Position numbers and translations under genes: made by a program. A DNA stretch of 64,000 nt from Qipengyuania sp. ABI-127-1. GTDB lineage: Bacteria > Pseudomonadota > Alphaproteobacteria > Sphingomonadales > Sphingomonadaceae. The notes under the pieces were generated by a model, which saw only the letters and a list, made by a program, of their open reading frames with translations, did no database searches and was not told where the DNA came from. The DNA is taken from positions 558,001-622,000 of the forward strand of contig JALJCR010000001.1 of NCBI GenBank assembly GCA_022953095.1, in the 5' to 3' direction. Below are positions 1-64,000 of this stretch, piece by piece (position 1 is the stretch's first letter; the number at the start of each line of letters is the position of its first letter).

Positions 1-765
1 TGGCTGCCGAGGATAGCGAAGGGCGAGGCGCAAATCGCCGTCGCGATCGCGGAAACGGTGGAGATCCGGGACCGGGCAGGCGTGGACTTCGACGGCGCAA
101 AGCTCGACGGAACGGCTTTGTTCGCGCTCGACTTCCTGGAAGCCGACGCGTTTCTGGTAGCCGATACCGCCGGTCGTATGCACTTCGTAGCTGGCGATGC
201 TGCGGGTCTGGAGAAGGTTGCTCTCAAAACGATCGACCGCACCCGGAGCGTAGGGGAGCTGCGGTTTTCTGGCGTAGCGGGCGAGGCTCTCGCGGACGAT
301 GGTGGGGCCACAGTCAGGCGCCTGCGGGACGCCGGCCGGGTGCTCCTGGCCGCCGATAGCCTCGGTGCGGGCCAGGCTATGATCGAAAAAGCGGTCGACT
401 ATGCCGGGCAGCGCGAACAGTTCGGACGAGTGATCGGCAGCTTCCAGGCGGTCAAGCATATGTGCGCGGAAATGGCTGCCCGCCATGAACCATGCCGTTC
501 GCTGGTCTGGTATGCCGCCCATGCGTTCGATGCGACGCCCGACGAGGCTTCGCTGGTGGCATGCCATGCCAAATCACATACGGGCGAAGTCCACCGTTTT
601 GTCGCCCGAACCTCAACCGAGGTGCATGGGGGGATGGGTTTTACCGATCTCCTAGGTCTGCATTTCTGGTTCAAGCGAATCGGTTTCGACCGCCAGGTTC
701 TGGGAAGTCCCGAAGCGGTCCGGGCCGAAGCAGCGGCCTTGCAGGGGTGGACGCAGGTCGCATGA
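1..765 (+). CDS. acyl-CoA dehydrogenase, C-terminal part (5' end cut by window)
   Basis: The frame is open from base 1 (W-L-P-R-I-A-K-G), so the start lies outside the window and the GTG at 58 is only an internal codon. The visible part is the middle and C-terminal helical domain of a flavin acyl-CoA dehydrogenase: the family pattern YAGQREQFGRVIGSFQAVKH is present, followed by a helix-rich end with VHGGMGF, the usual stretch near the flavin site. Family members oxidise acyl-CoA to the 2-enoyl-CoA with electron transfer to ETF. It sits 63 bases before an acyl-CoA synthetase on the same strand and is probably the upstream gene of the same catabolic operon. Family call is firm; the substrate cannot be read. 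Confidence 0.88.
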   Translation, partial: WLPRIAKGEAQIAVAIAETVEIRDRAGVDFDGAKLDGTALFALDFLEADAFLVADTAGRMHFVAGDAAGLEKVALKTIDRTRSVGELRFSGVAGEALADDGGATVRRLRDAGRVLLAADSLGAGQAMIEKAVDYAGQREQFGRVIGSFQAVKHMCAEMAARHEPCRSLVWYAAHAFDATPDEASLVACHAKSHTGEVHRFVARTSTEVHGGMGFTDLLGLHFWFKRIGFDRQVLGSPEAVRAEAAALQGWTQVA

Positions 766-828
766 GACGATGAATTAGGCGCACGCTACCGACAAAATCG
801 TGGCCACCAAGGAGAGAGGAATTAATAC

Positions 829-2439
829 GTGATCGACTGGAACCTTGGCGACATCCTTGATGCAATCGAACCTGCGGTCCCGGAAGATGCTCCGGCGCTG
901 ATTCACGGCGACCGGATCATTAGCTGGCCCGAAATGTCGAAGCGTTCGAACAATTTGGCGCGCAATCTGCGCGCGCAAGGTGCAGGCGACGGGGCGAAGA
1001 TAGCCTTCTACATGCGCAACCGTTCCGAATACGGGGAATTGATGGCCGCGTGCTTCAAGGGCCGCCTCACGCACGTGAACATCAATTATCGTTACCGTCC
1101 CGAGGAGGTTTTCTACATCTTCGACGATTCCGATAGCGAGGTAATTGTTTACAGTTCCGAGTTCCGCGACTGCATTCTTGAACTGAAGGAACGGTTGACC
1201 AAGGTTCATACATTTGTAGAAATCGGCGATGCTTCGCAGATCGCTTCCTTCGCGCTTCCTTACGAAAAACTTGTAGAAGGTAACGGCGCGCCTCTCGATA
1301 TCGAGCGTTCTCCGGATGACCTGCTGTTCATATATACAGGCGGTACCACCGGCATGCCCAAGGGCGTGATGTGGCGACACGATGATATGCGCAAGGCTCA
1401 GCTCGACGCGCAAAAGCTGCTGGGTCCGGTTCCCCAGACCATGGAGGAAATGGTGGCCCTGGTGAAGCAGGGCGAGCTTGCGCGCATCACTTTGCCGGCG
1501 TGCCCGCTGATGCATGGAACCGGGTTCATTACTGCTATTGGCACGCTCATGTCGGGCGGGGCCATCGTCACGCTGTCCGATCCATCCTTCGACGCGGAAG
1601 AATTGTGGGATGCGGTGGACCAGCACAAGGTGCAGAGCATCGCCATTGTCGGTGACGCTTTTGCCAAACCCATGCTGCAGGCGCTGGACGCCCACCCGAA
1701 GCGCTGGGACACGAGCAGCCTGATTTCGATCATCTCGTCCGGCGTCATGTGGAGTAAACAGGTAAAGGCGGGCCTGTGCAAACATATCCCCCAGGTCATC
1801 CTCATGGACAGTTTTGGCGCTTCGGAAGGGCTGGGCTACGGCTTGTCGGTGACGACCGCACAGGGCGGCACCAACACCGCGAAATTCGGGATCGGGGAAT
1901 TTTGCGACGTATTCGACGAGAACGACCGGAAGGTCGAGGCGGGGAGCGGCGTGCCCGGCTTTATTGCCCGCAAGGGCGCAATCCCCACAGGATACTACAA
2001 GGACCCGGAAAAGTCGGCCAAGACTTTCAGGACGATCGATGGCGTGCGTTACTCCATCCCGGGCGACTGGTGCCGGGTGGAATCCGATGGAAGCCTGACC
2101 TTGCTGGGCCGCGGCAGCGTCTGCATCAACACCGCAGGTGAAAAGGTTTACCCCGAGGAGGTGGAGGAAGTGCTCAAAACCCATCCCGCCATTGCCGACG
2201 CGCTTGTCGTCGGGGTGCCTGACGAAAAATGGGGCGAAGCGGTGACCGCTGTGGTGCATTTGACCCAGGATGCGGACTTCGACGCGCAAGCGATCAAGGA
2301 TCACGTGCGCCAGCAACTGGCAGGTTACAAAACGCCCAAGGCGATTTGCCCAACGCAAACCGCCTTGCGCGCGTCAAACGGCAAGGCGGATTATACTACG
2401 GCTAAAGACATCGCGAAAGCGGGTGCCGGGGCCTCGTGA
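829..2439 (+). CDS. AMP-binding acyl-CoA synthetase (FadD3/FadD19-like)
   Basis: This 536-residue protein is an ATP-dependent acid:CoA ligase of the ANL superfamily. The P-loop YTGGTTGMPKG is at about residues 169-179, and the C-terminal part has the GRGSVCINTAGEKVYPEEVE hinge and the NGKAD end that carries the catalytic Lys. The N-terminal region, with NINYRYRPEEVFYI, resembles the actinobacterial steroid and branched-acid ligases FadD19/FadD17, so a bulky carboxylic acid is a likely substrate (inference). Start is GTG at 829 with a strong GGAGAGAGGA site at 811-820. Its stop overlaps the next start by 4 bases (GTGA), so it is translationally coupled to the monooxygenase. Confidence 0.9.
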   Translation: MIDWNLGDILDAIEPAVPEDAPALIHGDRIISWPEMSKRSNNLARNLRAQGAGDGAKIAFYMRNRSEYGELMAACFKGRLTHVNINYRYRPEEVFYIFDDSDSEVIVYSSEFRDCILELKERLTKVHTFVEIGDASQIASFALPYEKLVEGNGAPLDIERSPDDLLFIYTGGTTGMPKGVMWRHDDMRKAQLDAQKLLGPVPQTMEEMVALVKQGELARITLPACPLMHGTGFITAIGTLMSGGAIVTLSDPSFDAEELWDAVDQHKVQSIAIVGDAFAKPMLQALDAHPKRWDTSSLISIISSGVMWSKQVKAGLCKHIPQVILMDSFGASEGLGYGLSVTTAQGGTNTAKFGIGEFCDVFDENDRKVEAGSGVPGFIARKGAIPTGYYKDPEKSAKTFRTIDGVRYSIPGDWCRVESDGSLTLLGRGSVCINTAGEKVYPEEVEEVLKTHPAIADALVVGVPDEKWGEAVTAVVHLTQDADFDAQAIKDHVRQQLAGYKTPKAICPTQTALRASNGKADYTTAKDIAKAGAGAS

Positions 2440-4073
2440 GCCATTCGCCCCCTCCTGACTATGATGTCGTAATCGTCGGGGCCGGGTTCAGCGGAATATA
2501 CCTGCTTTACAAGCTGCGTCAGGCGGGGTTCGATGTTCTGCTGGTAGACGCAGCGGAGCAGCCGGGCGGAATCTGGTACTGGAACCGCTATCCGGGAGCA
2601 CGGGTCGATTCCCAGGTTCCACTTTACGAATTTTCCATTGCGGAAGTATGGAAAAGCTGGACGTGGAGCGAACGATTTCCAGGCTGGGAAGAACTGCGCG
2701 CCTATTTCCTCCACGTCTGCGATACGCTCGACCTCTGGCCGGCAATGCGAATGAAAACACGGGTCGAAAGCGCGCCGTTCGATGAAGACACCGCCTGCTG
2801 GCGATTGAAGCTCGACGATGGCGGAAAAGTAAGCGCGCGTTTCCTCTTGCCGGCCCTGGGGTTCGCCTCGAAACCCTACATTCCCGATATCCTGGGCCTT
2901 AGCGATTTCGAAGGCGAATGGTGCCATACCGCCCGCTGGCCGCAGGAAGGCATCGACCTTTCCGGCCGCCGGATCGCCCTGATCGGCACGGGTGCCAGCG
3001 GCGTACAGGTGGCGCAGGAGGCGGCAAGCTGCGCGGAGCAGCTGACGCTTTTTCAGCGAACCCCGATTCTCGCCCTTCCCATGCGGCAGGAAAAACTGGA
3101 CGCTGATCGTCAGCTTCGCGAAAAATCCGAATATCCCGCTGTCTTCCACAAAAGGCTTACGACAAGTGGCGGTTTCGAATGCCAATCGCTGGACATCTCG
3201 GCCCTGGCTGTGACCGAGGAAGAGCGGACTACGCATTTCGAGGATTTGTGGCAGCGAGGAGGGTTGCGCTTCTGGTATCATAATTTCGCTGACATACTGA
3301 CGAACGAGGACGCCAATCGCCACGCCTACGAGTTCTGGTGTGACAAGGTGCGCGAGCGGATCTGCGACCCGACCATTGCCGAGAAGCTCGCTCCCGATGA
3401 GCCGCCACATCCCTTCGGGACCAAGCGACCATCGCTCGAACAGAATTATTACGAGATCTTCGCACAAGACAATGTTACGCTGGTCGATCTGAACGACACC
3501 GCGATCACTCGCGTCACCGAGGCCGGGATAGAAACAGCCACTGGCATGATCCCGTGCGATCTCATTGTCTTCGCGACCGGCTTCGATGCCGGTCGTGGCG
3601 GGCTCATCGACATGAACATCACCGGCCGCGGTCGGCTGGCGCTGGCAGAAGCATGGAAGAGTGAGATCAAAGCCTATCTGGGCATGGCCGTCGCCCAATT
3701 TCCGAACATGCTGTTCGCCTACGGCCCGCTCAGCCCTTCAGGCTTTTCCAACGGTCCGACAAGCGCCGAAATCCAGGGTGACTGGATCTGCGATTTCCGG
3801 ATCTGGCTGCGCGATAACAGGATCGGCCTTTTCGAAGCCGATGCGCTGGCCGAGCGAAGCTGGACCGATATGGTCGCCCAAGTAGGGTCGATGACGCTCT
3901 TCCCCAAGGCTGAATCGTGGTACATGGGCGCCAATATTCCCGGCAAACCCCGACAACTGATCAATTTCCCCAGCGTATCTGGTTACGCCGATCTATGCCA
4001 CGATGTCGCACGGCACGATTATCGTGGTTTTATCAGGAATACACTATCCGGTATGGAGACTGCGCCGAAATGA
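2436..4073 (+). CDS. Baeyer-Villiger flavin monooxygenase
   Basis: A 545-residue FAD- and NADPH-dependent class B monooxygenase. The N-terminal FAD Rossmann motif is GAGFSG (residues 15-20), followed by GGIWYWNRYPGARVDS, typical of cyclohexanone-type enzymes. The Baeyer-Villiger fingerprint FxGxxxHTxxWP is present as FEGEWCHTARWP at 158-169. A second dinucleotide fold, GTGASGVQ, follows, and ATGFDAG is near the C-terminal third. The enzyme would insert oxygen beside a ketone to give an ester or lactone in the cytoplasm. Start is GTG at 2436, overlapping the ligase stop; the 3' end overlaps the hydrolase start by ATGA. The neighbouring esterase-like hydrolase supports a ketone-to-ester-to-acid route. 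Confidence 0.92.
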   Translation: MSHSPPPDYDVVIVGAGFSGIYLLYKLRQAGFDVLLVDAAEQPGGIWYWNRYPGARVDSQVPLYEFSIAEVWKSWTWSERFPGWEELRAYFLHVCDTLDLWPAMRMKTRVESAPFDEDTACWRLKLDDGGKVSARFLLPALGFASKPYIPDILGLSDFEGEWCHTARWPQEGIDLSGRRIALIGTGASGVQVAQEAASCAEQLTLFQRTPILALPMRQEKLDADRQLREKSEYPAVFHKRLTTSGGFECQSLDISALAVTEEERTTHFEDLWQRGGLRFWYHNFADILTNEDANRHAYEFWCDKVRERICDPTIAEKLAPDEPPHPFGTKRPSLEQNYYEIFAQDNVTLVDLNDTAITRVTEAGIETATGMIPCDLIVFATGFDAGRGGLIDMNITGRGRLALAEAWKSEIKAYLGMAVAQFPNMLFAYGPLSPSGFSNGPTSAEIQGDWICDFRIWLRDNRIGLFEADALAERSWTDMVAQVGSMTLFPKAESWYMGANIPGKPRQLINFPSVSGYADLCHDVARHDYRGFIRNTLSGMETAPK

Positions 4074-5041
4074 ATGAAATGAAACCAATCCACGACGGGT
4101 CAACAGATATTGATCCCGTATGGGCCGGCGACGGGGCGGATATACCCGAATGGTTCGCCTGGGCGCTGAGCGTGCCCCGTGAGGAAGGCTTCGTAGAGGT
4201 TGGTGGCGCGCGGGTGCATTATCTTCGCTGGGGCAGGCGTGACCGGCCCAAATTGCTCATGACTCACGGTTTTCTCGCCCATGCCCGCTGCTTTGCCTTC
4301 ATCGCACCGTACCTTGCCGAAGACTACGACGTGGTGGCGTTCGATCTGGCCGGTATGGGCGATAGCGAGATGCGCGGCGTGGCCGATATAGCTGCGCGGG
4401 GAAAGGAATTTGTCGAGATCAGCGAAGCGCTCGATTTGTTTGCGGATGGAAGCAGACCGACGATCATCGCCCATAGTTTCGGCTCGGGTGCAGCGCTGAC
4501 CGCCGTTTCCCAATCGCCGGATGCCTTCGCCGGCGTTATTGTCTGCGATCTCATGGTGATGCGGCCCGAAAAGCTGGAGAAATACTGGACCATGGGCAGA
4601 TCGAGCCCCGGGTCGGGTAATCCTGACAAACCGGTGCGACGCTACCCGACCTACGAAGCGGCGCGCGAGAGGTATATCCTGTCGCCGCCGCAGGCAGTTG
4701 GTGAGCCGTTCCTGATGGATTACATGGCCTATCACTCTCTCCGCCGCGATGGCGAGGAGTGGACATGGAAGTTTTCTCCCGAAGTGTTCCGGCGCAGCAA
4801 CAAGCCCGACGAATGGCTGACAGTAGGCCAGAGGCTGGTCGATGCGCCCGGGCGCAAAGCGATTGTGTACGGCGAGAAAAGTCAGCTCTTTGATCGCGAT
4901 TCCGCCCGCTATATCCGGGAACTGGGAGGGGGAAAGATACCAATTGTTGCAGTGCCCGATGCACGCCATCATCTCATGCTGGATCAGCCGCTCGCGTTCG
5001 TCGCTGCGCTTCGGGCGGTACTGGCCTTTTGGAGCCTCTGA
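4070..5041 (+). CDS. alpha/beta hydrolase, probable ester/lactone hydrolase
   Basis: A 323-residue alpha/beta-fold hydrolase. The open frame runs back to 3917, but the likely start is ATG at 4070 in the ATGA overlap with the monooxygenase stop; a second ATG at 4079 is possible. The oxyanion-hole region is THGFLAHARCF. The nucleophile elbow is AHSFG with Ser at about residue 136, Ala replacing the first Gly of GxSxG. The catalytic His is in DARHHLM at about 300-301. No signal peptide is seen, so it is cytoplasmic. Its place directly after a Baeyer-Villiger enzyme suggests it hydrolyses the ester or lactone made by that enzyme (inference). Confidence 0.85.
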   Translation: MNEMKPIHDGSTDIDPVWAGDGADIPEWFAWALSVPREEGFVEVGGARVHYLRWGRRDRPKLLMTHGFLAHARCFAFIAPYLAEDYDVVAFDLAGMGDSEMRGVADIAARGKEFVEISEALDLFADGSRPTIIAHSFGSGAALTAVSQSPDAFAGVIVCDLMVMRPEKLEKYWTMGRSSPGSGNPDKPVRRYPTYEAARERYILSPPQAVGEPFLMDYMAYHSLRRDGEEWTWKFSPEVFRRSNKPDEWLTVGQRLVDAPGRKAIVYGEKSQLFDRDSARYIRELGGGKIPIVAVPDARHHLMLDQPLAFVAALRAVLAFWSL

Positions 5042-5460
5042 GATCCCCCATACTAAGAGGCTGGTTCCTGGTCAGAGGCCAGCGAGATGGGGGCAAAGGG
5101 CGTCCATATTCATCTTGTACTATATCCGAACTATTGTCGCCGTCGGCACGGCGAACGCTTCGTTGGTCTCGATGCCAGCTGGGGCAAAAGCTTTATCGGG
5201 AGCAACTCGCTTAGCGCGCCAACCATTGCTGATCTTTAGCAAACGTTCACTCCGCGTGCGATCTGGATCGTGGCCCATGGGGTCAAAAGATAAGGCGCTT
5301 TACTAATATCACGCGGATGTATATGCCCATGGACGGGGATTGGGCTAATTCTCTCCCTCTCCTCTCCACAGACTAAGGGGCGACCCTCGAGGTCGCCCCA
5401 TTTTGCAGTAAGCGGCGGAGCCAATTATCGTCGCACTGAAGAGATGGGAAGGGATGCTAT
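5042..5460. other. 419-base gap with no convincing gene
   Basis: Between the hydrolase stop and the TonB receptor start no reading frame with family resemblance was found on either strand. The only clear structure is the hairpin at 5377-5403. The ribosome site for the receptor, GGGAAGGGA, lies just before 5461. Confidence 0.6.
5377..5404 (+). terminator. rho-independent-like terminator or attenuator
   Basis: A perfect 9-bp stem GGGGCGACC / GGTCGCCCC with the loop CTCGA is followed by ATTTT. It ends about 57 bases before the TonB receptor start and over 330 bases after the hydrolase stop, so it may end upstream transcription or attenuate the receptor message. Confidence 0.6.
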
Positions 5461-8397
5461 ATGACACTGAGAGCGATGGTGCTCGCCACTTCGGCCATCT
5501 TGGCTTGGCCGCAGATGGCTTTAGCGCAGGATCCCACAACTGATGAGGCGGAACCCCAAGGATCCGTAATCATCGTTACGGCCCAACGCCAATCTCAAAG
5601 TCTGCAAGAGGTGCCGATCGCGGTCAGTGCCTTCGATGCTACGGCTCTCGAAAGCCAGCAGATCGAAAACGCTGCTGACCTTCAATTGACGCTCCCGAAC
5701 GTCTCATTTTCGAAGGGCAACTTCACCGGGTCGTCCTTCACCATCCGTGGTATCGGCGATCTTTGTGTTGGTGTGACGTGTGACGCAGCGACGGCTATCC
5801 ATATCAATGGTTCCCCTCTTTTTGGTACCCGGCTGTTCGAAACAGAATATTTTGACCTTGAGCGAATTGAGGTCCTACGGGGGCCGCAGGGCACCCTCTT
5901 CGGCCGCAACGCTACCTCGGGTGTTGTCAACCTTGTGACAGCCAAGCCTGACCTCGGTTCTTTCGGCGCGGCCGGAGAGTTCGAGTATGGGAATTACAAC
6001 AGCATCAAGGCCGAAGGGATGGTCAATGTCCCGATCGGCGATTCTATCGGCGTTCGGGTAGCCGGATTCTTTCTGAATCGCGACGGTTACACCACAAACC
6101 TTTTCGACAATTCGGATGTCGACGACCGAGACATGTACGCTGTTCGTGGTTCTCTTCGTTTTGAACCCGGTGCCGATACCACTCTCGACTTCATGGCATA
6201 TTATTTCAGGGAAGATGACACCCGTTTACGTAATCAAAAGCAGGCCTGCCAGCGTGACCCGCTCGGCGTGCTGGGTTGTCTGAACAATCGCCGCGACTTT
6301 GACATCACCAATGCCAATTCCACAGTCGGCGCAACGCTCAGTTCGCAAGAGTTCTTCGCTATTCAGGGAATTCCCTCAGTACTGGGATTGGGAAGCCTGT
6401 ACGGCCCCGACGCATTTGCAGGATTCGATAAGCCCGACGATGTGCGCACGGTAAACACGGCGTATACTCCATTCTATTTTGCCGATGAAGTGCAGCTACA
6501 GGCCCGTCTCGAGCAGCGCATCGGAGCTATGACACTGACTGCAACCGGTCTTTATCAGGACACCGAAGTCGATTCCCGGCAGGACTACTTTCTGGGCATT
6601 CAGGATCGTACCGGCTTTGCTACGGCCTTGAACGTGTTGTCCGGCTTCGCGGCCAACGGTTTGCCTACCGGCCTCCCCGCACCTGCACCGGCGTTCGTGC
6701 CAGGTTCGTCGGCGTATTTTACCCCGATTGTGGAGGCTCTCATCCCCAATGGCCCAGGGGGCGTATTGTGCACCTCCGATAACGATGATGGGAACAGGGG
6801 CGCGTTCGAAGGTAATGTATTGTGCGGCGAAACGCCGCTATCCTTCGACAGGTCTTCAGAGCAACGCGAATCCTGGAGCGGCGAAATCCTCCTTTCCAGT
6901 GATTTCGACGGAGCATTCAATTTCCTGCTCGGAGGGATCTATGCAAAGTCCAAGACTACCGACAACAGTTACTATGTAAACTCATTCGCGCTTGACTACG
7001 CCAGTGCCATTCTGGGATCGTTTGGTACTTTGGCAGGCGGTGCACCGCCATCCTACTTCGCAACATCCATGTACCGCAACAATTCTCTCGAGGCTAATCT
7101 TGAGAGCTTCGGTGTGTTCGGGGAGATCTACGTCGACCTGACCGAGCGTCTGACCTTCACCGGAGGTTTGCGGTATAACGACGACAAGAAAGACGTGACT
7201 GCGCGCACGACCTTGATTAGCTTCCTCAATCCTTACGCGAATGACGGGGAGCCGTTCGACAGCCCGATCACTCCCTTAACCGGTCCCTCTGGTCTTTTTG
7301 ATGCCGATCCTGGTACGCCAGGTGAGCAGCTAACGCAATTTAGAGAAGTAGGTTTCGATGAAATAACCGGGCGTGCGGTGCTCGACTACGAAGTTACGCC
7401 TGACAATTCGATTTACGCATCTTATGCCAGGGGCTATAAATCCGGGGGTATCAACCCGCCCCTTTCGCCCGTTTTCGATGTGGCTGAAAGCTTCGGATCA
7501 GAAACCATCGACGCATTTGAAATCGGATCGAAAAATACCTTTGCGAATGGCGCACTGCAATTAAACGCTACTGCATTCTACTATAAGTATAGCGGGTTGC
7601 AGCTTAGCCGCATCGTCGCCCGTACCTCAGTTAATGATACTATCGATGCCGATATCTGGGGTGTGGAACTAGAGTCCGTTATCCGGCCCGATCCCGATTG
7701 GCTTGTCAACTTGACGTTCAGTTATCTCAACGCGGAAGTTGCCGGCGACCAGTTCTTCTCCAATCCGCGCGACCCGGGTGGCGGCGATCCTGATGCCGTC
7801 ATCATCAAGGATATTAGCAACGGTGCTAATTGTGCCGTAACCGGGCCAGCCCCCGGCGCGGCCGACGCATTCGTGGCCGGAGTGAACGCAGCTCTGGGTC
7901 TTCGTGGTCCCGAAGAATTTCCTAATGACGGCAATCTTGCGTCAAGCGGCGCATTCAGCATTTGCGATGTCTTGGCCGGAGCCGTTCCGGCGGGCAGCGG
8001 CCTTGCGGTATTAAGCCCTGGCGTAGAGGTCAACATAAAAGGGAACAAGTTGCCGCAGGCCCCCGAAATGAAGGTTTCGATGGGTGTGCAGTACACCGCC
8101 ACTTTCGACAATGGCATGACTCTGGTTCCTCGCGTGGACGTAGCGCTGACTGGTGAGCAATACGGCAATATCTTTAACGGCAGGGTCAACCGGATCGAGC
8201 CATTCGTGCAAGCCAACGCGATCGTGCAGTTGAACAGTGCGGATGAGCGTTGGTTCGTGCGCGGATTTGTTCAGAACATTTTCGACAGCAGCTCGGTGAC
8301 AGGATTGTACTTGACCGACGCATCCTCGGGGAATTTTACCAATATCTACACTTTGGATCCTCGTAGATATGGTGTTGCTTTGGGGTTCAGTTTCTAA
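5461..8397 (+). CDS. TonB-dependent outer membrane receptor (1)
   Basis: A 978-residue TonB-dependent receptor. A Sec signal peptide covers residues 1 to about 22 (ends MALAQ). A TonB-box-like segment, VIIVTAQRQSQS, precedes the plug domain, which has the usual ERIEVLRGPQGTLFGRN and ATSGVVNLVT patterns. The long C-terminal beta-barrel ends in ALGFSF with a terminal Phe, as outer-membrane barrels do. Start is ATG 5461 with a purine-rich site just upstream. Such receptors use the TonB-ExbBD energy system to import siderophores, sugars or other large substrates; the ligand is not readable. The gene follows the Baeyer-Villiger operon and could supply its substrate. It is longer than many receptors (700-900) because of extra barrel loops containing Cys pairs. 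Confidence 0.93.
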   Translation: MTLRAMVLATSAILAWPQMALAQDPTTDEAEPQGSVIIVTAQRQSQSLQEVPIAVSAFDATALESQQIENAADLQLTLPNVSFSKGNFTGSSFTIRGIGDLCVGVTCDAATAIHINGSPLFGTRLFETEYFDLERIEVLRGPQGTLFGRNATSGVVNLVTAKPDLGSFGAAGEFEYGNYNSIKAEGMVNVPIGDSIGVRVAGFFLNRDGYTTNLFDNSDVDDRDMYAVRGSLRFEPGADTTLDFMAYYFREDDTRLRNQKQACQRDPLGVLGCLNNRRDFDITNANSTVGATLSSQEFFAIQGIPSVLGLGSLYGPDAFAGFDKPDDVRTVNTAYTPFYFADEVQLQARLEQRIGAMTLTATGLYQDTEVDSRQDYFLGIQDRTGFATALNVLSGFAANGLPTGLPAPAPAFVPGSSAYFTPIVEALIPNGPGGVLCTSDNDDGNRGAFEGNVLCGETPLSFDRSSEQRESWSGEILLSSDFDGAFNFLLGGIYAKSKTTDNSYYVNSFALDYASAILGSFGTLAGGAPPSYFATSMYRNNSLEANLESFGVFGEIYVDLTERLTFTGGLRYNDDKKDVTARTTLISFLNPYANDGEPFDSPITPLTGPSGLFDADPGTPGEQLTQFREVGFDEITGRAVLDYEVTPDNSIYASYARGYKSGGINPPLSPVFDVAESFGSETIDAFEIGSKNTFANGALQLNATAFYYKYSGLQLSRIVARTSVNDTIDADIWGVELESVIRPDPDWLVNLTFSYLNAEVAGDQFFSNPRDPGGGDPDAVIIKDISNGANCAVTGPAPGAADAFVAGVNAALGLRGPEEFPNDGNLASSGAFSICDVLAGAVPAGSGLAVLSPGVEVNIKGNKLPQAPEMKVSMGVQYTATFDNGMTLVPRVDVALTGEQYGNIFNGRVNRIEPFVQANAIVQLNSADERWFVRGFVQNIFDSSSVTGLYLTDASSGNFTNIYTLDPRRYGVALGFSF

Positions 8398-8837
8398 CAG
8401 GTCCAGATCGTGTTGGCGGGGAGATCGGTGGTCCTCCCAACGACCCGAACGGACAGTGCCAGCTAGTTCGTATTTCGACCCATGACTTTATAGCTTTTCC
8501 AGAGCGGCGTAATGCTCGATGACCGCCTCGTAAGCCTACCGACGAGGCGGTCATCGAACCGGCCAAATGCGAGCTGCACTCGAAATGCCTGTACGATCGC
8601 TCGTTGATGTCGCTACGAGATGCTCGCGGAAAGCTTAAGGCCTTACATAGAAACGACAATGAAGAGTCACCGAATAGTGCAATCGGGATATCCGATGGTG
8701 ATACTGGCAAACGCACTCTGCGAAAGGCGGAAACATGCTGACCCCTATGATCCAAGATTGGGTCGTAGTGCACGAGGTGCTGACGCGTTAGGAAAAGTTG
8801 GAAGGGGCTGCGGGGCAGACTTCTGAGAAAACTTATC
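8398..8837. other. 440-base convergent gap
   Basis: This lies between the ends of the TonB receptor gene (+) and the efflux outer membrane gene (-). Short frames here have no recognisable product. It contains a long perfect hairpin at 8516-8557. Confidence 0.6.
8516..8557. terminator. 16-bp perfect hairpin, possible bidirectional terminator
   Basis: TCGATGACCGCCTCGT (8516-8531) and its exact reverse complement (8542-8557) flank a 10-base loop. There is no T-run, so it may end transcription from both converging genes, protect a 3' end, or be a repeat-type palindrome. Confidence 0.5.
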
Positions 8838-10355
8838 CTAACTCTGTTCAGGTTTCATAACTGATTTTCGATCGACCGGAGCTGGCTCAACCGACGTGCG
8901 ATTGTCGCGAGACAATTCGACCCATCCCAACCCAAGCGACTTCTGGATCGCGATCCAGCCATTTGTCATGGCGGCGATCGCCCGATCGAGATTTGCTCTG
9001 GCCTGTTCGCGCTTGCGGATCGAAGTGTTGAGTTCGCCTTGCGAGATTACCCCCGCGGCGCGGCGTTGCTCGTTAAGCTCCGCAGCCGTGTCGGCCTGCC
9101 GACTGATCTGCGCCAGCGCGGCTACGTTGGCTCTTTGTTGCCCGAACCGAGCAAGCGATTGTTCGGCGTCGCGTAGTGCGCCCAGGACCACTTCAAGATA
9201 GCGCGCTTCGGCCTCGTCGCGCGCACTCTCGGCCTGATCGATCGATGCTGCCGTGCGGCCGAAATCAAGCAGGTTCCACTGCAGCCGCGGCAAAGCGATT
9301 GCCGATAAGTTGCCCGGGTCCAGGATGTCGTCGGGCTCCGATCCGCCCAAACCGAGAATCCCCATGAAGGAAATCTTGGGGAAGCGAGCAGCCTCTGCCA
9401 CGCCAATGCGCGCATTCGCCGCGGCCAGCATGCGTTCGGCGGCTCGAACATCCGGCCGCCGCGCTATTAGCGCTGCGGGATCGCCCACCGCGACCCGTTC
9501 GGGGGGAAGCGGAATTTCGGCCTGAGCCGCCAGGAGCCCGTCGAGTGCGCCGGGCGCTTCGCCCGTCAGCACCGCGAGCGTGTCTTTGAATACATCGATG
9601 TCCGCTTGAGCTTCCGCGATCTGCGACTTGAGCAGTTCGAGCTCGGCGTTCGCGTTACCGACCGGGAACAGCGCGAGAGCGCCCTGTGTATAGCGCTGAT
9701 AGGTCAGTTCGAGAATTTGCTGCTGCAAGTCGCGCTCTCGCTGGACAAGCTCGAGCCGCCCTTGCGCTTCTCGCAGGCTCACATACGCCCGCGCGATTTC
9801 GGCGGCGAGCTGGACTTTCGCATCCTCGGCGTTCGCCACCGAGGCCGCAGCCTGAGCGTTAATGGCCTCGACACGCCGTGCCTGCCCCCCAGCGAAATCG
9901 ATCTCCCAGTTTGCATTGAGCCCGACGTTGTAGACGCTGAGGCTGTCCTGCTCTTCGGTGTCTGCAGGAGCGCCGGGCGATCCCGGGGGCGGGCCACTGC
10001 CGATATCTAGCCCTGGGATATTCGCCTGGACCGCAGTCGCCTGCGCAGCCACGGCGGGTAGCCGGTTGGCGCGCTCCTGGCGGACAGAAGCCCTTGCCTG
10101 TTCGATGCGAGCGCGCGCCGCGGCCACGCCCGGATTGCCGACCAGCGCGCGCGCCTCCAGTTCATTGAGAACCGGATCGCCGAGCAGCGTCCACCAGTCG
10201 CCGGCAATCGGCGCAAACGGATCGATTTCGGGGCCGGCGCGTACGAACGCATTGCCTGCGGCGGTCGCAAGTTGCGGGGGACCGGCATAGTCGGGACCGG
10301 ACATGCAACCCGCGAGGAGCGCCATGGGAGCGAGGAGGGTTAGGGTCTTGCGCAT
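8838..10355 (-). CDS. NodT/OprM-family efflux outer membrane lipoprotein
   Basis: A 505-residue outer membrane factor (OEP family). The true start is ATG at 10355; the frame extends upstream to 10460, but that part overlaps the preceding permease gene. MRKTLTLLAPMALLAGC is a lipoprotein signal with the lipobox LAGC and the acylated Cys at residue 17. The two OEP repeats with their coiled-coil helices follow, including the RARIEQARASVRQERANRLP and AARFPKISF signatures. It would form the TolC-like trimeric duct of the exporter encoded upstream. It is the last gene of the leftward order HlyD, DHA2 permease, outer membrane factor, with 7 bases between permease stop and this start. Confidence 0.93.
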   Translation of the reverse strand: MRKTLTLLAPMALLAGCMSGPDYAGPPQLATAAGNAFVRAGPEIDPFAPIAGDWWTLLGDPVLNELEARALVGNPGVAAARARIEQARASVRQERANRLPAVAAQATAVQANIPGLDIGSGPPPGSPGAPADTEEQDSLSVYNVGLNANWEIDFAGGQARRVEAINAQAAASVANAEDAKVQLAAEIARAYVSLREAQGRLELVQRERDLQQQILELTYQRYTQGALALFPVGNANAELELLKSQIAEAQADIDVFKDTLAVLTGEAPGALDGLLAAQAEIPLPPERVAVGDPAALIARRPDVRAAERMLAAANARIGVAEAARFPKISFMGILGLGGSEPDDILDPGNLSAIALPRLQWNLLDFGRTAASIDQAESARDEAEARYLEVVLGALRDAEQSLARFGQQRANVAALAQISRQADTAAELNEQRRAAGVISQGELNTSIRKREQARANLDRAIAAMTNGWIAIQKSLGLGWVELSRDNRTSVEPAPVDRKSVMKPEQS

Positions 10356-10362
10356 AGAGTTC

Positions 10363-11916
10363 TCAGTGCATCGAAAGGGATAAGTTCTTCGGGAGAGGCT
10401 TGAGGAACAGTACCAGCGGCACCGTGACCAGGGTAATCGCGCCCATGGCGAAAAAGACATCGTTGTAGGTCATCACGAACGCATCGCGCTGAATGATGCC
10501 GGAAAGCATCTCCAGCGCGGCCTGTGGGCTGCCCAGCGACGCCGTCATGCCGTCCAGGTATTCCTGTAGCCGGGGGCTGTTAGCGTTGAGGGTTTCTTCC
10601 ATGCGTCGACTATGATGCCACTGGCGCTGATCCTGGAACGAGGCAAGCCCCGCGAGCGCGAACGAGCCCCCGAGGTTTCGCGCCGCGTTGAAGATGCCCG
10701 AAGCATCGCCGGCATCCTCCTTGGCAACCGAAGCTACCGTCGCCTGGTTGAGGAACATCATCGTGAGGATCATGCCGATGCCACGCAGGAACTGGCTTTC
10801 GGTGAACACTCCACCTCCCGATTCCGCTGTCAGATTTATGCTGACGAAACAGCTTAGCGCCATGATGAACATGCCCGCGCCGACCGCAATGCGGATGTGA
10901 ATCCTGCGGATCATGAACGGGAGAACGGGCATCAACAGGAAAGCCGGAACGCCCATCCAGAAGATCACAAGTCCGGTCTGCAAGGCATTATAATCGGAAA
11001 TTATCGCGAGAAATTGCGGGATCACGTAGGTCGAGCCATACATGACCATGCCAAGCGCCAGTGCCATCACCACGACGCTGGCAAACTGCCTGCTGAGCAT
11101 CAGGCGCAATTTGAGCACGGGTTTGCGCGCGTAAAGCTGTCCGTAGGTCAGAAGTGCAAAACCCACGACCGTCATCAGTGTGAGCTGGACGATCAGCGTG
11201 GAATCGAACCACTCCTCGCGGTGGCCTTCTTCCAGAACGATGGTCAGCCCACCCAACCCAAGGATCATACCAGCTATTCCCGCCCAATCAGCCTCGCGCA
11301 GGTAAACCCAGTCGGGCTTTTCATGGGGTAGCCCGATGAATAGTAAAGCAAGGAGCAACGCGCAGACGGGCACGTTGACGAAGAAGGCGTAGTGCCAGCT
11401 CAGGTTCTCGGTAAGCCAGCCCCCCACCAACGGGCCCATTACCGGCCCAAGAACCACGGTCATTCCGAAGAGCGCCATGCCGATCGGCTGTTGCGATGGA
11501 GGCAGTCGCTTTGCGACGATGGTCATAGCGGTTGGAATAAGCGCGCCGCCCATGAACCCTTGACCGGTGCGACCGATGATCATCGTCGTCAGATCGGTGG
11601 CAATGCCGCACAACACCGAAAAGGCCGTGAAGGCAGAAACCGCGACGATGAGCAGCGTGCGAAGGCCGAGCAGTCTTTCCAGCCACGCGCTCAGAGGGAT
11701 GATGATGATCTCGGCAACAAGGAAGGCTGTCGCGATCCAGGTGCCTTCGGTTCCGGTCGCGCCGATTTCCCCCTGGATCGTCGGCAGCGCCGAATTGACG
11801 ATCGAGATGTCAAGCGTTGCCAGCATCGCCCCCAGCGCACCGGCGGCTACGGCGATCCAGGCCGTAGCATCGGCCTTTTCGACCGGCGGCGAAACCGCTG
11901 CAGCGGCGCCTGCCAT
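10363..11916 (-). CDS. DHA2-family (EmrB/QacA) multidrug efflux permease
   Basis: A 517-residue inner-membrane drug:proton antiporter with about 14 hydrophobic helices. Helix 1 has the family motif LDISIVNSALPTIQG, the loop after helix 2 gives a motif-A-like segment, IGRTGQGFMGGALIP follows, and motif C of antiporters is present as GPVMGPLVGGWL. It would form a tripartite pump with the HlyD adaptor upstream (3 bases between its stop and this start) and the outer membrane factor downstream. The ribosome site GGAG lies within the end of the hlyD-like gene, so the genes are translationally linked. Drug range cannot be read. Confidence 0.94.
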   Translation of the reverse strand: MAGAAAAVSPPVEKADATAWIAVAAGALGAMLATLDISIVNSALPTIQGEIGATGTEGTWIATAFLVAEIIIIPLSAWLERLLGLRTLLIVAVSAFTAFSVLCGIATDLTTMIIGRTGQGFMGGALIPTAMTIVAKRLPPSQQPIGMALFGMTVVLGPVMGPLVGGWLTENLSWHYAFFVNVPVCALLLALLFIGLPHEKPDWVYLREADWAGIAGMILGLGGLTIVLEEGHREEWFDSTLIVQLTLMTVVGFALLTYGQLYARKPVLKLRLMLSRQFASVVVMALALGMVMYGSTYVIPQFLAIISDYNALQTGLVIFWMGVPAFLLMPVLPFMIRRIHIRIAVGAGMFIMALSCFVSINLTAESGGGVFTESQFLRGIGMILTMMFLNQATVASVAKEDAGDASGIFNAARNLGGSFALAGLASFQDQRQWHHSRRMEETLNANSPRLQEYLDGMTASLGSPQAALEMLSGIIQRDAFVMTYNDVFFAMGAITLVTVPLVLFLKPLPKNLSLSMH

Positions 11917-11919
11917 CGG

Positions 11920-13047
11920 TCAGTCTCCGGCCGCGTTGCGGATCGAATCGAGTTGGTCTCTAGCGGCGCGCGTATCGACACTCGCGACAACAGACATGCC
12001 CGGCACCAGCAGACGCAGGATCTCGGGCGAAGCCTGAATGGATATGCGCACCGGGACGCGCTGAACGATCTTGGTGAAATTACCCGTCGCGTTTTGCGGA
12101 GGTAGGATCGAGAATTCTGCCCCGGTCCCGGGGGCGATGCTTTCCACTCTTCCTAATAGCTCGAGGTCCGGCAGCGCGTCGATTTCCAAGGTGACGGGTT
12201 GCCCCGGGCGGACAAGTCCGAGCTGCGTTTCCTTGAAATTTGCTGTCACGTAGAGGCGGTCGGTCGGTACGAGGCTCATAAGGCGTTGGCCAGGCTGGAC
12301 AAATTGTCCAGGTCGGACCGTGAGGTCACCCACCCGCCCGGAAATACTGGCCTGGAGCGTGGTCGATGACAGGTTCAGACGGGCGGCCTCGAGTTGCGCA
12401 CGAGCGGCGTTGGCTTGCGAATTGGCCTGGTCTATCTGCTCGCTAAGCGTGTTCTGTCGGCGCTGTGCCGCCGTGAGCGCGGCGCGCGCTGCCGCGACTT
12501 GAGCCTGCGCTTCTCTGGCCTGGGCCTCCAGCTGATCGAGCCTCTCGCGCGGCTCCGCTCCCGAAGCGGCAAGGGGGCGGTACCGGACAACCTGCTCAGC
12601 AGCGAGACCAGCCTGTGCAGATGCTGCTGCGAGCTGTGCACGGGCCTGGGCAATTGCCGCGTCCTGCTCTTGTTGCTGGGCGCGTACCGTATCTGCTCCG
12701 GCGAGCGACGCGGCGATCTGGGCTTCGACCTGGTTCGTTTGGGCACGATAATCTCGCACGTCCAGCTGGACAAGTGCATCGCCCGACGCGACCGTTTGAT
12801 TCTCCGTCACTAATACGCGCTCGACGTAGCCCGCAATTTTGGGGGAGATGATGACGCTGTCGGCGGCAATATAAGCGTTGTCGGTGGACTGCTGGAATCT
12901 GCCGTACGTCTGATGATTGTAATACCAGTAGCTCCCGGCGAGCAGGACCAGAATGCCGGCGATCAGCAGACCCAGCCGGACCCGCGGACTGGACAACCCC
13001 GTCGGACGTGCGCCTTCATCGCTAGCCCCTGCTGTCTCGTCCGCCAT
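11920..13047 (-). CDS. HlyD/EmrA-family membrane fusion protein
   Basis: A periplasmic adaptor of about 375 residues. I place the start at ATG 13047 because AGGAG stands 10 bases before it; an ATG at 13068 in frame adds 7 residues. One membrane anchor, LGLLIAGILVLLAGSYWYY, is near residues 25-45. It is followed by the biotinyl-lipoyl half VIISPKIAGYVERVLV, a long Ala/Gln-rich coiled-coil hairpin, and the second lipoyl half with ISGRVGDLTVRPGQFV. It links the DHA2 permease to the outer membrane factor. It is first in the efflux operon and divergent from a truncated MarR gene. Confidence 0.93.
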   Translation of the reverse strand: MADETAGASDEGARPTGLSSPRVRLGLLIAGILVLLAGSYWYYNHQTYGRFQQSTDNAYIAADSVIISPKIAGYVERVLVTENQTVASGDALVQLDVRDYRAQTNQVEAQIAASLAGADTVRAQQQEQDAAIAQARAQLAAASAQAGLAAEQVVRYRPLAASGAEPRERLDQLEAQAREAQAQVAAARAALTAAQRRQNTLSEQIDQANSQANAARAQLEAARLNLSSTTLQASISGRVGDLTVRPGQFVQPGQRLMSLVPTDRLYVTANFKETQLGLVRPGQPVTLEIDALPDLELLGRVESIAPGTGAEFSILPPQNATGNFTKIVQRVPVRISIQASPEILRLLVPGMSVVASVDTRAARDQLDSIRNAAGD

Positions 13048-13155
13048 GATTATTTCGCTCCTCGCCATCGTTTGAGCCGCTGCGCGAGCGATATAGCGGC
13101 CAAAACAAAATGCGAAAGTCCTTTACTATTTTTCTCCGATCGATAGGAATGTCTC

Positions 13156-13389
13156 ATGCCAGAAGATGAGGGCACTCTCGCACTCGACAATGTCATCACC
13201 CACGATGATCGAGCGATCTTCATGATGGACCAGATCAGCCGCGCCGCGCGCAAGGCATTCGATGACCGAGCACAGCCGCTGAGCCTCAATCGTACGCAGT
13301 GGCGTGTGTTGGCGCAGCTCATCAGAGCTCCTGCCCTGAACCAGACGGACATCGCCAGGAGACTTGAAATCACATCCTCCAGCAGCGGC
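13156..13389 (+). pseudogene. truncated MarR-family regulator
   Basis: About 77 codons match the N-terminal half of a MarR regulator: a dimerisation helix (DDRAIFMMDQISRAARKAFD), then SLNRTQWRVLAQLIRAPALN and TDIARRLEITSS, the start of the winged helix. After about base 13389 the frame stays open to 13701 but no longer resembles MarR: the recognition helix, wing and C-terminal dimer helices are missing. The remaining frame also runs into the start of the MCE-like gene. It is divergent from the efflux operon, where an emrR/marR-type repressor would normally sit. Most likely an inactive repressor; a short novel protein is the alternative. Confidence 0.65.
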
Positions 13390-13673
13390 CTGGAAGACAT
13401 GACGCCTTCGCGCTTGAGTGACCGGACGCGGCTTGCGCAAGTCATAGCAATATTCGGTCGCCACGGGCGGGGCGGCATCACGCCCGTGTTGGGACTAGGC
13501 CGATCTCAAACCAAAACACATTCGACGCGCCCGGATGCCCCGCTCGTGGCGATTGCGCCAGGGGACGAACCTCGGTCATGTTCTATAGCGGACAACCGAA
13601 TGGAGCATGCGGGACGCGAACTTTCATTGCACCGGCCCTCTGCCGGACGAACAAACCGCTGGCGGCGTGCTAG

Positions 13674-14624
13674 ATGGAAACTAACGCAAACTTCTCCCTA
13701 GTGGCGTGGATCGTTGGCATTCTGATGCTTACGACCATCGCTTTCGCGATGTGGCTAATCGATCCCAGACCAAATCAGGAAACATATCAGATCAAGTTTG
13801 ATCGCTCCGTGGAAGGCCTTCAGTCGGGATCGACTGTAACACTATCGGGAGTCCCTGTGGGACAGGTAACATCGGTCCGTCTGGCGGAAAATGAACCGGA
13901 AAACGTGGTCGTTGTTCTGACTCTCGATCCTTCTGCGGCGAAAGTCCACGGCCTTGAAGCGACAATCAGCACGGATCTGATAACTGGAGAGGCTGCGCTC
14001 GTGCTCGAGGGCCGACGGGGTCGTCAGGGCATTTACACCGACAAGTCAGGAAAAAAGATCATTCCCGCCGCGGACGAAACCGGACTATTGGGGAGGGATG
14101 CGACCGCCACTGTAGAGACCGTGGCAAATAGCATTCGCGCTCTGAACGAAGGACTGGAGCCAGAAAAGCAACGGGTGATCACCTCCGATCTTGTCCGGCT
14201 TCGAGTCACGACGGCCGCACTCGCATCGGACGCCGAAGGTTGGGACGAACGATTGGCCTCAACAAAAGGAAGATTGTTAGACTTAGGGCAAAGGGTTGGT
14301 GGATGGGGAAATAATCTTCGAGATGCAGATCGGCGGATCTCAGGGCGGAGCGCTTCTGCTATCGCGCAACGACGCCTTCGCCAATTCAGGGAGGGGGTGC
14401 AGAACGCTGAAAACAAACTTTCCCAGATAAGGAGTGGCATTCCGGCGGTCGAAGATTCTTTGGTTGAAGGTGAAACGGACCTTCGCGAGCTTAGTCGCGA
14501 ACTTGCTCCTCTCAGTGAAAAAATCGAAGATATTCAGGTTGAGGGAATTACATCAAATCCTCCCCTCCCAGACTATCGGCCAAAAAGAAGAGAAGCTGGA
14601 ACGAATATCGATGATTTAAAGTAA
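13674..14624 (+). CDS. orphan MCE/MlaD-domain protein
   Basis: A 316-residue protein with an N-terminal membrane anchor (about 7-27, VAWIVGILMLTTIAFAMWL) and one MCE domain at about 35-115, including the patterns FDRSVEGLQSGSTVTLSGVPVGQV and STDLITGEAALVLEG. MCE proteins form hexameric periplasmic rings that carry lipids between membranes. Here the expected partners (MlaE permease, MlaF ATPase, auxiliary lipoprotein) are absent. The part after about residue 150 is charged and helical, possibly coiled coil, and not typical of MlaD. The start ATG 13674 has only a weak ribosome site and overlaps the tail of the frame downstream of the broken MarR gene. The MCE domain is clear; the role is unknown. 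Confidence 0.8.
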   Translation: METNANFSLVAWIVGILMLTTIAFAMWLIDPRPNQETYQIKFDRSVEGLQSGSTVTLSGVPVGQVTSVRLAENEPENVVVVLTLDPSAAKVHGLEATISTDLITGEAALVLEGRRGRQGIYTDKSGKKIIPAADETGLLGRDATATVETVANSIRALNEGLEPEKQRVITSDLVRLRVTTAALASDAEGWDERLASTKGRLLDLGQRVGGWGNNLRDADRRISGRSASAIAQRRLRQFREGVQNAENKLSQIRSGIPAVEDSLVEGETDLRELSRELAPLSEKIEDIQVEGITSNPPLPDYRPKRREAGTNIDDLK

Positions 14625-15020
14625 ACCGAACGGATGACTGCTTCCGGGCAGAGCGCGCAGCCCGTAGAATAGCGGAGATTGGAGCGCAAAGCGGATAACG
14701 ACCTACTCCGCGGTCAAGTTTGAAATTGAAATTCCGAGTCCTAAAAAAGGCATCGAACCAATACATTAGAGGGATTTTGCGGGCCTTTTGCGGGCTTTTC
14801 AGCTTGACCGAAATATCTAAACATCAGAAATTAAACGGAAAAGAAGTTCGAATGTGATGCCTCTTCTGGGCACCACCATTTTCGAGAGCACTGAAAACAC
14901 TGGAAAGTCGTCCTCGCGACGGTCCACTTCCAGCACCTGCTACGAAGTTCTGCTACAGCACGACGGCCAAAGCTCAGCCGAAAACCCGCACGAACGCGCC
15001 AGTCATCAACCAGCAAACTG
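14625..15020. other. 396-base gap with no supported gene
   Basis: No frame on either strand resembles a known product. A tandem TTTGCGGGC motif occurs near 14776-14796. The stretch separates the MCE-like gene from the integrase remnant and may be part of a decayed integrated element. Confidence 0.5.
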
Positions 15021-15725
15021 CTATCTGGCGTGAAGCGTCAGATGTCGGAGGTCAATGTCTGCGAAATCGAGCTTCGAGATTGCATCACGCAGTGTTTCAA
15101 CTCGATAACCACTGCCATAGTTTTCGGACACCGCTCTCGAAATCGCTCCCGCCGTCCAGCCTCCCAGCAGCGTTGCGATATCGTGCTCGATGCAAGCGGC
15201 ACGAAGCTCATCGCGAAAATTATGGCGGAACGAGTGGACGCTCGTTCGCTCGCGGCTCGCTCCGCAGTTGCGTAGAAATTGCGTAAACCACTTTGAGAAG
15301 GCGACCGAGCGAGAGCCCTTCTCACCTACTTCGATGTCGTCGAACAGCTTGATTGCGCCCTCTCGTCATTTCCCCTCGGCAAAACTCAGGAGTCCGTAAT
15401 CGATCAAGCGCTTGTGCAGCGGCACGACGCGGTCACTCGCCCCCGTCTTCAAGCGCTTGTCACTGCTGCCTTCCCGCGACGCAACAGAGATGACCATCGA
15501 TGGAATGCCGTTGGCTTTCCGAATGTCGGTCACATCGAGTTGGCAAATTTCGCCGGGCCTCGCACCCGTATGCAGGCCAATGAGTGGAATCCAGATGCGG
15601 GCGTTTCCCGGGCGCTCCGTCCCAAGCTTGTTGTAGCCACGACCGCCATCAAGACATCCGACATACAGTGGTGAATTGAATATGCGCCTCAACTGCTCAG
15701 GCGAGAATTGGTATCGAGAGGCAGT
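15021..15725 (-). pseudogene. decayed tyrosine recombinase (phage-type integrase), C-terminal half
   Basis: One reading frame runs leftward from 15725 to a TAG at 15021-15023, with a single in-frame TGA at 15366-15368. Upstream of the TGA are FSPEQLRRIFNSPLYVG and the first catalytic Arg in LHTGARPGEICQLDV, then KTGASDRVVPLHKRL. Downstream, in the same frame, are the HxxR box HSFRHNFRDEL, then LLGGW and the SENYGSGY segment with candidate nucleophile Tyr. The catalytic domain is therefore nearly complete but interrupted by one nonsense codon, and the N-terminal DNA-binding part is missing. It marks a former mobile element between the efflux/MCE region and the amidase region. Confidence 0.85.
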
Positions 15726-15799
15726 TCATCCGCGAGCCTTGCCATCACACCTTGCGATATGTAAGCAATACTTATGTTTTGTGGGATAGGTGCTAGGCA

Positions 15800-18001
15800 A
15801 TGACAAAAACCATCGTGGGATATGCAAACCGTCTGTCAGTCCGGGCGGGGGATGAGATCGCGTTTCACGCATCCACTTACGGCTCCGGGGCGACCGATGT
15901 CAGCCTGGTCAGGTTGACCGGCTGCGATGATCCGGATGATGGCGGCATCTTCGAAGAGACCGAGATTCCCGCCGAATGGGCAGGCCAGATCGATGTGCCG
16001 CATCAGCCGATCTTTGCCGGTTCCCATGCGATTGCCGATGGGGTCCGCGTAATCGCCCGCGATGGCGGTATCCACCTTGCATTGTTCGTTTGGCAGAATG
16101 AGCATATCGGCCATCGCCAGTGCCTCGTCTCGATCGGAGCGGGCGAGAAGGGCCCGCGACTGGAGCTATATCTTGAGAACAAGATACCGCAGGTCGTTTG
16201 CGGGGATGTGATCGTGTCGGGCGAGACAATATCTGCCCGCCGCTGGACCTTGCTCCTGATTGATATCGACGGCGACGGGCAGGTGAAAATTCGCCAGAGC
16301 GCCGCACCGGAATACGGGCTTGAGACGGTGCAGGCCGGAGGTCCGCTGGGCGAGGGGTGGAACGAGTTTCGCAATGCGGCTGGCGCTATCGGCGGCGCAT
16401 CGTCTTGCGAATGCTGGTTCGGCGCTGCCAATCGCGATGGCCGCCCGGCGCACGCCTTTGATGGCAAACTGGAGCAGCCGACATTGTTCGATCGCCCCTT
16501 GAGCGATGCCGAGGCCGGGCTGTACTGGAACACGATGCCGGGTGCACAATCCGCCCTGCCGTGCAACCATATCTGGGATTTCGGCAGCGATATTTCGAGC
16601 GCGGCTGCCGTGGACAGAGGACCGGCGCCGCGCCATTGCCGCATCGTCAACCTGCCGACGCGGGCTGTCTGTGGCCGCAAATGGGACGGTACGGTCCATG
16701 ACTGGACCGTCGACAATTCGCATTATGGCGCCCTGCACTTTCACAGCAATGCGATTGCAGACGCCGAATGGGAGCCGTTCGCAACCTGGACGGTGCCGGC
16801 GGATCTCCCAAGCGGGCTCTATGCGGCGAAACTGGTTCAGGGGGAGAGCGACGATTACGTGCCGTTCTATATCCTGCCGCCGATAGGTGCGACGAAACCG
16901 GCAATCGCGTTTCTTGCGCCGACCGCGTCCTATCTCGCCTACGCCAATTTCTATATTCAGCCGCAATTCGCCCCGCTCTATCCGCAGATGCGCGAAGACA
17001 CGGAAGGCGATGCCCTGCTATGCGCGCATCCCGAGTTCGGTGGCGGCCTTTACGACATGCACCCGGATGGCAGCGGCGTTCACTACTCGTCGCTGCACCG
17101 CCCGATCGTGAACTTCCGTCCCAAAGCGTCGAACTGGGCATTCACCGCCGATGGCGACATCATCGCCTGGCTGGAACAGACCGGTGACGCTTACGACACG
17201 ATCACCGACGACGCGCTTCACCGTGAGGGTATCGACCTGCTCGACGGATATCAGGTCATCGTGACGGGGACCCATCCCGAATATTGGTCGACCGCGATGA
17301 TGGAAGCGCTGGAAGCCTGGCTCGCGCGCGGCAGGCGGCTCATGTATATGGGCGGCAACGGCTTCTATTGGCGGATCGCCTTCGACCCCGATGGCACGGA
17401 TTGCATCGAAGTCCGCCGGGCGGAGGATGGCACGCGCGCCTGGCTGGCGGAACCGGGTGAATATTATCATTCCTTCTCTGGCGAGCTTGGCGGCTTGTGG
17501 CGACGGCTTGGAAGAAATCCGCAGGCGCTTGTCGGCGTCGGATTTGCCGCGCAGGGTTTCGGGGGAAGCACCCATTACCGCCTGACCCAAGCTGCTGCCG
17601 ATCCGCGTGCGGCCTTTATTCTCGACGGTGTCGAAAGCGAAGTGATCGGCGATTTCGGTGCGCATGGCGACGGTGCGGCCGGAGAGGAGATCGACCGCGC
17701 CGATTTTGCGCTCGGCACGCCTGCTCATGCTATTGTCGTTGCCTCTTCGGAAAATCACAACGCGCTGATGCTTCGCGCCAAGGAGGAACTGCTTCAAACA
17801 ATGCCGCCTGGCATCGAAGATCCCGAGGTCCGTGCCGATATGGTGTTTTTCGAAACTGCCAGTGGCGGGGCGGTCTGGTCGACCGGCTCGATCGCCTGGG
17901 CGGGTAGTTTGGCGCATAATGGTTACGACAACAACGTCGCGCGCATCTCCGCGAACGTGCTGCGGCGTTTCGCCGAGGAGGAGCCCTTCCGGCTTCCCTA
18001 G
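15800..18001 (+). CDS. N,N-dimethylformamidase large-subunit homologue
   Basis: A 733-residue protein resembling the beta (large) subunit of bacterial N,N-dimethylformamidase, about the same length as the characterised enzymes. A LamG/concanavalin-like module is visible around residues 60-240 (AHAFDGKLEQPTLFDRPLSD). The C-terminal half is the amidotransferase-like catalytic domain with SYLAYANFY, NLL-like sheets and the motif THPEYW, giving His492 and Glu494. In the characterised enzyme a mononuclear iron is held by two Tyr and one Glu, with a His nearby; this motif fits that site. No signal peptide. The small alpha subunit, normally next to the large one, was not found here. Likely a cytoplasmic amidohydrolase; the substrate is open. 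Confidence 0.82.
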   Translation: MTKTIVGYANRLSVRAGDEIAFHASTYGSGATDVSLVRLTGCDDPDDGGIFEETEIPAEWAGQIDVPHQPIFAGSHAIADGVRVIARDGGIHLALFVWQNEHIGHRQCLVSIGAGEKGPRLELYLENKIPQVVCGDVIVSGETISARRWTLLLIDIDGDGQVKIRQSAAPEYGLETVQAGGPLGEGWNEFRNAAGAIGGASSCECWFGAANRDGRPAHAFDGKLEQPTLFDRPLSDAEAGLYWNTMPGAQSALPCNHIWDFGSDISSAAAVDRGPAPRHCRIVNLPTRAVCGRKWDGTVHDWTVDNSHYGALHFHSNAIADAEWEPFATWTVPADLPSGLYAAKLVQGESDDYVPFYILPPIGATKPAIAFLAPTASYLAYANFYIQPQFAPLYPQMREDTEGDALLCAHPEFGGGLYDMHPDGSGVHYSSLHRPIVNFRPKASNWAFTADGDIIAWLEQTGDAYDTITDDALHREGIDLLDGYQVIVTGTHPEYWSTAMMEALEAWLARGRRLMYMGGNGFYWRIAFDPDGTDCIEVRRAEDGTRAWLAEPGEYYHSFSGELGGLWRRLGRNPQALVGVGFAAQGFGGSTHYRLTQAAADPRAAFILDGVESEVIGDFGAHGDGAAGEEIDRADFALGTPAHAIVVASSENHNALMLRAKEELLQTMPPGIEDPEVRADMVFFETASGGAVWSTGSIAWAGSLAHNGYDNNVARISANVLRRFAEEEPFRLP

Positions 18002-18609
18002 TCGAACAATTGACCGAGTACCATCTCGCCGAAACGCTCGACCAGAAGATCGGATTCCTCCGGCGGGATGGCCAAGGCCATCCGAAAGGCGCTGCCCGAC
18101 AGATGGCACATCATGAAGCACTCGATGCGTTTCGTCGGACTGGGCTCCCCGCCCAGTTCGACAAATCTCTCATACAGGTGATCGCCGCTTTCCCGGCTGT
18201 CCGCCAGATTGATCTCCTCGATCTCGCGATCCGCCTCGCAACCTGACAAGACGTCGCGCAGAACCGGCTCGTTTTGGAAACGCCTGAAAATACGCCATGT
18301 CATGCGGCGCATGGATTGCTCGAGGCTGGCGAGATCAGTCGCATCCATGGCTGACGTCGAAAGATCCTCGTTGAACTGCTGGAAGTACTCCTTAGCCAGC
18401 TTGGCCAGGATGGCCCGTTTGTTGGGAAAGTAGCGGTATACGGAACCGATCGGGACGTCCGCCTTGACCGCCACTTCGGTCAGCTTGAGCGCATCGCTTC
18501 CCCCTTCGTGGATTAGTTCGGTTGCTGCTTCAAGGATACGCCTGAATGTTTCGCGGCTGCGATCCTGTCTGGGCGTGGCTCTGACATGGAGTGGCCTGGC
18601 TTCCGTCAT
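17998..18609 (-). CDS. TetR-family transcriptional regulator (1)
   Basis: About 203 residues from ATG 18609; the frame reaches an ATG at 18657 that would add 16 residues. The N-terminal helix-turn-helix is typical: RILEAATELIHEGGSDALKL, then VAVKADVPIGSVYRYFPNKRAIL at about residues 40-65. The C-terminal ligand-binding half is divergent, as usual. The stop overlaps the end of the dimethylformamidase-like gene by 4 bases in convergent orientation. It is divergent from the next TonB receptor, and inverted repeats at 18657-18689 lie between them, so it probably represses that receptor or the region in response to a substrate (inference). Confidence 0.88.
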   Translation of the reverse strand: MTEARPLHVRATPRQDRSRETFRRILEAATELIHEGGSDALKLTEVAVKADVPIGSVYRYFPNKRAILAKLAKEYFQQFNEDLSTSAMDATDLASLEQSMRRMTWRIFRRFQNEPVLRDVLSGCEADREIEEINLADSRESGDHLYERFVELGGEPSPTKRIECFMMCHLSGSAFRMALAIPPEESDLLVERFGEMVLGQLFD

Positions 18610-18656
18610 CCCCGCCCCATAGGCGGGCGCACTGCGGACAAACAAGTTTGACACCA

Positions 18657-18689
18657 CATAACATGATGTTTACTTATGTTTCAAAACAT
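18657..18689. promoter_or_regulatory. candidate TetR operator(s) in divergent promoter
   Basis: Two nested inverted repeats are visible: CATAA (18657-18661) with TTATG (18674-18678), and ATGTTT-CA-AAACAT (18676-18689), the latter with perfect 6-bp arms. They are upstream of both the TetR gene (-) and the TonB receptor gene (+). Binding is inferred. Confidence 0.45.
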
Positions 18690-18826
18690 GAGGAATCGTC
18701 ATTTATGTGTCACTGGCTGCGGCTCCGCCTAGTGGGGGCTCGCCTGTCACGGACCATGCAGACGCAGGAATGTGCCGCGCAGACCCAATCAGAATGATCG
18801 CGCAACATAGCTTAGGGAGAGGATCA

Positions 18827-21154
18827 ATGGACAAATCGTCAGTCGTACGGGGATCGAGCAGACTTCGCTCGCACCTCATTCTTGCACCGGTAATGATATC
18901 CGCACTGGCGGCTTCACCAGCTTTTGCCCAGGCAGAACAACCCGAGCCGCAATCAGTCGATTCGGCCGATGGCGAAGGTCCCGGTCTCAGCCCCAACACC
19001 ATCATCGTGACCGCGCAAAGACGGGAACAGAATCCTCAGGACATCGGCGTCGCTATTACAACTCTGGGCGGTGAGGCCCTGACGAGCCTGGGCGTGACCG
19101 ATAGCACCGACATTGATTCCCAGGTGCCCAATCTCGTTATCGATCCGATTGCCGGTTCGGGCACCCAGCCGGTCGTGTTCCTGAGGGGGGTCGGACTCAA
19201 CGATTTCTCGTTGAATAATAGTGGCCCGGTCGGTCTCTATTTCGACGATATCTACCTCAGTTCGTTCAGCTCGCAGAACTTCCTCCTCTTCGATCTTCAG
19301 CGGGTCGAGGTTTTGCGCGGGCCGCAAGGGACACTGTATGGCAAGAACACGACTGGCGGGGCAATCAACTATATCTCCAACCGACCGACCGATTATCTCG
19401 ACGGCTATGTTCAGGGCTCCATCGCGGAGTTCGGCGGTTACCAGATCGAAGGCGCCGTAGGCGGCCCGATTATGGAGGGTGTAAGTGCCCGTGTCGCCGT
19501 GGCCCGGCATTTCGCCGATGGATTTTTCGTCAACGAACTTACGGATACGCGTAGCAACGGGACCGATCTCTGGGCGGTCAGGGCCATGGTCGAACTGGAA
19601 CCCTCGCCCGATGCGCGGATTCTCCTGCGCTTCCGGGCCGACATCAATGACACTCCGTTTTCGCAGTATGAACGCTATGAGACGATCGATCCGGCGACGG
19701 GCGGGGTGTGCTCGACCGATCAGTCGTTGGCAGGCGGATGCGTTGATGCGCTCGGCTATCGCGACACGACCGAGAGATTTCGAGGGAATTTTGACCGCGA
19801 GGAAAGTATCGATCGGGAGGTGTACGGCCTGTCGGTCAAGGGTGAGTTCGCACTTGGCGGCGTCGATCTGACTTCGATCACTTCTTATGAGGAGGGGCAA
19901 AATCTTTTGCCCGAGGACTCCGATGGCAGTCCGCTTCAGCTTCTTGCGATCACCGTCGGGGCAGAGACCGAAACGTTCACGCAGGAACTGCGTCTGTCCG
20001 GCGAAACCGACCGCTTGAACTGGATCGTTGGCGGCTACTATCTCGACGAACGCACGCAACAGGACCAGACTGCCGACCTGTTCCGGGAATTGCGCCCGGT
20101 CGTGGCATCCCTCGCGCCTAACACCAATCCGAGCGGCTTCGATCCGTTCGGTACGGTTCTGGGAGCGCCAATATCCTTCACGCGCCATAAAAACCAACAG
20201 GACTCGCGATCACTGGCCGCGTTCGCAAGGGCGGAGTTCGCTCTTACCGATCAACTGACGCTGATCGGGGGCTTGCGCTATACGAAGGAAGAGCGCGATT
20301 TCCGCTCCAAAGTGAACTTCGAGGAGCCGACGTTCAGCCTGCCGCTTTATGAGGCCGACCTGTCCTATTCGGACGACGATATTTCCGGTAACATCGCGAT
20401 CAATTACCAGCCAAACCCCGATTTGCTGCTCTACGCCAGCTATTCCAAGGGCTTCAAGAGCGGCGGCTTCAATGGCGGCTTCCTCTTCAATGCCGCAGAA
20501 TTGGGCCCGTTCGATTCGGAGCAGCTCCATGCCTATGAGGCGGGCGCGAAATGGACGCTTCCCGGATACATCGGCTATCTCAATCTGGCGTCGTTCTACT
20601 ACGACTATTCCGACCTTCAGGTGTTCACCCTCGTCAACACGGGCAGCGTCCCCGCAACGGTTCTGGACAATGCAGCAAATGCCGAGATTTACGGCGCCGA
20701 AGCAGAACTGTTCCTCAGCCCCGTCGACAATCTGAATGCCACATTCTCATTGGGGTATCTGGAAAGCGAACTGGTCGATTTCGTCAGTGCCGGCGTCAGC
20801 CAGGCCGGTAACCGGCTCCCGCGTACACCCAAGATCACATTCAGCGGTGCCGTTTCCTACAAAGCCGAACTGTCGGAGCAGGTATTCCTGCGCCCGAGTG
20901 TCAACTTCACTTACACCGACCATCACTTTTTCCTGACCGAGAACCAGCCTCTTGCAGCGCAGGATGCCTTCTGGCTGGTGAATGGTGAGTTGACCCTTGG
21001 TTCCGATGACGGTTGGCAACTCGTCGGGTTCGTCAAGAATCTGTTCGACGTCGACTACAATGTGAACGTCAATGACCTTTCCGATCTCGGATTTTATCAG
21101 GTCGTCGTAGGCGCGCCGCAGACTTTCGGCGTCAGAGCCCGCTTCGAATTCTAG
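18827..21154 (+). CDS. TonB-dependent outer membrane receptor (2)
   Basis: A 775-residue TonB receptor. The frame is open from 18707, but ATG 18827 is preceded by GGGAGAGGA and begins a clear signal peptide ending AASPAFAQ, so it is the likely start. A TonB-box-like segment IIVTAQRREQN is followed by the plug with VEVLRGPQGTLYGKNTTGGAINY. The barrel ends VRARFEF with a terminal Phe. Receptors of this pattern are abundant in sphingomonads and often sit beside catabolic genes. It lies between two TetR genes and the dimethylformamidase-like gene, so it may import the substrate of this region. The ligand is unknown. Confidence 0.93.
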   Translation: MDKSSVVRGSSRLRSHLILAPVMISALAASPAFAQAEQPEPQSVDSADGEGPGLSPNTIIVTAQRREQNPQDIGVAITTLGGEALTSLGVTDSTDIDSQVPNLVIDPIAGSGTQPVVFLRGVGLNDFSLNNSGPVGLYFDDIYLSSFSSQNFLLFDLQRVEVLRGPQGTLYGKNTTGGAINYISNRPTDYLDGYVQGSIAEFGGYQIEGAVGGPIMEGVSARVAVARHFADGFFVNELTDTRSNGTDLWAVRAMVELEPSPDARILLRFRADINDTPFSQYERYETIDPATGGVCSTDQSLAGGCVDALGYRDTTERFRGNFDREESIDREVYGLSVKGEFALGGVDLTSITSYEEGQNLLPEDSDGSPLQLLAITVGAETETFTQELRLSGETDRLNWIVGGYYLDERTQQDQTADLFRELRPVVASLAPNTNPSGFDPFGTVLGAPISFTRHKNQQDSRSLAAFARAEFALTDQLTLIGGLRYTKEERDFRSKVNFEEPTFSLPLYEADLSYSDDDISGNIAINYQPNPDLLLYASYSKGFKSGGFNGGFLFNAAELGPFDSEQLHAYEAGAKWTLPGYIGYLNLASFYYDYSDLQVFTLVNTGSVPATVLDNAANAEIYGAEAELFLSPVDNLNATFSLGYLESELVDFVSAGVSQAGNRLPRTPKITFSGAVSYKAELSEQVFLRPSVNFTYTDHHFFLTENQPLAAQDAFWLVNGELTLGSDDGWQLVGFVKNLFDVDYNVNVNDLSDLGFYQVVVGAPQTFGVRARFEF

Positions 21155-21191
21155 GAGGTCGCCGACCGATATGGCGGCCCCGATCTCTCAG

Positions 21192-21231
21192 CCCAGCCAG
21201 CCTGCAGCAAAGCGCCGTCGGGCTGGCTGGG
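21192..21231. terminator. hairpin between convergent genes
   Basis: CCCAGCCAGCC (21192-21202) pairs perfectly with GGCTGGCTGGG (21221-21231) across an 18-base loop, between the end of TonB receptor 2 and the end of a TetR gene. There is no T-run; a bidirectional terminator role is inferred. Confidence 0.5.
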
Positions 21232-21249
21232 AACTGCGAGTAACGACTG

Positions 21250-21876
21250 TCACAGGGCCACGCCGAAGATGATTTCCCTGGCTTCGGCAATGAGTTTTTC
21301 GCCCTCGCTCTGATCCAGCGTCACTGCGGTGCGGATGGCGAATGCGCTCATCCCGAGCAGAAGGAGGATCCGTTTACGGACCCGCTCGGCGTCGGCGTCG
21401 GATGCAAACCGCATGTAGGTGTGCGTCAACAGCAAGGCCAGACGTTCGTCGTCCTTCTGGTTCAGCTGTTGCAGATTGCGATCGGCTTCCATCATCGCCC
21501 ACAATTCACGCAGAAAAGTCGCGTCGCCGCTGTTGCGATGAGCGGCCACGAACGCGTCGGCGAACATTGCTCTGACGTCTTCAGCGCTCGCGCATTGTGC
21601 GGCTGCTTTCTCGACGCGATCGTAATTCTCGTCGAACTCGCGCAAAGCCAATCTCGCAATGACGGCGTTCTTCGACGGGAAGAACTGATAGACGGTCGCG
21701 ACGTTGACACCGGCTTCCTTGGCGACGTTGTTGAGGTTGAGGGAATACACGCCGTCCCGTTCGATCGCCTTGCGGCTGAACTCCATAATCTTTTCGACAC
21801 GGCGTCGACTGCGATCCTGCAAAGGTCTGCGCCCCAGAATCTTCTCGTCCCAATTCTCCTCAGCAATCAACGTCAT
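21250..21876 (-). CDS. TetR-family transcriptional regulator (2)
   Basis: A 208-residue TetR regulator. After a basic start (RRPLQDRSRRRVEKIMEFSRK) the helix-turn-helix reads NNVAKEAGVNVATVYQFFPSKNAVIARL at about residues 48-75. The C-terminal half fits TetR ligand-binding domains of the kind found near catabolic genes. It is divergent from the PLP-enzyme gene, with 145 bases between starts that hold an AT-rich palindrome overlapping a promoter-like sequence. It is a good candidate repressor of the PLP-enzyme operon, with an unknown inducer. Confidence 0.88.
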   Translation of the reverse strand: MTLIAEENWDEKILGRRPLQDRSRRRVEKIMEFSRKAIERDGVYSLNLNNVAKEAGVNVATVYQFFPSKNAVIARLALREFDENYDRVEKAAAQCASAEDVRAMFADAFVAAHRNSGDATFLRELWAMMEADRNLQQLNQKDDERLALLLTHTYMRFASDADAERVRKRILLLLGMSAFAIRTAVTLDQSEGEKLIAEAREIIFGVAL

Positions 21877-21928
21877 AGCTTTCCCTTCGCTTCGAGCATG
21901 ACACCTCCCGACCCGTAAAAATAGAGTG

Positions 21929-21958
21929 TTGACGTTTAATATAATAAAATATTATGTT
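21929..21958 (+). promoter_or_regulatory. promoter with internal palindrome upstream of PLP-enzyme gene
   Basis: TTGACG (21929-21934) and TATGTT (21953-21958) are spaced 18 bases as a sigma-70-like promoter. ATAATA-AAA-TATTAT (21941-21955), a perfect inverted repeat, lies between them. Such a site would let the divergent TetR protein block transcription. Inference from position. Confidence 0.5.
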
Positions 21959-22021
21959 ATGCACCAGCTAGCGCGCACTATGGTCGGTCATGCAGCGCGG
22001 CAATTATGAGAGAGGGCTCCT

Positions 22022-23284
22022 GTGAAGCAACATATCGAAGATACAAGCCGCGCCTATTTCCCCGCCAAGGGATCGCAGTGGAGCGAGGTCAAGCAGCGTC
22101 TGGCGGCGTTCAAGGACCGCGACATCGGTCAGAAAGAGGGGCGGCTCAACGTCTATTGCCATCAGGGTACGCCGGAACTGCAGACGATCCGCGACGAAGC
22201 CTATACCATGTTCTCTCATGGCAACGCGATGCTAGGCGGTTTCATGGAGGGCAGCGGCACGATGGAGGCGGAAGTCCTCCGCATGGCGCTGGAGATCCTG
22301 AATGGCGCGGAAGAGGGGGTCGGCTTCATCACCACCGGGGGGACGGAAAGCATATTCTGTGCTATGCATGCTGCGCGTGAATGGGCTTTGGTCAATCGTC
22401 CTGTGCCCGGCACACCGGAAATCATCGCACCCTATTCGGCGCATGCGGCTTTTGACAAGGCCTGTCACTTTCTGGGCATGAACATCGTACGCGTGGCGCT
22501 GCGGGAAGATTTTTATGCCGATGTCGCCGCGATGGAAGAGGCCGTCACCGAAAATACGATTGCGATCATGGGCTCCGCGCCCTGCTGGCCTTATGGCCTG
22601 ATCGACCCGATCACGGACATCGCGGCGGTGGCGATGCGCCACAATTTGTGGATGCATGTCGATGCCTGCGTCGGCGGTTACATCAATCCCTGGCTGGAGC
22701 GGCTGGGTTATGACATTCCGACATTCGACTTTCGTGTGCCGGGTGTCCGCTCCATGTCGGCCGATCTGCACAAGCACGGTTATGCGGCGAAGCCCTGCTC
22801 CACGGTTCTCTTCAGCTCGAAAGAGGCGGAAACCTACCACTATGTGCCGGTCGATAACTGGCCGATCGGGGAATACCGAACCGCGGGCATGGTGGGTAGC
22901 CGGCCGACCGGTTCCATCGCCACCGCATGGGCGGTGATGAAGGTGCTGGGCGAAGAGGGCTATGTGGAGATGGCCCGGCAATGCATGGCGGTGAGAGCGC
23001 GGCTGGTTGAAGGCATCGAGAAGATCGAAGACCTCAAATGCCTTAAGAACGACGCCACGATGATCTACTTCCGCTCGGAAACGCTCGACATGATGACGAT
23101 CATGGGCGGCCTGTCCGATCGAGGGTATTTCCCGTTCGGCGTTTTCAATCCGCCGATGCTGCAATTGGTCCCCGAACCGGTCCCCGACGACGTGATCGAG
23201 GATTATCTGAAAACGCTTCAGGAGGTCGTCACCGGGGTCAAGAATGGCACCATCACGTCGACCGCCCTCGCGCGCTACACCTGA
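22022..23284 (+). CDS. PLP-dependent lyase/decarboxylase (sphingosine-1-phosphate lyase-like)
   Basis: A 420-residue fold-type-I PLP enzyme of the group II decarboxylase / S1P-lyase branch. Features in order: GSGTMEAEV, the cofactor-binding FITTGGTESIFCAMHAARE, the Asp of MHVDACVGGY, and SADLHKHGYAAKPCS with the likely Schiff-base Lys at about residue 251. Start is GTG at 22022 with GAGAGGG upstream; the nearby ATG 22006 is in another frame. S1P lyases split a C-C bond of a phosphorylated amino alcohol, and relatives decarboxylate amino acids; which reaction applies here is not visible. No membrane anchor is seen, unlike eukaryotic S1P lyase. It heads a two-gene unit with the small protein that follows. 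Confidence 0.85.
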   Translation: MKQHIEDTSRAYFPAKGSQWSEVKQRLAAFKDRDIGQKEGRLNVYCHQGTPELQTIRDEAYTMFSHGNAMLGGFMEGSGTMEAEVLRMALEILNGAEEGVGFITTGGTESIFCAMHAAREWALVNRPVPGTPEIIAPYSAHAAFDKACHFLGMNIVRVALREDFYADVAAMEEAVTENTIAIMGSAPCWPYGLIDPITDIAAVAMRHNLWMHVDACVGGYINPWLERLGYDIPTFDFRVPGVRSMSADLHKHGYAAKPCSTVLFSSKEAETYHYVPVDNWPIGEYRTAGMVGSRPTGSIATAWAVMKVLGEEGYVEMARQCMAVRARLVEGIEKIEDLKCLKNDATMIYFRSETLDMMTIMGGLSDRGYFPFGVFNPPMLQLVPEPVPDDVIEDYLKTLQEVVTGVKNGTITSTALARYT

Positions 23285-23308
23285 CAGCCGGACGAGGGAG
23301 ATAAGCCC

Positions 23309-23704
23309 ATGTTGTTTAGACTGGTCATCTGGCTCCTCAGCCAGCAGATAGGCAAGCTGATGCGCAGCGACCCGGATTTTCGCTATGCCGTGCGCGAGAA
23401 GAATCTGGTGCTTCAATTCGCCCTGCAGAATGGCGAGGCCGTTCGCTATCTGGATTTCGACAGGGGCGTTTACCGGACCTCCGTCGGCTGGCACGAGGCG
23501 GCCCGGCAGGGCAATGCCGTCAGCTACAAGGGCAAGCGGGTTGCCACCTTTTCCTTCGCGTCGGCGTGGACGGGTCTGATGCTGCTCATCAAGGGATCGA
23601 AGGACAGCGGCGTGATGCTTGCCGCAATGCGCGAAAAGACACTGATCGTGAAGGGCGACTTCACCCTGTTCATATGGTTCGGGTGGCTGGCAGATCAGCT
23701 CTAG
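23309..23704 (+). CDS. small SCP2-sterol-binding-like protein
   Basis: A 131-residue protein starting at ATG 23309, 24 bases after the PLP-enzyme stop, with GAGGGAGAT before it. It begins with a hydrophobic segment (MLFRLVIWLL). The rest fits the SCP2-like pattern: strands around residues 33-60, FSFASAWTGLMLLIKG, a short helix, then KTLIVKGDFTLFIWFGWL at the end. SCP2 domains bind lipids or acyl-CoA in a hydrophobic tunnel. The match is by pattern only. It may carry or present the hydrophobic substrate of the neighbouring enzymes (inference). Confidence 0.55.
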   Translation: MLFRLVIWLLSQQIGKLMRSDPDFRYAVREKNLVLQFALQNGEAVRYLDFDRGVYRTSVGWHEAARQGNAVSYKGKRVATFSFASAWTGLMLLIKGSKDSGVMLAAMREKTLIVKGDFTLFIWFGWLADQL

Positions 23705-23794
23705 GCGTCAGCCCTCGACGCGTCCGGCGTCCAGCCCGGTGATGGCCCTTCTTTAGAAGCGTCGTTCTCACACCTTTCGTCACCAGAAAAGCGA

Positions 23795-23826
23795 CCGACC
23801 AGGCCGGGCATTCCCGGCCTGGTCGG
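23795..23826. terminator. 14-bp perfect hairpin
   Basis: CCGACCAGGCCGGG, the loop CATT and CCCGGCCTGGTCGG form a perfect stem 91 bases after the SCP2-like gene. It probably separates the PLP-enzyme unit from the VOC-monooxygenase unit, although there is no T-run. Confidence 0.55.
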
Positions 23827-23865
23827 CGTGCGCGTATCCTGGATATCAGCGCAAAAATGCAATTT

Positions 23866-23881
23866 TTTATGGATTCATAAA
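23866..23881 (+). promoter_or_regulatory. AT-rich palindrome before VOC-monooxygenase genes
   Basis: TTTATG-GATT-CATAAA is a perfect 6-bp inverted repeat 50 bases before the VOC gene start, in otherwise GC-rich DNA. It is a candidate operator for one of the TetR proteins. Confidence 0.4.
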
Positions 23882-23930
23882 TTCGAGTCACTATGTGGGG
23901 TCGTGAAGCAACTCGACGGGCCATTGAATC

Positions 23931-24584
23931 ATGCTGCAAGACACTCCCCAAAGCCGAAAAACGGGCGATGCCATCCGGCCGGCCTTCCTCGCCCACATCG
24001 TGCTGCGCACCGGGCAGTCCCAGGCGATGATCGATTGGTATAAGACGGTCCTCAATGCCTCGATCGTTCACGCCAACGAACAGGTGACCTTCCTGACCTA
24101 TGACGAGGAGCATCATCGCATTGCCATCGCGCAGATGCCGGTGCTCGGTAAACGCGCAAAGTCCCGGGCGGGGGTGGATCATATCGCGTTCACTTACGCG
24201 AACCTGGCCGATCTGCTGTCCCATTACGCCAATCTCAGGGCTATCGGCATCGAACCGATCTGGTCGATCAACCATGGTCCGACCACATCGCTTTATTACG
24301 AGGATCCGGACGGCAACGTGCTGGAGCTGCAGGTCGATAATTTCTCCACTCCCGAAGCGATCGCCGAGTGGATGGAGGGCGGGGATTTCAACCAGAATCC
24401 GATCGGTGTCGATTTCGATCCCGCCGACATGAAGCGTCGCCTGGATGCGGGCGAGGACATCGGCAAACTGACGGCCCGTCCGCAGATTGGCGAACGCAGC
24501 GCCAGTAGCATCCCGGCAGCCTATCTCGGGCAATTTGCCAGCCTTGCCATCCGCGCGGCCAAGGCCCTTGGTGCAAAGGTCTAG
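23931..24584 (+). CDS. one-domain VOC protein, extradiol-dioxygenase type
   Basis: A 217-residue vicinal-oxygen-chelate protein. Candidate metal ligands are His22 (FLAHIV), His84 (GVDHIAF) and Glu132 (GNVLELQ). The spacing of 62 and 48 residues is close to the 64 and 50 between the His-His-Glu iron ligands of BphC-type catechol dioxygenases, which favours extradiol ring cleavage over glyoxalase activity. Classical enzymes have two VOC modules (about 300 residues); this has one catalytic module and a helical tail of about 80 residues. The gene ends 3 bases before a flavin hydroxylase, which would make the catechol. Its own start is ATG 23931. Substrate unknown. Confidence 0.8.
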   Translation: MLQDTPQSRKTGDAIRPAFLAHIVLRTGQSQAMIDWYKTVLNASIVHANEQVTFLTYDEEHHRIAIAQMPVLGKRAKSRAGVDHIAFTYANLADLLSHYANLRAIGIEPIWSINHGPTTSLYYEDPDGNVLELQVDNFSTPEAIAEWMEGGDFNQNPIGVDFDPADMKRRLDAGEDIGKLTARPQIGERSASSIPAAYLGQFASLAIRAAKALGAKV

Positions 24585-24587
24585 CAG

Positions 24588-26405
24588 ATGGTTGCGCAAC
24601 AGAAATCGACGACGCCTTCGATCACCGTGGTCGGCTCCGGGCCGGTCGGGGCCTCGCAGGCCCTGCTGCTGGCTCGCGCCGGATTGCGCGTGACACTGGT
24701 CGAACGCAAGGGCGCACCGACGAAGCATCCGGCTGCGCATATTCTGAACGGCAGGGCCATGGAAATCTGGGAAACGATCGACCCGGATCTACCGCGTCGG
24801 ATCACCCGCGCCGGTTGCCCGATCGGCACGATGCCTGACGTCAGCTGGCGGCACTCGCTCCTTGGCCGGACCTTCGGCTCCGTCCGGATTTACGATCATC
24901 CGAACATGCGCGAACGCGCGCAAAGCCAGAGCCATTGGGAAACCGTGCATCTTGGGCAGCACGTCCTCGAACCGATGCTCTGGGAAATGGTGCGTGCAGA
25001 ACCGCTCATCGATTTCCGCACCGGTGCATCATGCACCCAGGTATCGCAGAGCGAGAGCAAAGTGCTCGCGATGGTGGATCGAAACGGTGCCACCACCGCA
25101 ATCGAAAGCGACTATCTCATTTCGGCAGAAGGGGCGGCATCGCGCATTCGCGACGCCTTGGGAATCGCGATGGACGGGCCGGTCCTGGCAGAAATGTCCA
25201 GCGTCTTCTTCAACTGCACCTTGCCGGATGGTGCGGAACTGCCCTCATCGGTCCTGACCTGGATCATCAACGAAGACATTATCGGCCCGGTCATCCATCA
25301 CGGCGATGGCGATTATATCCTGATGACCAACTATCTGCCCGCTTTCCAGCCGGTTGGGGAGATGGATGACGACTGGTGGAGACCGCGTATCGAGGCTGCG
25401 ATCGGCGCGGCAGCTGAAGTAACGATCAAGTCACGCGGTGTTTGGACCATGACGTCCCAGATTGCCGAGCGCTATCGTCAGGGACGCATTTTCCTGATCG
25501 GCGACGCGGCGCACCGTTTCCCGCCGACCGGAGGATATGGTCTGAACACCGGCGTCGGCGATGCGCATAACCTCGCCTGGAAGCTGGCGACTGTCCTGAT
25601 CGATGGCGTTTCTCCCGATCTTCTGGATAGCTACGAGGTCGAACGCCAGCCCGTGGCCAGATTGGCAGCACAGCAGAGCGTGGACAACTTCTACAAGATG
25701 GATCTGGTGACGCGCCATATCGGTATCGATGGCAATGGCCCGATGCGGCTCGAAGAAGCGCTGCAAAAAGCGCCAATGGCGTGGCTTCCGCACCGGTTCC
25801 GCAAGGGAATGGCGAGGAGAGCGATCGCATCCAAGATCAGGAATGCCGCCCGCAAGCTCGACCCATCCTCCGCCAACTATGCTGACCTCGTCCGCAGGGT
25901 GGGCGAGGATATCGACAAACAGGCCGCGCATTTCATGGCCCGGGGTGTCGAGTTCGGATTCACCTATGACGAGGGGATTGTGCTGCCGGAGCGGAGCCCG
26001 AAGCCGATACGGGGGGATGGGATTCGCGAATATGAGCCGTCCACCTGGCCCGGTGGCCGCCTGCCTCTCGCAGGGCTGCAAGGCGGTGCTGCCGGGTCGA
26101 CCACGCTGGACGTGCTTGCGAGCCGCGCGCTCTCGCTCCTCACCCTGCCCGAGCATGCCGCGCGCTGGGAGAAGCTGGTCAGCGGTACGACGCTGTTCGG
26201 CCTTCCGATCGAGGTCGTTCCCTGCAATCTGGAAGCTGCAGGCCAATGGCAAACGACGTTCGATCTCGAGCCGGGCGGGGCGGTCATCGTGCGTCCCGAT
26301 GGCCACGTGGTGTGGCGCACGCGAGGCGGCGATGCTGCGGCGGAGTGGCAGACGCTCTCGAGCCAGGCAGGTTTCCAACACATCAGGCCTGCCATAACGG
26401 CTTGA
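24588..26405 (+). CDS. FAD-dependent aromatic hydroxylase (PheA/TfdB/MhpA family)
   Basis: A 605-residue class A flavoprotein monooxygenase. The FAD fold starts with VVGSGPVGAS (GxGxxG at 16-21), and the second FAD contact is FLIGDAAHRFPPTGGYGLNTG with the GD motif near residue 306. The C-terminal third has the thioredoxin-like domain of phenol-hydroxylase relatives, ending in VIVRPDGHVVWRTRG. It would hydroxylate a phenolic ring with NAD(P)H and O2 to give a diol for the VOC dioxygenase, whose gene ends 3 bases upstream. No signal peptide, so cytoplasmic. The family is firm; the substrate is not readable. Confidence 0.9.
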   Translation: MVAQQKSTTPSITVVGSGPVGASQALLLARAGLRVTLVERKGAPTKHPAAHILNGRAMEIWETIDPDLPRRITRAGCPIGTMPDVSWRHSLLGRTFGSVRIYDHPNMRERAQSQSHWETVHLGQHVLEPMLWEMVRAEPLIDFRTGASCTQVSQSESKVLAMVDRNGATTAIESDYLISAEGAASRIRDALGIAMDGPVLAEMSSVFFNCTLPDGAELPSSVLTWIINEDIIGPVIHHGDGDYILMTNYLPAFQPVGEMDDDWWRPRIEAAIGAAAEVTIKSRGVWTMTSQIAERYRQGRIFLIGDAAHRFPPTGGYGLNTGVGDAHNLAWKLATVLIDGVSPDLLDSYEVERQPVARLAAQQSVDNFYKMDLVTRHIGIDGNGPMRLEEALQKAPMAWLPHRFRKGMARRAIASKIRNAARKLDPSSANYADLVRRVGEDIDKQAAHFMARGVEFGFTYDEGIVLPERSPKPIRGDGIREYEPSTWPGGRLPLAGLQGGAAGSTTLDVLASRALSLLTLPEHAARWEKLVSGTTLFGLPIEVVPCNLEAAGQWQTTFDLEPGGAVIVRPDGHVVWRTRGGDAAAEWQTLSSQAGFQHIRPAITA

Positions 26406-26487
26406 GCCCGACCGCTCCGATTTACACCCGAGCAAGGGCGAAGGGCTGGAGGTTTGCGGCGCCTGTAAGAGGTCCTATAGCCGCGAC

Positions 26488-27159
26488 ATGATGAAGCCAG
26501 TACAAGATGCGCAAGTCGGCCGGGATCGGCGAAAAGGGGCCGCTATTCCCAAGGTCAGCGGAGACAAGGAGCCGGGGATCCGGGATCGGATACTCGCCGC
26601 CGCTCTCGATCTCTTCTCCCGTCACGGTTTCGATGGCACTTCCTTGAGCGCAATTGCCAAGCAGGCTGGGGTGGCCCAGCCCCATCCCTACTACTATTTC
26701 AAGGACAAGACGGCCCTGTGGGAGGCGGCGGTCGCCCCGTCGTTCGATGCGGTGCTGCGAGAGGTACGGGAAGGTGACGACCTCAAGGACCTGAACGACC
26801 ACGACCGTTTTCGTGTCCGGTTGCGGCGGATCATCCAAGCCTCGATCGACAATATCACAATGATGAAGATCTACCTTCAGGAAAGCGCTTCGCCTGGCCC
26901 GCGCCTCGACTACATTGTGGACGCCTATCTCAAGCCTATCCATGCCACGCTGGAAGCAGAAATCCACTCGGCCGCGCGCCGCAGCGATGCCAATCCGGCC
27001 TTCATTTTGGCCAGCGCGGTGGGCGCGGTGCATTTCTTTTTCGGAACGTCCGATCTGCTGAACCGCTTGCACGGCCTGAAAGTGGCCGAGGATGATACGC
27101 GGAACGCATTCGTCGATTTCGTCGTGGATCAGGTGCTGCACGCGACAATGCGGTGTTAA
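26488..27159 (+). CDS. TetR-family transcriptional regulator (3)
   Basis: A 223-residue regulator with a basic N-terminal extension of about 28 residues, then RDRILAAALDLFSRHGFDGTS and the helix-turn-helix IAKQAGVAQPHPYYYFKDKTALW at about residues 55-77. The C-terminal domain is about 130 residues. It lies 82 bases after the aromatic hydroxylase gene on the same strand and 182 bases before the FAH-family gene. Both neighbours and the AT-rich palindromes around them suggest it controls this catabolic set, probably as a repressor. Confidence 0.87.
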   Translation: MMKPVQDAQVGRDRRKGAAIPKVSGDKEPGIRDRILAAALDLFSRHGFDGTSLSAIAKQAGVAQPHPYYYFKDKTALWEAAVAPSFDAVLREVREGDDLKDLNDHDRFRVRLRRIIQASIDNITMMKIYLQESASPGPRLDYIVDAYLKPIHATLEAEIHSAARRSDANPAFILASAVGAVHFFFGTSDLLNRLHGLKVAEDDTRNAFVDFVVDQVLHATMRC

Positions 27160-27214
27160 TCCCCCGACGGACTGCATGAAGGCGCGTCGGGCCATAATGG
27201 GCTCGACCTCCGGC

Positions 27215-27238
27215 TTTTATGAAATAATAAAATTTATT
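27215..27238 (+). promoter_or_regulatory. AT-rich overlapping palindromes before FAH gene
   Basis: TTTTAT-N6-ATAAAA (27215-27232) overlaps AATAAA-A-TTTATT (27226-27238). The core ATAATAAAAT is also present in the palindrome at 21941, before the PLP-enzyme gene. This suggests shared control by one TetR protein. Confidence 0.42.
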
Positions 27239-27341
27239 GATTTAGTTATCAAACAATGGGAGAGGTGCTGCCGCTCCTCGAATCCGGAATCCGTCGTTGA
27301 CGGCATCGAAAGGGGTGCGACAGGCAACGGAAGGAATCGCA

Positions 27342-28289
27342 ATGAAGTTCGTAACTTTCCGGGTTCCAGATGGGCAGGCGAAACCGGGGCTCGTGATGGC
27401 GGGGGAATGCGAGGTCCTCGATCTGCTCGCCGCCAGCGACGGGGAAATCGCCACCATATTGCAAGTGGTCGAAGGCGGCGAACCCATGCTGAGCAGAATA
27501 CGCGATTTGGCTGCCAGCCCGGATAAGCAGTATATCGTCGCCCTCGACGGACTGCGATTGGAAGCGCCGCTGCGCCCCGTTCAGCTGCGATCCTTCAGCG
27601 TCTATGCCCTGCATCTCGAACGTTCGTTTCGGGCCGTGGCGAAGCATCACTGGAGCACGCTGAAATCGCTGGTCTTCAAAATGGCGGTCAAAATCCCGCC
27701 CAAGCAGTTCTTCGAGCGGCCCGTCTATTACAAAGGCACAGTGACCAATATCGCCGGTCCGCACGACGATATCATTCGCCCTCCCTATGGCGAGAAGCTG
27801 GACTACGAACTCGAACTGGCGGTCATAATCGGCAAGAAGGGCAAAGCCATTTCGCGAGCCGACGCTTACGATCATGTCTTCGGTTATCTGATATACAACG
27901 ACGTGAGTGCCCGCGAACAGCTCTTCGACGAGGTCGGCCCCATGTCGGCGGGGCCTGCCAAGGGCAAGGATTTCGACAACAGCAATATTATCGGTCCATG
28001 GCTGGTCACGAGTGATGAAGTTCCGGACCCGATGAATTTGAAAGCCCGCGTGCTGGTGAATGGCGAAGTGCGCGGAGAATCCTCGACCAGTATGATGTCG
28101 CATTCGATCGCCGACATCATTGCTTATACATCGACGGGTGAGACTCTTTACCCCGGCGAGATGATAGCGACCGGGGCAATGCCCTATTGCTGCGGGATCG
28201 AAGACTGGCGCTTCCTGAGCGATGGGGATGAGGTGGAATTGCAGATCGACGGCATTGGCCGGATGAAAAATCGGGTGGTGCCCAGCTGA
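27342..28289 (+). CDS. fumarylacetoacetate hydrolase (FAH) family protein
   Basis: A 315-residue FAH-superfamily enzyme. The frame starts at 27297, but ATG 27342 is preceded by GGAAGGAA and begins the usual MKFVTFR start. The N-terminal cap is followed by the core with metal ligands in DYELELAVIIGKKG, the YNDVSARE segment, and GKDFDNSNIIGPWLV. A C-terminal part, GEMIATGAMPYCCGIEDWRFL, departs from the usual GTPxG(V/T)G form. Members hydrolyse or isomerise acylpyruvates, such as ring-cleavage products. With the hydroxylase and dioxygenase just upstream it is a good candidate for the step after ring opening (inference). Confidence 0.86.
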   Translation: MKFVTFRVPDGQAKPGLVMAGECEVLDLLAASDGEIATILQVVEGGEPMLSRIRDLAASPDKQYIVALDGLRLEAPLRPVQLRSFSVYALHLERSFRAVAKHHWSTLKSLVFKMAVKIPPKQFFERPVYYKGTVTNIAGPHDDIIRPPYGEKLDYELELAVIIGKKGKAISRADAYDHVFGYLIYNDVSAREQLFDEVGPMSAGPAKGKDFDNSNIIGPWLVTSDEVPDPMNLKARVLVNGEVRGESSTSMMSHSIADIIAYTSTGETLYPGEMIATGAMPYCCGIEDWRFLSDGDEVELQIDGIGRMKNRVVPS

Positions 28290-28343
28290 TCGACCGCGCA
28301 ACCCGTCGATAGCGACATTGCGGACCCTACTCTTGCCGATCGC

Positions 28344-28752
28344 TCAGCCCTGGCAACGATAGCGTCCCAGTGACAGCTGCAGCATCGCTCCGATAACCAG
28401 ACAGGCAGAAATGACGAGCCACACTGCATCGCCTGCAAATCGCTCTCCCATCGTGAAGGCCACAGGCCCGATGGCGGCGCCGGCAATGTAACTTGCAACC
28501 ATCAATCCAAGGATCGATGAATACACCCCGCGGGGGAAATAGCGGCTGGCGAGATAGGCAATCACGTCGCTCTCGATCCCGGTGGCGAGGCCAAGGCCAA
28601 TTCCCACCAGGGCGGCAATTATGCCCCAGTGCCCCACCTGCGCGAACAACAGCAAACCTGTAATGGCGGCCATGGCCGCCAGTGTGGTAACCCACGGCGC
28701 ATAGACGCGGTCCATCAGCCATCTCCCGGCCAACCTCCCGACAATCGACGAA
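28344..28752 (-). pseudogene. C-terminal fragment of an MFS transporter, cut by IS remnant
   Basis: About 136 codons encode the last transmembrane helices of a major-facilitator permease: IVGRLAGRWLMDRVYAPWV (motif-A-like), AALVGIGLGLATGIESD, YFPRGVYSSILGLMVASYIAG and a final helix VWLVISACLVIGAML. Upstream of 28752 the frame runs straight into transposase sequence, so the N-terminal two thirds are missing. It cannot make a working transporter. Confidence 0.8.
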
Positions 28753-29140
28753 GTGATCGGGCACGACGCCATCGAGATCGAGCCGGCAGAACCAGCGGTA
28801 GGCAAGGTTGAGATGGACCTCCTCGCACAGCCGCCGCTCCGACCGGATGCCCATGCAACAACCGATCAGCAGCATCCGGATCATCAGTTCGGGATCGATC
28901 GAGGGGCGACCCGTCGAACTATAGAACGGCTTCAGGTGCTCGCGAATGCTGTCGAGATCGACGAACCGGTCAATCGAGCGCAGCAGGTGATCGCCCGGCA
29001 CATGATCCTCGATGCGGAAGCTGTAAAACAGCGCCTCCTGCATCACCGTCCGCTCGCCCATCATCACAACGTCTCCGCTTGCTGCGCGAGCACTGAATCA
29101 GGACTTTACACCCATCGCAAGCAGGAGTTTTTCAACAGAA
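28753..29140 (-). mobile_element. IS5/IS1182-like transposase remnant (copy 1)
   Basis: The frame from GTG 29067 encodes about the first 104 residues of an IS transposase: MQEALFYSFRIEDHVPGDH, GRPSIDPELMIRMLLIG, then SERRLCEEVHLNLAYRWFC and PDH. The match stops abruptly at 28753, where MFS sequence begins, so the DDE catalytic core is absent. The outer end is near 29120-29140 (GAGTTTTTCAAC). A second decayed copy in the same orientation lies at 35795-36020. Confidence 0.82.
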
Positions 29141-29502
29141 TACGCCCCATCTCGGTCATTTCACTGCCGCGATTGGTCGCCCGAAACAGGGCGCGCGAGT
29201 CATGTTGGCTGGAAATCAGCGAAACTGGCCGTCACGGTGAGCAGGTGGGCAGAAATGCGGGAACGTAAAGGCCGAACAAAAAATGGAGCGGGGGGCCGAT
29301 TGCGGTGTCTTCATCCCCCGGGTCGTATCCGGCGTGGGACCCGCGCGGCTCGAAATCGCTGCGCCCCGCCTCGCCCCTATTGGTCATTGCAACAAGTCCC
29401 GAATCCCTATTTCTGCACAAGACAAATACGTGTTTGTGGATTGATCCTTGGAAGAAATGTCGCGATATGGTCTATAAGAAGCAGAATCTGCGGTAGGATG
29501 CG
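29141..29502. other. gap before the AsnC-family gene
   Basis: The 362 bases between the IS remnant and the regulator gene hold no frame with recognisable similarity. The part near 29440-29500 is likely the regulator promoter. Confidence 0.5.
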
Positions 29503-29994
29503 ATGGACAGTTACGATAGAAAAATCTTGCGAGAACTGCGGCGAAACGGTCGAATAACGAACCAGGAGTTGTCCGAGCGGATCAACCTTTCCCCGTCACC
29601 GTGCCTGCGGCGCGTCCGGGCGATGGAAGAATCCGGCGTGATTGCAGGTTACACGACCATCATCGATCAGAGTAAGCTTGGCAAAGCGGTGACGCTGTTC
29701 GTTCGCGTCAAGCTGGAACGCCACAACCGAACAGGCGTAGCGGAGTTCGAGCGCGGGGTGCAGAACTCGGAAAATGTGCTCGCATGCTATCTCATCAGTG
29801 GGGAGTATGATTATCTCCTGCACATAATCATGGACAACCTTGAATCCTACGAAGAGTTTGTCCGCACCGAGCTGCACAATCTGGCCGGCGTTTCGGGCAT
29901 CGACAGCGGGTTTGCCTATGGGTGCGTCAAACAGCCGACCGGTGTTTACGTGAGCGGCGACTTGCAACCGCGAACGATGCGCAAGGCCCTTTAG
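29503..29994 (+). CDS. Lrp/AsnC-family transcriptional regulator
   Basis: A 163-residue feast/famine regulator. The N-terminal helix-turn-helix is YDRKILRELRRNGRITNQEL followed by RINLSPSPCLRRVRAMEESG (about residues 20-45). The C-terminal RAM ligand domain is ATLFVRV-like, with YLISGEYDYLLHIIMDNLESY. Family members sense amino acids. It stands upstream of a methionine gamma-lyase-like gene on the same strand, so it probably controls that gene in response to an amino acid, as MdeR-type regulators control mdeA elsewhere (inference). Confidence 0.9.
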   Translation: MDSYDRKILRELRRNGRITNQELSERINLSPSPCLRRVRAMEESGVIAGYTTIIDQSKLGKAVTLFVRVKLERHNRTGVAEFERGVQNSENVLACYLISGEYDYLLHIIMDNLESYEEFVRTELHNLAGVSGIDSGFAYGCVKQPTGVYVSGDLQPRTMRKAL

Positions 29995-30650
29995 ACGAAC
30001 CGGTATTTTTCTTGTCTGCTTTAATCATGCGAGAATTCTCTACCCGACCATGATCAAGATGTAATTCCTTTTACCCCTCCGTCGAGATGTCCGGCCGTGC
30101 GGCCGTCCAACGACCGCGTCCCGCTCGATATAGCGACGAGCCTGCCGGAAACGGTCGCATCCAGTTTTTTGCGTTCGTAGAGACCAGCGCGTTTTCTTTC
30201 GGGATTGCGGCGGCCCCGATACGCACCCATCCGGCTGTCGCGCTTTGAGGCATTCAACGCTGAGCTTCCGCTATCTTTCGGCGAATGTTTCAGGTGCGCC
30301 AGAAAATTGCGCAACAAACCGGATGCGATAAGAAATCTACCAGAATCCGACGCTGCATCTCCGAAAACGCAAACCCATTGCGTGTGACGCCGAATACATC
30401 TCGGAGAATGATCTCAGCCTTCAATTCTTCCGGACTCATGGTTCGACAGCTTCGCTCATTGCTCTCTTCTCGAAGCGCGGCGCGAAGGCTCTGATCGATG
30501 GGGCATACCTCCTCCGACACGCGCCAAATAGTGCCCATTCGCGGCGATAAAGGTGCTGCGGGCATACGGCCTGATCGCCAAGCGTGGCTGAACTCGCTGA
30601 CCAGGTCCCGGAAAGCGGGGCCGCATCTGAGCGATCATCAATTCACCGGC
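29995..30650. other. 656-base gap with at most one doubtful small gene
   Basis: Between the AsnC-family gene and the gamma-lyase gene only the leftward frame at 30290-30538 looks at all protein-like. The start of the lyase message and its control by the AsnC protein probably lie near 30540-30650, but no clear promoter was recognised. Confidence 0.4.
30290..30538 (-). CDS. doubtful small protein of unknown function
   Basis: An 82-residue leftward frame from ATG 30538. It has a protein-like composition with a possible amphipathic segment TMSPEELKAEIILRDVFGV and a Cys-containing end. I do not recognise it. It overlaps the upstream part of the gamma-lyase frame on the other strand, lacks an evident ribosome site, and may be chance. 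Confidence 0.2.
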   Translation of the reverse strand: MGTIWRVSEEVCPIDQSLRAALREESNERSCRTMSPEELKAEIILRDVFGVTRNGFAFSEMQRRILVDFLSHPVCCAIFWRT

Positions 30651-31841
30651 ATGGCTGACCAGACACTCGCTGTCCATGCGGGTAGCGGCAACGAGGCGGT
30701 CACTGGATGTGTCGGCACGCCGATCTACCAGTCCACCACCTTTCTGTTGAATGAGGATCAGTATCGATCGGTTGGTCAAGGCTATGCCCGGGATCGGTTC
30801 ATCTACACCCGCTACGGCAATCCTAGCCAATGGTCGGTTCAAGAGAAATTGGCAGCGTTGGAAGGCGCGGAATCTGCGGTTGTCTTTTCCTCCGGGATGG
30901 CGGCGATCTCGACGACATTGCTTACTTTGCTCGATCCCGGCGGGCATGTCGTCGCATCGAATGAACTCTATGGCGGGACTTACAATTTCCTGAATTTGGA
31001 ACTGCCGAATGTCGGCATGAGTGCGACGCTGGTCGATCCGCGTGATTATGGCGCGATCGAGGCGGCAATTCGTCCGAACACGCAGGTTCTCTATTTCGAA
31101 ACGATCACCAACCCGCTCCTCAAGGTCGTTGATCTGAGGCGCCTCGGAGACATTGCCGAAAGGCACGGTGTTCGCCTCGTCGTCGATGCGACTTTCTCCA
31201 CTCCCATCGTTACCAAGCCGCTTGAATACGGCGTCGATATCGTCGTCCATTCGGCGACCAAGTACCTTAACGGGCACAGCGATCTGGTCGCCGGCGTCGC
31301 AGCGGGCAGTCGCAAGCTTATCGACCAGGTTTGGGCGCGTATGCTCAATTTCGGTGGCTGCCTCGATCCGCATGCCTGTTTCCTTCTCGAGCGCGGCCTG
31401 AAAACGCTTGCGGTGCGAATGAGGGCGCATGCGGAAACCGCGCTTGCGGTCGCAACTCACCTTGAGGCGCACCCTCAGGTCCGGCGTGTCTTCCATCCAA
31501 TGCTCGAAACGCATCCCGATCACGCCCTGGCGAACGAACTGATGCGTTGTGGGACGGGGAACGTCACGTTCGAAGTGGAGGGCGGCGATACGGCCGCGCT
31601 CGATCTTGTCGGCAACATGACCCTGGCGCGCAGTGCCACCAGCCTGGGTGGCGTCGAAAGCCTGGTAAGTCTGCCGTTCAATTCATCCCACTCCAGCTTC
31701 ACCGCAAGCCAGCGGGCGGAGATGGGGATCATGCCGGGATGTGTTCGCCTGTCCGTTGGAATTGAAGATCCGGCCGACCTCATCGCCGATCTCGACCAGG
31801 CATTCGATCAAATCCGTCCAGTTAGAGAGGCGAACGCGTGA
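30651..31841 (+). CDS. methionine gamma-lyase / cystathionine gamma-lyase family enzyme
   Basis: A 396-residue Cys/Met-metabolism PLP enzyme, the usual family length when started at ATG 30651; the frame extends back to 30498, but those codons do not match the family. Landmarks: TPIYQSTTF, FIYTRYGNPS, SGMAAISTTLL, YGGTYNF, VDATFSTPI, and the cofactor Lys in HSATKYLNGHSD at about residue 204. The end has SLGGVESL and SVGIEDPADLI. It would eliminate the gamma substituent of methionine, homocysteine or cystathionine to a 2-oxoacid, ammonia and a thiol. The paired AsnC regulator and OsmC protein favour a sulfur amino-acid catabolic role. The 3' end overlaps the OsmC start by 4 bases. Confidence 0.87.
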   Translation: MADQTLAVHAGSGNEAVTGCVGTPIYQSTTFLLNEDQYRSVGQGYARDRFIYTRYGNPSQWSVQEKLAALEGAESAVVFSSGMAAISTTLLTLLDPGGHVVASNELYGGTYNFLNLELPNVGMSATLVDPRDYGAIEAAIRPNTQVLYFETITNPLLKVVDLRRLGDIAERHGVRLVVDATFSTPIVTKPLEYGVDIVVHSATKYLNGHSDLVAGVAAGSRKLIDQVWARMLNFGGCLDPHACFLLERGLKTLAVRMRAHAETALAVATHLEAHPQVRRVFHPMLETHPDHALANELMRCGTGNVTFEVEGGDTAALDLVGNMTLARSATSLGGVESLVSLPFNSSHSSFTASQRAEMGIMPGCVRLSVGIEDPADLIADLDQAFDQIRPVREANA

Positions 31842-32398
31842 ATAATAACATCTCCGTCTGCGCGTTGAGTGAGTTCGTAAACGAAGTGAAGGCGTCACCT
31901 GAGGAAGCGGAAGCATCCTACGGGGTAAGGCTTGCATGGCAAAGCGGAGCACGAAGTTCTGCGGAAGCCTCTTCGATGAAGATCGGGCCGCACACCGTAA
32001 GCCGCAATTTCTCGTGGTCGATTGATGAGCCCCGTCAGCTTCTCGGCTCGAACCATGCGCCCAATCCGCAGGAATATCTGCTGTCGGGCTTCGGTGCCTG
32101 CATGATGATGGCCTTCGTGTCTGGAGCGACCGCGAAGGGCATTCAGCTCGAGCACCTGTCGATCAATGTCGAGGGCGATCTCGACCTTCACGGCTTTCTC
32201 GGAATGGAGAGCAACGCCCCGGTCGGCTTCTCGGCCATTCGCTATCGCATCGATGTGCGCGGCGACGCCTCGCCCGAAACTTTCGAAGCGCTTCGAAAGC
32301 AGGCGGAGAGCCACAGCCCCAACGCCATGACCTTGGCCAATCCGGTCGAGTTGTTGGGCAAGATAAATGCGGAGGAGGTCCGCGACAGCGACACGTAA
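31838..32398 (+). CDS. OsmC/Ohr-family protein
   Basis: A 186-residue OsmC-fold protein starting at GTG 31838, which overlaps the lyase stop (GTGA), so the two are translationally coupled. The core helix has the first catalytic-type Cys in SGFGACMMMAFVSGA, and a second domain strand reads LSINVEGDLDLHGFLG. The second conserved Cys, expected after AESHSPNAMTL, is replaced: no Cys is present there. A one-Cys OsmC may not work as a normal thiol peroxidase. Coupling to a thiol-producing lyase suggests handling of a thiol or sulfur product (inference). Confidence 0.85.
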   Translation: MNNNISVCALSEFVNEVKASPEEAEASYGVRLAWQSGARSSAEASSMKIGPHTVSRNFSWSIDEPRQLLGSNHAPNPQEYLLSGFGACMMMAFVSGATAKGIQLEHLSINVEGDLDLHGFLGMESNAPVGFSAIRYRIDVRGDASPETFEALRKQAESHSPNAMTLANPVELLGKINAEEVRDSDT

Positions 32399-32451
32399 CC
32401 ACCGCTCGCGATCAAGAGCGGGAAGAACAATTATATTAGGGGAGGGGAATA

Positions 32452-35400
32452 ATGTCATCGAGTACCAGAAATGTGAGGCGCCCGGTTCGCGCCGGTTTGC
32501 TGGCCGGTGCCGCGACGCTGGCCTTGATCGGGCAGAGTGCGGCTGCGCAGATGCAGAAGCCAGACACGGAGCCTGAGGAGGAAGAGGTCGATGTCCTGCC
32601 GACTACTGAGCAGGATGAGAATGCGGGTGCCACGATCGTCGTCACCGGCTCGCGCATCGCCCGTGACGAGTTCGACCAAACCGCGCCGGTTTCGGTCATA
32701 GATTCAACGGTGATCGAAAGCTCGGGCCAGAATGCCCTGAGTGACATCCTGCAACGCAATCCGGCGATCGCGGTGGGTACGGGCCTGCAGAACACGGGTG
32801 ATAGTGTCGATGTCGGCGCCGGGTTCATCAGTATGCGCGGTCTCGGTGTTGATCGATCGCTGACGCTGGTGAACGGCAAGCGCCGCGTACCTGGGGACGT
32901 CACTTCGAGCACGGCCGATGTAAACGCCATTCCCAATGCGCTGGTCGAACGGGTGGAAATTCTCACGGGCGGAACTTCAGCAATTTATGGTGCCGATGCG
33001 GTCGTGGGCGTCACTAACATCATTTTGAAAGAGGATTTCGACGGGCTACAGCTATCCGGTCGGATGCGCATTCCCGAACAACTCGGCGGTGGTGGCGGAT
33101 ACGACTTCGACATCGTCGGTGGCGGCAATTTCGGCGGCGGTCGTGGTAATGCCGTGTTTGCCCTTACCTATTCAAAGACGGATCGTCTCGATGGTCGGGA
33201 CCGCGATTTCTCACGCGGCCTGCGGGTGTCGCAATTCCGGACGAACCGCTTGAACACCGGCCTCAACGATGGCATCCCCGATCGGATTGTTGTGCGGGAC
33301 ACGGTTACAGCGACATATCCGAACACCGGCGGGTTCTACTTCTTCAACTCCAATGTTCCGTTCGACAGGACCATCGTGGACAGTGACCAGTCCCGGCTGT
33401 TCAACTCCGGGGATCCACTTCGATTCAACTGGTTCACTGCCGATGCCAACGGCTTGCGGCCCATCCAGAACGACAGCGCGCAATGCTATGCTGCGGGCTG
33501 TTTCGCCGATGTTCGCGCACAGGGTGGCGACGGGTTCCGTTTTGAAAACTTCAACACGCTGATCAGCGATTTCGAACGCTTCACGAGTTTCGGGCGCGTC
33601 ACTTATGACATCACCCCGGCGGTCCAGTTCTATGGTCAGTTCGATGCTTCGAAGATCAAGGCTCATGGCGGTGCTCAGGCACCCTTCTTGCCGTTCCGCG
33701 ACTTCGCCATCAGGCTAACTCGCGATAATCCGCTTCTGCATCCCAGCGTCACTGCGTTCATGGACGACCCGAACAGTGTCATCCCTCTAACTCAGGCACA
33801 GATTGACGATCCGGCGAACAACCCTCGTCTCGCTCCGATCACGTCGATCGGGGTCAATCGTACGCTAGAAGACCTGGGGCGTCGGACAAGCTATGCCACC
33901 AGGCGGGTGGTGTCGGCGATTGGCGGATTCGAAGGAACCCTGTTCGATGGCTGGGACTTCGACGCCTTCTATCAATACGGGCGAACCAAGGTGAGCGCGC
34001 GGGTCACCAATACCGTCTACGCGGATCGCCTGCTGCAGGCCTTCGACGTGATATCCGACCCGGTTACCGGCGCGCCGGTCTGCCGCGACTTGAATGCACG
34101 TGCCGCCGGTTGCCAGCCATTGCGCGCATTGGGCCCGGAAAACCAGATAACCGATCCCACATTCCGGCAGTGGCTGTTTGCCGAGCCCGTCGAAACTTCG
34201 AAAATCGAACAGCAGCTGGCCGGCGCGACGGTTACCGGTTCACTGTTCGACCTTCCTGCCGGCCCGGTGGGACTGGCCGCTGGTGTCGAATATCGCAAGG
34301 AGCAGGTTCAGTTCCGCGACGATATCAGGCGTCAATCGCTGCTGCTGCAAACCTTCTCTCCGCCTGAAGACGGGGATTTCGCGGTCGCCGAGGTCTTCGC
34401 CGAGACGGTCGTGCCGATCCTCGAAGGGCAGCCGTTCTTCGAAAAGCTTCAGATCGAAGGCGCGGTACGCTATTCCGACTATAACCTTCCCCTCGGCAGC
34501 ACCTGGACGTGGAAGGCGGGCGGCGTCTGGTCGCCGATCCCCGATATCCGTTTCCGTGTGTCACGCTCGCGCAGCGTCCGCGCGCCGACACTGACCGACC
34601 TGTTTTCGCCCGGAGATATCGGTGCGATCAACCCAGTCGATCCGTGTAACGCATCCCGGATCGGGGATACGCCCCAGCGCGCAGCCAATTGCGCTGCGTT
34701 GGGAATTCCGGTGGGATATGAGGATCCGCAGATCATCACCAAGCGCCAGCGCACCGGTGGTAATCCGAACCTCGCACCGGAAACCGCGAATTCTCTGACG
34801 ATCGGGGGGGTCCTGGAGCCGCGTTTCATCCCCAATCTGTCGATCGCCGTGGACTATTGGCAAATCGATCTGGAAGGGGCGATCTCGACCCTGCCTCTGC
34901 AGGACCTGGTCAATGCCTGTGTCGATGCGGAGACGATTGATAACCCGTTCTGCCGCCTAACCGAACGCTTTCCGGCTGGGCATCCGAACGAGTTCCAGAT
35001 CTCGCTGGTCGAAAATACCTTCGTCAATTTCGGCAAGCGCGAAGCCTCGGGCGTCGATTTCAATGTGCGTTACTTCAATGATCTCGATAATATCATCGGC
35101 GGTCTGCCGGGTGATTTCGTGATCAGTGTGAATGGTACCTACCTCCACAAGAACAACAGCCAGCCCGATCCGGACGATCCCGATACGGTCTTTATCTTCG
35201 CCGGGGAGAGTTTCCTTCCGCATTGGCGGGTCAATGCCAACTTCACTTACAATCTCGACAAGCTGCGCGTGAGCTGGTTCACCAATTTCAGGTCGGCGAC
35301 CAGGACGGACAACCAGCAGGCGGGTCCTGAATCTTACCCAGAAGGTTTCGACAGCATACCCTCGCGGATCTACAACGACCTGTACGTGTCGCTGGATGTG

Positions 35401-35544
35401 ACCGACGTGTTCCGGATCTCTGCCGGCATCAACAACATCTTCGATGTGGCTCCGCCTGACCATCCCTTCGTTTGGGGCGGCGGCGGCGGTCTCTTTGACA
35501 GCAATGGCCGCACCTTCTCGATTGGAGCTCGGATGAGGTTCTGA
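32452..35544 (+). CDS. TonB-dependent outer membrane receptor (3)
   Basis: A 1030-residue receptor with a signal peptide ending SAAAQ (about residues 1-34), a Glu-rich linker (EPEEEEVDV), the segment IVVTGSRIARDEFDQTAPVSV and the plug, with LSDILQRNP, SMRGLGVDRSLTLVNGKRR and VEILTGGTSAIYGADAVVGV. The barrel has SRSVRAPTLTDLFSPG and ends IGARMRF. This VTGSRI type differs from the VTAQRR receptors in the window and resembles the receptors often found with sugar or peptide utilisation genes. Start ATG 32452 has GGGGAGGGG upstream. It follows the lyase and OsmC genes on the same strand by 53 bases and likely belongs to their operon. Confidence 0.93.
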   Translation: MSSSTRNVRRPVRAGLLAGAATLALIGQSAAAQMQKPDTEPEEEEVDVLPTTEQDENAGATIVVTGSRIARDEFDQTAPVSVIDSTVIESSGQNALSDILQRNPAIAVGTGLQNTGDSVDVGAGFISMRGLGVDRSLTLVNGKRRVPGDVTSSTADVNAIPNALVERVEILTGGTSAIYGADAVVGVTNIILKEDFDGLQLSGRMRIPEQLGGGGGYDFDIVGGGNFGGGRGNAVFALTYSKTDRLDGRDRDFSRGLRVSQFRTNRLNTGLNDGIPDRIVVRDTVTATYPNTGGFYFFNSNVPFDRTIVDSDQSRLFNSGDPLRFNWFTADANGLRPIQNDSAQCYAAGCFADVRAQGGDGFRFENFNTLISDFERFTSFGRVTYDITPAVQFYGQFDASKIKAHGGAQAPFLPFRDFAIRLTRDNPLLHPSVTAFMDDPNSVIPLTQAQIDDPANNPRLAPITSIGVNRTLEDLGRRTSYATRRVVSAIGGFEGTLFDGWDFDAFYQYGRTKVSARVTNTVYADRLLQAFDVISDPVTGAPVCRDLNARAAGCQPLRALGPENQITDPTFRQWLFAEPVETSKIEQQLAGATVTGSLFDLPAGPVGLAAGVEYRKEQVQFRDDIRRQSLLLQTFSPPEDGDFAVAEVFAETVVPILEGQPFFEKLQIEGAVRYSDYNLPLGSTWTWKAGGVWSPIPDIRFRVSRSRSVRAPTLTDLFSPGDIGAINPVDPCNASRIGDTPQRAANCAALGIPVGYEDPQIITKRQRTGGNPNLAPETANSLTIGGVLEPRFIPNLSIAVDYWQIDLEGAISTLPLQDLVNACVDAETIDNPFCRLTERFPAGHPNEFQISLVENTFVNFGKREASGVDFNVRYFNDLDNIIGGLPGDFVISVNGTYLHKNNSQPDPDDPDTVFIFAGESFLPHWRVNANFTYNLDKLRVSWFTNFRSATRTDNQQAGPESYPEGFDSIPSRIYNDLYVSLDVTDVFRISAGINNIFDVAPPDHPFVWGGGGGLFDSNGRTFSIGARMRF

Positions 35545-35574
35545 TCTCGCCGAGTGGTCGAGCCTCTCCACTGC

Positions 35575-35605
35575 GCTGCCGCTTCGATGAAGCGGCAGCC
35601 TTTTT
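35575..35605 (+). terminator. rho-independent terminator after TonB receptor 3
   Basis: GCTGCCGCTTC-GAT-GAAGCGGCAGC is an 11-bp perfect stem followed by C and TTTTT. It is 30 bases after the receptor stop and has the classic form. Confidence 0.85.
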
Positions 35606-35790
35606 CCCAATCCGGAACGTCCCGCTAACGGTAGCAGCACAAGCAATATGAGCATGTACACGGTTATGGCAGGGGCATAATCTGCCCGGTCCCACACCAT
35701 TGCGGAGGCGGGACCGGTTACCAGATCACCGAAAGTGTAGGATGCCAGAAGGGTGGCGCTGCACGTCGCACCGATGAAGGCACTGGCCAC
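35606..35790 (-). pseudogene. transporter C-terminal fragment beside IS remnant
   Basis: The leftward frame encodes RVASAFIGATCSATLLASYT, GDLVTGPASAMVW and ITVYMLILLVLLPLAG: two hydrophobic segments like the last helices of a permease, with no start upstream because IS sequence begins. The 3' border is unclear, since the frame reads on into the receptor terminator. It is a different protein from the MFS fragment at 28344. Confidence 0.55.
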
Positions 35791-35794
35791 GCGA

Positions 35795-36020
35795 CCGGGT
35801 GCCGATGCAATAGCCGATGATCAGCATCTAGATCATTACTCGGGATCGATCAAAGGCCGACCGGCCGAACTCTAGAACGGCTCCAAGCGTTCGCGGATGC
35901 GACCAGATTGACCAACCTTTCGTTCGAGCACCTCAAGCGATCTTCCGGAACAAGATTCTCGATTTGGAAGCTGTAGAACAGCTCCTCCGGCAATAAGAGT
36001 TTTCAACGGATTAGAGGCGA
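35795..36020 (-). mobile_element. IS5/IS1182-like remnant (copy 2, heavily decayed)
   Basis: Base-level similarity to copy 1 is visible along 35830-36014: CCGATGATCAGCATC, CGGGATCGATC, GAACGGCT, GGAAGCTGTAGAACAGC and the end GAGTTTTCAAC. Frameshifts and stops make it non-coding. Same orientation as copy 1. Confidence 0.7.
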
Positions 36021-36251
36021 ACTTCAGACATACTCGGCACGAAGCTAATTCAGGGCGCGATCGGTCAAAAATAATCTTCTAGACCAAATATCGGCGCATG
36101 AACCCCTACTTTTCTGCGCGAGATCAGAGTCGGCACTAGCAAATTGCTTGCCGCTGCCATCATGGAGATCGTCTCTGTGTTGGGTCATCTCGATGGCAAG
36201 CAGGTGGATCATGTGCGCAGCGCGCGGATCAATCCGCAGACCCAAGGGCAA

Positions 36252-36476
36252 GACCGAATGCTGCTCGAAAACAACTTCCTGCCCGGTGACCTCGAGGCAC
36301 AAATCTAGGCCTTCGTCGAGCCCTACAACCACCGGCGCTGCCACGAGAGCCTCGAAACCGTAACACCGACCGACGCCTTCTTCGGTAGGGCGTCCGCCAT
36401 CATCAAACCAAGAGGAAGGATCAAGTGAAGGACGCTCGATTATCGGCGCTTGCGACACCGCAAGCTCGCCGCCTGG
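36252..36476 (+). mobile_element. IS3-family orfB (integrase core) C-terminal remnant
   Basis: The frame reads DRMLLENNFLPGDLEAQI, stop, AFVEPYNHRRCHESLETVTP, DAFFGRA and, after another stop, RTLDYRRLRHRKLAA. This is the C-terminal end of an IS407-type IS3 transposase with at least two nonsense codons. Only the 3' part remains. Confidence 0.82.
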
Positions 36477-36550
36477 AATAATATTTCATATCAGATTGTT
36501 GTGTCACCCGATCAAGATCGAGCAGACCTATCGGCAACTTGGAAACCCGA

Positions 36551-37303
36551 TCAGCGATCGTCCTCAACGATCCTGAAGGAACGGTGGGGTGCAATGATCA
36601 GGGTGTTGCCGTCGAAATCTGCGACGATCTGCTTGTTTGCGGCGATATCTGCATCGGTACCCGTGGCGCTCGCCCAGCGTTCGGCGTTTAGCGTTAACTT
36701 GTCGCCAGACCTTGTGAACGTCCCATAGCCGCTGACGGCTTCGGTGCTATCGCCAAGCACGAGTATGAAGCGATTGTCGATGAAGGCGAGCCTGCCGTTG
36801 TCGAATGTGTAAATCTTGGCCGGGCCAGATGCGATGCGGGTGAAGGTTTGCACCGTACCGCTGCCAAATACCAACCTGAGATTATTGTCCGATCTGGTGA
36901 CGGTGAGTTGATGATCCGTATTTGCGCGGAACGACAAAGGCGTTTCCGTGCCGTCGGAAATCGAGATGGTTTGCTGCGCCTTGAGATCGACGCCTTTGTC
37001 GGTCGCCGTATAGAGACCTGCATGGGCCATCGCTTCCGCTGCGGGATCGGCAGGATCGCCCATCACTGCTTGTTGGAGAAACACTCCGCCTTCGAAGAGA
37101 AAGACACCGTCGATCGGTAGCGACTGGCCTTGCGTTGTGACCAGCCCATCATAGGCCCAGTAACCTTGAACGGCCTTGAGCTGATCGATCGACATTTCTG
37201 CATTCGTTGCGGCTTCTTCGGTCGGGTAAGCCGCACATGCGCTCAATGTTGCAGAGAGTACGAGGGTCAATGCAGTCCTGAATTTTGTGCGTGCCGTGGC
37301 CAT
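36551..37303 (-). CDS. putative lipoprotein of unknown function
   Basis: A 250-residue protein. ATG 37303 is the likely start: it gives a short basic N-terminus and a lipobox at LSAC with Cys23. The mature part has YWAYDGLVTTQGQSLPIDGVFLF, a repeated beta-rich pattern (TLSFRANTDHQLTVTRSDN-like strands, IYTFDNGRLAFIDNRFIL) and ends with TLIIAPHRSFRIV, suggesting a small beta-sandwich or barrel of the lipocalin type. I do not recognise the family. It is the last gene of the leftward VOC-ridA-lipoprotein group, 91 bases after RidA. Confidence 0.7.
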   Translation of the reverse strand: MATARTKFRTALTLVLSATLSACAAYPTEEAATNAEMSIDQLKAVQGYWAYDGLVTTQGQSLPIDGVFLFEGGVFLQQAVMGDPADPAAEAMAHAGLYTATDKGVDLKAQQTISISDGTETPLSFRANTDHQLTVTRSDNNLRLVFGSGTVQTFTRIASGPAKIYTFDNGRLAFIDNRFILVLGDSTEAVSGYGTFTRSGDKLTLNAERWASATGTDADIAANKQIVADFDGNTLIIAPHRSFRIVEDDR

Positions 37304-37394
37304 CTCATCACTCCTGGTGTTCGGGCCGATGGGCCCTCGTTTTAGGCGATGCGCAAGCCGCAGCGAGCGCCGGGAACCGCTGTGTGTCACACCG

Positions 37395-37799
37395 TCAAGA
37401 AATCGCGGCAGTCGCTTCGATCTCGATCAGGAAATCGGGAAGCGCCAGCGCCGCAACACCGATAAGAGTATTGGGAGCTCGATCGACTTCCCCGTAGAAT
37501 TTGGCAATCTCGGGTACGATGATGCCCAGTTTGTCGGGCTTGTGATCAACTACATATGTGCGTAGCCGGACGACATCCGCAGGTGTCGCGCCCGCCGCCG
37601 CGAGCACAGTGCGCAAATTGTCGAGCACTTGTCGGGTCTGTACCCCTAGATCGTCCGGACCAACGATGTTGTGGTCTGCGTCCCAGGCGACCTGCCCTGC
37701 AAGATGGATCGTCTTTCCTCCATCTTGGAGGCTGGCATGGGAGAAACCGTAGGACACAGCATCATAGAGGCTGTCCGGGTTGATACGCTCGATGCTCAT
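37395..37799 (-). CDS. RidA/YjgF-family enamine/imine deaminase
   Basis: A 134-residue Rid-family protein. It has the trimer-cleft pattern: GGKTIHLAGQVAWDADHNIV, QVLDNLRTVLAAAGATPADV, then RLRTYVVDH with the substrate Arg, and a C-terminal ALALPDFLIEIEATA whose Glu is the usual water-activating residue. RidA proteins hydrolyse reactive enamines and imines formed by PLP or flavin amino-acid enzymes. Here it would clear the imine made by the flavin dehydrogenase encoded just upstream. It starts 9 bases after the VOC stop. Confidence 0.9.
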   Translation of the reverse strand: MSIERINPDSLYDAVSYGFSHASLQDGGKTIHLAGQVAWDADHNIVGPDDLGVQTRQVLDNLRTVLAAAGATPADVVRLRTYVVDHKPDKLGIIVPEIAKFYGEVDRAPNTLIGVAALALPDFLIEIEATAAIS

Positions 37800-37808
37800 G
37801 CTTCGCCC

Positions 37809-38297
37809 TCAATCCACTATTTCCAGGGTGTGACCGAACGGATCGGTCATATAGACGTTCTTCTTCCCCGCCAGCGGTCCATCTGCGATCAAGATCGTCT
37901 CCATCGCGTTGCAACCATTCGCGGTCAGGTAGGCGACCGCCTGATCTACGTCGTCAACTTTCAACCCAAGATGATGACCACCCACGTCGCAGTTGCGGGG
38001 AAGGTCAGTGCGTCGGTCAACGGGTTTGTCGTACTGAACGAGTTGGAAGTTCATATTGTCGGTCAGCTTGAGCATCACGAGCGTCAGCTTTGCGTTGGGC
38101 ACGTTGACATGCGTTTCCATCCAGTCACGTCCCTGTTCGTCTCTTGGCATATCCGCCGCATCGAGAGGACCGAGCCGGAACAGTTCCTGCGCCCCGATCA
38201 CCTCGCAATAGAAAGCCATGGCTTCTTCAAGATCGCGAACCGTCCACGATATGTGATCGACCGATAGAAATTTTGGCTTGGAAGGTAATTCGCTCAT
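37809..38297 (-). CDS. VOC-family (glyoxalase/dioxygenase) protein
   Basis: A 162-residue protein from ATG 38297; the frame runs to 38396, but the extra 33 residues lie over the operator palindromes. Two beta-alpha-beta-beta-beta halves are visible: VDHISWTVRDLEEAMAFYCE, then HVNVPNAKLTLVML, then GGHHLGLKVDDVDQAV, ending YMTDPFGHTLEIV. His and Glu ligands are at the VDHIS, GGHH and LEIV positions. The function in an amino-acid catabolic group is unknown; it may act on the 2-oxoacid or an adduct. It starts its own small unit (VOC, RidA, lipoprotein) behind a promoter region carrying the TTGCG-N5-CGCAA palindrome. Confidence 0.8.
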   Translation of the reverse strand: MSELPSKPKFLSVDHISWTVRDLEEAMAFYCEVIGAQELFRLGPLDAADMPRDEQGRDWMETHVNVPNAKLTLVMLKLTDNMNFQLVQYDKPVDRRTDLPRNCDVGGHHLGLKVDDVDQAVAYLTANGCNAMETILIADGPLAGKKNVYMTDPFGHTLEIVD

Positions 38298-38353
38298 GGA
38301 CCGGACCGCCTCTGTATCGCTTCCGGTTCGAGACTGACGGTGGCGAAGCTTGT

Positions 38354-38396
38354 TTGCAATCGCGCAAAAGATGCGATTACGTTGCGCCCAGCGCAA
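38354..38396. promoter_or_regulatory. tandem LysR-type palindromes upstream of VOC-ridA
   Basis: TTGCG-CCCAG-CGCAA (38382-38396) is a perfect 15-base palindrome of T-N11-A form. A related TTGCA-ATCG-CGCAA lies at 38354-38367. Both are 57-100 bases before the VOC start. The same 15-mer pattern occurs at 42224, 46815 and 47000. Confidence 0.6.
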
Positions 38397-38402
38397 AATG
38401 CG

Positions 38403-39755
38403 TCAAGTAGCGAGATCGCTGATCGGAACTGGGCGGGCGGGGAACCGTGCGGTGAAACCAGGATCGTTTGGATTGTCGAGCAAACGTAACAATGTCGGCT
38501 CGCAATTACGCCCTTGGCACAAGCCCATCCCGCACCGTGTGACAAGCTTTACCGCATTTGCCGATCTGCCATCCAAAACCGGGCCAATCTGCGCGAAGGC
38601 AACGTCTTCGCACCTGCATACCAGCGTATCGTCTCGCAAGGCGGGAAAAAACGGTCGGGGATCGGCGATCTCGTCAAGCAGGCGGGCAAAGCGAAGCAAG
38701 CTTCGACGGTTCGCCCGATGCCTGGCCACACGACGTGCCGCTTCGTCCCGACTGATTGCGCCGAGCTCTGCACCAATCCCGAACCCCGCTATGTTTCCGC
38801 TCGCCAAAGCAGCATTCGCCCCAGCGACTCCGGTAGTTTCCCCGGCGACGTAAAGGCCCTGTATGCTGGATTGCATCCATTCGTCGCAGAGCGTAGCCCA
38901 CCCGCCAGCAGGTCCTGCCCTGCGCATCTTGGCCGACATCATCCGCGGCAGAGACGATTGGCTTACGAAGCCATAACACAGGCCAACTGCATCGCAGGCG
39001 ATTTCGCCGCCTGAGTGCTGTACCGCCGCTACTCTGTCGGTTCCGCAGATTGCTTGGATCGGTGCGTTGTAAAGCACTTTCACACCATGTTTTCGCAAAG
39101 TGGCAAGCGCGCGAACCGCAGGAAAAGCCGTGCTCAGCCGGTCAAACGCGCGTAAGCTATTGCGTATACCGGCCTTGAGCATAGTACCATGTGGTTGGGA
39201 GAACAGCACGGCCGCAACGCCCCCTCCTGCCTCCACGAGTTGCGCGGCAATAAGCAATTGCAAAGGGTGGGTGCCGGCAAGCACAATCTGCTCGCCGGGG
39301 ACAATACGCTGCGCCTTCAAAAGCGCCTGCATTCCCCCTGCCGAATAAACGCCAGGCAAAGTCCAGCCAGGTAAGGGCACCGCCAGATCCTGGCATCCTG
39401 CAGCGATCAAAACTCTGGCGGCAGTTATCGATCGTAAGCCATCGGGTGAGCAAATGGTAAGCGCAAACAGACCGTCGGGCTCGCGGCGAAGACCAATTAC
39501 CGAATGACTGCCGATCCAGTGGATACTGGTTCGCGCTTCGAACCGGCGCAGCAGTTCCACAAGGGGAGCGTATGTTCTGTCCTCCATCCAGCCCGGTATT
39601 CGGAAGGATTGCGGCGGCTGGCGCAATATCTGGCCCCCGGCCTGCGGTTGTTCGTCGATGACAACGGTCTTGAGCTTCAGATCGTCCAGCGTGAGCGCCG
39701 CTGCCTGCCCGGCCGGTCCGCCGCCGACGATCGCGACATCGTAGTGGTCAGTCAC
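38403..39755 (-). CDS. FAD/NAD(P)-binding subunit of amino-acid dehydrogenase (HcnB-like)
   Basis: A 450-residue flavoprotein with FAD motif VAIVGGGPAGQAAA (N-terminus), GGQILRQPP, the central GWTLPGVYSAGG and a second dinucleotide motif. The C-terminus carries a BFD-like [2Fe-2S] site: VCRCED (Cys380, Cys382) and CGMGLC (Cys408, Cys413). This arrangement is that of HcnB and of the alpha subunit of D-hydroxyproline dehydrogenase. Its start overlaps the [2Fe-2S] subunit gene by 8 bases. With the small ferredoxin-like and DadA-like subunits it would form a membrane-linked or soluble dehydrogenase that passes electrons from a cyclic or D-amino acid to the respiratory chain. Confidence 0.88.
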   Translation of the reverse strand: MTDHYDVAIVGGGPAGQAAALTLDDLKLKTVVIDEQPQAGGQILRQPPQSFRIPGWMEDRTYAPLVELLRRFEARTSIHWIGSHSVIGLRREPDGLFALTICSPDGLRSITAARVLIAAGCQDLAVPLPGWTLPGVYSAGGMQALLKAQRIVPGEQIVLAGTHPLQLLIAAQLVEAGGGVAAVLFSQPHGTMLKAGIRNSLRAFDRLSTAFPAVRALATLRKHGVKVLYNAPIQAICGTDRVAAVQHSGGEIACDAVGLCYGFVSQSSLPRMMSAKMRRAGPAGGWATLCDEWMQSSIQGLYVAGETTGVAGANAALASGNIAGFGIGAELGAISRDEAARRVARHRANRRSLLRFARLLDEIADPRPFFPALRDDTLVCRCEDVAFAQIGPVLDGRSANAVKLVTRCGMGLCQGRNCEPTLLRLLDNPNDPGFTARFPARPVPISDLAT

Positions 39756-40020
39756 GGGTCACGTCCATCCCGACCTGGGCGGGTACCAGGCAAGCGCGTA
39801 CGCGCTGCCCACCTGGAAGCAGAGTGACGGTGCATTCGCCGCACGTCCCCATGTTACAGAACATTCCGCGGGCCATTCCGTTGCTGTCTCTTCGGAACGC
39901 GGATGACTGCTCGATCATGGCTGCTGCAAGCGTCTCCCCCTCGAAGACATCGACTCGTTCACCATCGAGGATGATCTGGATACGCCTTCCGCGCTCTATG
40001 CCATGATCCAGGCGCATCAT
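39748..40020 (-). CDS. [2Fe-2S] ferredoxin-like subunit (HcnA-like)
   Basis: A 90-residue protein. The start is ATG 40020, overlapping the flavin-oxidase stop by 4 bases; the longer frame to 40236 is only out-of-frame upstream gene. The beta-grasp fold has IQIILDGERVDVFEGETL, and the cluster ligands are C55, C60, C63 and C77 (CNMGTCGEC, then RAC). This is the gamma/HcnA-type iron-sulfur subunit of the three-part amino-acid dehydrogenase encoded here. No leader peptide is seen. Confidence 0.9.
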   Translation of the reverse strand: MMRLDHGIERGRRIQIILDGERVDVFEGETLAAAMIEQSSAFRRDSNGMARGMFCNMGTCGECTVTLLPGGQRVRACLVPAQVGMDVTRD

Positions 40021-41195
40021 TGCCCCATGAAGCTGTTGAGATGCGCAAAACGCGAAGGCGCGACGATTTCGAGCTCCTCGCATTTTGTCCCGCTCATCGA
40101 CTGCGCGATCAGGCGGGCGAAAGTCGGCCCAAGCGTGAAGGCGGAACCGCCTCCTGCCACCCAGCACCCGGGCATGGCCGGTATTTCGCCGACAATCGGC
40201 AATTGATCGGCACTGATCGCGGTGATGCCGGTCCAACTGCGAACAAGATTGATTGTTGCTACCATCGGAGCGACGTCAATGGCTACCCGAAGGTTGCCGC
40301 GTAACGAAGCCTCTATCACGGCAGGCGGGCGATACAGTGTAAAACGGCCCTCCGCATCAAGAGCCATGCGTGATGGCCAACCGCCGCCGATAAGCAAGTT
40401 CCCCGAGTGTGTCTGCTTCATCGAGAGGCGCCGCCCAACGTGCTGAACCAGATGCGGAACGACCTGAGCAACGCGCTCGGTTGCGTTCATCAGCAAACCC
40501 ACTGGAAAAAGCGGAACGTGCAGGTTCAGCATGGCAGCCACATGTGCGGTCCAGGCGCCGCAGGCGATCAATATCTGACTGGCCGCGAATTGCTCCGCAG
40601 CGGTCCTGACAACATATTCCCGACACACCCTTCTAATGGACTGCACCCGGCAGCGAGGGCGCAGGAGTGCGCCGGTCTTGTCTGCCGCGATGGCAATCGC
40701 ATGTGTAACCAGACGTGCGTCGGCATGGCCTTCGTCCGGCGAATAACCGGCAGCGCAAATTGCTTCTGACAGATAAGGCGCGATTTGGCGGGCCTCGTGG
40801 CCATCGATCATTCTAGTTCGCAGCCCTTCCGCGTTTTCTCGCGCGATCTTGAGCTCCAGTAAGGCGCATTCTTCCGCCGTTTCGGCAACCATAAGGCCGC
40901 CGTTCATGGTGATATGCAAATTCGTCGCGAGATCAGCTTCGAGTGAAGACCAATCGGATATCGCGAGACGGTTCAGTGCTGCCGTACGCGTCGCCTGCTC
41001 GGCAAGGGCGTCACCGTTCTCAAGGAACCTGCGCTCAAGCTGGAAATGCAGCGATCCGGCATTCTGACCGGAAGCGCCCATTCCGAAGTCCCCGGAATCG
41101 AGAACTGTGACTTTGGCTCCTTCGCGGGCAAGACGCCATGCCGTGGCGCAGCCGATGAGGCCGCCTCCCACGATAAGAACATCCGATCTTCCCAT
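40017..41195 (-). CDS. FAD-dependent amino-acid dehydrogenase catalytic subunit (DadA/HcnC-like)
   Basis: A 392-residue DAO-family flavoprotein: VLIVGGGLIGCATAWRLAREG at the start, GASGQNAGSLH, and the C-terminal FAD contact SWTGITAISADQLPIVGEIP with WVAGGGSAFTLGP. This is the substrate-oxidising subunit, which turns an amino or imino acid into the imine with FAD. With the HcnA- and HcnB-like subunits the set matches both hydrogen cyanide synthase and the D-hydroxyproline dehydrogenase type; the DapA-like gene 6 bases upstream points to the second (inference). The start ATG 41195 follows closely on that gene. Confidence 0.88.
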   Translation of the reverse strand: MGRSDVLIVGGGLIGCATAWRLAREGAKVTVLDSGDFGMGASGQNAGSLHFQLERRFLENGDALAEQATRTAALNRLAISDWSSLEADLATNLHITMNGGLMVAETAEECALLELKIARENAEGLRTRMIDGHEARQIAPYLSEAICAAGYSPDEGHADARLVTHAIAIAADKTGALLRPRCRVQSIRRVCREYVVRTAAEQFAASQILIACGAWTAHVAAMLNLHVPLFPVGLLMNATERVAQVVPHLVQHVGRRLSMKQTHSGNLLIGGGWPSRMALDAEGRFTLYRPPAVIEASLRGNLRVAIDVAPMVATINLVRSWTGITAISADQLPIVGEIPAMPGCWVAGGGSAFTLGPTFARLIAQSMSGTKCEELEIVAPSRFAHLNSFMGQ

Positions 41196-41201
41196 TGCTC
41201 C

Positions 41202-42122
41202 TTACATACGTCCGATGGCGTTCAGCGTCTCCCTGATTGCGCCGAGATCTTCCTGCGCCAGATCATGCAGCGGTCGGCGGACGTACCCGCCAGGCAGGCC
41301 CTGGACGTTCAGCGCCGCCTTCAGAATTGCCGGTCCCGATCCGAAAAGGCCGACCAGTTCCGGCGTATACCACTCATCGAGTATCACGCGATCCTTGCGT
41401 CCGCAGGCACGCGCGCCATCTATGTCGCCCTGCCACAAGCGGTTGTAGAAATCGGGATGTGCCCTTCCTAGTACAGCTCCGGCACCCATCGTGCCGTCGC
41501 CGCCCCGCGCTTCGAGTAGTGCGAGACCATGCTCATCCATCGAGTGGCCGAACACCCTTACGGTTTCATTGACAGCAAAAAAGGTCTGCACGAACTTGCG
41601 CAAATCGGATGTCGATTGCTTGATTGCGACGACGTTCTCTAGCTGCGCGATCCGCTCTAGCAGGCCGATGTCCATATCGATGCCGGTTCCCGGAGGCCAA
41701 TTGTAAACACAAACGGGCAGTGCAGCGCGTGTCGATACGTCGCGATAGAAATCCATAATCTCGTCGTTCGATGGTCGGATATAGGGCGGTGGCGTAACGA
41801 GAATTCCCTCGAACCCGCTGCTATCTGCCGCTTGTGAGAAGTTGACGACTTCGTTTGCGGTGAATGCTGTGCAGCCAGCAATCAGCGGGATCCGACCCTG
41901 GAGCGTGTCGCCCGCAGTCGCGAACAGGGAAACACGTTCCTCGGGAGAAAGGCTGGTCCACTCACCAGTAGTCCCTGCGATCACCAGTCCGTGCATCCCC
42001 TCTGCCTCGAGCCAAGTCAGCAATTCGCTGAAAGCCCTCAAGTTGAGCTGCTGGTCTTTATCGAATGGTGTCGTAATCGCGGGAATATATCCCCGCCAAG
42101 CAACACGTTCACGCTTGTTCAA
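41202..42122 (-). CDS. DapA/N-acetylneuraminate-lyase family enzyme
   Basis: A 306-residue (beta/alpha)8 lyase. Family residues are present: Thr51-Thr52 in IAGTTGEW, Tyr140 in VCVYNWPPGTG, and Schiff-base Lys168 in AIKQSTSD. Known members include dihydrodipicolinate synthase and the deaminase that converts pyrroline-4-hydroxy-2-carboxylate to the semialdehyde of 2-oxoglutarate in hydroxyproline breakdown. The second fits better, because the gene heads an operon with a D-hydroxyproline-dehydrogenase-like complex. It is not the housekeeping dapA by context. First gene leftward, divergent from lysR, with a palindrome in between. Confidence 0.85.
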   Translation of the reverse strand: MNKRERVAWRGYIPAITTPFDKDQQLNLRAFSELLTWLEAEGMHGLVIAGTTGEWTSLSPEERVSLFATAGDTLQGRIPLIAGCTAFTANEVVNFSQAADSSGFEGILVTPPPYIRPSNDEIMDFYRDVSTRAALPVCVYNWPPGTGIDMDIGLLERIAQLENVVAIKQSTSDLRKFVQTFFAVNETVRVFGHSMDEHGLALLEARGGDGTMGAGAVLGRAHPDFYNRLWQGDIDGARACGRKDRVILDEWYTPELVGLFGSGPAILKAALNVQGLPGGYVRRPLHDLAQEDLGAIRETLNAIGRM

Positions 42123-42223
42123 CCCTCTATCTCCGATTCGACCTTTTCCGGCCTTGATCCCAGGCAGGTACGCTGTTGCGAGAAAGCTCTCTGCACGGCA
42201 ATAGCAATGAACCGTTACATTTA

Positions 42224-42238
42224 TTGCGTTTTCTGCAA
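42224..42238. promoter_or_regulatory. LysR-type palindrome in dapA-like / lysR intergenic region
   Basis: TTGCG-TTTTC-TGCAA, 102 bases before the DapA-like start (-) and 60 before the LysR start (+). Its position fits an autoregulatory and activating site for the divergent LysR protein. Confidence 0.6.
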
Positions 42239-42297
42239 AATCGGCGATGGTCTAACTTGCTCAGAATGAGGTGCAGGTGCATGAAAAGGGTAATCAC

Positions 42298-43215
42298 ATG
42301 TGGGATAACGCACTGAATTATTTCTACGAAGCGGCGAAAAGAGGCTCGATGCGGCTCGCGAGCGAGAAAATCGGGGTCGCTGTGTCCTCGATCAGCAGAC
42401 AGATCAGCCAGCTCGAGCGAACATTCGGGATGAGCCTGATTGAACCCGGACGCCGGTCGATCAAACTGACCGAGGCTGGAAAGCTCGTTTTCGAATTTCA
42501 TCGCAAGCAACTGACCGATCGCGAAAGCCTGGTGAACCAGCTGCAGGAGCTGCGCGACGTCAAGACAGGGCGTGTGGTTCTGGGCATCGGAGAAGGTTTT
42601 ATGGGTGATGCGTTTGCAGGTACGATCGCACAGTTTCACCGCCAGAATCCTGGTATCGAGATCGTCATCGATAGCGGACCCAGTGCCCAGATCGTCCGTA
42701 TGGTCCTCGAAGACGACGTCCACATCGGAATGATTCTGCATGTCACGGACGAACCGAAGGTGCGCACCCGGTTGGCGGTGAAAGAACCTCTCATGGTGTT
42801 GTGTGCCCCTGATCATCCGGCTGCCGAACTGCAATCCGTTTCCCTGAACACCCTCGCCGAATATCAGCTATGCCTGCCCCCGCAGGGTTTCCGTATCCGT
42901 GCGATTCTTGCGCAGGCCGAGCATCGAGCCCGGATCGCTCTGGAGCCTATGCTGGTGACGACTTCCATCCAGATGATGAGAGACGTCGCAAAGGCGGGCA
43001 ATGTCGTTACCGTGCTGCCGCGCATTTCGGCTCTGGCGGAGCTCGCTGACGGCAGCCTTGTCGCTCGCCCCCTGCTTGATGCTGAACTGGAGGATTCCAC
43101 GGTTAGTCTCATCCATCGGCTTGGTCGGCAGCTCAATGGTGCGCCGGCGCGGCTCCTTTCCCTGCTGGAAAACAACCTCAAATCGTGGACATTGCCTCAC
43201 GCGGAGCGGGAGTGA
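42298..43215 (+). CDS. LysR-family transcriptional regulator
   Basis: A 305-residue LysR regulator. The winged helix covers about residues 2-61: ALNYFYEAAKRGSMRLASEK and VAVSSISRQISQLERTFG. The effector domain follows (TGRVVLGIGEGFMGDAF, VLPRISAL). The ATG at 42298 gives the usual start; a GTG at 42271 would add 9 residues. It is divergent from the DapA-like operon and convergent with the symporter gene (38-base overlap). Four copies of a T-N11-A palindrome in nearby promoters make it the likely controller of the whole peptide/amino-acid region. Confidence 0.9.
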   Translation: MWDNALNYFYEAAKRGSMRLASEKIGVAVSSISRQISQLERTFGMSLIEPGRRSIKLTEAGKLVFEFHRKQLTDRESLVNQLQELRDVKTGRVVLGIGEGFMGDAFAGTIAQFHRQNPGIEIVIDSGPSAQIVRMVLEDDVHIGMILHVTDEPKVRTRLAVKEPLMVLCAPDHPAAELQSVSLNTLAEYQLCLPPQGFRIRAILAQAEHRARIALEPMLVTTSIQMMRDVAKAGNVVTVLPRISALAELADGSLVARPLLDAELEDSTVSLIHRLGRQLNGAPARLLSLLENNLKSWTLPHAERE

Positions 43216-44641
43216 CCGGCGAGACCAGTACGGATACGAGCGCGGCAATCATGGCATTGATCGCCATTGCCACCAGCCCCGTCTCGAACCCAGGCAGAAG
43301 CTCGGCCCACATCGGCGCGAACTGGGGCAACAAGGCGATGTACCCCGCGACGATTCCGGCGAAGATCCCGATGGCGTTGGCTCGCTTCCACAGGAACGCG
43401 AAATACACTCCGGGAGCAAGCATACCGACCGCTGCATAAGCCGACAGCCCGATGTCCACGAGCGAGCGGTTCGCGCCCAGCGTCAGCCATACGGCAATTG
43501 CTGCAAAGACCAGCAGCGAGAGGCGCGATGCCAGCAATTCGCCCTGCTCGCCGAGCGTTGGGACAAGCGGTTTGAAGATGTTCCTGCTGAACAGCGACCC
43601 CGCCGTCAGCAGGAGAACCGATCCCGGAACAAGGGCCAATAGGCAAGCTGTACCGGCGAACAGCCCGATTGCCCATGCTGGGTAGTTCATAGTCACGAAT
43701 GTAAGCAGCGCCGCATTGGCATCACCACCTGGCGGATCGACCTCAGCAAGCAATGCTGCAAAGCCCAACATGATGATAAAGAAATAAGACAGCGAATAGA
43801 GCGGCTGAAGAACCGCATTGCGTCGGATCGTGCGACGATCCTGTGCCGAATAACAAAGCTGGAACAGATGCGGCAAAATCCAGTTGCCCAACGCAACATT
43901 GAGCGCGGCGGTCATTAACCATGTGGTCGACAGTCCGGCTTCTGGCTGCAGACCCGGAAAGCTGCCGATAGTGGGGTGGATGTCCTGAACGCGGGCGTAG
44001 ATATCAAGCATCGAAGATGCGCCGACCTTGGATGCAGCTGTGGCGCACAGCAGGACAACCACCACCAGCATCAAAATGTCTTTAACGCCAGCGGCGAAGG
44101 CGGCGGAGCGCAATCCCGCAAGAAAAACGAACGCGATCATCGCAACTGCGGCGACAACTGCTGAAGCAATCGGGGACACTTGCGTACCCAGCGTCAGCCT
44201 GAGGATCAGGCTCAATGCCGTGATCTGGATCTGAACATAGACGATCAGGGCAAGAATGCCGGCGGCAGCCACGACGACGCTCAGCCATTTTGCGCGATAC
44301 CGTTCCTGGAAGAAATCGGCTTGCGTCACGAGATTGTGCTTGCGGCCCTCATCCCAGATGCGCGGCATCAGCCAATATCCGATCACTGCCGAAAGCGAGA
44401 CCGATGTCAGGGCAAGATAAGCAGGAGCACCGTAAGCCCAGGCATAGCCCGAAATCCCGAGCACTGCGAACGTAGTGTAAATCTCGCCCGCGTTGAGGAA
44501 CCAGAATATCAGGATGCCGAAACGCCTGCCGCCGACTGCCCATTCGGTCATCGAAGCGACGCGGGCCTGCCGCTGACTGTAGAGGAGTGCTCCCACGACT
44601 GTGCCCAGCACGATCGCAAGCGTAAAGATCTGTACGGTCAT
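43178..44641 (-). CDS. sodium:solute symporter family permease
   Basis: A 487-residue SSS-family transporter with about 13 membrane helices. Landmarks: the early WAVGGRRFG and NAGEIYTTFAVLG, ADFFQERYRAKWL, LAGLRSAAFAAGVKDILMLV, and the internal SLFSRNIFKPLVP near the C-terminal third. PutP and PanF are characterised relatives; members carry proline, pantothenate, sugars or carboxylates with Na+. It is preceded by a DUF3311 protein (2 bases apart), a frequent pairing. The context suggests import of an amino acid or small peptide product into the cytoplasm. Confidence 0.9.
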   Translation of the reverse strand: MTVQIFTLAIVLGTVVGALLYSQRQARVASMTEWAVGGRRFGILIFWFLNAGEIYTTFAVLGISGYAWAYGAPAYLALTSVSLSAVIGYWLMPRIWDEGRKHNLVTQADFFQERYRAKWLSVVVAAAGILALIVYVQIQITALSLILRLTLGTQVSPIASAVVAAVAMIAFVFLAGLRSAAFAAGVKDILMLVVVVLLCATAASKVGASSMLDIYARVQDIHPTIGSFPGLQPEAGLSTTWLMTAALNVALGNWILPHLFQLCYSAQDRRTIRRNAVLQPLYSLSYFFIIMLGFAALLAEVDPPGGDANAALLTFVTMNYPAWAIGLFAGTACLLALVPGSVLLLTAGSLFSRNIFKPLVPTLGEQGELLASRLSLLVFAAIAVWLTLGANRSLVDIGLSAYAAVGMLAPGVYFAFLWKRANAIGIFAGIVAGYIALLPQFAPMWAELLPGFETGLVAMAINAMIAALVSVLVSPVTPAPREAMSTI

Positions 44642-44643
44642 GT

Positions 44644-44865
44644 TCAGTCCAGCTTCTCGTCGCTGGCCTTTTCAGCTCTTTCATCGAGCCGGAAGACAAC
44701 TGCGATGACGATCGTCGTGAAGATGATTCCGACAAGCTGCCAGACCATCGGGAATGGTAACGAGAAAGGTCGCCAAGCGATGTCATTGATCAGCGGTGCG
44801 CCGCCGACCTGCCAAAGGAAGGGCAGAAGCAGTAGCCAGCGGTGCCGATAGTCGCGCGCCGTCAC
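44644..44865 (-). CDS. DUF3311-type small membrane protein, symporter partner
   Basis: A 73-residue protein with two membrane helices (HRWLLLLPFLWQVGGAPLI and MVWQLVGIIFTTIVIAVVF) and a charged C-terminal tail. Start is GTG 44865, overlapping the DUF885 stop by GTGA; the longer frame to 45291 is not real. Proteins of this type commonly precede sodium:solute symporters and are thought to be small subunits. Translationally coupled to both neighbours. Confidence 0.75.
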   Translation of the reverse strand: MTARDYRHRWLLLLPFLWQVGGAPLINDIAWRPFSLPFPMVWQLVGIIFTTIVIAVVFRLDERAEKASDEKLD

Positions 44866-46679
44866 GAGCCAGCCATCCCGCCGCCGGCCGCGATCCAGTT
44901 CGCGACCTTGGTTTCCAGTACATCCATCGGTAAACACCCGGTGCCGATGACCTGATGATGGTAGTCGCGCACGTCGAACCGTTTGCCCAGGCGCCGAGAA
45001 GCACGGTCTCGAAGCTCCCGTATCTTCAATTCGCCAACCTTGTAAGCGCAGGCTTGACCTGGATGAGAGATGTATCGGTCGATCTCGACTGCGACGTCGC
45101 GCGGCGCCATCGAGGTGTTGGCGAGCATGAACTCTATCGCCTTCTGTCTGCTCCATCGTTTCGCATGAATGCCGGTGTCCACCACCAACCGCACGGCGCG
45201 CAGCATGGCCATGTCGTAGTGGCCGAAAAGCTGCATCGGGTCTTTGAACATGCCCAGTTCCGGCCCCAGAGATTCGGCATAAAGACCCCACCCCTCGATG
45301 AACGCGGTGGCCTTGCCTTTCTGCAGGAGTTCGGGAAGGGCCTCATCCTCTTGTGCAAGCGTCGTCTGAAAGTGGTGTCCAGGAATGCCCTCATGCAAGG
45401 TAAGCGTTTCCAGCGTCGGGATCGGGCGCGTGTCGAGCATCGACATATTGAAGAAGAGGATGCCCGGAGACTTTCCGTCTGGCGGTCCTGTCCGGTAATA
45501 TCCAGTACCCCGCTGATCACCCAGCGCGGGTAATGCCCGCACTTCGAAAGGTGCCTTCGGGCTGTGATGAAACAACTGGGGAATGTTCGGCCAAATGCGT
45601 GCCTCAATCGCTTCGAAGCGATCGATCAGTTCCTCGGGAGTCTTACAGTAGAATTCCGGATTGGTGCGAATGTACTCAAAGAACGCCTTCAGGTCGCCTT
45701 CGAAGCCGACTGTCTGCCGTACCTGCTCCATTTGCTTGCGGATGCGGGACACTTCAGACAGGCCAAGGTCATGAATTTCATCGGGAGTTTTGGTGGTCGT
45801 GGTGTGCCGGGCAAGTTCCCACGCATAAAGCGCGCTGCCGTCCTTCATGGCCCAGCGCCCCGGTTCCGATGAAGCCCGAGGCAAATATTCGTCTCGCAGA
45901 AATGTCCGCCATGATCCGTATGCAGGATAGATCGCATTTTCGATCCTCGCACGATAGAGCTTCTCGAGCTCCTTGCGATCGGTACCGGTGATCGATGCGG
46001 GCATCCGTTTTATCGCGAACCAGAACGGACTGTCTTCAATCGGCATCGCCAGCATCGCGTCGACCTGGCCCAGGACATTCTCGATCAAAACGCGCGGCTG
46101 GCGATAACCAGCAGCCAGACCCTCCCGCGCCTTGGTCACGACGTTAGCCATATAGGCGGCGAACCCATCCAAGCGTGCGAGATTCAGCCCATAGTCCGCA
46201 AGAGTATCGAAGCGCGCCGATCCTCCGGACATGTAATCGGGAAATTCCACATGCATCCCGAAAGACGCATCGAAGGGGGCAAGGGTCTGCACATCGAACA
46301 GCCCCCGGTCGAACAGTGTAATCGTCTGACTCAGGTAATAGTCGAATACGTCGTATGCGATGGCCTCGACTGCGCTTAGCGCCGTGCGATCGATCGCCTT
46401 GAGGGCTTCGCTCTCTTCGCGGCGAAAGGCACTCAGTCTATCGCGATAGAAGTCAGAGTAGGGATCGACGAAAGCGGGACCCGTTGCCGTGGTATGTACT
46501 TGCTTGCTGGACAGTGGGTGGAGCCTTGCGTCACGCGCTGCGCTCAATTCCAGCAGGCTGCGCAGGCGGGCGGAGGCGTCCCTTGTTTGCGCGAAGGCCA
46601 TGGAGGGAACAAGCGCACTAGACGCCATCAACATCATGGCATGCCTTCGGGACAGGACAAACTTACTGTGCTGAGACAT
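44862..46679 (-). CDS. DUF885 metallohydrolase, exported (paralogue 1)
   Basis: A 605-residue DUF885 protein. The N-terminus, SRRHAMMLMASSALVPSMAFAQ, is a twin-arginine-like export signal. The catalytic core has HEGIPGHHF, the likely zinc site, with the first His at about residue 429 and Glu next to it, then GKATAFIEGWGLYAESLG; the C-terminal ISHPGQACAYKVGELKI is also conserved in the family. The family is thought to be related to metallocarboxypeptidases, but few members have been assayed. It is first in a leftward operon with DUF3311 and the symporter, so it may cut a peptide outside and supply the product to that transporter. A LysR-type palindrome lies upstream. Confidence 0.85.
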   Translation of the reverse strand: MSQHSKFVLSRRHAMMLMASSALVPSMAFAQTRDASARLRSLLELSAARDARLHPLSSKQVHTTATGPAFVDPYSDFYRDRLSAFRREESEALKAIDRTALSAVEAIAYDVFDYYLSQTITLFDRGLFDVQTLAPFDASFGMHVEFPDYMSGGSARFDTLADYGLNLARLDGFAAYMANVVTKAREGLAAGYRQPRVLIENVLGQVDAMLAMPIEDSPFWFAIKRMPASITGTDRKELEKLYRARIENAIYPAYGSWRTFLRDEYLPRASSEPGRWAMKDGSALYAWELARHTTTTKTPDEIHDLGLSEVSRIRKQMEQVRQTVGFEGDLKAFFEYIRTNPEFYCKTPEELIDRFEAIEARIWPNIPQLFHHSPKAPFEVRALPALGDQRGTGYYRTGPPDGKSPGILFFNMSMLDTRPIPTLETLTLHEGIPGHHFQTTLAQEDEALPELLQKGKATAFIEGWGLYAESLGPELGMFKDPMQLFGHYDMAMLRAVRLVVDTGIHAKRWSRQKAIEFMLANTSMAPRDVAVEIDRYISHPGQACAYKVGELKIRELRDRASRRLGKRFDVRDYHHQVIGTGCLPMDVLETKVANWIAAGGGMAGS

Positions 46680-46814
46680 TACGCGCTTCTCCCAAATCGC
46701 GATGATCCCGCGAATGGTAGCGTGGCTTCCGTGAACCTCCAGTATGGATCTGGAGCGAGAAATTCTGGAAAAATAATATAGAACAATTGCTTATGGGTGA
46801 AATGATCTCCTATG

Positions 46815-46829
46815 TTGCGTTCAGTGCAA
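46815..46829. promoter_or_regulatory. LysR-type palindrome upstream of DUF885-1
   Basis: TTGCG-TTCAG-TGCAA, flanked by G and C so the outer arms GTTGC/GCAAC also pair. It is 136 bases before the DUF885-1 start. Confidence 0.6.
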
Positions 46830-46999
46830 CGATTTGTCAGCATTGTGCACTTTTAGCGCATCGATGAAGCTGCTCCCTCTCCCCGCCGGTTCGGTCTCCT
46901 TGCCTTTGGGAGAAGCAGCAACGGCATCATCAAACTTCACCTGTCGGGGCTTCAGTAGTTGCAGCCGCGCATTTCCATACGAACTTCCCACTCATTAAT

Positions 47000-47014
47000 T
47001 TGCGTTAGGCGCAA
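47000..47014. promoter_or_regulatory. LysR-type palindrome upstream of NTF2-like gene
   Basis: TTGCG-TTAGG-CGCAA, a perfect 5-bp-arm palindrome 109 bases before the NTF2-like start. It is the fourth copy of this motif in 9 kb. Confidence 0.6.
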
Positions 47015-47122
47015 CAAAATCCACTGTTCGATGTCATTGAAACAAATTCGTAACTGACTGAAACTCCGCAGCAGTCGCGTCACTGTGCCATCTTGGCGAA
47101 GGCGCTTTGGAGAATTCGGTCA

Positions 47123-47665
47123 ATGAAGCGAGTTCGTACTGCAATTGCCGGTTTGGTGGCTGCTACGCTGTGTTTTAGCACTCAGGTTCATGCTGAGTCG
47201 AAGAAGGCACCGGGGCCTTCTTCGGACCCTGAGCGCCGTGCTGGGAAAGAGGCTCCGGCCATCGATATCCTTTCGCGCATGTTCATCTGGTGGAACGGTG
47301 CGTACACCGTGCCGGGTTCCTATACCGAAGAGGCCTTCTCCGCGTTTTTCACGCCCGATGCGACACTCACGCTCAATGGGCGCAGATCGATCACCGGCGT
47401 GGCGCAATGGGCCGAGCGGTTCCAAGACATTCAGGCGCTGGGGGGCGAGGTGGAGATCGTGGTGCCTTTCAAGGTCGTCTTCGCAGCGGATGACAAGATA
47501 TATACATATCATGTCATCCGCTCGCGCCGGACCGAAGGCATCGGCTGCATGTTGGCCGCAGGTCACGCCACGGTCCGAGATGGGCTTATTGCGTCGATCG
47601 ATCTGGTCCGATCCGAGCTAACTCCCGAACAAAGGCGGGTTGAACCGCTGTGCTGGCAGAGCTGA
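47123..47665 (+). CDS. exported NTF2/SnoaL-like protein
   Basis: A 180-residue protein from ATG 47123 (a TTG at 47093 in frame is unlikely). A signal peptide ends QVHAES. The mature domain reads FIWWNGAYTVPGSYTEEAFSA, FTPDATLTLNGRRSITG, AQWAERFQDIQALG and IEIVVPFKVVF-like strands: a cone-shaped NTF2/SnoaL fold with a central pocket. Cys in IGCMLA and near the end (LCWQS) could pair in the periplasm. Such proteins can be enzymes or ligand-binding. It is 94 bases before the TonB receptor and likely co-transcribed; perhaps a periplasmic helper. Function unknown. Confidence 0.65.
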   Translation: MKRVRTAIAGLVAATLCFSTQVHAESKKAPGPSSDPERRAGKEAPAIDILSRMFIWWNGAYTVPGSYTEEAFSAFFTPDATLTLNGRRSITGVAQWAERFQDIQALGGEVEIVVPFKVVFAADDKIYTYHVIRSRRTEGIGCMLAAGHATVRDGLIASIDLVRSELTPEQRRVEPLCWQS

Positions 47666-47759
47666 TCGATACTCTGTCGCGTTCTCATGCCCCGGTCAGG
47701 GCGACTTTCAATCGGTGCAATCACATTTCATTCGATAATTCCAAAAGGGGAGACTGATC

Positions 47760-50039
47760 ATGAGGTCGAGTATCAACGTGCGGAGGCTGCGCACAATTCT
47801 GCTCACATCGGCATTGCCCGCAGTCGCAGTCGCCGGTGTCGCGACGCCGGTTTCGGCACAGGACGTGGACGACGAAGGCCTTACGGATCAAGTCATCATC
47901 GTAACGGCGCAGCGCCGCAGCGAATCGATCCAGGACGTCCCAATTTCCATCACCGCGCTCGGGGCCGAACAGCTCAAGGATCAAAACGTTAACGGCGTCG
48001 ATGATGTCTTCGCAATGACGCCGAACGTCGCGTTTCAATCCAACGGCTCACGCGATCGCAAGGATCTCTCTATCCGCGGCATTTCCAACCAGCTGAACCC
48101 CTATGCCGATGTGCGTCAGTCGAGCTACGCCTTCTATATCGACGAATTCAGCGTCGTTGCCGGTACCAGCAACCCGCAAATCGTCGACCTTGAGCGGGTC
48201 GAGGTGCTGCGCGGACCCCAAGGCACTTACTTCGGGCGCAACGCGGTTGGGGGGGCGATCAACGTCGTTACCAAGAAGCCGGTAGATTATTTCGAAGCTA
48301 ATGCCCAGCTGGGCTATGCCAGCTTCGACACGAAGCGCGCACAGGGCATGATAAATATCCCCGTGGTCGAGGGTTTGCTCGCGATCCGAGCTTCTGGCCA
48401 GTACGAGAAGTCCGACGGGTATATCCGCAACATCAATCCGATCGGCGGCGGCAACGACAGTGAATACTACACCGGTCGCATTCAGGCGCGCCTGACGCCG
48501 CTCGACAACCTGACCTGGGACTTTACCTATAGCTATTCGGACGAGACACTCGGCATGCGTAACGGTGTGCCGACCGGCTTTGTCACGCGTACGTGGGCGG
48601 CGGTCTATTATGGAGCAACCGCCGGCCTGATCGCCGATCCCGACGGCGTCGGTTTCTTCCCGGAAAACACCAACGAAGTGAACTTCAACCGTCCGCAGGA
48701 GGTCGGGAGCACGTTCGAATACTACAGCTCACGCGCCGTCTGGGATTTCGGTCCGGTCGAAGCCACTCTCGTTGCCGGCCATCTGGAATCGGATCTGTTC
48801 AATTATGGTGATGTTGATGGTGGCAGTATAGATTTCTTTTACGAAAATCTTCTGTTGCACCGCGAATCGACGAGCGGCGAGCTTCGCTTGCAATCTACCG
48901 GAAGCCATTTTTTCGACTGGAGCTTCGGCGCCTTCTACGGCAAGGACACCGGCGATAGCGATCAACAGACTTTCCATGGAGCGGACAGCCCGCTTTGCCC
49001 CGCCTCCACCAATGGCGATTGCGAAGGCTTTGAAGTGACGGGTGGGGAAGGCTTCAGTACATCGCGATACTTCGCATTGTTTGCCCAAGGCACTCTGAAC
49101 TTCACCGATCAGCTCTCGGCCACTGCGGGCTTACGCTATTCTTGGGAAAAGGTGACGAACACTTCGCAGACATCTTCTAACACGATCATCACCGGCACGA
49201 ACGATCGGTCCGCCACGTTTGAAGATATCTCGCCCAAGTTCACACTGACCTATAAGCCGAACCCCACGCTCATGATCTATGCGACCGCATCGCGCGGCTT
49301 CAAATCGGGCGGCACCCAAACCAGCAATTCGGCCCAACTGCGCAACGAATTCGATCCGGAAACGCTCTGGAACTACGAAGTGGGCGCTAAGTTCGATTTG
49401 TTTGACAATCGCGTACGCGTCGACATCACTGGCTTCTACATGGACTGGAAGGATGTCCAGCAAACGATCCGTTTCCAGTTCATCGATCCGGGCTCTGGCC
49501 TGCTGCGTGGCGTCAGCGGTATCGCCAATGCTGCATCAGCGGAGAGTTACGGATTGGAAGGCAGCTTCAACGCCAGCCTTACACCGCGATGGACGCTCGC
49601 AGGACAGCTTGGCTACAACAAGTCGAAATACAGGGATTATCCGAACGCGCTGATCGATGGACAGATTCTTGATCTCACGGGGCAACAGCTAACCACGGCC
49701 CCGAAATGGACCGCCGGTGCCCAAACGCAATACACCCTCCCGCTCGGCTCTTTCGAGGGGTTCGTTCGCGGGGAATGGAGCTATCGCTCCAAGATGATCT
49801 CTAACCCATATTATTACCTCTACAAGGCTGTGCCCGGTGAACCGTTCCTCAGCCCCAGCTATCATAATGTGAATCTTCGACTGGGCTTCGAGAACGACAG
49901 CCTTCGCGTGGTTGGCTACGTCGAGAACCTGTTCAAAGCCAAATACTACGCGAACGCCTATGAGAAAGCGTTTTACAGTGGTTCGCAGGTCGAGCCGTCT
50001 TTCCGCGAGTTCGGCATCAGCGTAGGCTATTCGTTCTAA
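47760..50039 (+). CDS. TonB-dependent outer membrane receptor (4)
   Basis: A 759-residue receptor with a signal peptide ending TPVSAQ, TonB-box-like IIVTAQRRSES, and a plug with LSIRGISNQ, ERVEVLRGPQGTYFGRNAVGG and INVVTKKP. Barrel landmarks include LTYKPNPTLMIYATASRGFKSGG, and it ends VGYSF. It stands between the NTF2-like gene and a DUF885 gene, downstream of two LysR-type palindromes, so it likely imports the substrate of this region. Start ATG 47760 has GGGGAGACTG upstream. The ligand is unknown; peptides are the context-based guess. Confidence 0.93.
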   Translation: MRSSINVRRLRTILLTSALPAVAVAGVATPVSAQDVDDEGLTDQVIIVTAQRRSESIQDVPISITALGAEQLKDQNVNGVDDVFAMTPNVAFQSNGSRDRKDLSIRGISNQLNPYADVRQSSYAFYIDEFSVVAGTSNPQIVDLERVEVLRGPQGTYFGRNAVGGAINVVTKKPVDYFEANAQLGYASFDTKRAQGMINIPVVEGLLAIRASGQYEKSDGYIRNINPIGGGNDSEYYTGRIQARLTPLDNLTWDFTYSYSDETLGMRNGVPTGFVTRTWAAVYYGATAGLIADPDGVGFFPENTNEVNFNRPQEVGSTFEYYSSRAVWDFGPVEATLVAGHLESDLFNYGDVDGGSIDFFYENLLLHRESTSGELRLQSTGSHFFDWSFGAFYGKDTGDSDQQTFHGADSPLCPASTNGDCEGFEVTGGEGFSTSRYFALFAQGTLNFTDQLSATAGLRYSWEKVTNTSQTSSNTIITGTNDRSATFEDISPKFTLTYKPNPTLMIYATASRGFKSGGTQTSNSAQLRNEFDPETLWNYEVGAKFDLFDNRVRVDITGFYMDWKDVQQTIRFQFIDPGSGLLRGVSGIANAASAESYGLEGSFNASLTPRWTLAGQLGYNKSKYRDYPNALIDGQILDLTGQQLTTAPKWTAGAQTQYTLPLGSFEGFVRGEWSYRSKMISNPYYYLYKAVPGEPFLSPSYHNVNLRLGFENDSLRVVGYVENLFKAKYYANAYEKAFYSGSQVEPSFREFGISVGYSF

Positions 50040-50094
50040 GACCAGCTGCCTGGCGCGGCAATGCACGCGCTGCGATACCGGAAGGAATGAAATC

Positions 50095-50122
50095 GCCGGT
50101 GGGAGATTTGTCTTCCACCGGC
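50095..50122. other. hairpin between TonB receptor 4 and DUF885-2
   Basis: GCCGGTGG and CCACCGGC form a perfect 8-bp stem with a 12-base loop, ending 19 bases before the DUF885-2 start. It may be a partial terminator or processing site that separates receptor and enzyme expression. Confidence 0.45.
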
Positions 50123-50141
50123 ACCATGAGGAGATCGGGTC

Positions 50142-51956
50142 GTGCCGAGTGACAGAAGGAAATTTCTGAAGATTTCAGCTTCGGCCGGAATGGCTTTGGG
50201 TTTCGCGTCGCGCCCAGGGAGTGCTCTGGCGCACAGCAATGATGCTATGCTCGAAGCTCTGCTTCAAAGCCATTGCGAGAAGTTTCTTGCCCGGTCACCC
50301 GAAGAAGCAACGGCTGCAAACTTCGACATAGGCCCAAATGGCTATCTGCGGGCCAGGCTCGATGATCGCTCGCTGGCCGCGCGTGACCGTGATCAGCGCG
50401 CGGTCAAAGACGCTTTGGCACAGCTTAGAGCCGTACCCGTTCAAAGTCTCTCGCAGCGAGCCGCGCTTGATCGGGACGTTGCGCTCTACGTGTACGAAAC
50501 GCTGGATCGCCTGCTTGGCTTTTACGGCTATGCAGATCTGAACCTACGGCCCAGCCCGTATGTCGTCAGCCAGATGAACGGTGCCTATTACTGGCTGCCC
50601 GATTTCATCGGTAGTCGCCACCCGATCACTGATGGGGCCGATGCGGAAGCCTATTTCGACCGTCTTTCCGGACTCGCGATCGCGCTGGATCAGGAAAGCG
50701 CTCGCATTCGGCATGATGCTGCCATCGGGGTGGTTCCGCCCGAATTCGTGATCGAGAAAACCATCTCGCAAATCAAGAACTTGCGCGACGGGCCGCCGCT
50801 CGCCTCGGCGCTTCTCGCACCCGCGATCGCGAGGATGGAGGCGCTCGACAGGCGGGGCGATGCCGAGCGGGCGACGAAGATTTTCCGGCAGATCATCCAG
50901 CCAGCGCTTACCCGGCAGATCGAGGCGCTCGAAGCCGTCCGTGCGCAAGCGGTCGATACGGCCGGGGTCTGGCGCCTGCCCGACGGCGATGCCTATTATG
51001 CAAGCGCGGTGCAGGCGAATACGACGACAGACATCGCGCCGCACGATCTGCATGCGCTCGGCCTAGAACAGTGCGCATCGCTGCTTTCCCAAATCGACGC
51101 GCTGCTCAAGGCCCAAGGCATGAGCCAGGGTACTGTCGGCGAACGCATTGCCGCTCTTAATGCGGATCAGCGCTTCAAGGTAAGCAATGACGATGCGGGA
51201 CGCGAGAAATTGCTGGAGCTTGCCCGCCGCCATGTCGAGAATATAACCGCCAGACTGCCCGAAGCCTTTGGCAGTACTGCAGTCAATCCAATCGTCGTCA
51301 GACGTATTCCCGTTGCTGTCGAGGCGGGAGCACCCGGAGCATTCTATAGCGAAGGAGCCCCTGGTGAGCCGAGCGTCTATTCGTTGAACCTGCGAAACCC
51401 TGCGGAACACTCGCTCTGGCGGTTGCCGACATTAACGCATCACGAGGCCGTGCCCGGACATCATTTCCAGTATAGCGTGCTTGCCCATGCACCGTCTTTG
51501 CCGCTCTTCCGCAGGATAGTCAGATTTTCGGCCTATACCGAAGGGTATGCCCTCTACGCCGAGCAGGTAGCGGCAGAGCTCGGCATTTTCGACGACGATC
51601 CCTTCGGGCGTATTGGCGAACTGCAATCGCAATTGTTCCGCTCAGCGCGCATCGTGGTGGATACCGGCCTGCATCACAAACGCTGGACGAAAGATGAAGC
51701 GATCCGGTGGATGGTCGACAACGCAGGCGAACAGCCGCTTTCGACCGAACGCGAAGTGACCCGCTATTCGGTTTATCCAGGCCAGGCATGCAGTTTCAAG
51801 GTCGGTGCCACGCGCATTGTCGAGAGCCGCGAGGCAGCTCGCGAAAAGATGGGAGCACGCTTCGATATTCGCAAATTCCACGATTTGATCCTCACCTCGG
51901 GGCCGATGCCCATGGCGGTGATGGAAAGGGCCGTGCAGCAATGGGCCGAAGCCTGA
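50142..51956 (+). CDS. DUF885 metallohydrolase, Tat-exported (paralogue 2)
   Basis: A 604-residue DUF885 protein starting at GTG 50142. The N-terminus, DRRKFLKISASAGMALGF, is a classic twin-arginine signal, so it folds (probably with metal) before export. The active-site motif is THHEAVPGHHF, with the zinc-site His at about residue 434, and the second conserved motif is EGYALYAEQ. Near the end, VYPGQACSFKVGATRIVESRE is equivalent to the stretch in paralogue 1. It is downstream of TonB receptor 4 and 25 bases upstream of an exported amidohydrolase, which suggests periplasmic stepwise hydrolysis of an imported molecule. Confidence 0.87.
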   Translation: MPSDRRKFLKISASAGMALGFASRPGSALAHSNDAMLEALLQSHCEKFLARSPEEATAANFDIGPNGYLRARLDDRSLAARDRDQRAVKDALAQLRAVPVQSLSQRAALDRDVALYVYETLDRLLGFYGYADLNLRPSPYVVSQMNGAYYWLPDFIGSRHPITDGADAEAYFDRLSGLAIALDQESARIRHDAAIGVVPPEFVIEKTISQIKNLRDGPPLASALLAPAIARMEALDRRGDAERATKIFRQIIQPALTRQIEALEAVRAQAVDTAGVWRLPDGDAYYASAVQANTTTDIAPHDLHALGLEQCASLLSQIDALLKAQGMSQGTVGERIAALNADQRFKVSNDDAGREKLLELARRHVENITARLPEAFGSTAVNPIVVRRIPVAVEAGAPGAFYSEGAPGEPSVYSLNLRNPAEHSLWRLPTLTHHEAVPGHHFQYSVLAHAPSLPLFRRIVRFSAYTEGYALYAEQVAAELGIFDDDPFGRIGELQSQLFRSARIVVDTGLHHKRWTKDEAIRWMVDNAGEQPLSTEREVTRYSVYPGQACSFKVGATRIVESREAAREKMGARFDIRKFHDLILTSGPMPMAVMERAVQQWAEA

Positions 51957-51981
51957 CAGACTTCGAACGGGAGTGACGATA

Positions 51982-53304
51982 ATGAGAATGGCGACAATCC
52001 GGCGGACGTTTGTTGGTCTGCTTGCCGCGATCGCGGCAACGAGTGCGCAGGCGGTGCCGGATGCGGCACCCGTGCAGCAGACCGTAAGCGAAGAGACCGT
52101 CGTCCTGACCGAAGCTAATGTTGTGGACGTCGATGGCGGCGCTCCGGTGCTCGATGCGGTAGTCGTCATTCGCGGAAATACGATTGCCGAGATTGGCCCG
52201 GCGTCTTCGGTCATGATTCCCGATGAGGCGCAGGTGGTCGCCATGAAGGGCAAGTGGTTGATCCCGGGCCTGATGAATATGCATACTCACTTTGGTCTTG
52301 TGTTGCCCGGCAGCGAAGGCGCGGAACTTGCAGACGAAACCGATCCTGAACTCGCCCTCCGCATGGCTAACAACGCCCGCAAATCACTGCTGGCAGGCGT
52401 CACGACGGTAAGACTCGTGGGAGAGACACACGGGGTCGATTTTGCTGTTCGTCGTGCGATCCAGAAGGGCGAGGCCATTGGTCCGCGCGTCAAGACTGCC
52501 GGGGAGATCATCGTACCAACGGGCGGGCACGGCTTTTTGGAAGCGGATGGGCCTTACGCACTTGCACGGGCAGTACGTGAGCAGATCAAGAAAGGCGCGG
52601 ACTGGATCAAGATAGCGATTTCTGGCGGCATCTCTGACACGCACGGCAGCATTGGTGCGGCACCGATGACTGATGAGGAGCTTTCAACCCTGATCGAGGT
52701 CGCGCATCGCAACGGTATCCCGGTAACTGCACATAACGGTTCTCCAGCAGCGGCCGAACAGTCGATAAAATTCGACATCAACTGCTTTGAGCACGGCTAT
52801 TTTCTCACTCCTGAAAATCTGGCTGCGATGGAAAAGAAGGGCATCTGGTTGGTGCCAACGATTGTGGTTTCACAAGCCGGAGCGATGGAATTCTTCCGCA
52901 AGATCGGCTCGCCCGAATGGTATCTGGAACGGGTAAGGTCGACAGGCAAGCAGCATTGGGCGATGCTGCAGAATGCCATCAAGGCAGACGTCAACATCGC
53001 ACTCGGGACTGACCAGTTCCCGTTTGAGCCCAACAGCGGCACCACGGCAACCGTCGCGGAAGCCGAGCTCTACGTTCAGGCTGGCATGACCCCGCTGGAA
53101 GCGTTGCAGGCGGGCACTACGCAGACCGCAAAGATGCTCAAGATCGAAGATCAAGTTGGTCGATTGCAACCGGGCCTGCTTGCGGACATCATCGCGGTCG
53201 ATAGCGATCCGACGGTCGATATCTCGGCCTTGCGTTCGATCAGTTTCGTGATGAAGGACGGGGTCATTTATCGCGACGATGCCAATGGTGTGTTGGCAAA
53301 TTGA
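51982..53304 (+). CDS. exported metal-dependent amidohydrolase (prolidase/imidazolonepropionase-like)
   Basis: About 440 residues from ATG 51982, preceded by GGGAG at good distance; a GTG at 51973 would add 3 residues. A signal peptide (IRRTFVGLLAAIAATSAQA) is followed by the amidohydrolase barrel. Metal ligands: the HxH of NMHTHFG, the Lys of DWIKIAISGG (likely carboxylated), His in PVTAHNGS, His in CFEHGYF and Asp in ALGTDQFP. Exported members of this branch include Xaa-Pro and Xaa-Arg dipeptidases. With two DUF885 genes and an S9 peptidase nearby, a dipeptidase role is plausible but unproven. Confidence 0.87.
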   Translation: MRMATIRRTFVGLLAAIAATSAQAVPDAAPVQQTVSEETVVLTEANVVDVDGGAPVLDAVVVIRGNTIAEIGPASSVMIPDEAQVVAMKGKWLIPGLMNMHTHFGLVLPGSEGAELADETDPELALRMANNARKSLLAGVTTVRLVGETHGVDFAVRRAIQKGEAIGPRVKTAGEIIVPTGGHGFLEADGPYALARAVREQIKKGADWIKIAISGGISDTHGSIGAAPMTDEELSTLIEVAHRNGIPVTAHNGSPAAAEQSIKFDINCFEHGYFLTPENLAAMEKKGIWLVPTIVVSQAGAMEFFRKIGSPEWYLERVRSTGKQHWAMLQNAIKADVNIALGTDQFPFEPNSGTTATVAEAELYVQAGMTPLEALQAGTTQTAKMLKIEDQVGRLQPGLLADIIAVDSDPTVDISALRSISFVMKDGVIYRDDANGVLAN

Positions 53305-53495
53305 TTGCGAAGTAGGACGCCAAGTATATCCAATGCCTTAGCATGGTTGGCTGTCATCAACATGCCACGGAGGGAATTGGGTCCATCCCAAGCCCCGATA
53401 GCATTCCGGTATGGTTCGAAATACCCACATACCGACGTGGGGAACTGGCTGGGTTCACGCGCCATCGCCCTGGCGAGATCGTTTCCCGGTGCGGT

Positions 53496-55202
53496 TCAGT
53501 CTCTTCCCAAGACTTCGGCAAGCGGAGTGTGAGGCCAGAGCATCTGAATCTCGTCGTCATACCCCGTCAGATCGTAACGGAGAAGCGAGACGGGCAAACG
53601 ACCCGTTCCCATCAGATAGTCGTGAAAGTCCCTGATCGAGAAGGCATCACCCAGTTGGCGTTTCCGGTCGGCCAAGAGTTTCTGCAACTGCATGGCACCA
53701 ATGGTATAGGTCATTCCATACCCGGGAGGGCGGCGAATGTAGATGCCGGCATCGACGCGCGCGACGTTTTCGTCGAGATAGGGCGTCCAGCCTTGCCAGT
53801 ACGCCATGGTTTCGGCCACGGACATTTCGTTGCGTTGCATTTTGACGTCGCCAACCGTCCGTGCCGCGCGGAACAGGCCGAAGATATAGATCAACTCGCG
53901 CGTGCGAGGTCGATCATCGAAGAGACCAAGCTGAAGGGCGGTTTCTTCCAGATAGAACCCCCAACCTTCCGTGCGCCCGCTATCGCTTATGTTGCGGCGG
54001 ATGGGGTGCGACACGTGCCGTGCCATAATTCCATCGAAACGATGGCCCGGGAAGGTTGCGTGGAGATGATCGGGTGATGCATCGCGAAACTGGATCTGCT
54101 CCCAGAACATTGGCCCGTCCGGTCGCACGATCCAGGGCGCGTTATATCCCATTTCCCGATAGTTATCGGGAATATAGTCGGGAATGGAGACGATCTCCTC
54201 GTCAATCAGCCACTGACGGATTTTCGCGTCGGTTCCGGCGAGCTGTTCTTCGTACTCTTCGGCCGATAGCGGAAGTTCCAGCTCGGGCAGATTGCGGTTG
54301 CGATGACGCTCGGTAGTGTAGTTTGCCCAGTGGCGCTGCAATTCGCGCTCGGCAAGCGTGACGATCTGGTCGGAATCGTAGGGCATCAGCCGCACATTGG
54401 TAAGGAACCAGTCGTATGCCTCGCGTCCCACTCCCGCCCGAGCCGTCATTTCCGGGCGGGACGCGACCAGCCAGTCTTTGAATTCAACAATTGCCGTTTG
54501 GGCGTTGATTATATCGGCGACCAGTTGCGGTTGCTGGACAGTCGCCCGGGCACGAAGATCTGCAAACCAGCCTATCGCGCCCTCAGGCTCTACGGCACGA
54601 TACGGCATGCCATGCCCGACACCATCGCCGTGCGAAAGGCTGTGTATGGCAAGATCGGCGTAGTCCGCAGCGACAGAATCAAGGTTGATACGCGCTTGAG
54701 CAAGATATCTGGGGATGACCTTTATCTGCGCTTGGAACTCACTCAGTTCGTTTCCTTGCAGTGGCAATTCAATATAAGCCAAGCGCTGCACCTCGTCGAC
54801 GTACATGCCAGGATCGCGTGCCCAGGGCTTGGTCACGCTGAACGTAAAATCCGCAAGATCCATCTGCGCCCGAATTGCCAGATAGTCGACCTGCCGATGG
54901 CGATCCCAGTCGGCTACTGCAAAACCCGGTAACTGCGTCTGGAATGCCCGCAGTTCCTCCTTGCGCCTCTCCACCGTTGATGGGCTGTAGTCGATGACGC
55001 CCTCTACCGGCTGCGGGGTGCGCCATTCGTGGAAAGCGGCGAATAGGGCGACGAGCTCCTCGTACGGCCGCTCCCCGGCTGGAATGTTGCTTTCGGGCGC
55101 TGCCTCGTCGGGGCGCTCTGCTGGCGTCGAAGCGTTCGCTGCCGTCGGCATGACTGTTCCGGCAAGCAGAATCGCGGCGGTCGTAATAGCAATATCGCGC
55201 AT
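53496..55202 (-). CDS. DUF885-family protein with altered active site, exported (paralogue 3)
   Basis: A 568-residue DUF885 protein with a Sec signal peptide (ends PTAANAS). Family landmarks remain: EGWGFYLEE and the C-terminal YGMTYTIGAMQLQKLL. The zinc motif is changed: where paralogues have HExxPGHHF it reads HATFPGHRF (first His at about residue 381). Glu is replaced by Ala and the second His by Arg, so normal metallopeptidase catalysis is doubtful; it may bind peptides, use other residues or regulate. It is convergent with the amidohydrolase (191 bases apart) and divergent from TonB receptor 5, sharing a 443-base promoter region with it. Confidence 0.82.
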   Translation of the reverse strand: MRDIAITTAAILLAGTVMPTAANASTPAERPDEAAPESNIPAGERPYEELVALFAAFHEWRTPQPVEGVIDYSPSTVERRKEELRAFQTQLPGFAVADWDRHRQVDYLAIRAQMDLADFTFSVTKPWARDPGMYVDEVQRLAYIELPLQGNELSEFQAQIKVIPRYLAQARINLDSVAADYADLAIHSLSHGDGVGHGMPYRAVEPEGAIGWFADLRARATVQQPQLVADIINAQTAIVEFKDWLVASRPEMTARAGVGREAYDWFLTNVRLMPYDSDQIVTLAERELQRHWANYTTERHRNRNLPELELPLSAEEYEEQLAGTDAKIRQWLIDEEIVSIPDYIPDNYREMGYNAPWIVRPDGPMFWEQIQFRDASPDHLHATFPGHRFDGIMARHVSHPIRRNISDSGRTEGWGFYLEETALQLGLFDDRPRTRELIYIFGLFRAARTVGDVKMQRNEMSVAETMAYWQGWTPYLDENVARVDAGIYIRRPPGYGMTYTIGAMQLQKLLADRKRQLGDAFSIRDFHDYLMGTGRLPVSLLRYDLTGYDDEIQMLWPHTPLAEVLGRD

Positions 55203-55645
55203 GAATCATCCCCCTTTGCGGACGTACGGTAGGTCTTTCGTTCTCCACCCGACATTAGAACTAATAACATGTGATTATTGCCATAATGTTCCATGGATCG
55301 ATATTCGTCAAGCGGTCATGGGGTGGTCCGTAGCCCAAGCCCATCCGGTTCGCCTCCCCGAAAGAATGGCTTTGGCCGCCGCGAAAAAGGTGATTACTCT
55401 TGCGCTACTAAGAAATAAAATTATCTTTTTTTACAAATTCATATTAGAAATACGGCCCGCCACTAACGCGCAAGGCCTGGCAATCGTAGTCATCGAAGCG
55501 ACGCGATTGTCAAATTTCTGACCAAGGCAATTGACGGCCACGCGAAAATATGCTGAAAATCACGCAAATCTTCACGAGAATGGTCTGCGGAGGGTTGGCT
55601 CCCGGGTCCGGAAGGTGAACGATAAAGCTCAGGGAGGTAATCAAA
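55203..55645. other. 443-base divergent promoter region
   Basis: This lies between DUF885-3 (-) and TonB receptor 5 (+). It is more AT-rich near 55255-55290 and 55400-55450. The TTGCG-N5-YGCAA palindrome was not found here. No gene recognised; the ribosome site AGGGAGG for the receptor is at 55631-55637. Confidence 0.5.
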
Positions 55646-58474
55646 ATGGTGAGTGAGAACGCTATAGGCTTTGGTGCGGCGCTTAAGGGGACTTCGGCGC
55701 TATTTCTCTCGATGGCCGTAGTCAGCACGGCGACGGCACAAGAGGCGCCGAGCGCAGCAGAGTCGATCGTTGTCACCGGCTCGCGCATTCCCCGCCCCGA
55801 TGTGGAATCGAACAGCCCGGTCAACGTCATCGGGGAAGAAGAAATCAAGCTCTCCGTCACCAGCGAAACCGAGCAACTCCTTAATGCGCTACCACAAGCG
55901 GTTGCCGGTGCAGGCGCGCAATCCAACACCGGAAATGGGTCGGCCACGGTTAATCTTCGCGGACTTGGCACCGTGCGTACGCTGGTCCTTCAGAACGGTC
56001 GACGAATCGTGGGGGCCTCGCAGGATGGCGTCGTCGATCTCAATATGATCCCGCCGTCACTGGTTTCGCGGATCGAAGTCGTCACCGGCGGCGCGTCGGC
56101 CGTTTACGGTTCGGACGCTATGGCCGGTGTGGTCAACTTCGTCATGAGGGACGACTTCGAAGGCCTTGAGATCGGTGGTTCGTACGGCATTAGCGACGAG
56201 GGCGATGCCGCGCGCTACAATTTCGACATGACGGCGGGTGGCAATTTTGCCGACGGTCGCGGTAATATCGTGTTTCACGGAAGCTACTACAATCGCGCTC
56301 AGGTCAAGGGCGTAGCGCGTGATCACGCGCTGGATTATTTTGCCGATGCGATCATCGACGGCAAACCGGTACTGGTCGAGTCAGGCAATGGTGTGACGCC
56401 TCAGGGTACGATCTTCTCGCCCGAACTGGTCGGGCTGACCGATCCCTATGGCAATACGATCGGGACTGCCGGCATCTTCTTCGCGCCAGAGGGCTGGCGC
56501 GCCTATCGACCGAGCGATGGCTTCAACGATCGCCCGTACACCAACCTCCAGATGCCCATGGAGCGCTGGCAGGGTTCGGTTCTGGGTCACTACGACGTAG
56601 CCAATGGTGTAACGGCGTTCTGGGAGGGGTCGTATGTCCACAGCAAGATTAATTCCACGCTAGGCGCTGTCCCCATGAGCAGTTCGGGCTTCATCCCCGG
56701 TTTCCAGCTCGACTTGCGCAATCCCTACCTCGATCCAACGCTGCGTGAATTCCTCAGCGACAATATGGATGATGATGGGGACAGCCTCGTCCCGGTCAAT
56801 ATCAATCGCCGCCTTCTCGACGGTGGTTCGCGCACCAGCGACCAGACGCGTGACTTCTGGCGTTTCGTTGTCGGGCTCAAGGGCGAGTTGACCGACAGGC
56901 TTTCGTGGGAGGTATTCTTTAACCAGGGGCAAACGAAGGTCACTGACGTGCAGGGCGGCGGTGTCCTTGTCGACAATTTTGCGAACGGCTTCCTCACCGA
57001 TCCCAACGACCCCTTTAGCTGTGCCACGGATGATCCAGCGTGCGTCGTTCTCAATCCTTTCGGTCTCTACTCAATGACGCCGGAAATGATCGACTACATT
57101 TACACTGATCTGACCAATATCACCACGATCAAGCAGAAGCAGGTCGGGGCCAGCCTTACTGGAACGCTGTTTACACTACCGGCTGGCGATGTCGGTATCT
57201 CGCTCGGGACGGAGTATCGCAAGGAAAGCTCGTCCTTCGATCCCGATCAGCTCTATGTCATGGGCAAGGCGCTCTCGCGGTCCGCAGGGCTGAGCCCCAC
57301 GGCGGGTTCGTTCGATGTGGTCGAAGGATATGGCGAGCTTTATGTTCCGATCCTGGCTGACATGCCTGGCATACGGCTGCTGGCGTTCGAAGGCGGGGTG
57401 CGTTTCTCGGATTATTCGACGGCCGGTTCGGTCTGGTCGTACAAGCTTGGCGGAGAGTACTCGCCGTTCGACGGCCTGAAATTCCGCGGGCTTTATCAGC
57501 GGGCGGTGCGTGCGCCGAATGTGGTGGAGCTCTTTTCGGGTGCGACCAACACCGCTCCTCAGGCGGTCGACTTCTGCAACGCTACCCCCGAACGTACCGC
57601 TGCCGAGCGGGACTTCTGCGTCAATGCGCTGGGTGTTCCGGGCGGAGTGATCGATGTTTTTCAGCAGGAAAACCAGCAGATCCGCGCGGTTACGGGCGGT
57701 AATCCCAACCTGCAGGAAGAAACCTCCGACACGTGGTCGGTCGGTGCGGTGATACGCCCCGATTTCCTTCCCGGCCTTCAGCTCACAGTCGACTATTACA
57801 ATATCAAGATCGAGGATGCGATCGGCTCTTTCGGTGGCGGTCTCCAGTCCGTGATTACCGCCTGCAATGCCGACATGTCGCTCGAGAATGTGTTTTGCGT
57901 CCCTCTGCGCAACCGCACCCCCGACGGTCAGCTTTATGACGTACCGCTGCTCAACGCCAATATCGCAAAAATGGAGGCGCGCGGCGTCGACTACCGTCTG
58001 GACTATCGCCACGATCTCGCTGCTTCGTCGTTGAACTACTATATTGCCGGTACGTACCTCATCGACAATATTTCGCAGGGCAGCCCCATTGTGAACCCGG
58101 TAAACTGCGCTGGCTATATTCGTGGCGGAAGCTGCGGAACGGCCAGCCCGAAGTGGCGCTTTACCCAGCGGCTAACTTGGGAGGCAGACAGGTTGCAACT
58201 TTCGTTGCGGCACCGGTTCATCGGCTCGGCCACGGACGGGCGGATCGCTGGCGCGAAAGCGTCTGGCGCCCAACCGCCAGCCTTGGCCGTACCTGAAACC
58301 GGCGACGTGCATTATTTCGATCTGAGTGCCTATTACGACGTCGTCGATAATTTCACCTTCTTCGCAGGGATCGATAACGTGCTGGACGAGGACCCGCCGT
58401 TCTATCTCTACGAACGTGAAACCTACGACGCTATCGGGCGCCGATTTACGATCGGATTCAGGGCGGACTTCTGA
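55646..58474 (+). CDS. TonB-dependent outer membrane receptor (5)
   Basis: A 942-residue receptor of the VTGSRI type: signal peptide ending TATAQE, then SIVVTGSRIPRPDVESNSPV, LLNALPQAV, NLRGLGTVRTLVLQNGRRIVG, RIEVVTGGASAVYGSDAMAGV. The barrel contains LYQRAVRAPNVVELFSG and ends IGFRADF. It closely follows the plan of receptor 3. It is followed by a strong hairpin and then the S9 peptidase and DUF885-4 genes, so it is the probable uptake gate of a peptide-degrading unit (inference). Cys-containing surface loops are present in the barrel. Confidence 0.93.
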   Translation: MVSENAIGFGAALKGTSALFLSMAVVSTATAQEAPSAAESIVVTGSRIPRPDVESNSPVNVIGEEEIKLSVTSETEQLLNALPQAVAGAGAQSNTGNGSATVNLRGLGTVRTLVLQNGRRIVGASQDGVVDLNMIPPSLVSRIEVVTGGASAVYGSDAMAGVVNFVMRDDFEGLEIGGSYGISDEGDAARYNFDMTAGGNFADGRGNIVFHGSYYNRAQVKGVARDHALDYFADAIIDGKPVLVESGNGVTPQGTIFSPELVGLTDPYGNTIGTAGIFFAPEGWRAYRPSDGFNDRPYTNLQMPMERWQGSVLGHYDVANGVTAFWEGSYVHSKINSTLGAVPMSSSGFIPGFQLDLRNPYLDPTLREFLSDNMDDDGDSLVPVNINRRLLDGGSRTSDQTRDFWRFVVGLKGELTDRLSWEVFFNQGQTKVTDVQGGGVLVDNFANGFLTDPNDPFSCATDDPACVVLNPFGLYSMTPEMIDYIYTDLTNITTIKQKQVGASLTGTLFTLPAGDVGISLGTEYRKESSSFDPDQLYVMGKALSRSAGLSPTAGSFDVVEGYGELYVPILADMPGIRLLAFEGGVRFSDYSTAGSVWSYKLGGEYSPFDGLKFRGLYQRAVRAPNVVELFSGATNTAPQAVDFCNATPERTAAERDFCVNALGVPGGVIDVFQQENQQIRAVTGGNPNLQEETSDTWSVGAVIRPDFLPGLQLTVDYYNIKIEDAIGSFGGGLQSVITACNADMSLENVFCVPLRNRTPDGQLYDVPLLNANIAKMEARGVDYRLDYRHDLAASSLNYYIAGTYLIDNISQGSPIVNPVNCAGYIRGGSCGTASPKWRFTQRLTWEADRLQLSLRHRFIGSATDGRIAGAKASGAQPPALAVPETGDVHYFDLSAYYDVVDNFTFFAGIDNVLDEDPPFYLYERETYDAIGRRFTIGFRADF

Positions 58475-58482
58475 GTGATGGT

Positions 58483-58522
58483 ACCCGACCGCGCCGACGA
58501 GGCGTCGGTGCGGTCGGGTGTT
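58483..58522 (+). terminator. long hairpin terminator after TonB receptor 5
   Basis: ACCCGACCGC (58483-58492) pairs with GCGGTCGGGT (58510-58519), and the inner GCCGACG/CGTCGGT extends the stem to 17 pairs with one wobble and the loop AGG. GTTT follows. It may reduce read-through into the peptidase genes 37 bases later. Confidence 0.65.
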
Positions 58523-58558
58523 TACGTGGTCTGAAGTGCAGGAGGGGAGTTTCCGCAG

Positions 58559-60796
58559 ATGGGCAGGTTTGGATTGATCCGGGCGTTCGGAACGGCGGTG
58601 ACGCTGTTTCTGGCTACAGCTGCTGTGGCTGGCAATGAAATGTCTAGCCAGCAGGCGGTGCCGGGCGATACTGCGGAAGTCGCTGGAACGACTCTGTCGA
58701 TCGGCGAACTCTATCGCTATCAGAGCCTGATCGGCACGACGCCTGAAGGTTACAGTTGGTCGCGCGACAGCGACACTGTTCTCTTTCTGTGGAATGATCA
58801 AGGTTACAGCTTTCGCGATGTCTGGACCTATTCGGTGCGGACCGGGGAAAAAACCCGGTTGACCTTTCTGGGGCAAGATAGCGATCCTCACGCGGAACGA
58901 CCGGGCATTTCCCAAGCCGTGATGCTGGGTGACAGGCGGGTGGCCCTCACTCTCGACGGAAAACTCCATATTCGCGAACCCGACGGGTCGGTTTCCCCGC
59001 TCGAAACCGACAAGCAGGCGGTACGCGGCCTCACTGTATCGCCCGACGGAAAATGGCTTGCTTTTGTTTCGGGTAGCCCGGTGGATATCCGCAATCGTGT
59101 CACTCTGGGCGGGGAACTGTGGATTCGCGCAACGGAGGATAGAAGGGAGAGTTCCGCCCGGCGTCTGGTTGGTAGTGATGATCCCAAGATATACGTTCAG
59201 GATTACGAGTGGGCGGACAATAGTGGGTCTATCGTATTTAATCATTCCGACGATCGCGCAATGCCCGAGCGTGACATCTATTTTTATGCCGATGGCGAGT
59301 TGCAGAACAACCGTGTGATCCGGGCTTTCCCGGGCGATGAAACAACGCGCGCGCGCATAGGCTTGGTCTCGTTGGCTTCGAACGAGATTCGGTATTTCGA
59401 TCGGCCCGATCCCAAGCATCACATATGGGGTTACGGTCTGTCGGGCGATGGCAAGCGACTCTTCATCAGCGGTTCGGACCTCGAGGCCAAAGAACACACG
59501 ATTTATCTTTACGATGTGGGAAGCGGGGCCCGCGAAACATTCTATCAGCTTGATGACCCCCGCCATCTGCGACCCGATTGGCAAGTCGACTGGGCACCGG
59601 ACGACGAAGGTTTGATCATTTTGACCGACCGCGATGGCTGGTTGCAGCTCTATCATCAGCGCAATGCCGGTGAACAGCCGCGCCAGATTACCCAAGGCGA
59701 TTGGGAGATCGAATCCTTTGCGGTCGATAGCACGACAAATTCGCTCTACTTCACCGCGAACAAATCGCACCTGGCCGATCGCCAAATCTATCGCGTGCCT
59801 GCCGCTGGTGGCGAGGTGGAGCGTGTTTCAGGGAGTGCGTCTGGAACTCACCAACCGGTCTACTCGCCCGATTTCAGCCACATCGCTGACTGGTACAGCA
59901 GCGATACGATGCCGCCCGAACTGTTCGTGATCGATACGGACAGACCGCGAGAGGCGACAAGAGTCACCCGTTCGCCACAACCGGAATTCTACGACCAGAC
60001 ATGGGCGGATACACGGTACGTCGAATTTCCAAGCCATGTGGACGGCATGAATCTGGTCGCCCGTCTCAGCGTGCCGGCCAATTTCGACCCGACGCGGCGC
60101 TATCCGGTAATCGTTGGGTCGGTTTATTCGGATGCCGTGCGCAATCAATGGGGCGGTCGGCGGTCGCATCCGACCTGGGGACTGGACCAGTATCTGGTAG
60201 GACAGGGCTACCTGATAATCAGCGTAAATGTCCGTGGATCATGGGGGCAGGGGCGTGAACACAATCAGACCCAGCTGCACAGCTACGGTGGAACCGACAT
60301 CGACGATCTGGAAAGCGGTGTGCGATATCTGATCGCGCAAGGCCACGCCGACCCAGACCGTGTCGGGATTTGGGGGTCCAGCTACGGCGGCCTGATGACC
60401 ATCATGTCGCTGGCCAAGAAGCCGGATGTATATGCTGCGGGCATCGCAGGAGCGCCGGCCACCAATGTCTGGCATGCCTACCCCTCGCAGATGTGGATCA
60501 TGGGGCCGCCTGAGGGTGACGACATGCCTGCGCGCTACGAGGCACAGTCGCCTCTCTATCACGCCGAAGGTATCGAAGATCCGCTGATGATTATTCACGG
60601 TTCGCGCGATCCGGTGGTGCTTTATTCCGACACGATCGCGCTGGCCGAAGGAATGATCGAACGGGAGCAGATGTTCGAATTGGTGACCTTGCCGGGCGCC
60701 CATCACGGCTGGGATCTTGAAAGCCTGCCTCAGACCCGGTTCTCGTTTCGCAAAATGATCGATTTTTTCGACCGCAACGTGAAGAACAGGAAATAG
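58559..60796 (+). CDS. S9-family serine peptidase (prolyl oligopeptidase / DPP IV type), exported
   Basis: A 745-residue S9 peptidase with a Sec signal peptide (ends ATAAVAG). An N-terminal beta-propeller of about 450 residues (SWSRDSDTVLFLWN, LTVSPDGKWLAF, WAPDDEGLIIL) is followed by the catalytic alpha/beta-hydrolase domain. The nucleophile is in GIWGSSYGGLMT at Ser608, the acid is Asp684 in GSRDPVVLY, and the His is in GAHHGWD (715/716). S9 enzymes cut oligopeptides, often after proline. Start ATG 58559 has GGAGGGGAG upstream. The stop is 1 base before the DUF885-4 start, so the two are one transcription unit. Confidence 0.9.
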   Translation: MGRFGLIRAFGTAVTLFLATAAVAGNEMSSQQAVPGDTAEVAGTTLSIGELYRYQSLIGTTPEGYSWSRDSDTVLFLWNDQGYSFRDVWTYSVRTGEKTRLTFLGQDSDPHAERPGISQAVMLGDRRVALTLDGKLHIREPDGSVSPLETDKQAVRGLTVSPDGKWLAFVSGSPVDIRNRVTLGGELWIRATEDRRESSARRLVGSDDPKIYVQDYEWADNSGSIVFNHSDDRAMPERDIYFYADGELQNNRVIRAFPGDETTRARIGLVSLASNEIRYFDRPDPKHHIWGYGLSGDGKRLFISGSDLEAKEHTIYLYDVGSGARETFYQLDDPRHLRPDWQVDWAPDDEGLIILTDRDGWLQLYHQRNAGEQPRQITQGDWEIESFAVDSTTNSLYFTANKSHLADRQIYRVPAAGGEVERVSGSASGTHQPVYSPDFSHIADWYSSDTMPPELFVIDTDRPREATRVTRSPQPEFYDQTWADTRYVEFPSHVDGMNLVARLSVPANFDPTRRYPVIVGSVYSDAVRNQWGGRRSHPTWGLDQYLVGQGYLIISVNVRGSWGQGREHNQTQLHSYGGTDIDDLESGVRYLIAQGHADPDRVGIWGSSYGGLMTIMSLAKKPDVYAAGIAGAPATNVWHAYPSQMWIMGPPEGDDMPARYEAQSPLYHAEGIEDPLMIIHGSRDPVVLYSDTIALAEGMIEREQMFELVTLPGAHHGWDLESLPQTRFSFRKMIDFFDRNVKNRK

Positions 60797-60797
60797 C

Positions 60798-62471
60798 ATG
60801 CTGCGTGCATTGATTAGCCTTGCCGCAGCAGGGGCCGCATTACTGGCCGCGCCAGCGACCGCAACGGAGCCGGCGGTGCAGGAGCTGGGAGCTGAATTCT
60901 GGGCATGGCGCGCAACCACGCAGCCGACCACGAGCGATGACATACCCCGCATCGAACGCCCCAGTGGCTGGGTTCCCGATTGGTCGCCACAAGCCGTTGC
61001 TCGGCAGAGGGATGTATTGCGCCAGTTTGAGGCACGCTGGACCCGCCTCGCGGATGAACCCAGAAATGTCAGCCATTCGGTTGACTACAGGCTCGTCGGT
61101 TCGGCCCTCGCACGAGTCCGCTGGGAATTGGATCATGTCGCGGCATGGCGGCGGCAGCCGCACTTCTATATCGCGCAAGCCTTCACGCCGATATTCGAAG
61201 TGCTTTTGCCTCCCCCCCCGGTCGAAAAGGAGCGCATCGAGCGGGTCGTGCGCTTGCTGGAAAACGCGCCGGCGGTGTTTGCTGCCGCCCGGCACAATCT
61301 CGACGATATGCGGGACCCGTTCGTCGACGTCGCACTGACGCAACTCGGTGTGGTCCCGCGCAGTTTGCGCGGTATGATGGCGGGGCTGGAACCCCATGCC
61401 ACGCCGGAGCAGCGAAGAGCTCTGACCGCATCGGTCGAAAACGCCATTGCCGCGGCCGCGCAGTTTGGTGAGTTTCTCAAAAACAATCGGGACCGCCTGC
61501 CCGACAGCACCGCCGTGGGTGAGGAGAGTTATCGGTTTTTTCTGAGCGAGGTGGCGCTCTATCCCTTTTCGGCGGAAGAGCTGCTCGTCATGGGGCGGCA
61601 GGAATGGGCCCGTTCGGTGCTTTTCGAGGAATTGGAGCGTAATCGTAACGCGGGCGTGGCCGAACTCCCGATCGGCAGTTCGATAGACGCCGTCACCGCG
61701 CAGTTGAATGCCGACGAACTGGGCATTCGCCGTTTCCTGCGCGAACGCGGACTGCTGACAGTTCCCGATTGGGCGGGCCATTACAATGCACAGCCATTTC
61801 CGGCCTATCTGGCTCCAATCGGTTGGATGGGCAGGACTTTCGATCTGACCAGCCAGGGTCGGGTCGGGCAGAACGCCACCGTTTACCTGCCCGACCCGTC
61901 ACCTGACCTTGGCTATTTCAACCTGTCGATTACTCGAGATCCCAGACCGATCATTGTGCACGAAGGGGTGCCCGGTCACTTTTTCCAGCTCACACTGGGA
62001 TGGAAACATCCCAATCCATTGCGGCGTCATTACTATGACAGCGGCGCAAACGAGGGCACGGGATTCTATGCCGAAGAGATGATGCTGCAGGCGGGTCTTT
62101 GGGCCGATGCCCCCAAATCGCGTGAGATCATCTACAATTTCGCACGTGCACGGGCGTTGAGAGTTGAGGTCGACGTCAAGCTGGCACTAGGCGAGTTCAC
62201 CATTGCCGAGGCCGCAGACTATCTCGAAGCCATGGTGCCGATGGATCGTACCACGGCGGAGCATGAGGCGGTCTTTTTCGCCGCCGCGCCGGGGCAGGCA
62301 ATTAGCTATCAGATCGGTAAGATGCAGACCGCCGAGTTCCTCGCCGAAGCGCGTGTACGGGAAGGCGATGCTTTCGATCTGAAACGATTCCACGACTTCC
62401 TGTGGCTGAACGGAAATGTCCCGATCGCGCTGCAGAAGGAAGAGTATTTTGCAGCCACCGGGGCGGATTGA
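60798..62471 (+). CDS. DUF885 metallohydrolase, exported (paralogue 4)
   Basis: A 557-residue DUF885 protein starting 1 base after the S9 stop. The Sec signal peptide ends AAPATATE. The zinc motif is VHEGVPGHFF, with His at about residue 388; Glu and the PGH are kept, but the second His of HH is Phe. The partner motif is NEGTGFYAEEMML, and the end has APGQAISYQIGKMQ. It likely works in the periplasm on products of the S9 peptidase (inference). It is followed after 8 bases by the DUF3830 gene, then a permease, suggesting a four-gene unit of peptidase, DUF885, DUF3830 and transporter. Confidence 0.86.
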   Translation: MLRALISLAAAGAALLAAPATATEPAVQELGAEFWAWRATTQPTTSDDIPRIERPSGWVPDWSPQAVARQRDVLRQFEARWTRLADEPRNVSHSVDYRLVGSALARVRWELDHVAAWRRQPHFYIAQAFTPIFEVLLPPPPVEKERIERVVRLLENAPAVFAAARHNLDDMRDPFVDVALTQLGVVPRSLRGMMAGLEPHATPEQRRALTASVENAIAAAAQFGEFLKNNRDRLPDSTAVGEESYRFFLSEVALYPFSAEELLVMGRQEWARSVLFEELERNRNAGVAELPIGSSIDAVTAQLNADELGIRRFLRERGLLTVPDWAGHYNAQPFPAYLAPIGWMGRTFDLTSQGRVGQNATVYLPDPSPDLGYFNLSITRDPRPIIVHEGVPGHFFQLTLGWKHPNPLRRHYYDSGANEGTGFYAEEMMLQAGLWADAPKSREIIYNFARARALRVEVDVKLALGEFTIAEAADYLEAMVPMDRTTAEHEAVFFAAAPGQAISYQIGKMQTAEFLAEARVREGDAFDLKRFHDFLWLNGNVPIALQKEEYFAATGAD

Positions 62472-62479
62472 GGGGCATC

Positions 62480-62959
62480 ATGCAGATCATTCGATTGGTT
62501 GAACCGGAATCCGGCCTTTCGGCGCGGTGCCAGCTCCTGTACGAGGTGGCGCCGGTGTCGGCACGGTTCTTGTGGGAACTGGCAGAGCGTCAAGCCAGCT
62601 TCGAGGCGCTACATGCCATCTGGACCGGGCCGGAGATTTCCGTTCCGATGCCGGCAGGTGTTCTGCCCGGCACTATGGAGCGCCCCGTCGTACCGCCTGA
62701 GAACGCCACCTCCCACCCCGAGGCGGGCGATATCGTCCTGGCGTATCTTGCTGCAGGAAGCACCAAAGGGCTGCCGCCTGGAGATTTCTACGACGTCGGC
62801 CTGTTCTACGGTGCCGGGGGGCGCTTGATGATGCCGTTTGGCTGCATACAGGCTAATGTCTGCGCGCGGATATTGGACGAGGACCTGGCGAAAGCGCAGG
62901 CCGATTGCCGCACGATCCGTCACAACGGTGCCTGCACGCTCTCCTTCGAAGCAGCCTGA
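62480..62959 (+). CDS. DUF3830-like (cyclophilin-like fold) protein
   Basis: A 159-residue protein from ATG 62480; the frame opens earlier (62402) inside the DUF885 gene. Features: IPVSARFLWELA-like helix start, SVPMPAGVLPGTME, AGDIVLAYLAAGS, then DVGLFYGAGGRLMMPFGCIQANVCARI and an end TLSFEA. This pattern fits DUF3830, small proteins often found near amidohydrolases and transporters, with no established role. No signal peptide. Function unknown. Confidence 0.6.
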   Translation: MQIIRLVEPESGLSARCQLLYEVAPVSARFLWELAERQASFEALHAIWTGPEISVPMPAGVLPGTMERPVVPPENATSHPEAGDIVLAYLAAGSTKGLPPGDFYDVGLFYGAGGRLMMPFGCIQANVCARILDEDLAKAQADCRTIRHNGACTLSFEAA

Positions 62960-62968
62960 GGAGCGCGC

Positions 62969-63871
62969 ATGGCGTATGATGATGTAATGGCGCTACTGGG
63001 CGATTGGTTCCTGCCGGGGTCTTTGGTCGCCATTATGGTTTCCATGGGACTTTCGCTGACTGCGAACGACTTCAGGCAGGTTTTTCGCAACAAGCGTGCT
63101 CTTGTCTTGGGCGTCTGTTCCATGCTGGTGGTGCCGCCGCTGATTGGCGTGACCATGGCGCTCACCGTGGCGCCCTCACCGGCGCTGGCCGTTGGCTTCG
63201 TCCTGCTTGCGACGACGCCGGGAGGGATGCTGTCCAATCTCTTCACCGATATGGCGAAGGGCGATCTGGCCCTATCGATGTCGATGACTCTGGTCATCAG
63301 CATGATCTATATCATGGTGGTACCGTTCTATGCGCACTTTGCGCTGTTGCATTTCATGGGCCTCGATGCGGAGGTTAACATTCCGCTCGGCCAGTTTTTC
63401 TGGGACATCTTCTCGATCACCCTGCTGCCGGTGGCGGTCGGCTTTGCAGTGCGTGCCTGGCGACCGCAGCTCGCGCTGCGGCTCAAGCCCTATGTGAAAA
63501 ATACGGCTACGATCGTGCTGTTCGGGTCCTTCGGCCTGATCCTGTTCGATCAGCTCCCCGTCCTCCGTAAGAACCTGGGCGCGCTGTTTTGGATAACGGT
63601 AGCGATCAATCTGGCCGTTGTGCTCGTGGTTATGGCCATCGTGCGATTTGCCGGCCTCTCACGTAGAGAAAATACCGCCATCGGTATTGAGCATCTCATG
63701 CGACAGGAAGGAACGGCAATTTTCATTGCCGTATCGATTGTTGGAAACAATGAAATGTCTCTGCCAATGATTATGAATACACCCGTTGCACTCTGTTTCG
63801 TTCTTATCTTCGTCGCCACCGCGCGGAGATTGAAACGGTCCAGTACCTTTCTTGGCAGTGCAGCAAATTGA
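62969..63871 (+). CDS. bile acid:sodium symporter (BASS/SBF) family permease
   Basis: A 300-residue membrane protein with about nine or ten helices. The first helices read FLPGSLVAIMVSMGLSLT, and the conserved core is VLLATTPGGMLSNLFTDMAKGDLALS, the sodium-site region of the ASBT fold. A late crossover region has IEHLMRQEGTAIFIAVSIVG. Members import bile acids, 2-oxoacids, pantoate and other carboxylates with Na+. The ATG 62969 follows the DUF3830 stop by 9 bases. The context suggests uptake of a carboxylate or small product from the peptidase unit. Substrate unknown. Confidence 0.85.
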   Translation: MAYDDVMALLGDWFLPGSLVAIMVSMGLSLTANDFRQVFRNKRALVLGVCSMLVVPPLIGVTMALTVAPSPALAVGFVLLATTPGGMLSNLFTDMAKGDLALSMSMTLVISMIYIMVVPFYAHFALLHFMGLDAEVNIPLGQFFWDIFSITLLPVAVGFAVRAWRPQLALRLKPYVKNTATIVLFGSFGLILFDQLPVLRKNLGALFWITVAINLAVVLVVMAIVRFAGLSRRENTAIGIEHLMRQEGTAIFIAVSIVGNNEMSLPMIMNTPVALCFVLIFVATARRLKRSSTFLGSAAN

Positions 63872-64000
63872 CCGACAAAATAAGATAAAAGCCCGTTCGA
63901 CGGGCGAGCAGGAAAGTCACAGTGATGAAGTGGTACCCGCCATCGGGCAGCGACGGGAGATGCGGTCTTCCCGGCGGACGCATATCTCGTGCGAAGGCAA
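63872..64000. other. 3' end of window with small hairpin
   Basis: GCCCGT-TCG-ACGGGC (63891-63905) is a short hairpin 20 bases after the permease stop, preceded by AAAA, so it resembles a weak or bidirectional terminator. No gene was seen in the remaining bases. Confidence 0.45.

Follow-up and report, generated by a model that had tools for sequence, protein, structure and literature searches.

The window, by which we mean the whole stretch of 64,000 nucleotides analysed here, carries four genes for exported proteins of the DUF885 family, designated A to D (Table 1). An earlier note, made from the sequence alone, had drawn attention to all four: they lie where it placed them, as open reading frames matching PF05960 at 504 (A), 486 (B), 131 (C) and 172 bits (D), against a cut-off of 32.4 bits. 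The starts of A and B are twin-arginine-like and those of C and D are of the Sec type, as the note had it and as judged by eye; the former read SRRHAMM in A and DRRKFLK in B, and the Arg pair is also found in the orthologs of both. Pfam confirms the two TonB receptors, the S9 peptidase, the amidohydrolase and the two transporters described alongside, the SSF and SBF transporters being located just beyond the 44862-62471 span of that observation. Two features come in addition to it: the lack of the catalytic Glu in C, and two more exported DUF885 genes of the island, E and F, past the window end.

Table 1. Features of the island within the window (positions are those of the window).
Feature	Position	Strand	Basis and comments
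Pyr_redox_2 + BFD-type [2Fe-2S] subunit of three-part FAD dehydrogenase	38403..39755	-	Pfam; accompanies module I in G223 and G219, and on the other side in G089
Fer2_4 small subunit	39748..40038	-	Pfam; 55% identity in G223; no ORF called in G219 or G089
DAO-type FAD subunit	40017..41195	-	Pfam; reaches no listed NCBIfam cut-off
DHDPS-superfamily aldolase/dehydratase	41202..42122	-	Pfam; reaches none of the 7 NCBIfam cut-offs listed
LysR regulator	42271..43215	+	Pfam; also in G223, G219
SSF sodium:solute symporter	43178..44641	-	Pfam; MctP-like, 204 bits (cut-off 625)
DUF885 A	44862..46679	-	Tat-like signal; HEGIPGHHFQ, canonical Glu
Small exported protein	47093..47665	+	NTF2/SnoaL-like by eye; no Pfam hit; start uncertain
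TonB-dependent receptor	47760..50039	+	Pfam; 68-74% identity in G223, G219, G089
DUF885 B	50142..51956	+	Tat-like signal; HEAVPGHHFQ, canonical Glu
Exported amidohydrolase	51973..53304	+	Xaa-Pro dipeptidase/ochratoxinase-like group; metal motifs present
DUF885 C	53496..55202	-	Sec-type signal; Glu-less active site
EGWGFYLE of C	53934..53969	-	Holds E412 and E419; E419 presumed third metal ligand, 80/80
Altered motif of C	54033..54062	-	H381-A-T-F-P-G-H387-R-F-D390 (translated)
TonB-dependent receptor	55646..58474	+	Pfam; 71-79% identity in G223, G234, G089; dN/dS 0.018 against L093
S9 peptidase, DPP-IV-like	58559..60796	+	Pfam; GSSYGG, D, H motifs
DUF885 D	60798..62471	+	Sec-type signal; HEGVPGHFFQ, canonical Glu
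DUF3830 protein	62402..62959	+	Pfam; listed ORF overlaps D, true start probably later
SBF-type sodium symporter	62969..63871	+	Pfam
DAO-type oxidase, first bases	63922..64000	+	ORF runs past window; L-pipecolate-oxidase-like, 228 bits (cut-off 600)

The island extends from 38.4 kb in the window to about 21.6 kb beyond the window end and is made up of two sets of genes. Module I comprises B, a TonB receptor, the NTF2-like protein, the amidohydrolase, A, the SSF symporter, the DHDPS-type protein and the three-part FAD dehydrogenase. Within the window, module II comprises C, the other TonB receptor, the S9 peptidase, D, DUF3830, the SBF symporter and the start of an FAD oxidase; it continues past the window with E, followed by an isatin hydrolase, IorAB, a salicylyl/2-aminobenzoyl-CoA-type monooxygenase, an aminotransferase and F. 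DUF885 matches are widespread (40 of 41 genomes searched, the present one counted), and their clustering here exceeds chance: the 3.15 Mb genome holds 11 DUF885 genes (from 13 match rows, as two of the genes are split), eight of which fall in the 77 kb of C1:602904-679882, and other genera carry the same gene sets. As these eight genes are spread over 77 kb, the window displays part of them only. An rRNA operon (C1:648216-653367) is located about 4.7 kb beyond F, the G+C content of the island is 0.57-0.61 versus 0.62-0.63 in three other stretches of the genome, and a transposase domain is found at window 28327.

Two of the accompanying hydrolases have recognizable relatives. The amidohydrolase at 51973 resembles Xaa-Pro dipeptidases, Arg carboxypeptidases and ochratoxinase in its bit scores (177 to 2qs8, 163 to 3be7, 116 to ochratoxinase) and metal motifs (HTH, K, H, H, D), but reaches 269 bits where NF051886 sets its cut-off at 500. 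The S9 peptidase at 58559 shares Ser, Asp and His motifs with bacterial DPP-IV (2ecf and others; 189 bits) and falls below the NCBIfam cut-offs for Dpp5 (80 of 900) and for lasso-peptide isopeptidase (81.6 bits of 400), an identity that we rejected.

Recurrence of the two gene sets

Modules I and II are carried together in G223. Module I, with B, the receptor, the NTF2-like gene, the amidohydrolase, A, SSF, LysR, DHDPS, DAO and PyrRedox, is together in G223 and G219; in G089, where no LysR gene was seen, SSF, DHDPS, DAO and PyrRedox lie on the other side. The NTF2-like gene sits between receptor and amidohydrolase in all three. Module II (C, the receptor, S9, D, DUF3830 and SBF) is found together in G223, G234 and G089, DUF3830 not being called as an ORF in the last. 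The two modules are at separate places in G089, G219 has module I but not module II, G234 has module II but no close A, and A homologs at 56-57% identity stand alone in three genomes. Around C itself, homologs of S9, D, DUF3830 and SBF all lie at most 10 kb away in 20 of 79 C-type loci, taken from the best 80 of 234 matches; the set is absent around C in the other 59, 32 of which are cut short by contig ends.

Across 296 genomes of the order, scoring at most the best four candidates per genome, A at 61% or more occurs in four, C at 74% or more in four, and both in three (G000, G223 and G089), a co-occurrence with a Fisher p of 3.7e-6 for cut-offs set afterwards and with kinship ignored. Within the genus, C was found in none of 59 other genomes, and A had no match above 48% identity among the matches listed for 59 genus genomes. 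Most of the island is absent in the same-genus genome G005, where the F gene, 94% identical, starts only at codon 32 and adjoins DNA that matches window 27566. This makes a deletion the likelier event in G005 and speaks against a recent gain in this species alone.

No assayed DUF885 member was found in the literature searched. The recurring modules supply DUF885 subfamilies with partner genes, and thereby with a testable substrate class.

DUF885 subfamilies and the altered active site of C and F

Pairwise identity among the four DUF885 proteins of the window is 17-31%, and in a tree (of the 'quick' type, with SH-aLRT support alone) A, B, C and D each nest with orthologs from other genera. Local tandem duplication was rejected on both grounds: the tree, which the earlier note had proposed as a check, separates the four into distinct subfamilies. 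None of the six exported DUF885 proteins of the island is a recent copy of another. Long branches meet in the tree (D clade and canonical half; E and J), which makes the placement of D, E, J and K uncertain; the grouping of the window genes with orthologs of other genera is unaffected.

HExxPGH with its catalytic Glu is present in A, B, D and E, as are both downstream Glu, in an alignment that omits the truncated row L086 and the partial row L007. The motif Glu, a mark of the usual chemistry that Pfam membership does not demand, is kept in 29 of 29 canonical rows and 6 of 6 D-type rows; both His and the Glu of YxE, putative ligands, are present in 74 of 74 rows across five DUF885 groups. The DUF885 structures 3iuk, 3o0y and 3u24, whose entry titles name no activity, likewise have HE at the positions to which A aligns (238 bits for A against 3o0y), whereas C and F lack this Glu. 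In C the motif is HAxxPGHxxD instead of HExxPGHxxQ, as it is in 79 of 79 relatives fetched, which belong to several classes; they come from the best 80 of 234 matches, at 79 loci, which limits the counts to the closest relatives. All 79 loci entered the motif count, while the folding list omitted 13 of the 79 proteins (shorter than 500 or longer than 640 aa, or containing N) and assigned 53 of the other 66 to A2. H381, H387, E419, D390, R410 and W414 are kept in 80 of 80 C-type rows from the same best matches. F-type proteins have Asn at the Glu position in seven of seven rows (HNxPGHxxD).

A structure model of C (pLDDT 92.9) retrieves DUF885 structures at Z 27-32 (3iuk, 3o0y and 3u24 at 31.8, 27.1 and 28.8 over 466-477 residues), then, far lower, M32 carboxypeptidases (3hq2, 3dwc, 5giv, 1k9x; 9-12% identity), M3 oligopeptidases (up to Z 10.9) and ACE. 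The M32 values of 11.3-12.7 are just under the caution line of the tool for helical folds, about 13, below which a Z may reflect a common helical arrangement. The HExxPGH spacing also differs from the HExxH of these peptidases. DPP III (6eom), with a Foldseek E of 3.4 only, was not counted as a result.

The earlier note proposed successive cleavage of a peptide-like substrate in the periplasm. The recurring block of periplasmic processing genes agrees with this proposal, but four same-family peptidases cleaving one complex peptide in turn seem unlikely to us. Four exported paralogues beside an S9 peptidase and an Xaa-Pro-type amidohydrolase, the intact motif and downstream Glu of A, B, D (and E), and a family fold resembling M32 carboxypeptidases, weakly for a helical fold, all fit such a chain. 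Against it stand the Ala that replaces Glu in C and all 79 relatives fetched, and the division of A/B and C/D between two modules, of which G219 and G234 each have only one and G089 has both at separate places. The loss of a Glu so constant in canonical and D-type rows could also mark C and F as pseudoenzymes, remnants in decay or without catalysis that persist as binding proteins. We find this reading improbable, though a binding-only role is conceivable: Ala for Glu and Asp for Gln occur in every C-type relative fetched, the six residues listed above persist throughout these best matches, and purifying selection on C is as strong as on D (dN/dS 0.144 vs 0.151, against L093).

C and F, which have the presumed metal-binding residues but no catalytic Glu, would not act by ordinary Glu-assisted peptide hydrolysis. 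We tentatively suggest that they form a widespread DUF885 branch whose active site has been rebuilt: the presumed metal ligands remain, Ala or Asn stands in place of Glu, and Asp in place of Gln. This branch may catalyse a different metal-dependent reaction, or hydrolysis in which the base has moved, for instance to D390, with a nitrogen-heterocycle or indolyl amide as substrate. The genes next to C in other loci point to a probable role in nitrogen-compound catabolism: they include IclR, ABC transporter, DHDPS, DAO, OYE, deacetylase-fold hydrolase, aminotransferase and aldehyde dehydrogenase genes, in clusters whose counts are rough, as ORFs were chosen longest first, some antisense, and C was retained in 72 of 79 loci. 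The Glu-less branch is a natural comparison for the role of the motif Glu.

Predicted substrate and catabolic route

Our best explanation, in which we place about even confidence, is that the four DUF885 genes belong to two catabolic modules that recur elsewhere and stand side by side here as one island. A plastic site beside the rRNA operon that collects unrelated catabolic genes, with no functional unity, would account for the nearby operon, the lower G+C, the transposase domain and the absence of most of the island in G005; it is improbable in view of the same gene sets in other genera at other sites, of both sets in three genomes, and of dN/dS values of 0.02-0.26 for nine island genes (against L093). 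Least probable, and rejected, is a hydroxyproline (imino acid) catabolic operon in module I with prolinase-like A and B releasing hydroxyproline, a substrate in the range suggested by the earlier note: the amidohydrolase is near Xaa-Pro dipeptidases, and DAO, Fer2_4, PyrRedox/BFD, DHDPS and symporter form what we take to resemble a heteromeric D-hydroxyproline dehydrogenase/deaminase set, but the genome has no match to the Pro_racemase (epimerase) family, in a search that works, as three of nine genomes tested gave a strong match, the DHDPS and DAO proteins reach no specific NCBIfam model among those listed, and opine oxidases, among other amine oxidases, have the same FAD subunit trio.

Under the two-module explanation, the TonB receptors would import an amide- or peptide-linked substrate, to be trimmed by the exported hydrolases, namely the DPP-IV-like S9 peptidase, the amidohydrolase and DUF885 A, B, D and E, which may act as metal-dependent exopeptidase-like enzymes. 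The SSF and SBF symporters would carry the pieces into the cell, and the FAD amine dehydrogenases, the aminotransferase and the DHDPS-type lyase would open the non-aromatic part. The aromatic part, probably an indole or anthranilate unit, would be burnt by the isatin hydrolase, IorAB, the monooxygenase and acyl-CoA enzymes. The most likely use is thus the periplasmic trimming of a putative indole- or anthranilate-bearing amide or peptide that would feed an isatin-to-aminobenzoyl-CoA route.

Candidates for this route lie past the window. The isatin hydrolase matches PDB 5nnb at 362 bits over residues 1-256 of 257, which accounts by sequence for the isatin-to-isatinate step. IorB scores 643.5 bits, over its cut-off of 348, and IorA 283 bits, below the NCBIfam cut-off of 650.9. 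IorAB would convert isatinate (2-aminophenylglyoxylate) directly to 2-aminobenzoyl-CoA; if so, the isatin branch would enter the CoA pathway without free anthranilate. The monooxygenase was assessed through its G223 ortholog (83% identical over 763 residues), which scores 1268.6 against a cut-off of 1078 for NF006101, a model named for salicylyl-CoA; 2-aminobenzoyl-CoA monooxygenase has the same build, an FMO-OYE fusion. The island shares with known 2-aminobenzoyl-CoA/salicylyl-CoA monooxygenase-reductase clusters this fusion, two acyl-CoA dehydrogenases, SDR and thioesterase proteins and an enoyl-CoA hydratase-like protein (by eye). It differs from them in that no CoA ligase was seen among island ORFs of at least 300 aa (Pfam-scanned directly or via G223 orthologs), the proposed entry being via IorAB. 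An AMP-binding gene is located outside the island, at window 829.

The iad auxin-degradation locus of Variovorax and Bradyrhizobium (PMC9613470) resembles the island in two MarR regulators, in isatin to isatinic acid chemistry as predicted here, and in an IorA/IorB pair (IadA/IadB), of which IorA stays below its cut-off here. It differs in its Rieske oxygenase IadC, which is not in the present island, where the genes have exported hydrolases, TonB receptors and a CoA-type monooxygenase as partners. For this upper half of the iad locus, the sole Ring_hydroxyl_A match of the genome is at C1:1396971, about 0.75 Mb away. The module II cluster of G089 contains no IorAB, isatin hydrolase or monooxygenase, which indicates that the DUF885 set is not tied to the isatin route; a second monooxygenase gene of the NF006101 type, scoring 1166.6, stands beside module I in that genome.

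The DUF885 genes and a branch lacking the motif glutamate

The strongest result is a conserved DUF885 branch that lacks the glutamate of the HExxPGH motif and lies within a recurring uptake-and-degradation island, whose substrate and activities are putative. The four DUF885 reading frames of the window (A to D) are genuine and open, and all match PF05960. As the earlier note had described, A and B begin with twin-arginine-like signals and C and D with Sec-type signals (all read by eye), and they stand with TonB receptors, an S9 peptidase, an amidohydrolase and two symporters. The Arg pair of A and B is also present in their orthologs. The 3.15 Mb genome holds 11 DUF885 genes (13 match rows), lettered by match start (A-D in the window, E-H beyond it, I-K elsewhere), 8 of which fall within C1:602904-679882, C1 being the contig and C1:558001-622000 the window; 24 genomes of the same genus have 1 to 7 match rows each.

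Pairwise identities are 27% for A-B, 31% for C-D, 17% for B-C and 19% for A-C, A-D and B-D. In a tree of 94 proteins, built by a quick method and with long-branch warnings from the tool, A, B and E form separate clades in one half; in the other half C and F group together (support 97), with D as their sister. Local duplication does not account for the four genes: each is nearest to genes of other genera, not to its fellow paralogues.

In one alignment, HExxPGH is present in all canonical (29/29) and D-type (6/6) rows, and the position of its glutamate is occupied by Ala in C-type (20/20) and by Asn in F-type (7/7) rows. A third group, F2, has neither the Glu nor the PG (12/12 rows) and reads HxxHW, its His pair and downstream Glu being retained. 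A His-His-Glu zinc site has been predicted by ZincSight in a DUF885 protein (PMC12572635). A wider scan with C, from which the best 79 loci of 234 matches were retained, reached by title Sphingomonadales, other Alphaproteobacteria, Gammaproteobacteria, Gemmatimonadota and a few others, and all 79 loci carry HAxxPGHxxD, the canonical form being HExxPGHxxQ. H381, A382, P385, G386, H387, D390, R410, G413, W414, Y417 and E419 are invariant in 80 of 80 C-type rows; E412 is absent from the columns conserved at 97% in the C-type alignment. Comparison with locus L093 puts dN/dS at 0.144 in C, 0.151 in D, 0.087 in B and 0.018 in the TonB receptor beside C. By residue conservation and by these ratios, C is maintained as a functional protein.

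The predicted structure of C (pLDDT 92.9, pTM 0.89) has DUF885 structures as its closest folds (Z 27-32), followed by M32 carboxypeptidases at Z 11.3-12.7, a range that, the tool cautions, may reflect a common helical arrangement. Of the paper titles listed by the literature search, whose scope excluded most subscription journals, none deals with a DUF885 enzyme of assayed activity. The earlier interpretation, successive cleavage of a peptide-like substrate in the periplasm, has partial support: the periplasmic processing genes recur as sets, and peptidase action by all four in turn is unsupported, C belonging to the Glu-less branch.

Features of the region and of related loci (window numbering unless prefixed)
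Feature	Location	Remark
A, B, C, D	44862 (-), 50142 (+), 53496 (-), 60798 (+)	DUF885
E	C1:624073	DUF885, match start
F	C1:643021	DUF885, match start
G and H	C1:676521 and 678305	DUF885 pair, 61% identical
Isatin hydrolase	C1:629217-629990	7.2 kb beyond window end
FAD monooxygenase-OYE fusion	C1:638264-640564	
AMP-binding gene	829	
Ring_hydroxyl_A match	C1:1396971	sole one of the genome
198 aa ORF	37671-38267	no Pfam or NCBIfam match; 41% to the G223 gene at the same place
DUF772 transposase domain	28327-29067	left half of window
rRNA operon	C1:648216-653367	
F2 rows	e.g. L085, L087, L049, L050, L052-L059	Glu-less DUF885 without PG turn
C/F-type cluster L085-L086	G219:C2:125001-165000	
Probable deletion scar L200	G005:C1:106179-108453	

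Recurrence of the two modules

The island comprises module I, around A and B, and module II, around C, D, E and F. In G223, a genome of another genus in the same family, it begins with B, a TonB receptor, an NTF2-like gene, two amidohydrolases, A, SSF, LysR, DHDPS, DAO, Fer2_4, PyrRedox and an unknown gene; it continues through F, an aminotransferase, the monooxygenase, SDR, acyl-CoA enzymes, MarR, a TPR-oxygenase, isatin hydrolase and IorAB, and ends with E, MarR, DAO, SBF, DUF3830, D, S9, a TonB receptor and C. Identities to the genes of our genome are 55-87%, except for the unknown gene (41%). The same genes span window position 38403 to about 85.6 kb here, where, compared with G223, module II is inverted relative to module I and a single amidohydrolase follows B.

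Module I occurs without module II in G219, and in G089 it lies at a separate place, with DHDPS, DAO, PyrRedox and SSF on the opposite side; module II was found in G234, of the same family, and in G089. Contig NZ_BCTZ01000007.1 of Sphingomonas soli NBRC 100801 bears module II. Among 296 genomes of the order, A is matched at E <= 1e-200 in 7, four of them at >= 61% identity, and C at >= 74% in 4. Both occur in our genome, G223 and G089 (Fisher p 3.7e-6, with cut-offs set afterwards and kinship ignored, G223 and G089 being of one genus). Homologs of A (56-57%) stand isolated in G264, G266 and G156, and module I is therefore not needed by A.

In 20 of the 79 loci, C has homologs of S9, D, DUF3830 and SBF all within 10 kb; 19 of these loci also have a receptor homolog, and contig ends truncate 32 of the remaining 59. 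Of the 79, 32 contain a receptor-like gene and 16 an F-type gene. Other recurrent neighbours, counted by rough clustering and named from Pfam matches on the G219 cluster and from sequence starts read by eye, are an ABC ATPase (12 loci), IclR (10), a deacetylase-fold protein (9), a class III aminotransferase (8) and DHDPS (7 by clustering, 10 by a second count).

Different clusters surround other C/F-type genes (L085-L086, L123, L135, L140, L148, L149 and L155) and hold DHDPS, DAO, OYE, IclR, an ABC transporter or a deacetylase-fold protein, varying by locus. In these clusters the Glu-less branch has a second catabolic context, broader than the first. The deacetylase fold includes a putative cyclic-imide hydrolase of a fungal nicotinate cluster (PMC8478523), a likeness that may serve as a lead only; the G219 protein missed every NCBIfam cut-off.

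A putative aromatic route beyond the window

The isatin hydrolase is assigned by sequence (362 bits to 5nnb, over residues 1-256 of 257). IorA and IorB lie downstream on the same strand, IorB scoring over its model cut-off and IorA below. The G223 ortholog of the FAD monooxygenase-OYE fusion, which was the one scored, passes the salicylyl-CoA 5-hydroxylase model, and 2-aminobenzoyl-CoA monooxygenase has the same build. In G089, module II is without isatin hydrolase, IorAB and the monooxygenase, and a second monooxygenase above the salicylyl-CoA 5-hydroxylase cut-off adjoins module I.

Anthranilate degradation involves 2-aminobenzoyl-CoA monooxygenase (PMC6221969, a review), and iad loci, which include IorAB, turn indole-3-acetate into anthranilic acid by way of isatin and isatinic acid (PMC9613470). 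Because of the neighbourhood and since no CoA ligase turned up among the island ORFs of 300 aa or more, we propose that IorAB would convert isatinate directly to 2-aminobenzoyl-CoA; outside the island, the window does hold an AMP-binding gene, at position 829.

History and genomic setting of the island

C is found in none of the 59 other genomes of the genus. G005 and G326 have one weaker match apiece (40-42%). The one in G005 is an F gene that starts at codon 32, its signal peptide gone. This gene joins DNA matching window positions 27566-28289 and then 35607-29259, the intervening stretch being absent; the junction is probably a deletion scar of the island. G+C is 0.57-0.61 in the island and 0.62-0.63 in three other stretches of the genome; the remaining window and left flank are likewise low (0.58-0.60).

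Locus L093 is 93% identical over 17 kb, from window position 48223 to 1.2 kb beyond the window end, and its record title (Anaerolineaceae MAG NAT117) is probably mistaken. Another catabolic set occupies positions 15800-28289, in the window's left half, and consists of a DMFA2_C protein, a TonB receptor, a PLP decarboxylase, a glyoxalase-fold protein, an aromatic FAD hydroxylase and an FAA hydrolase.
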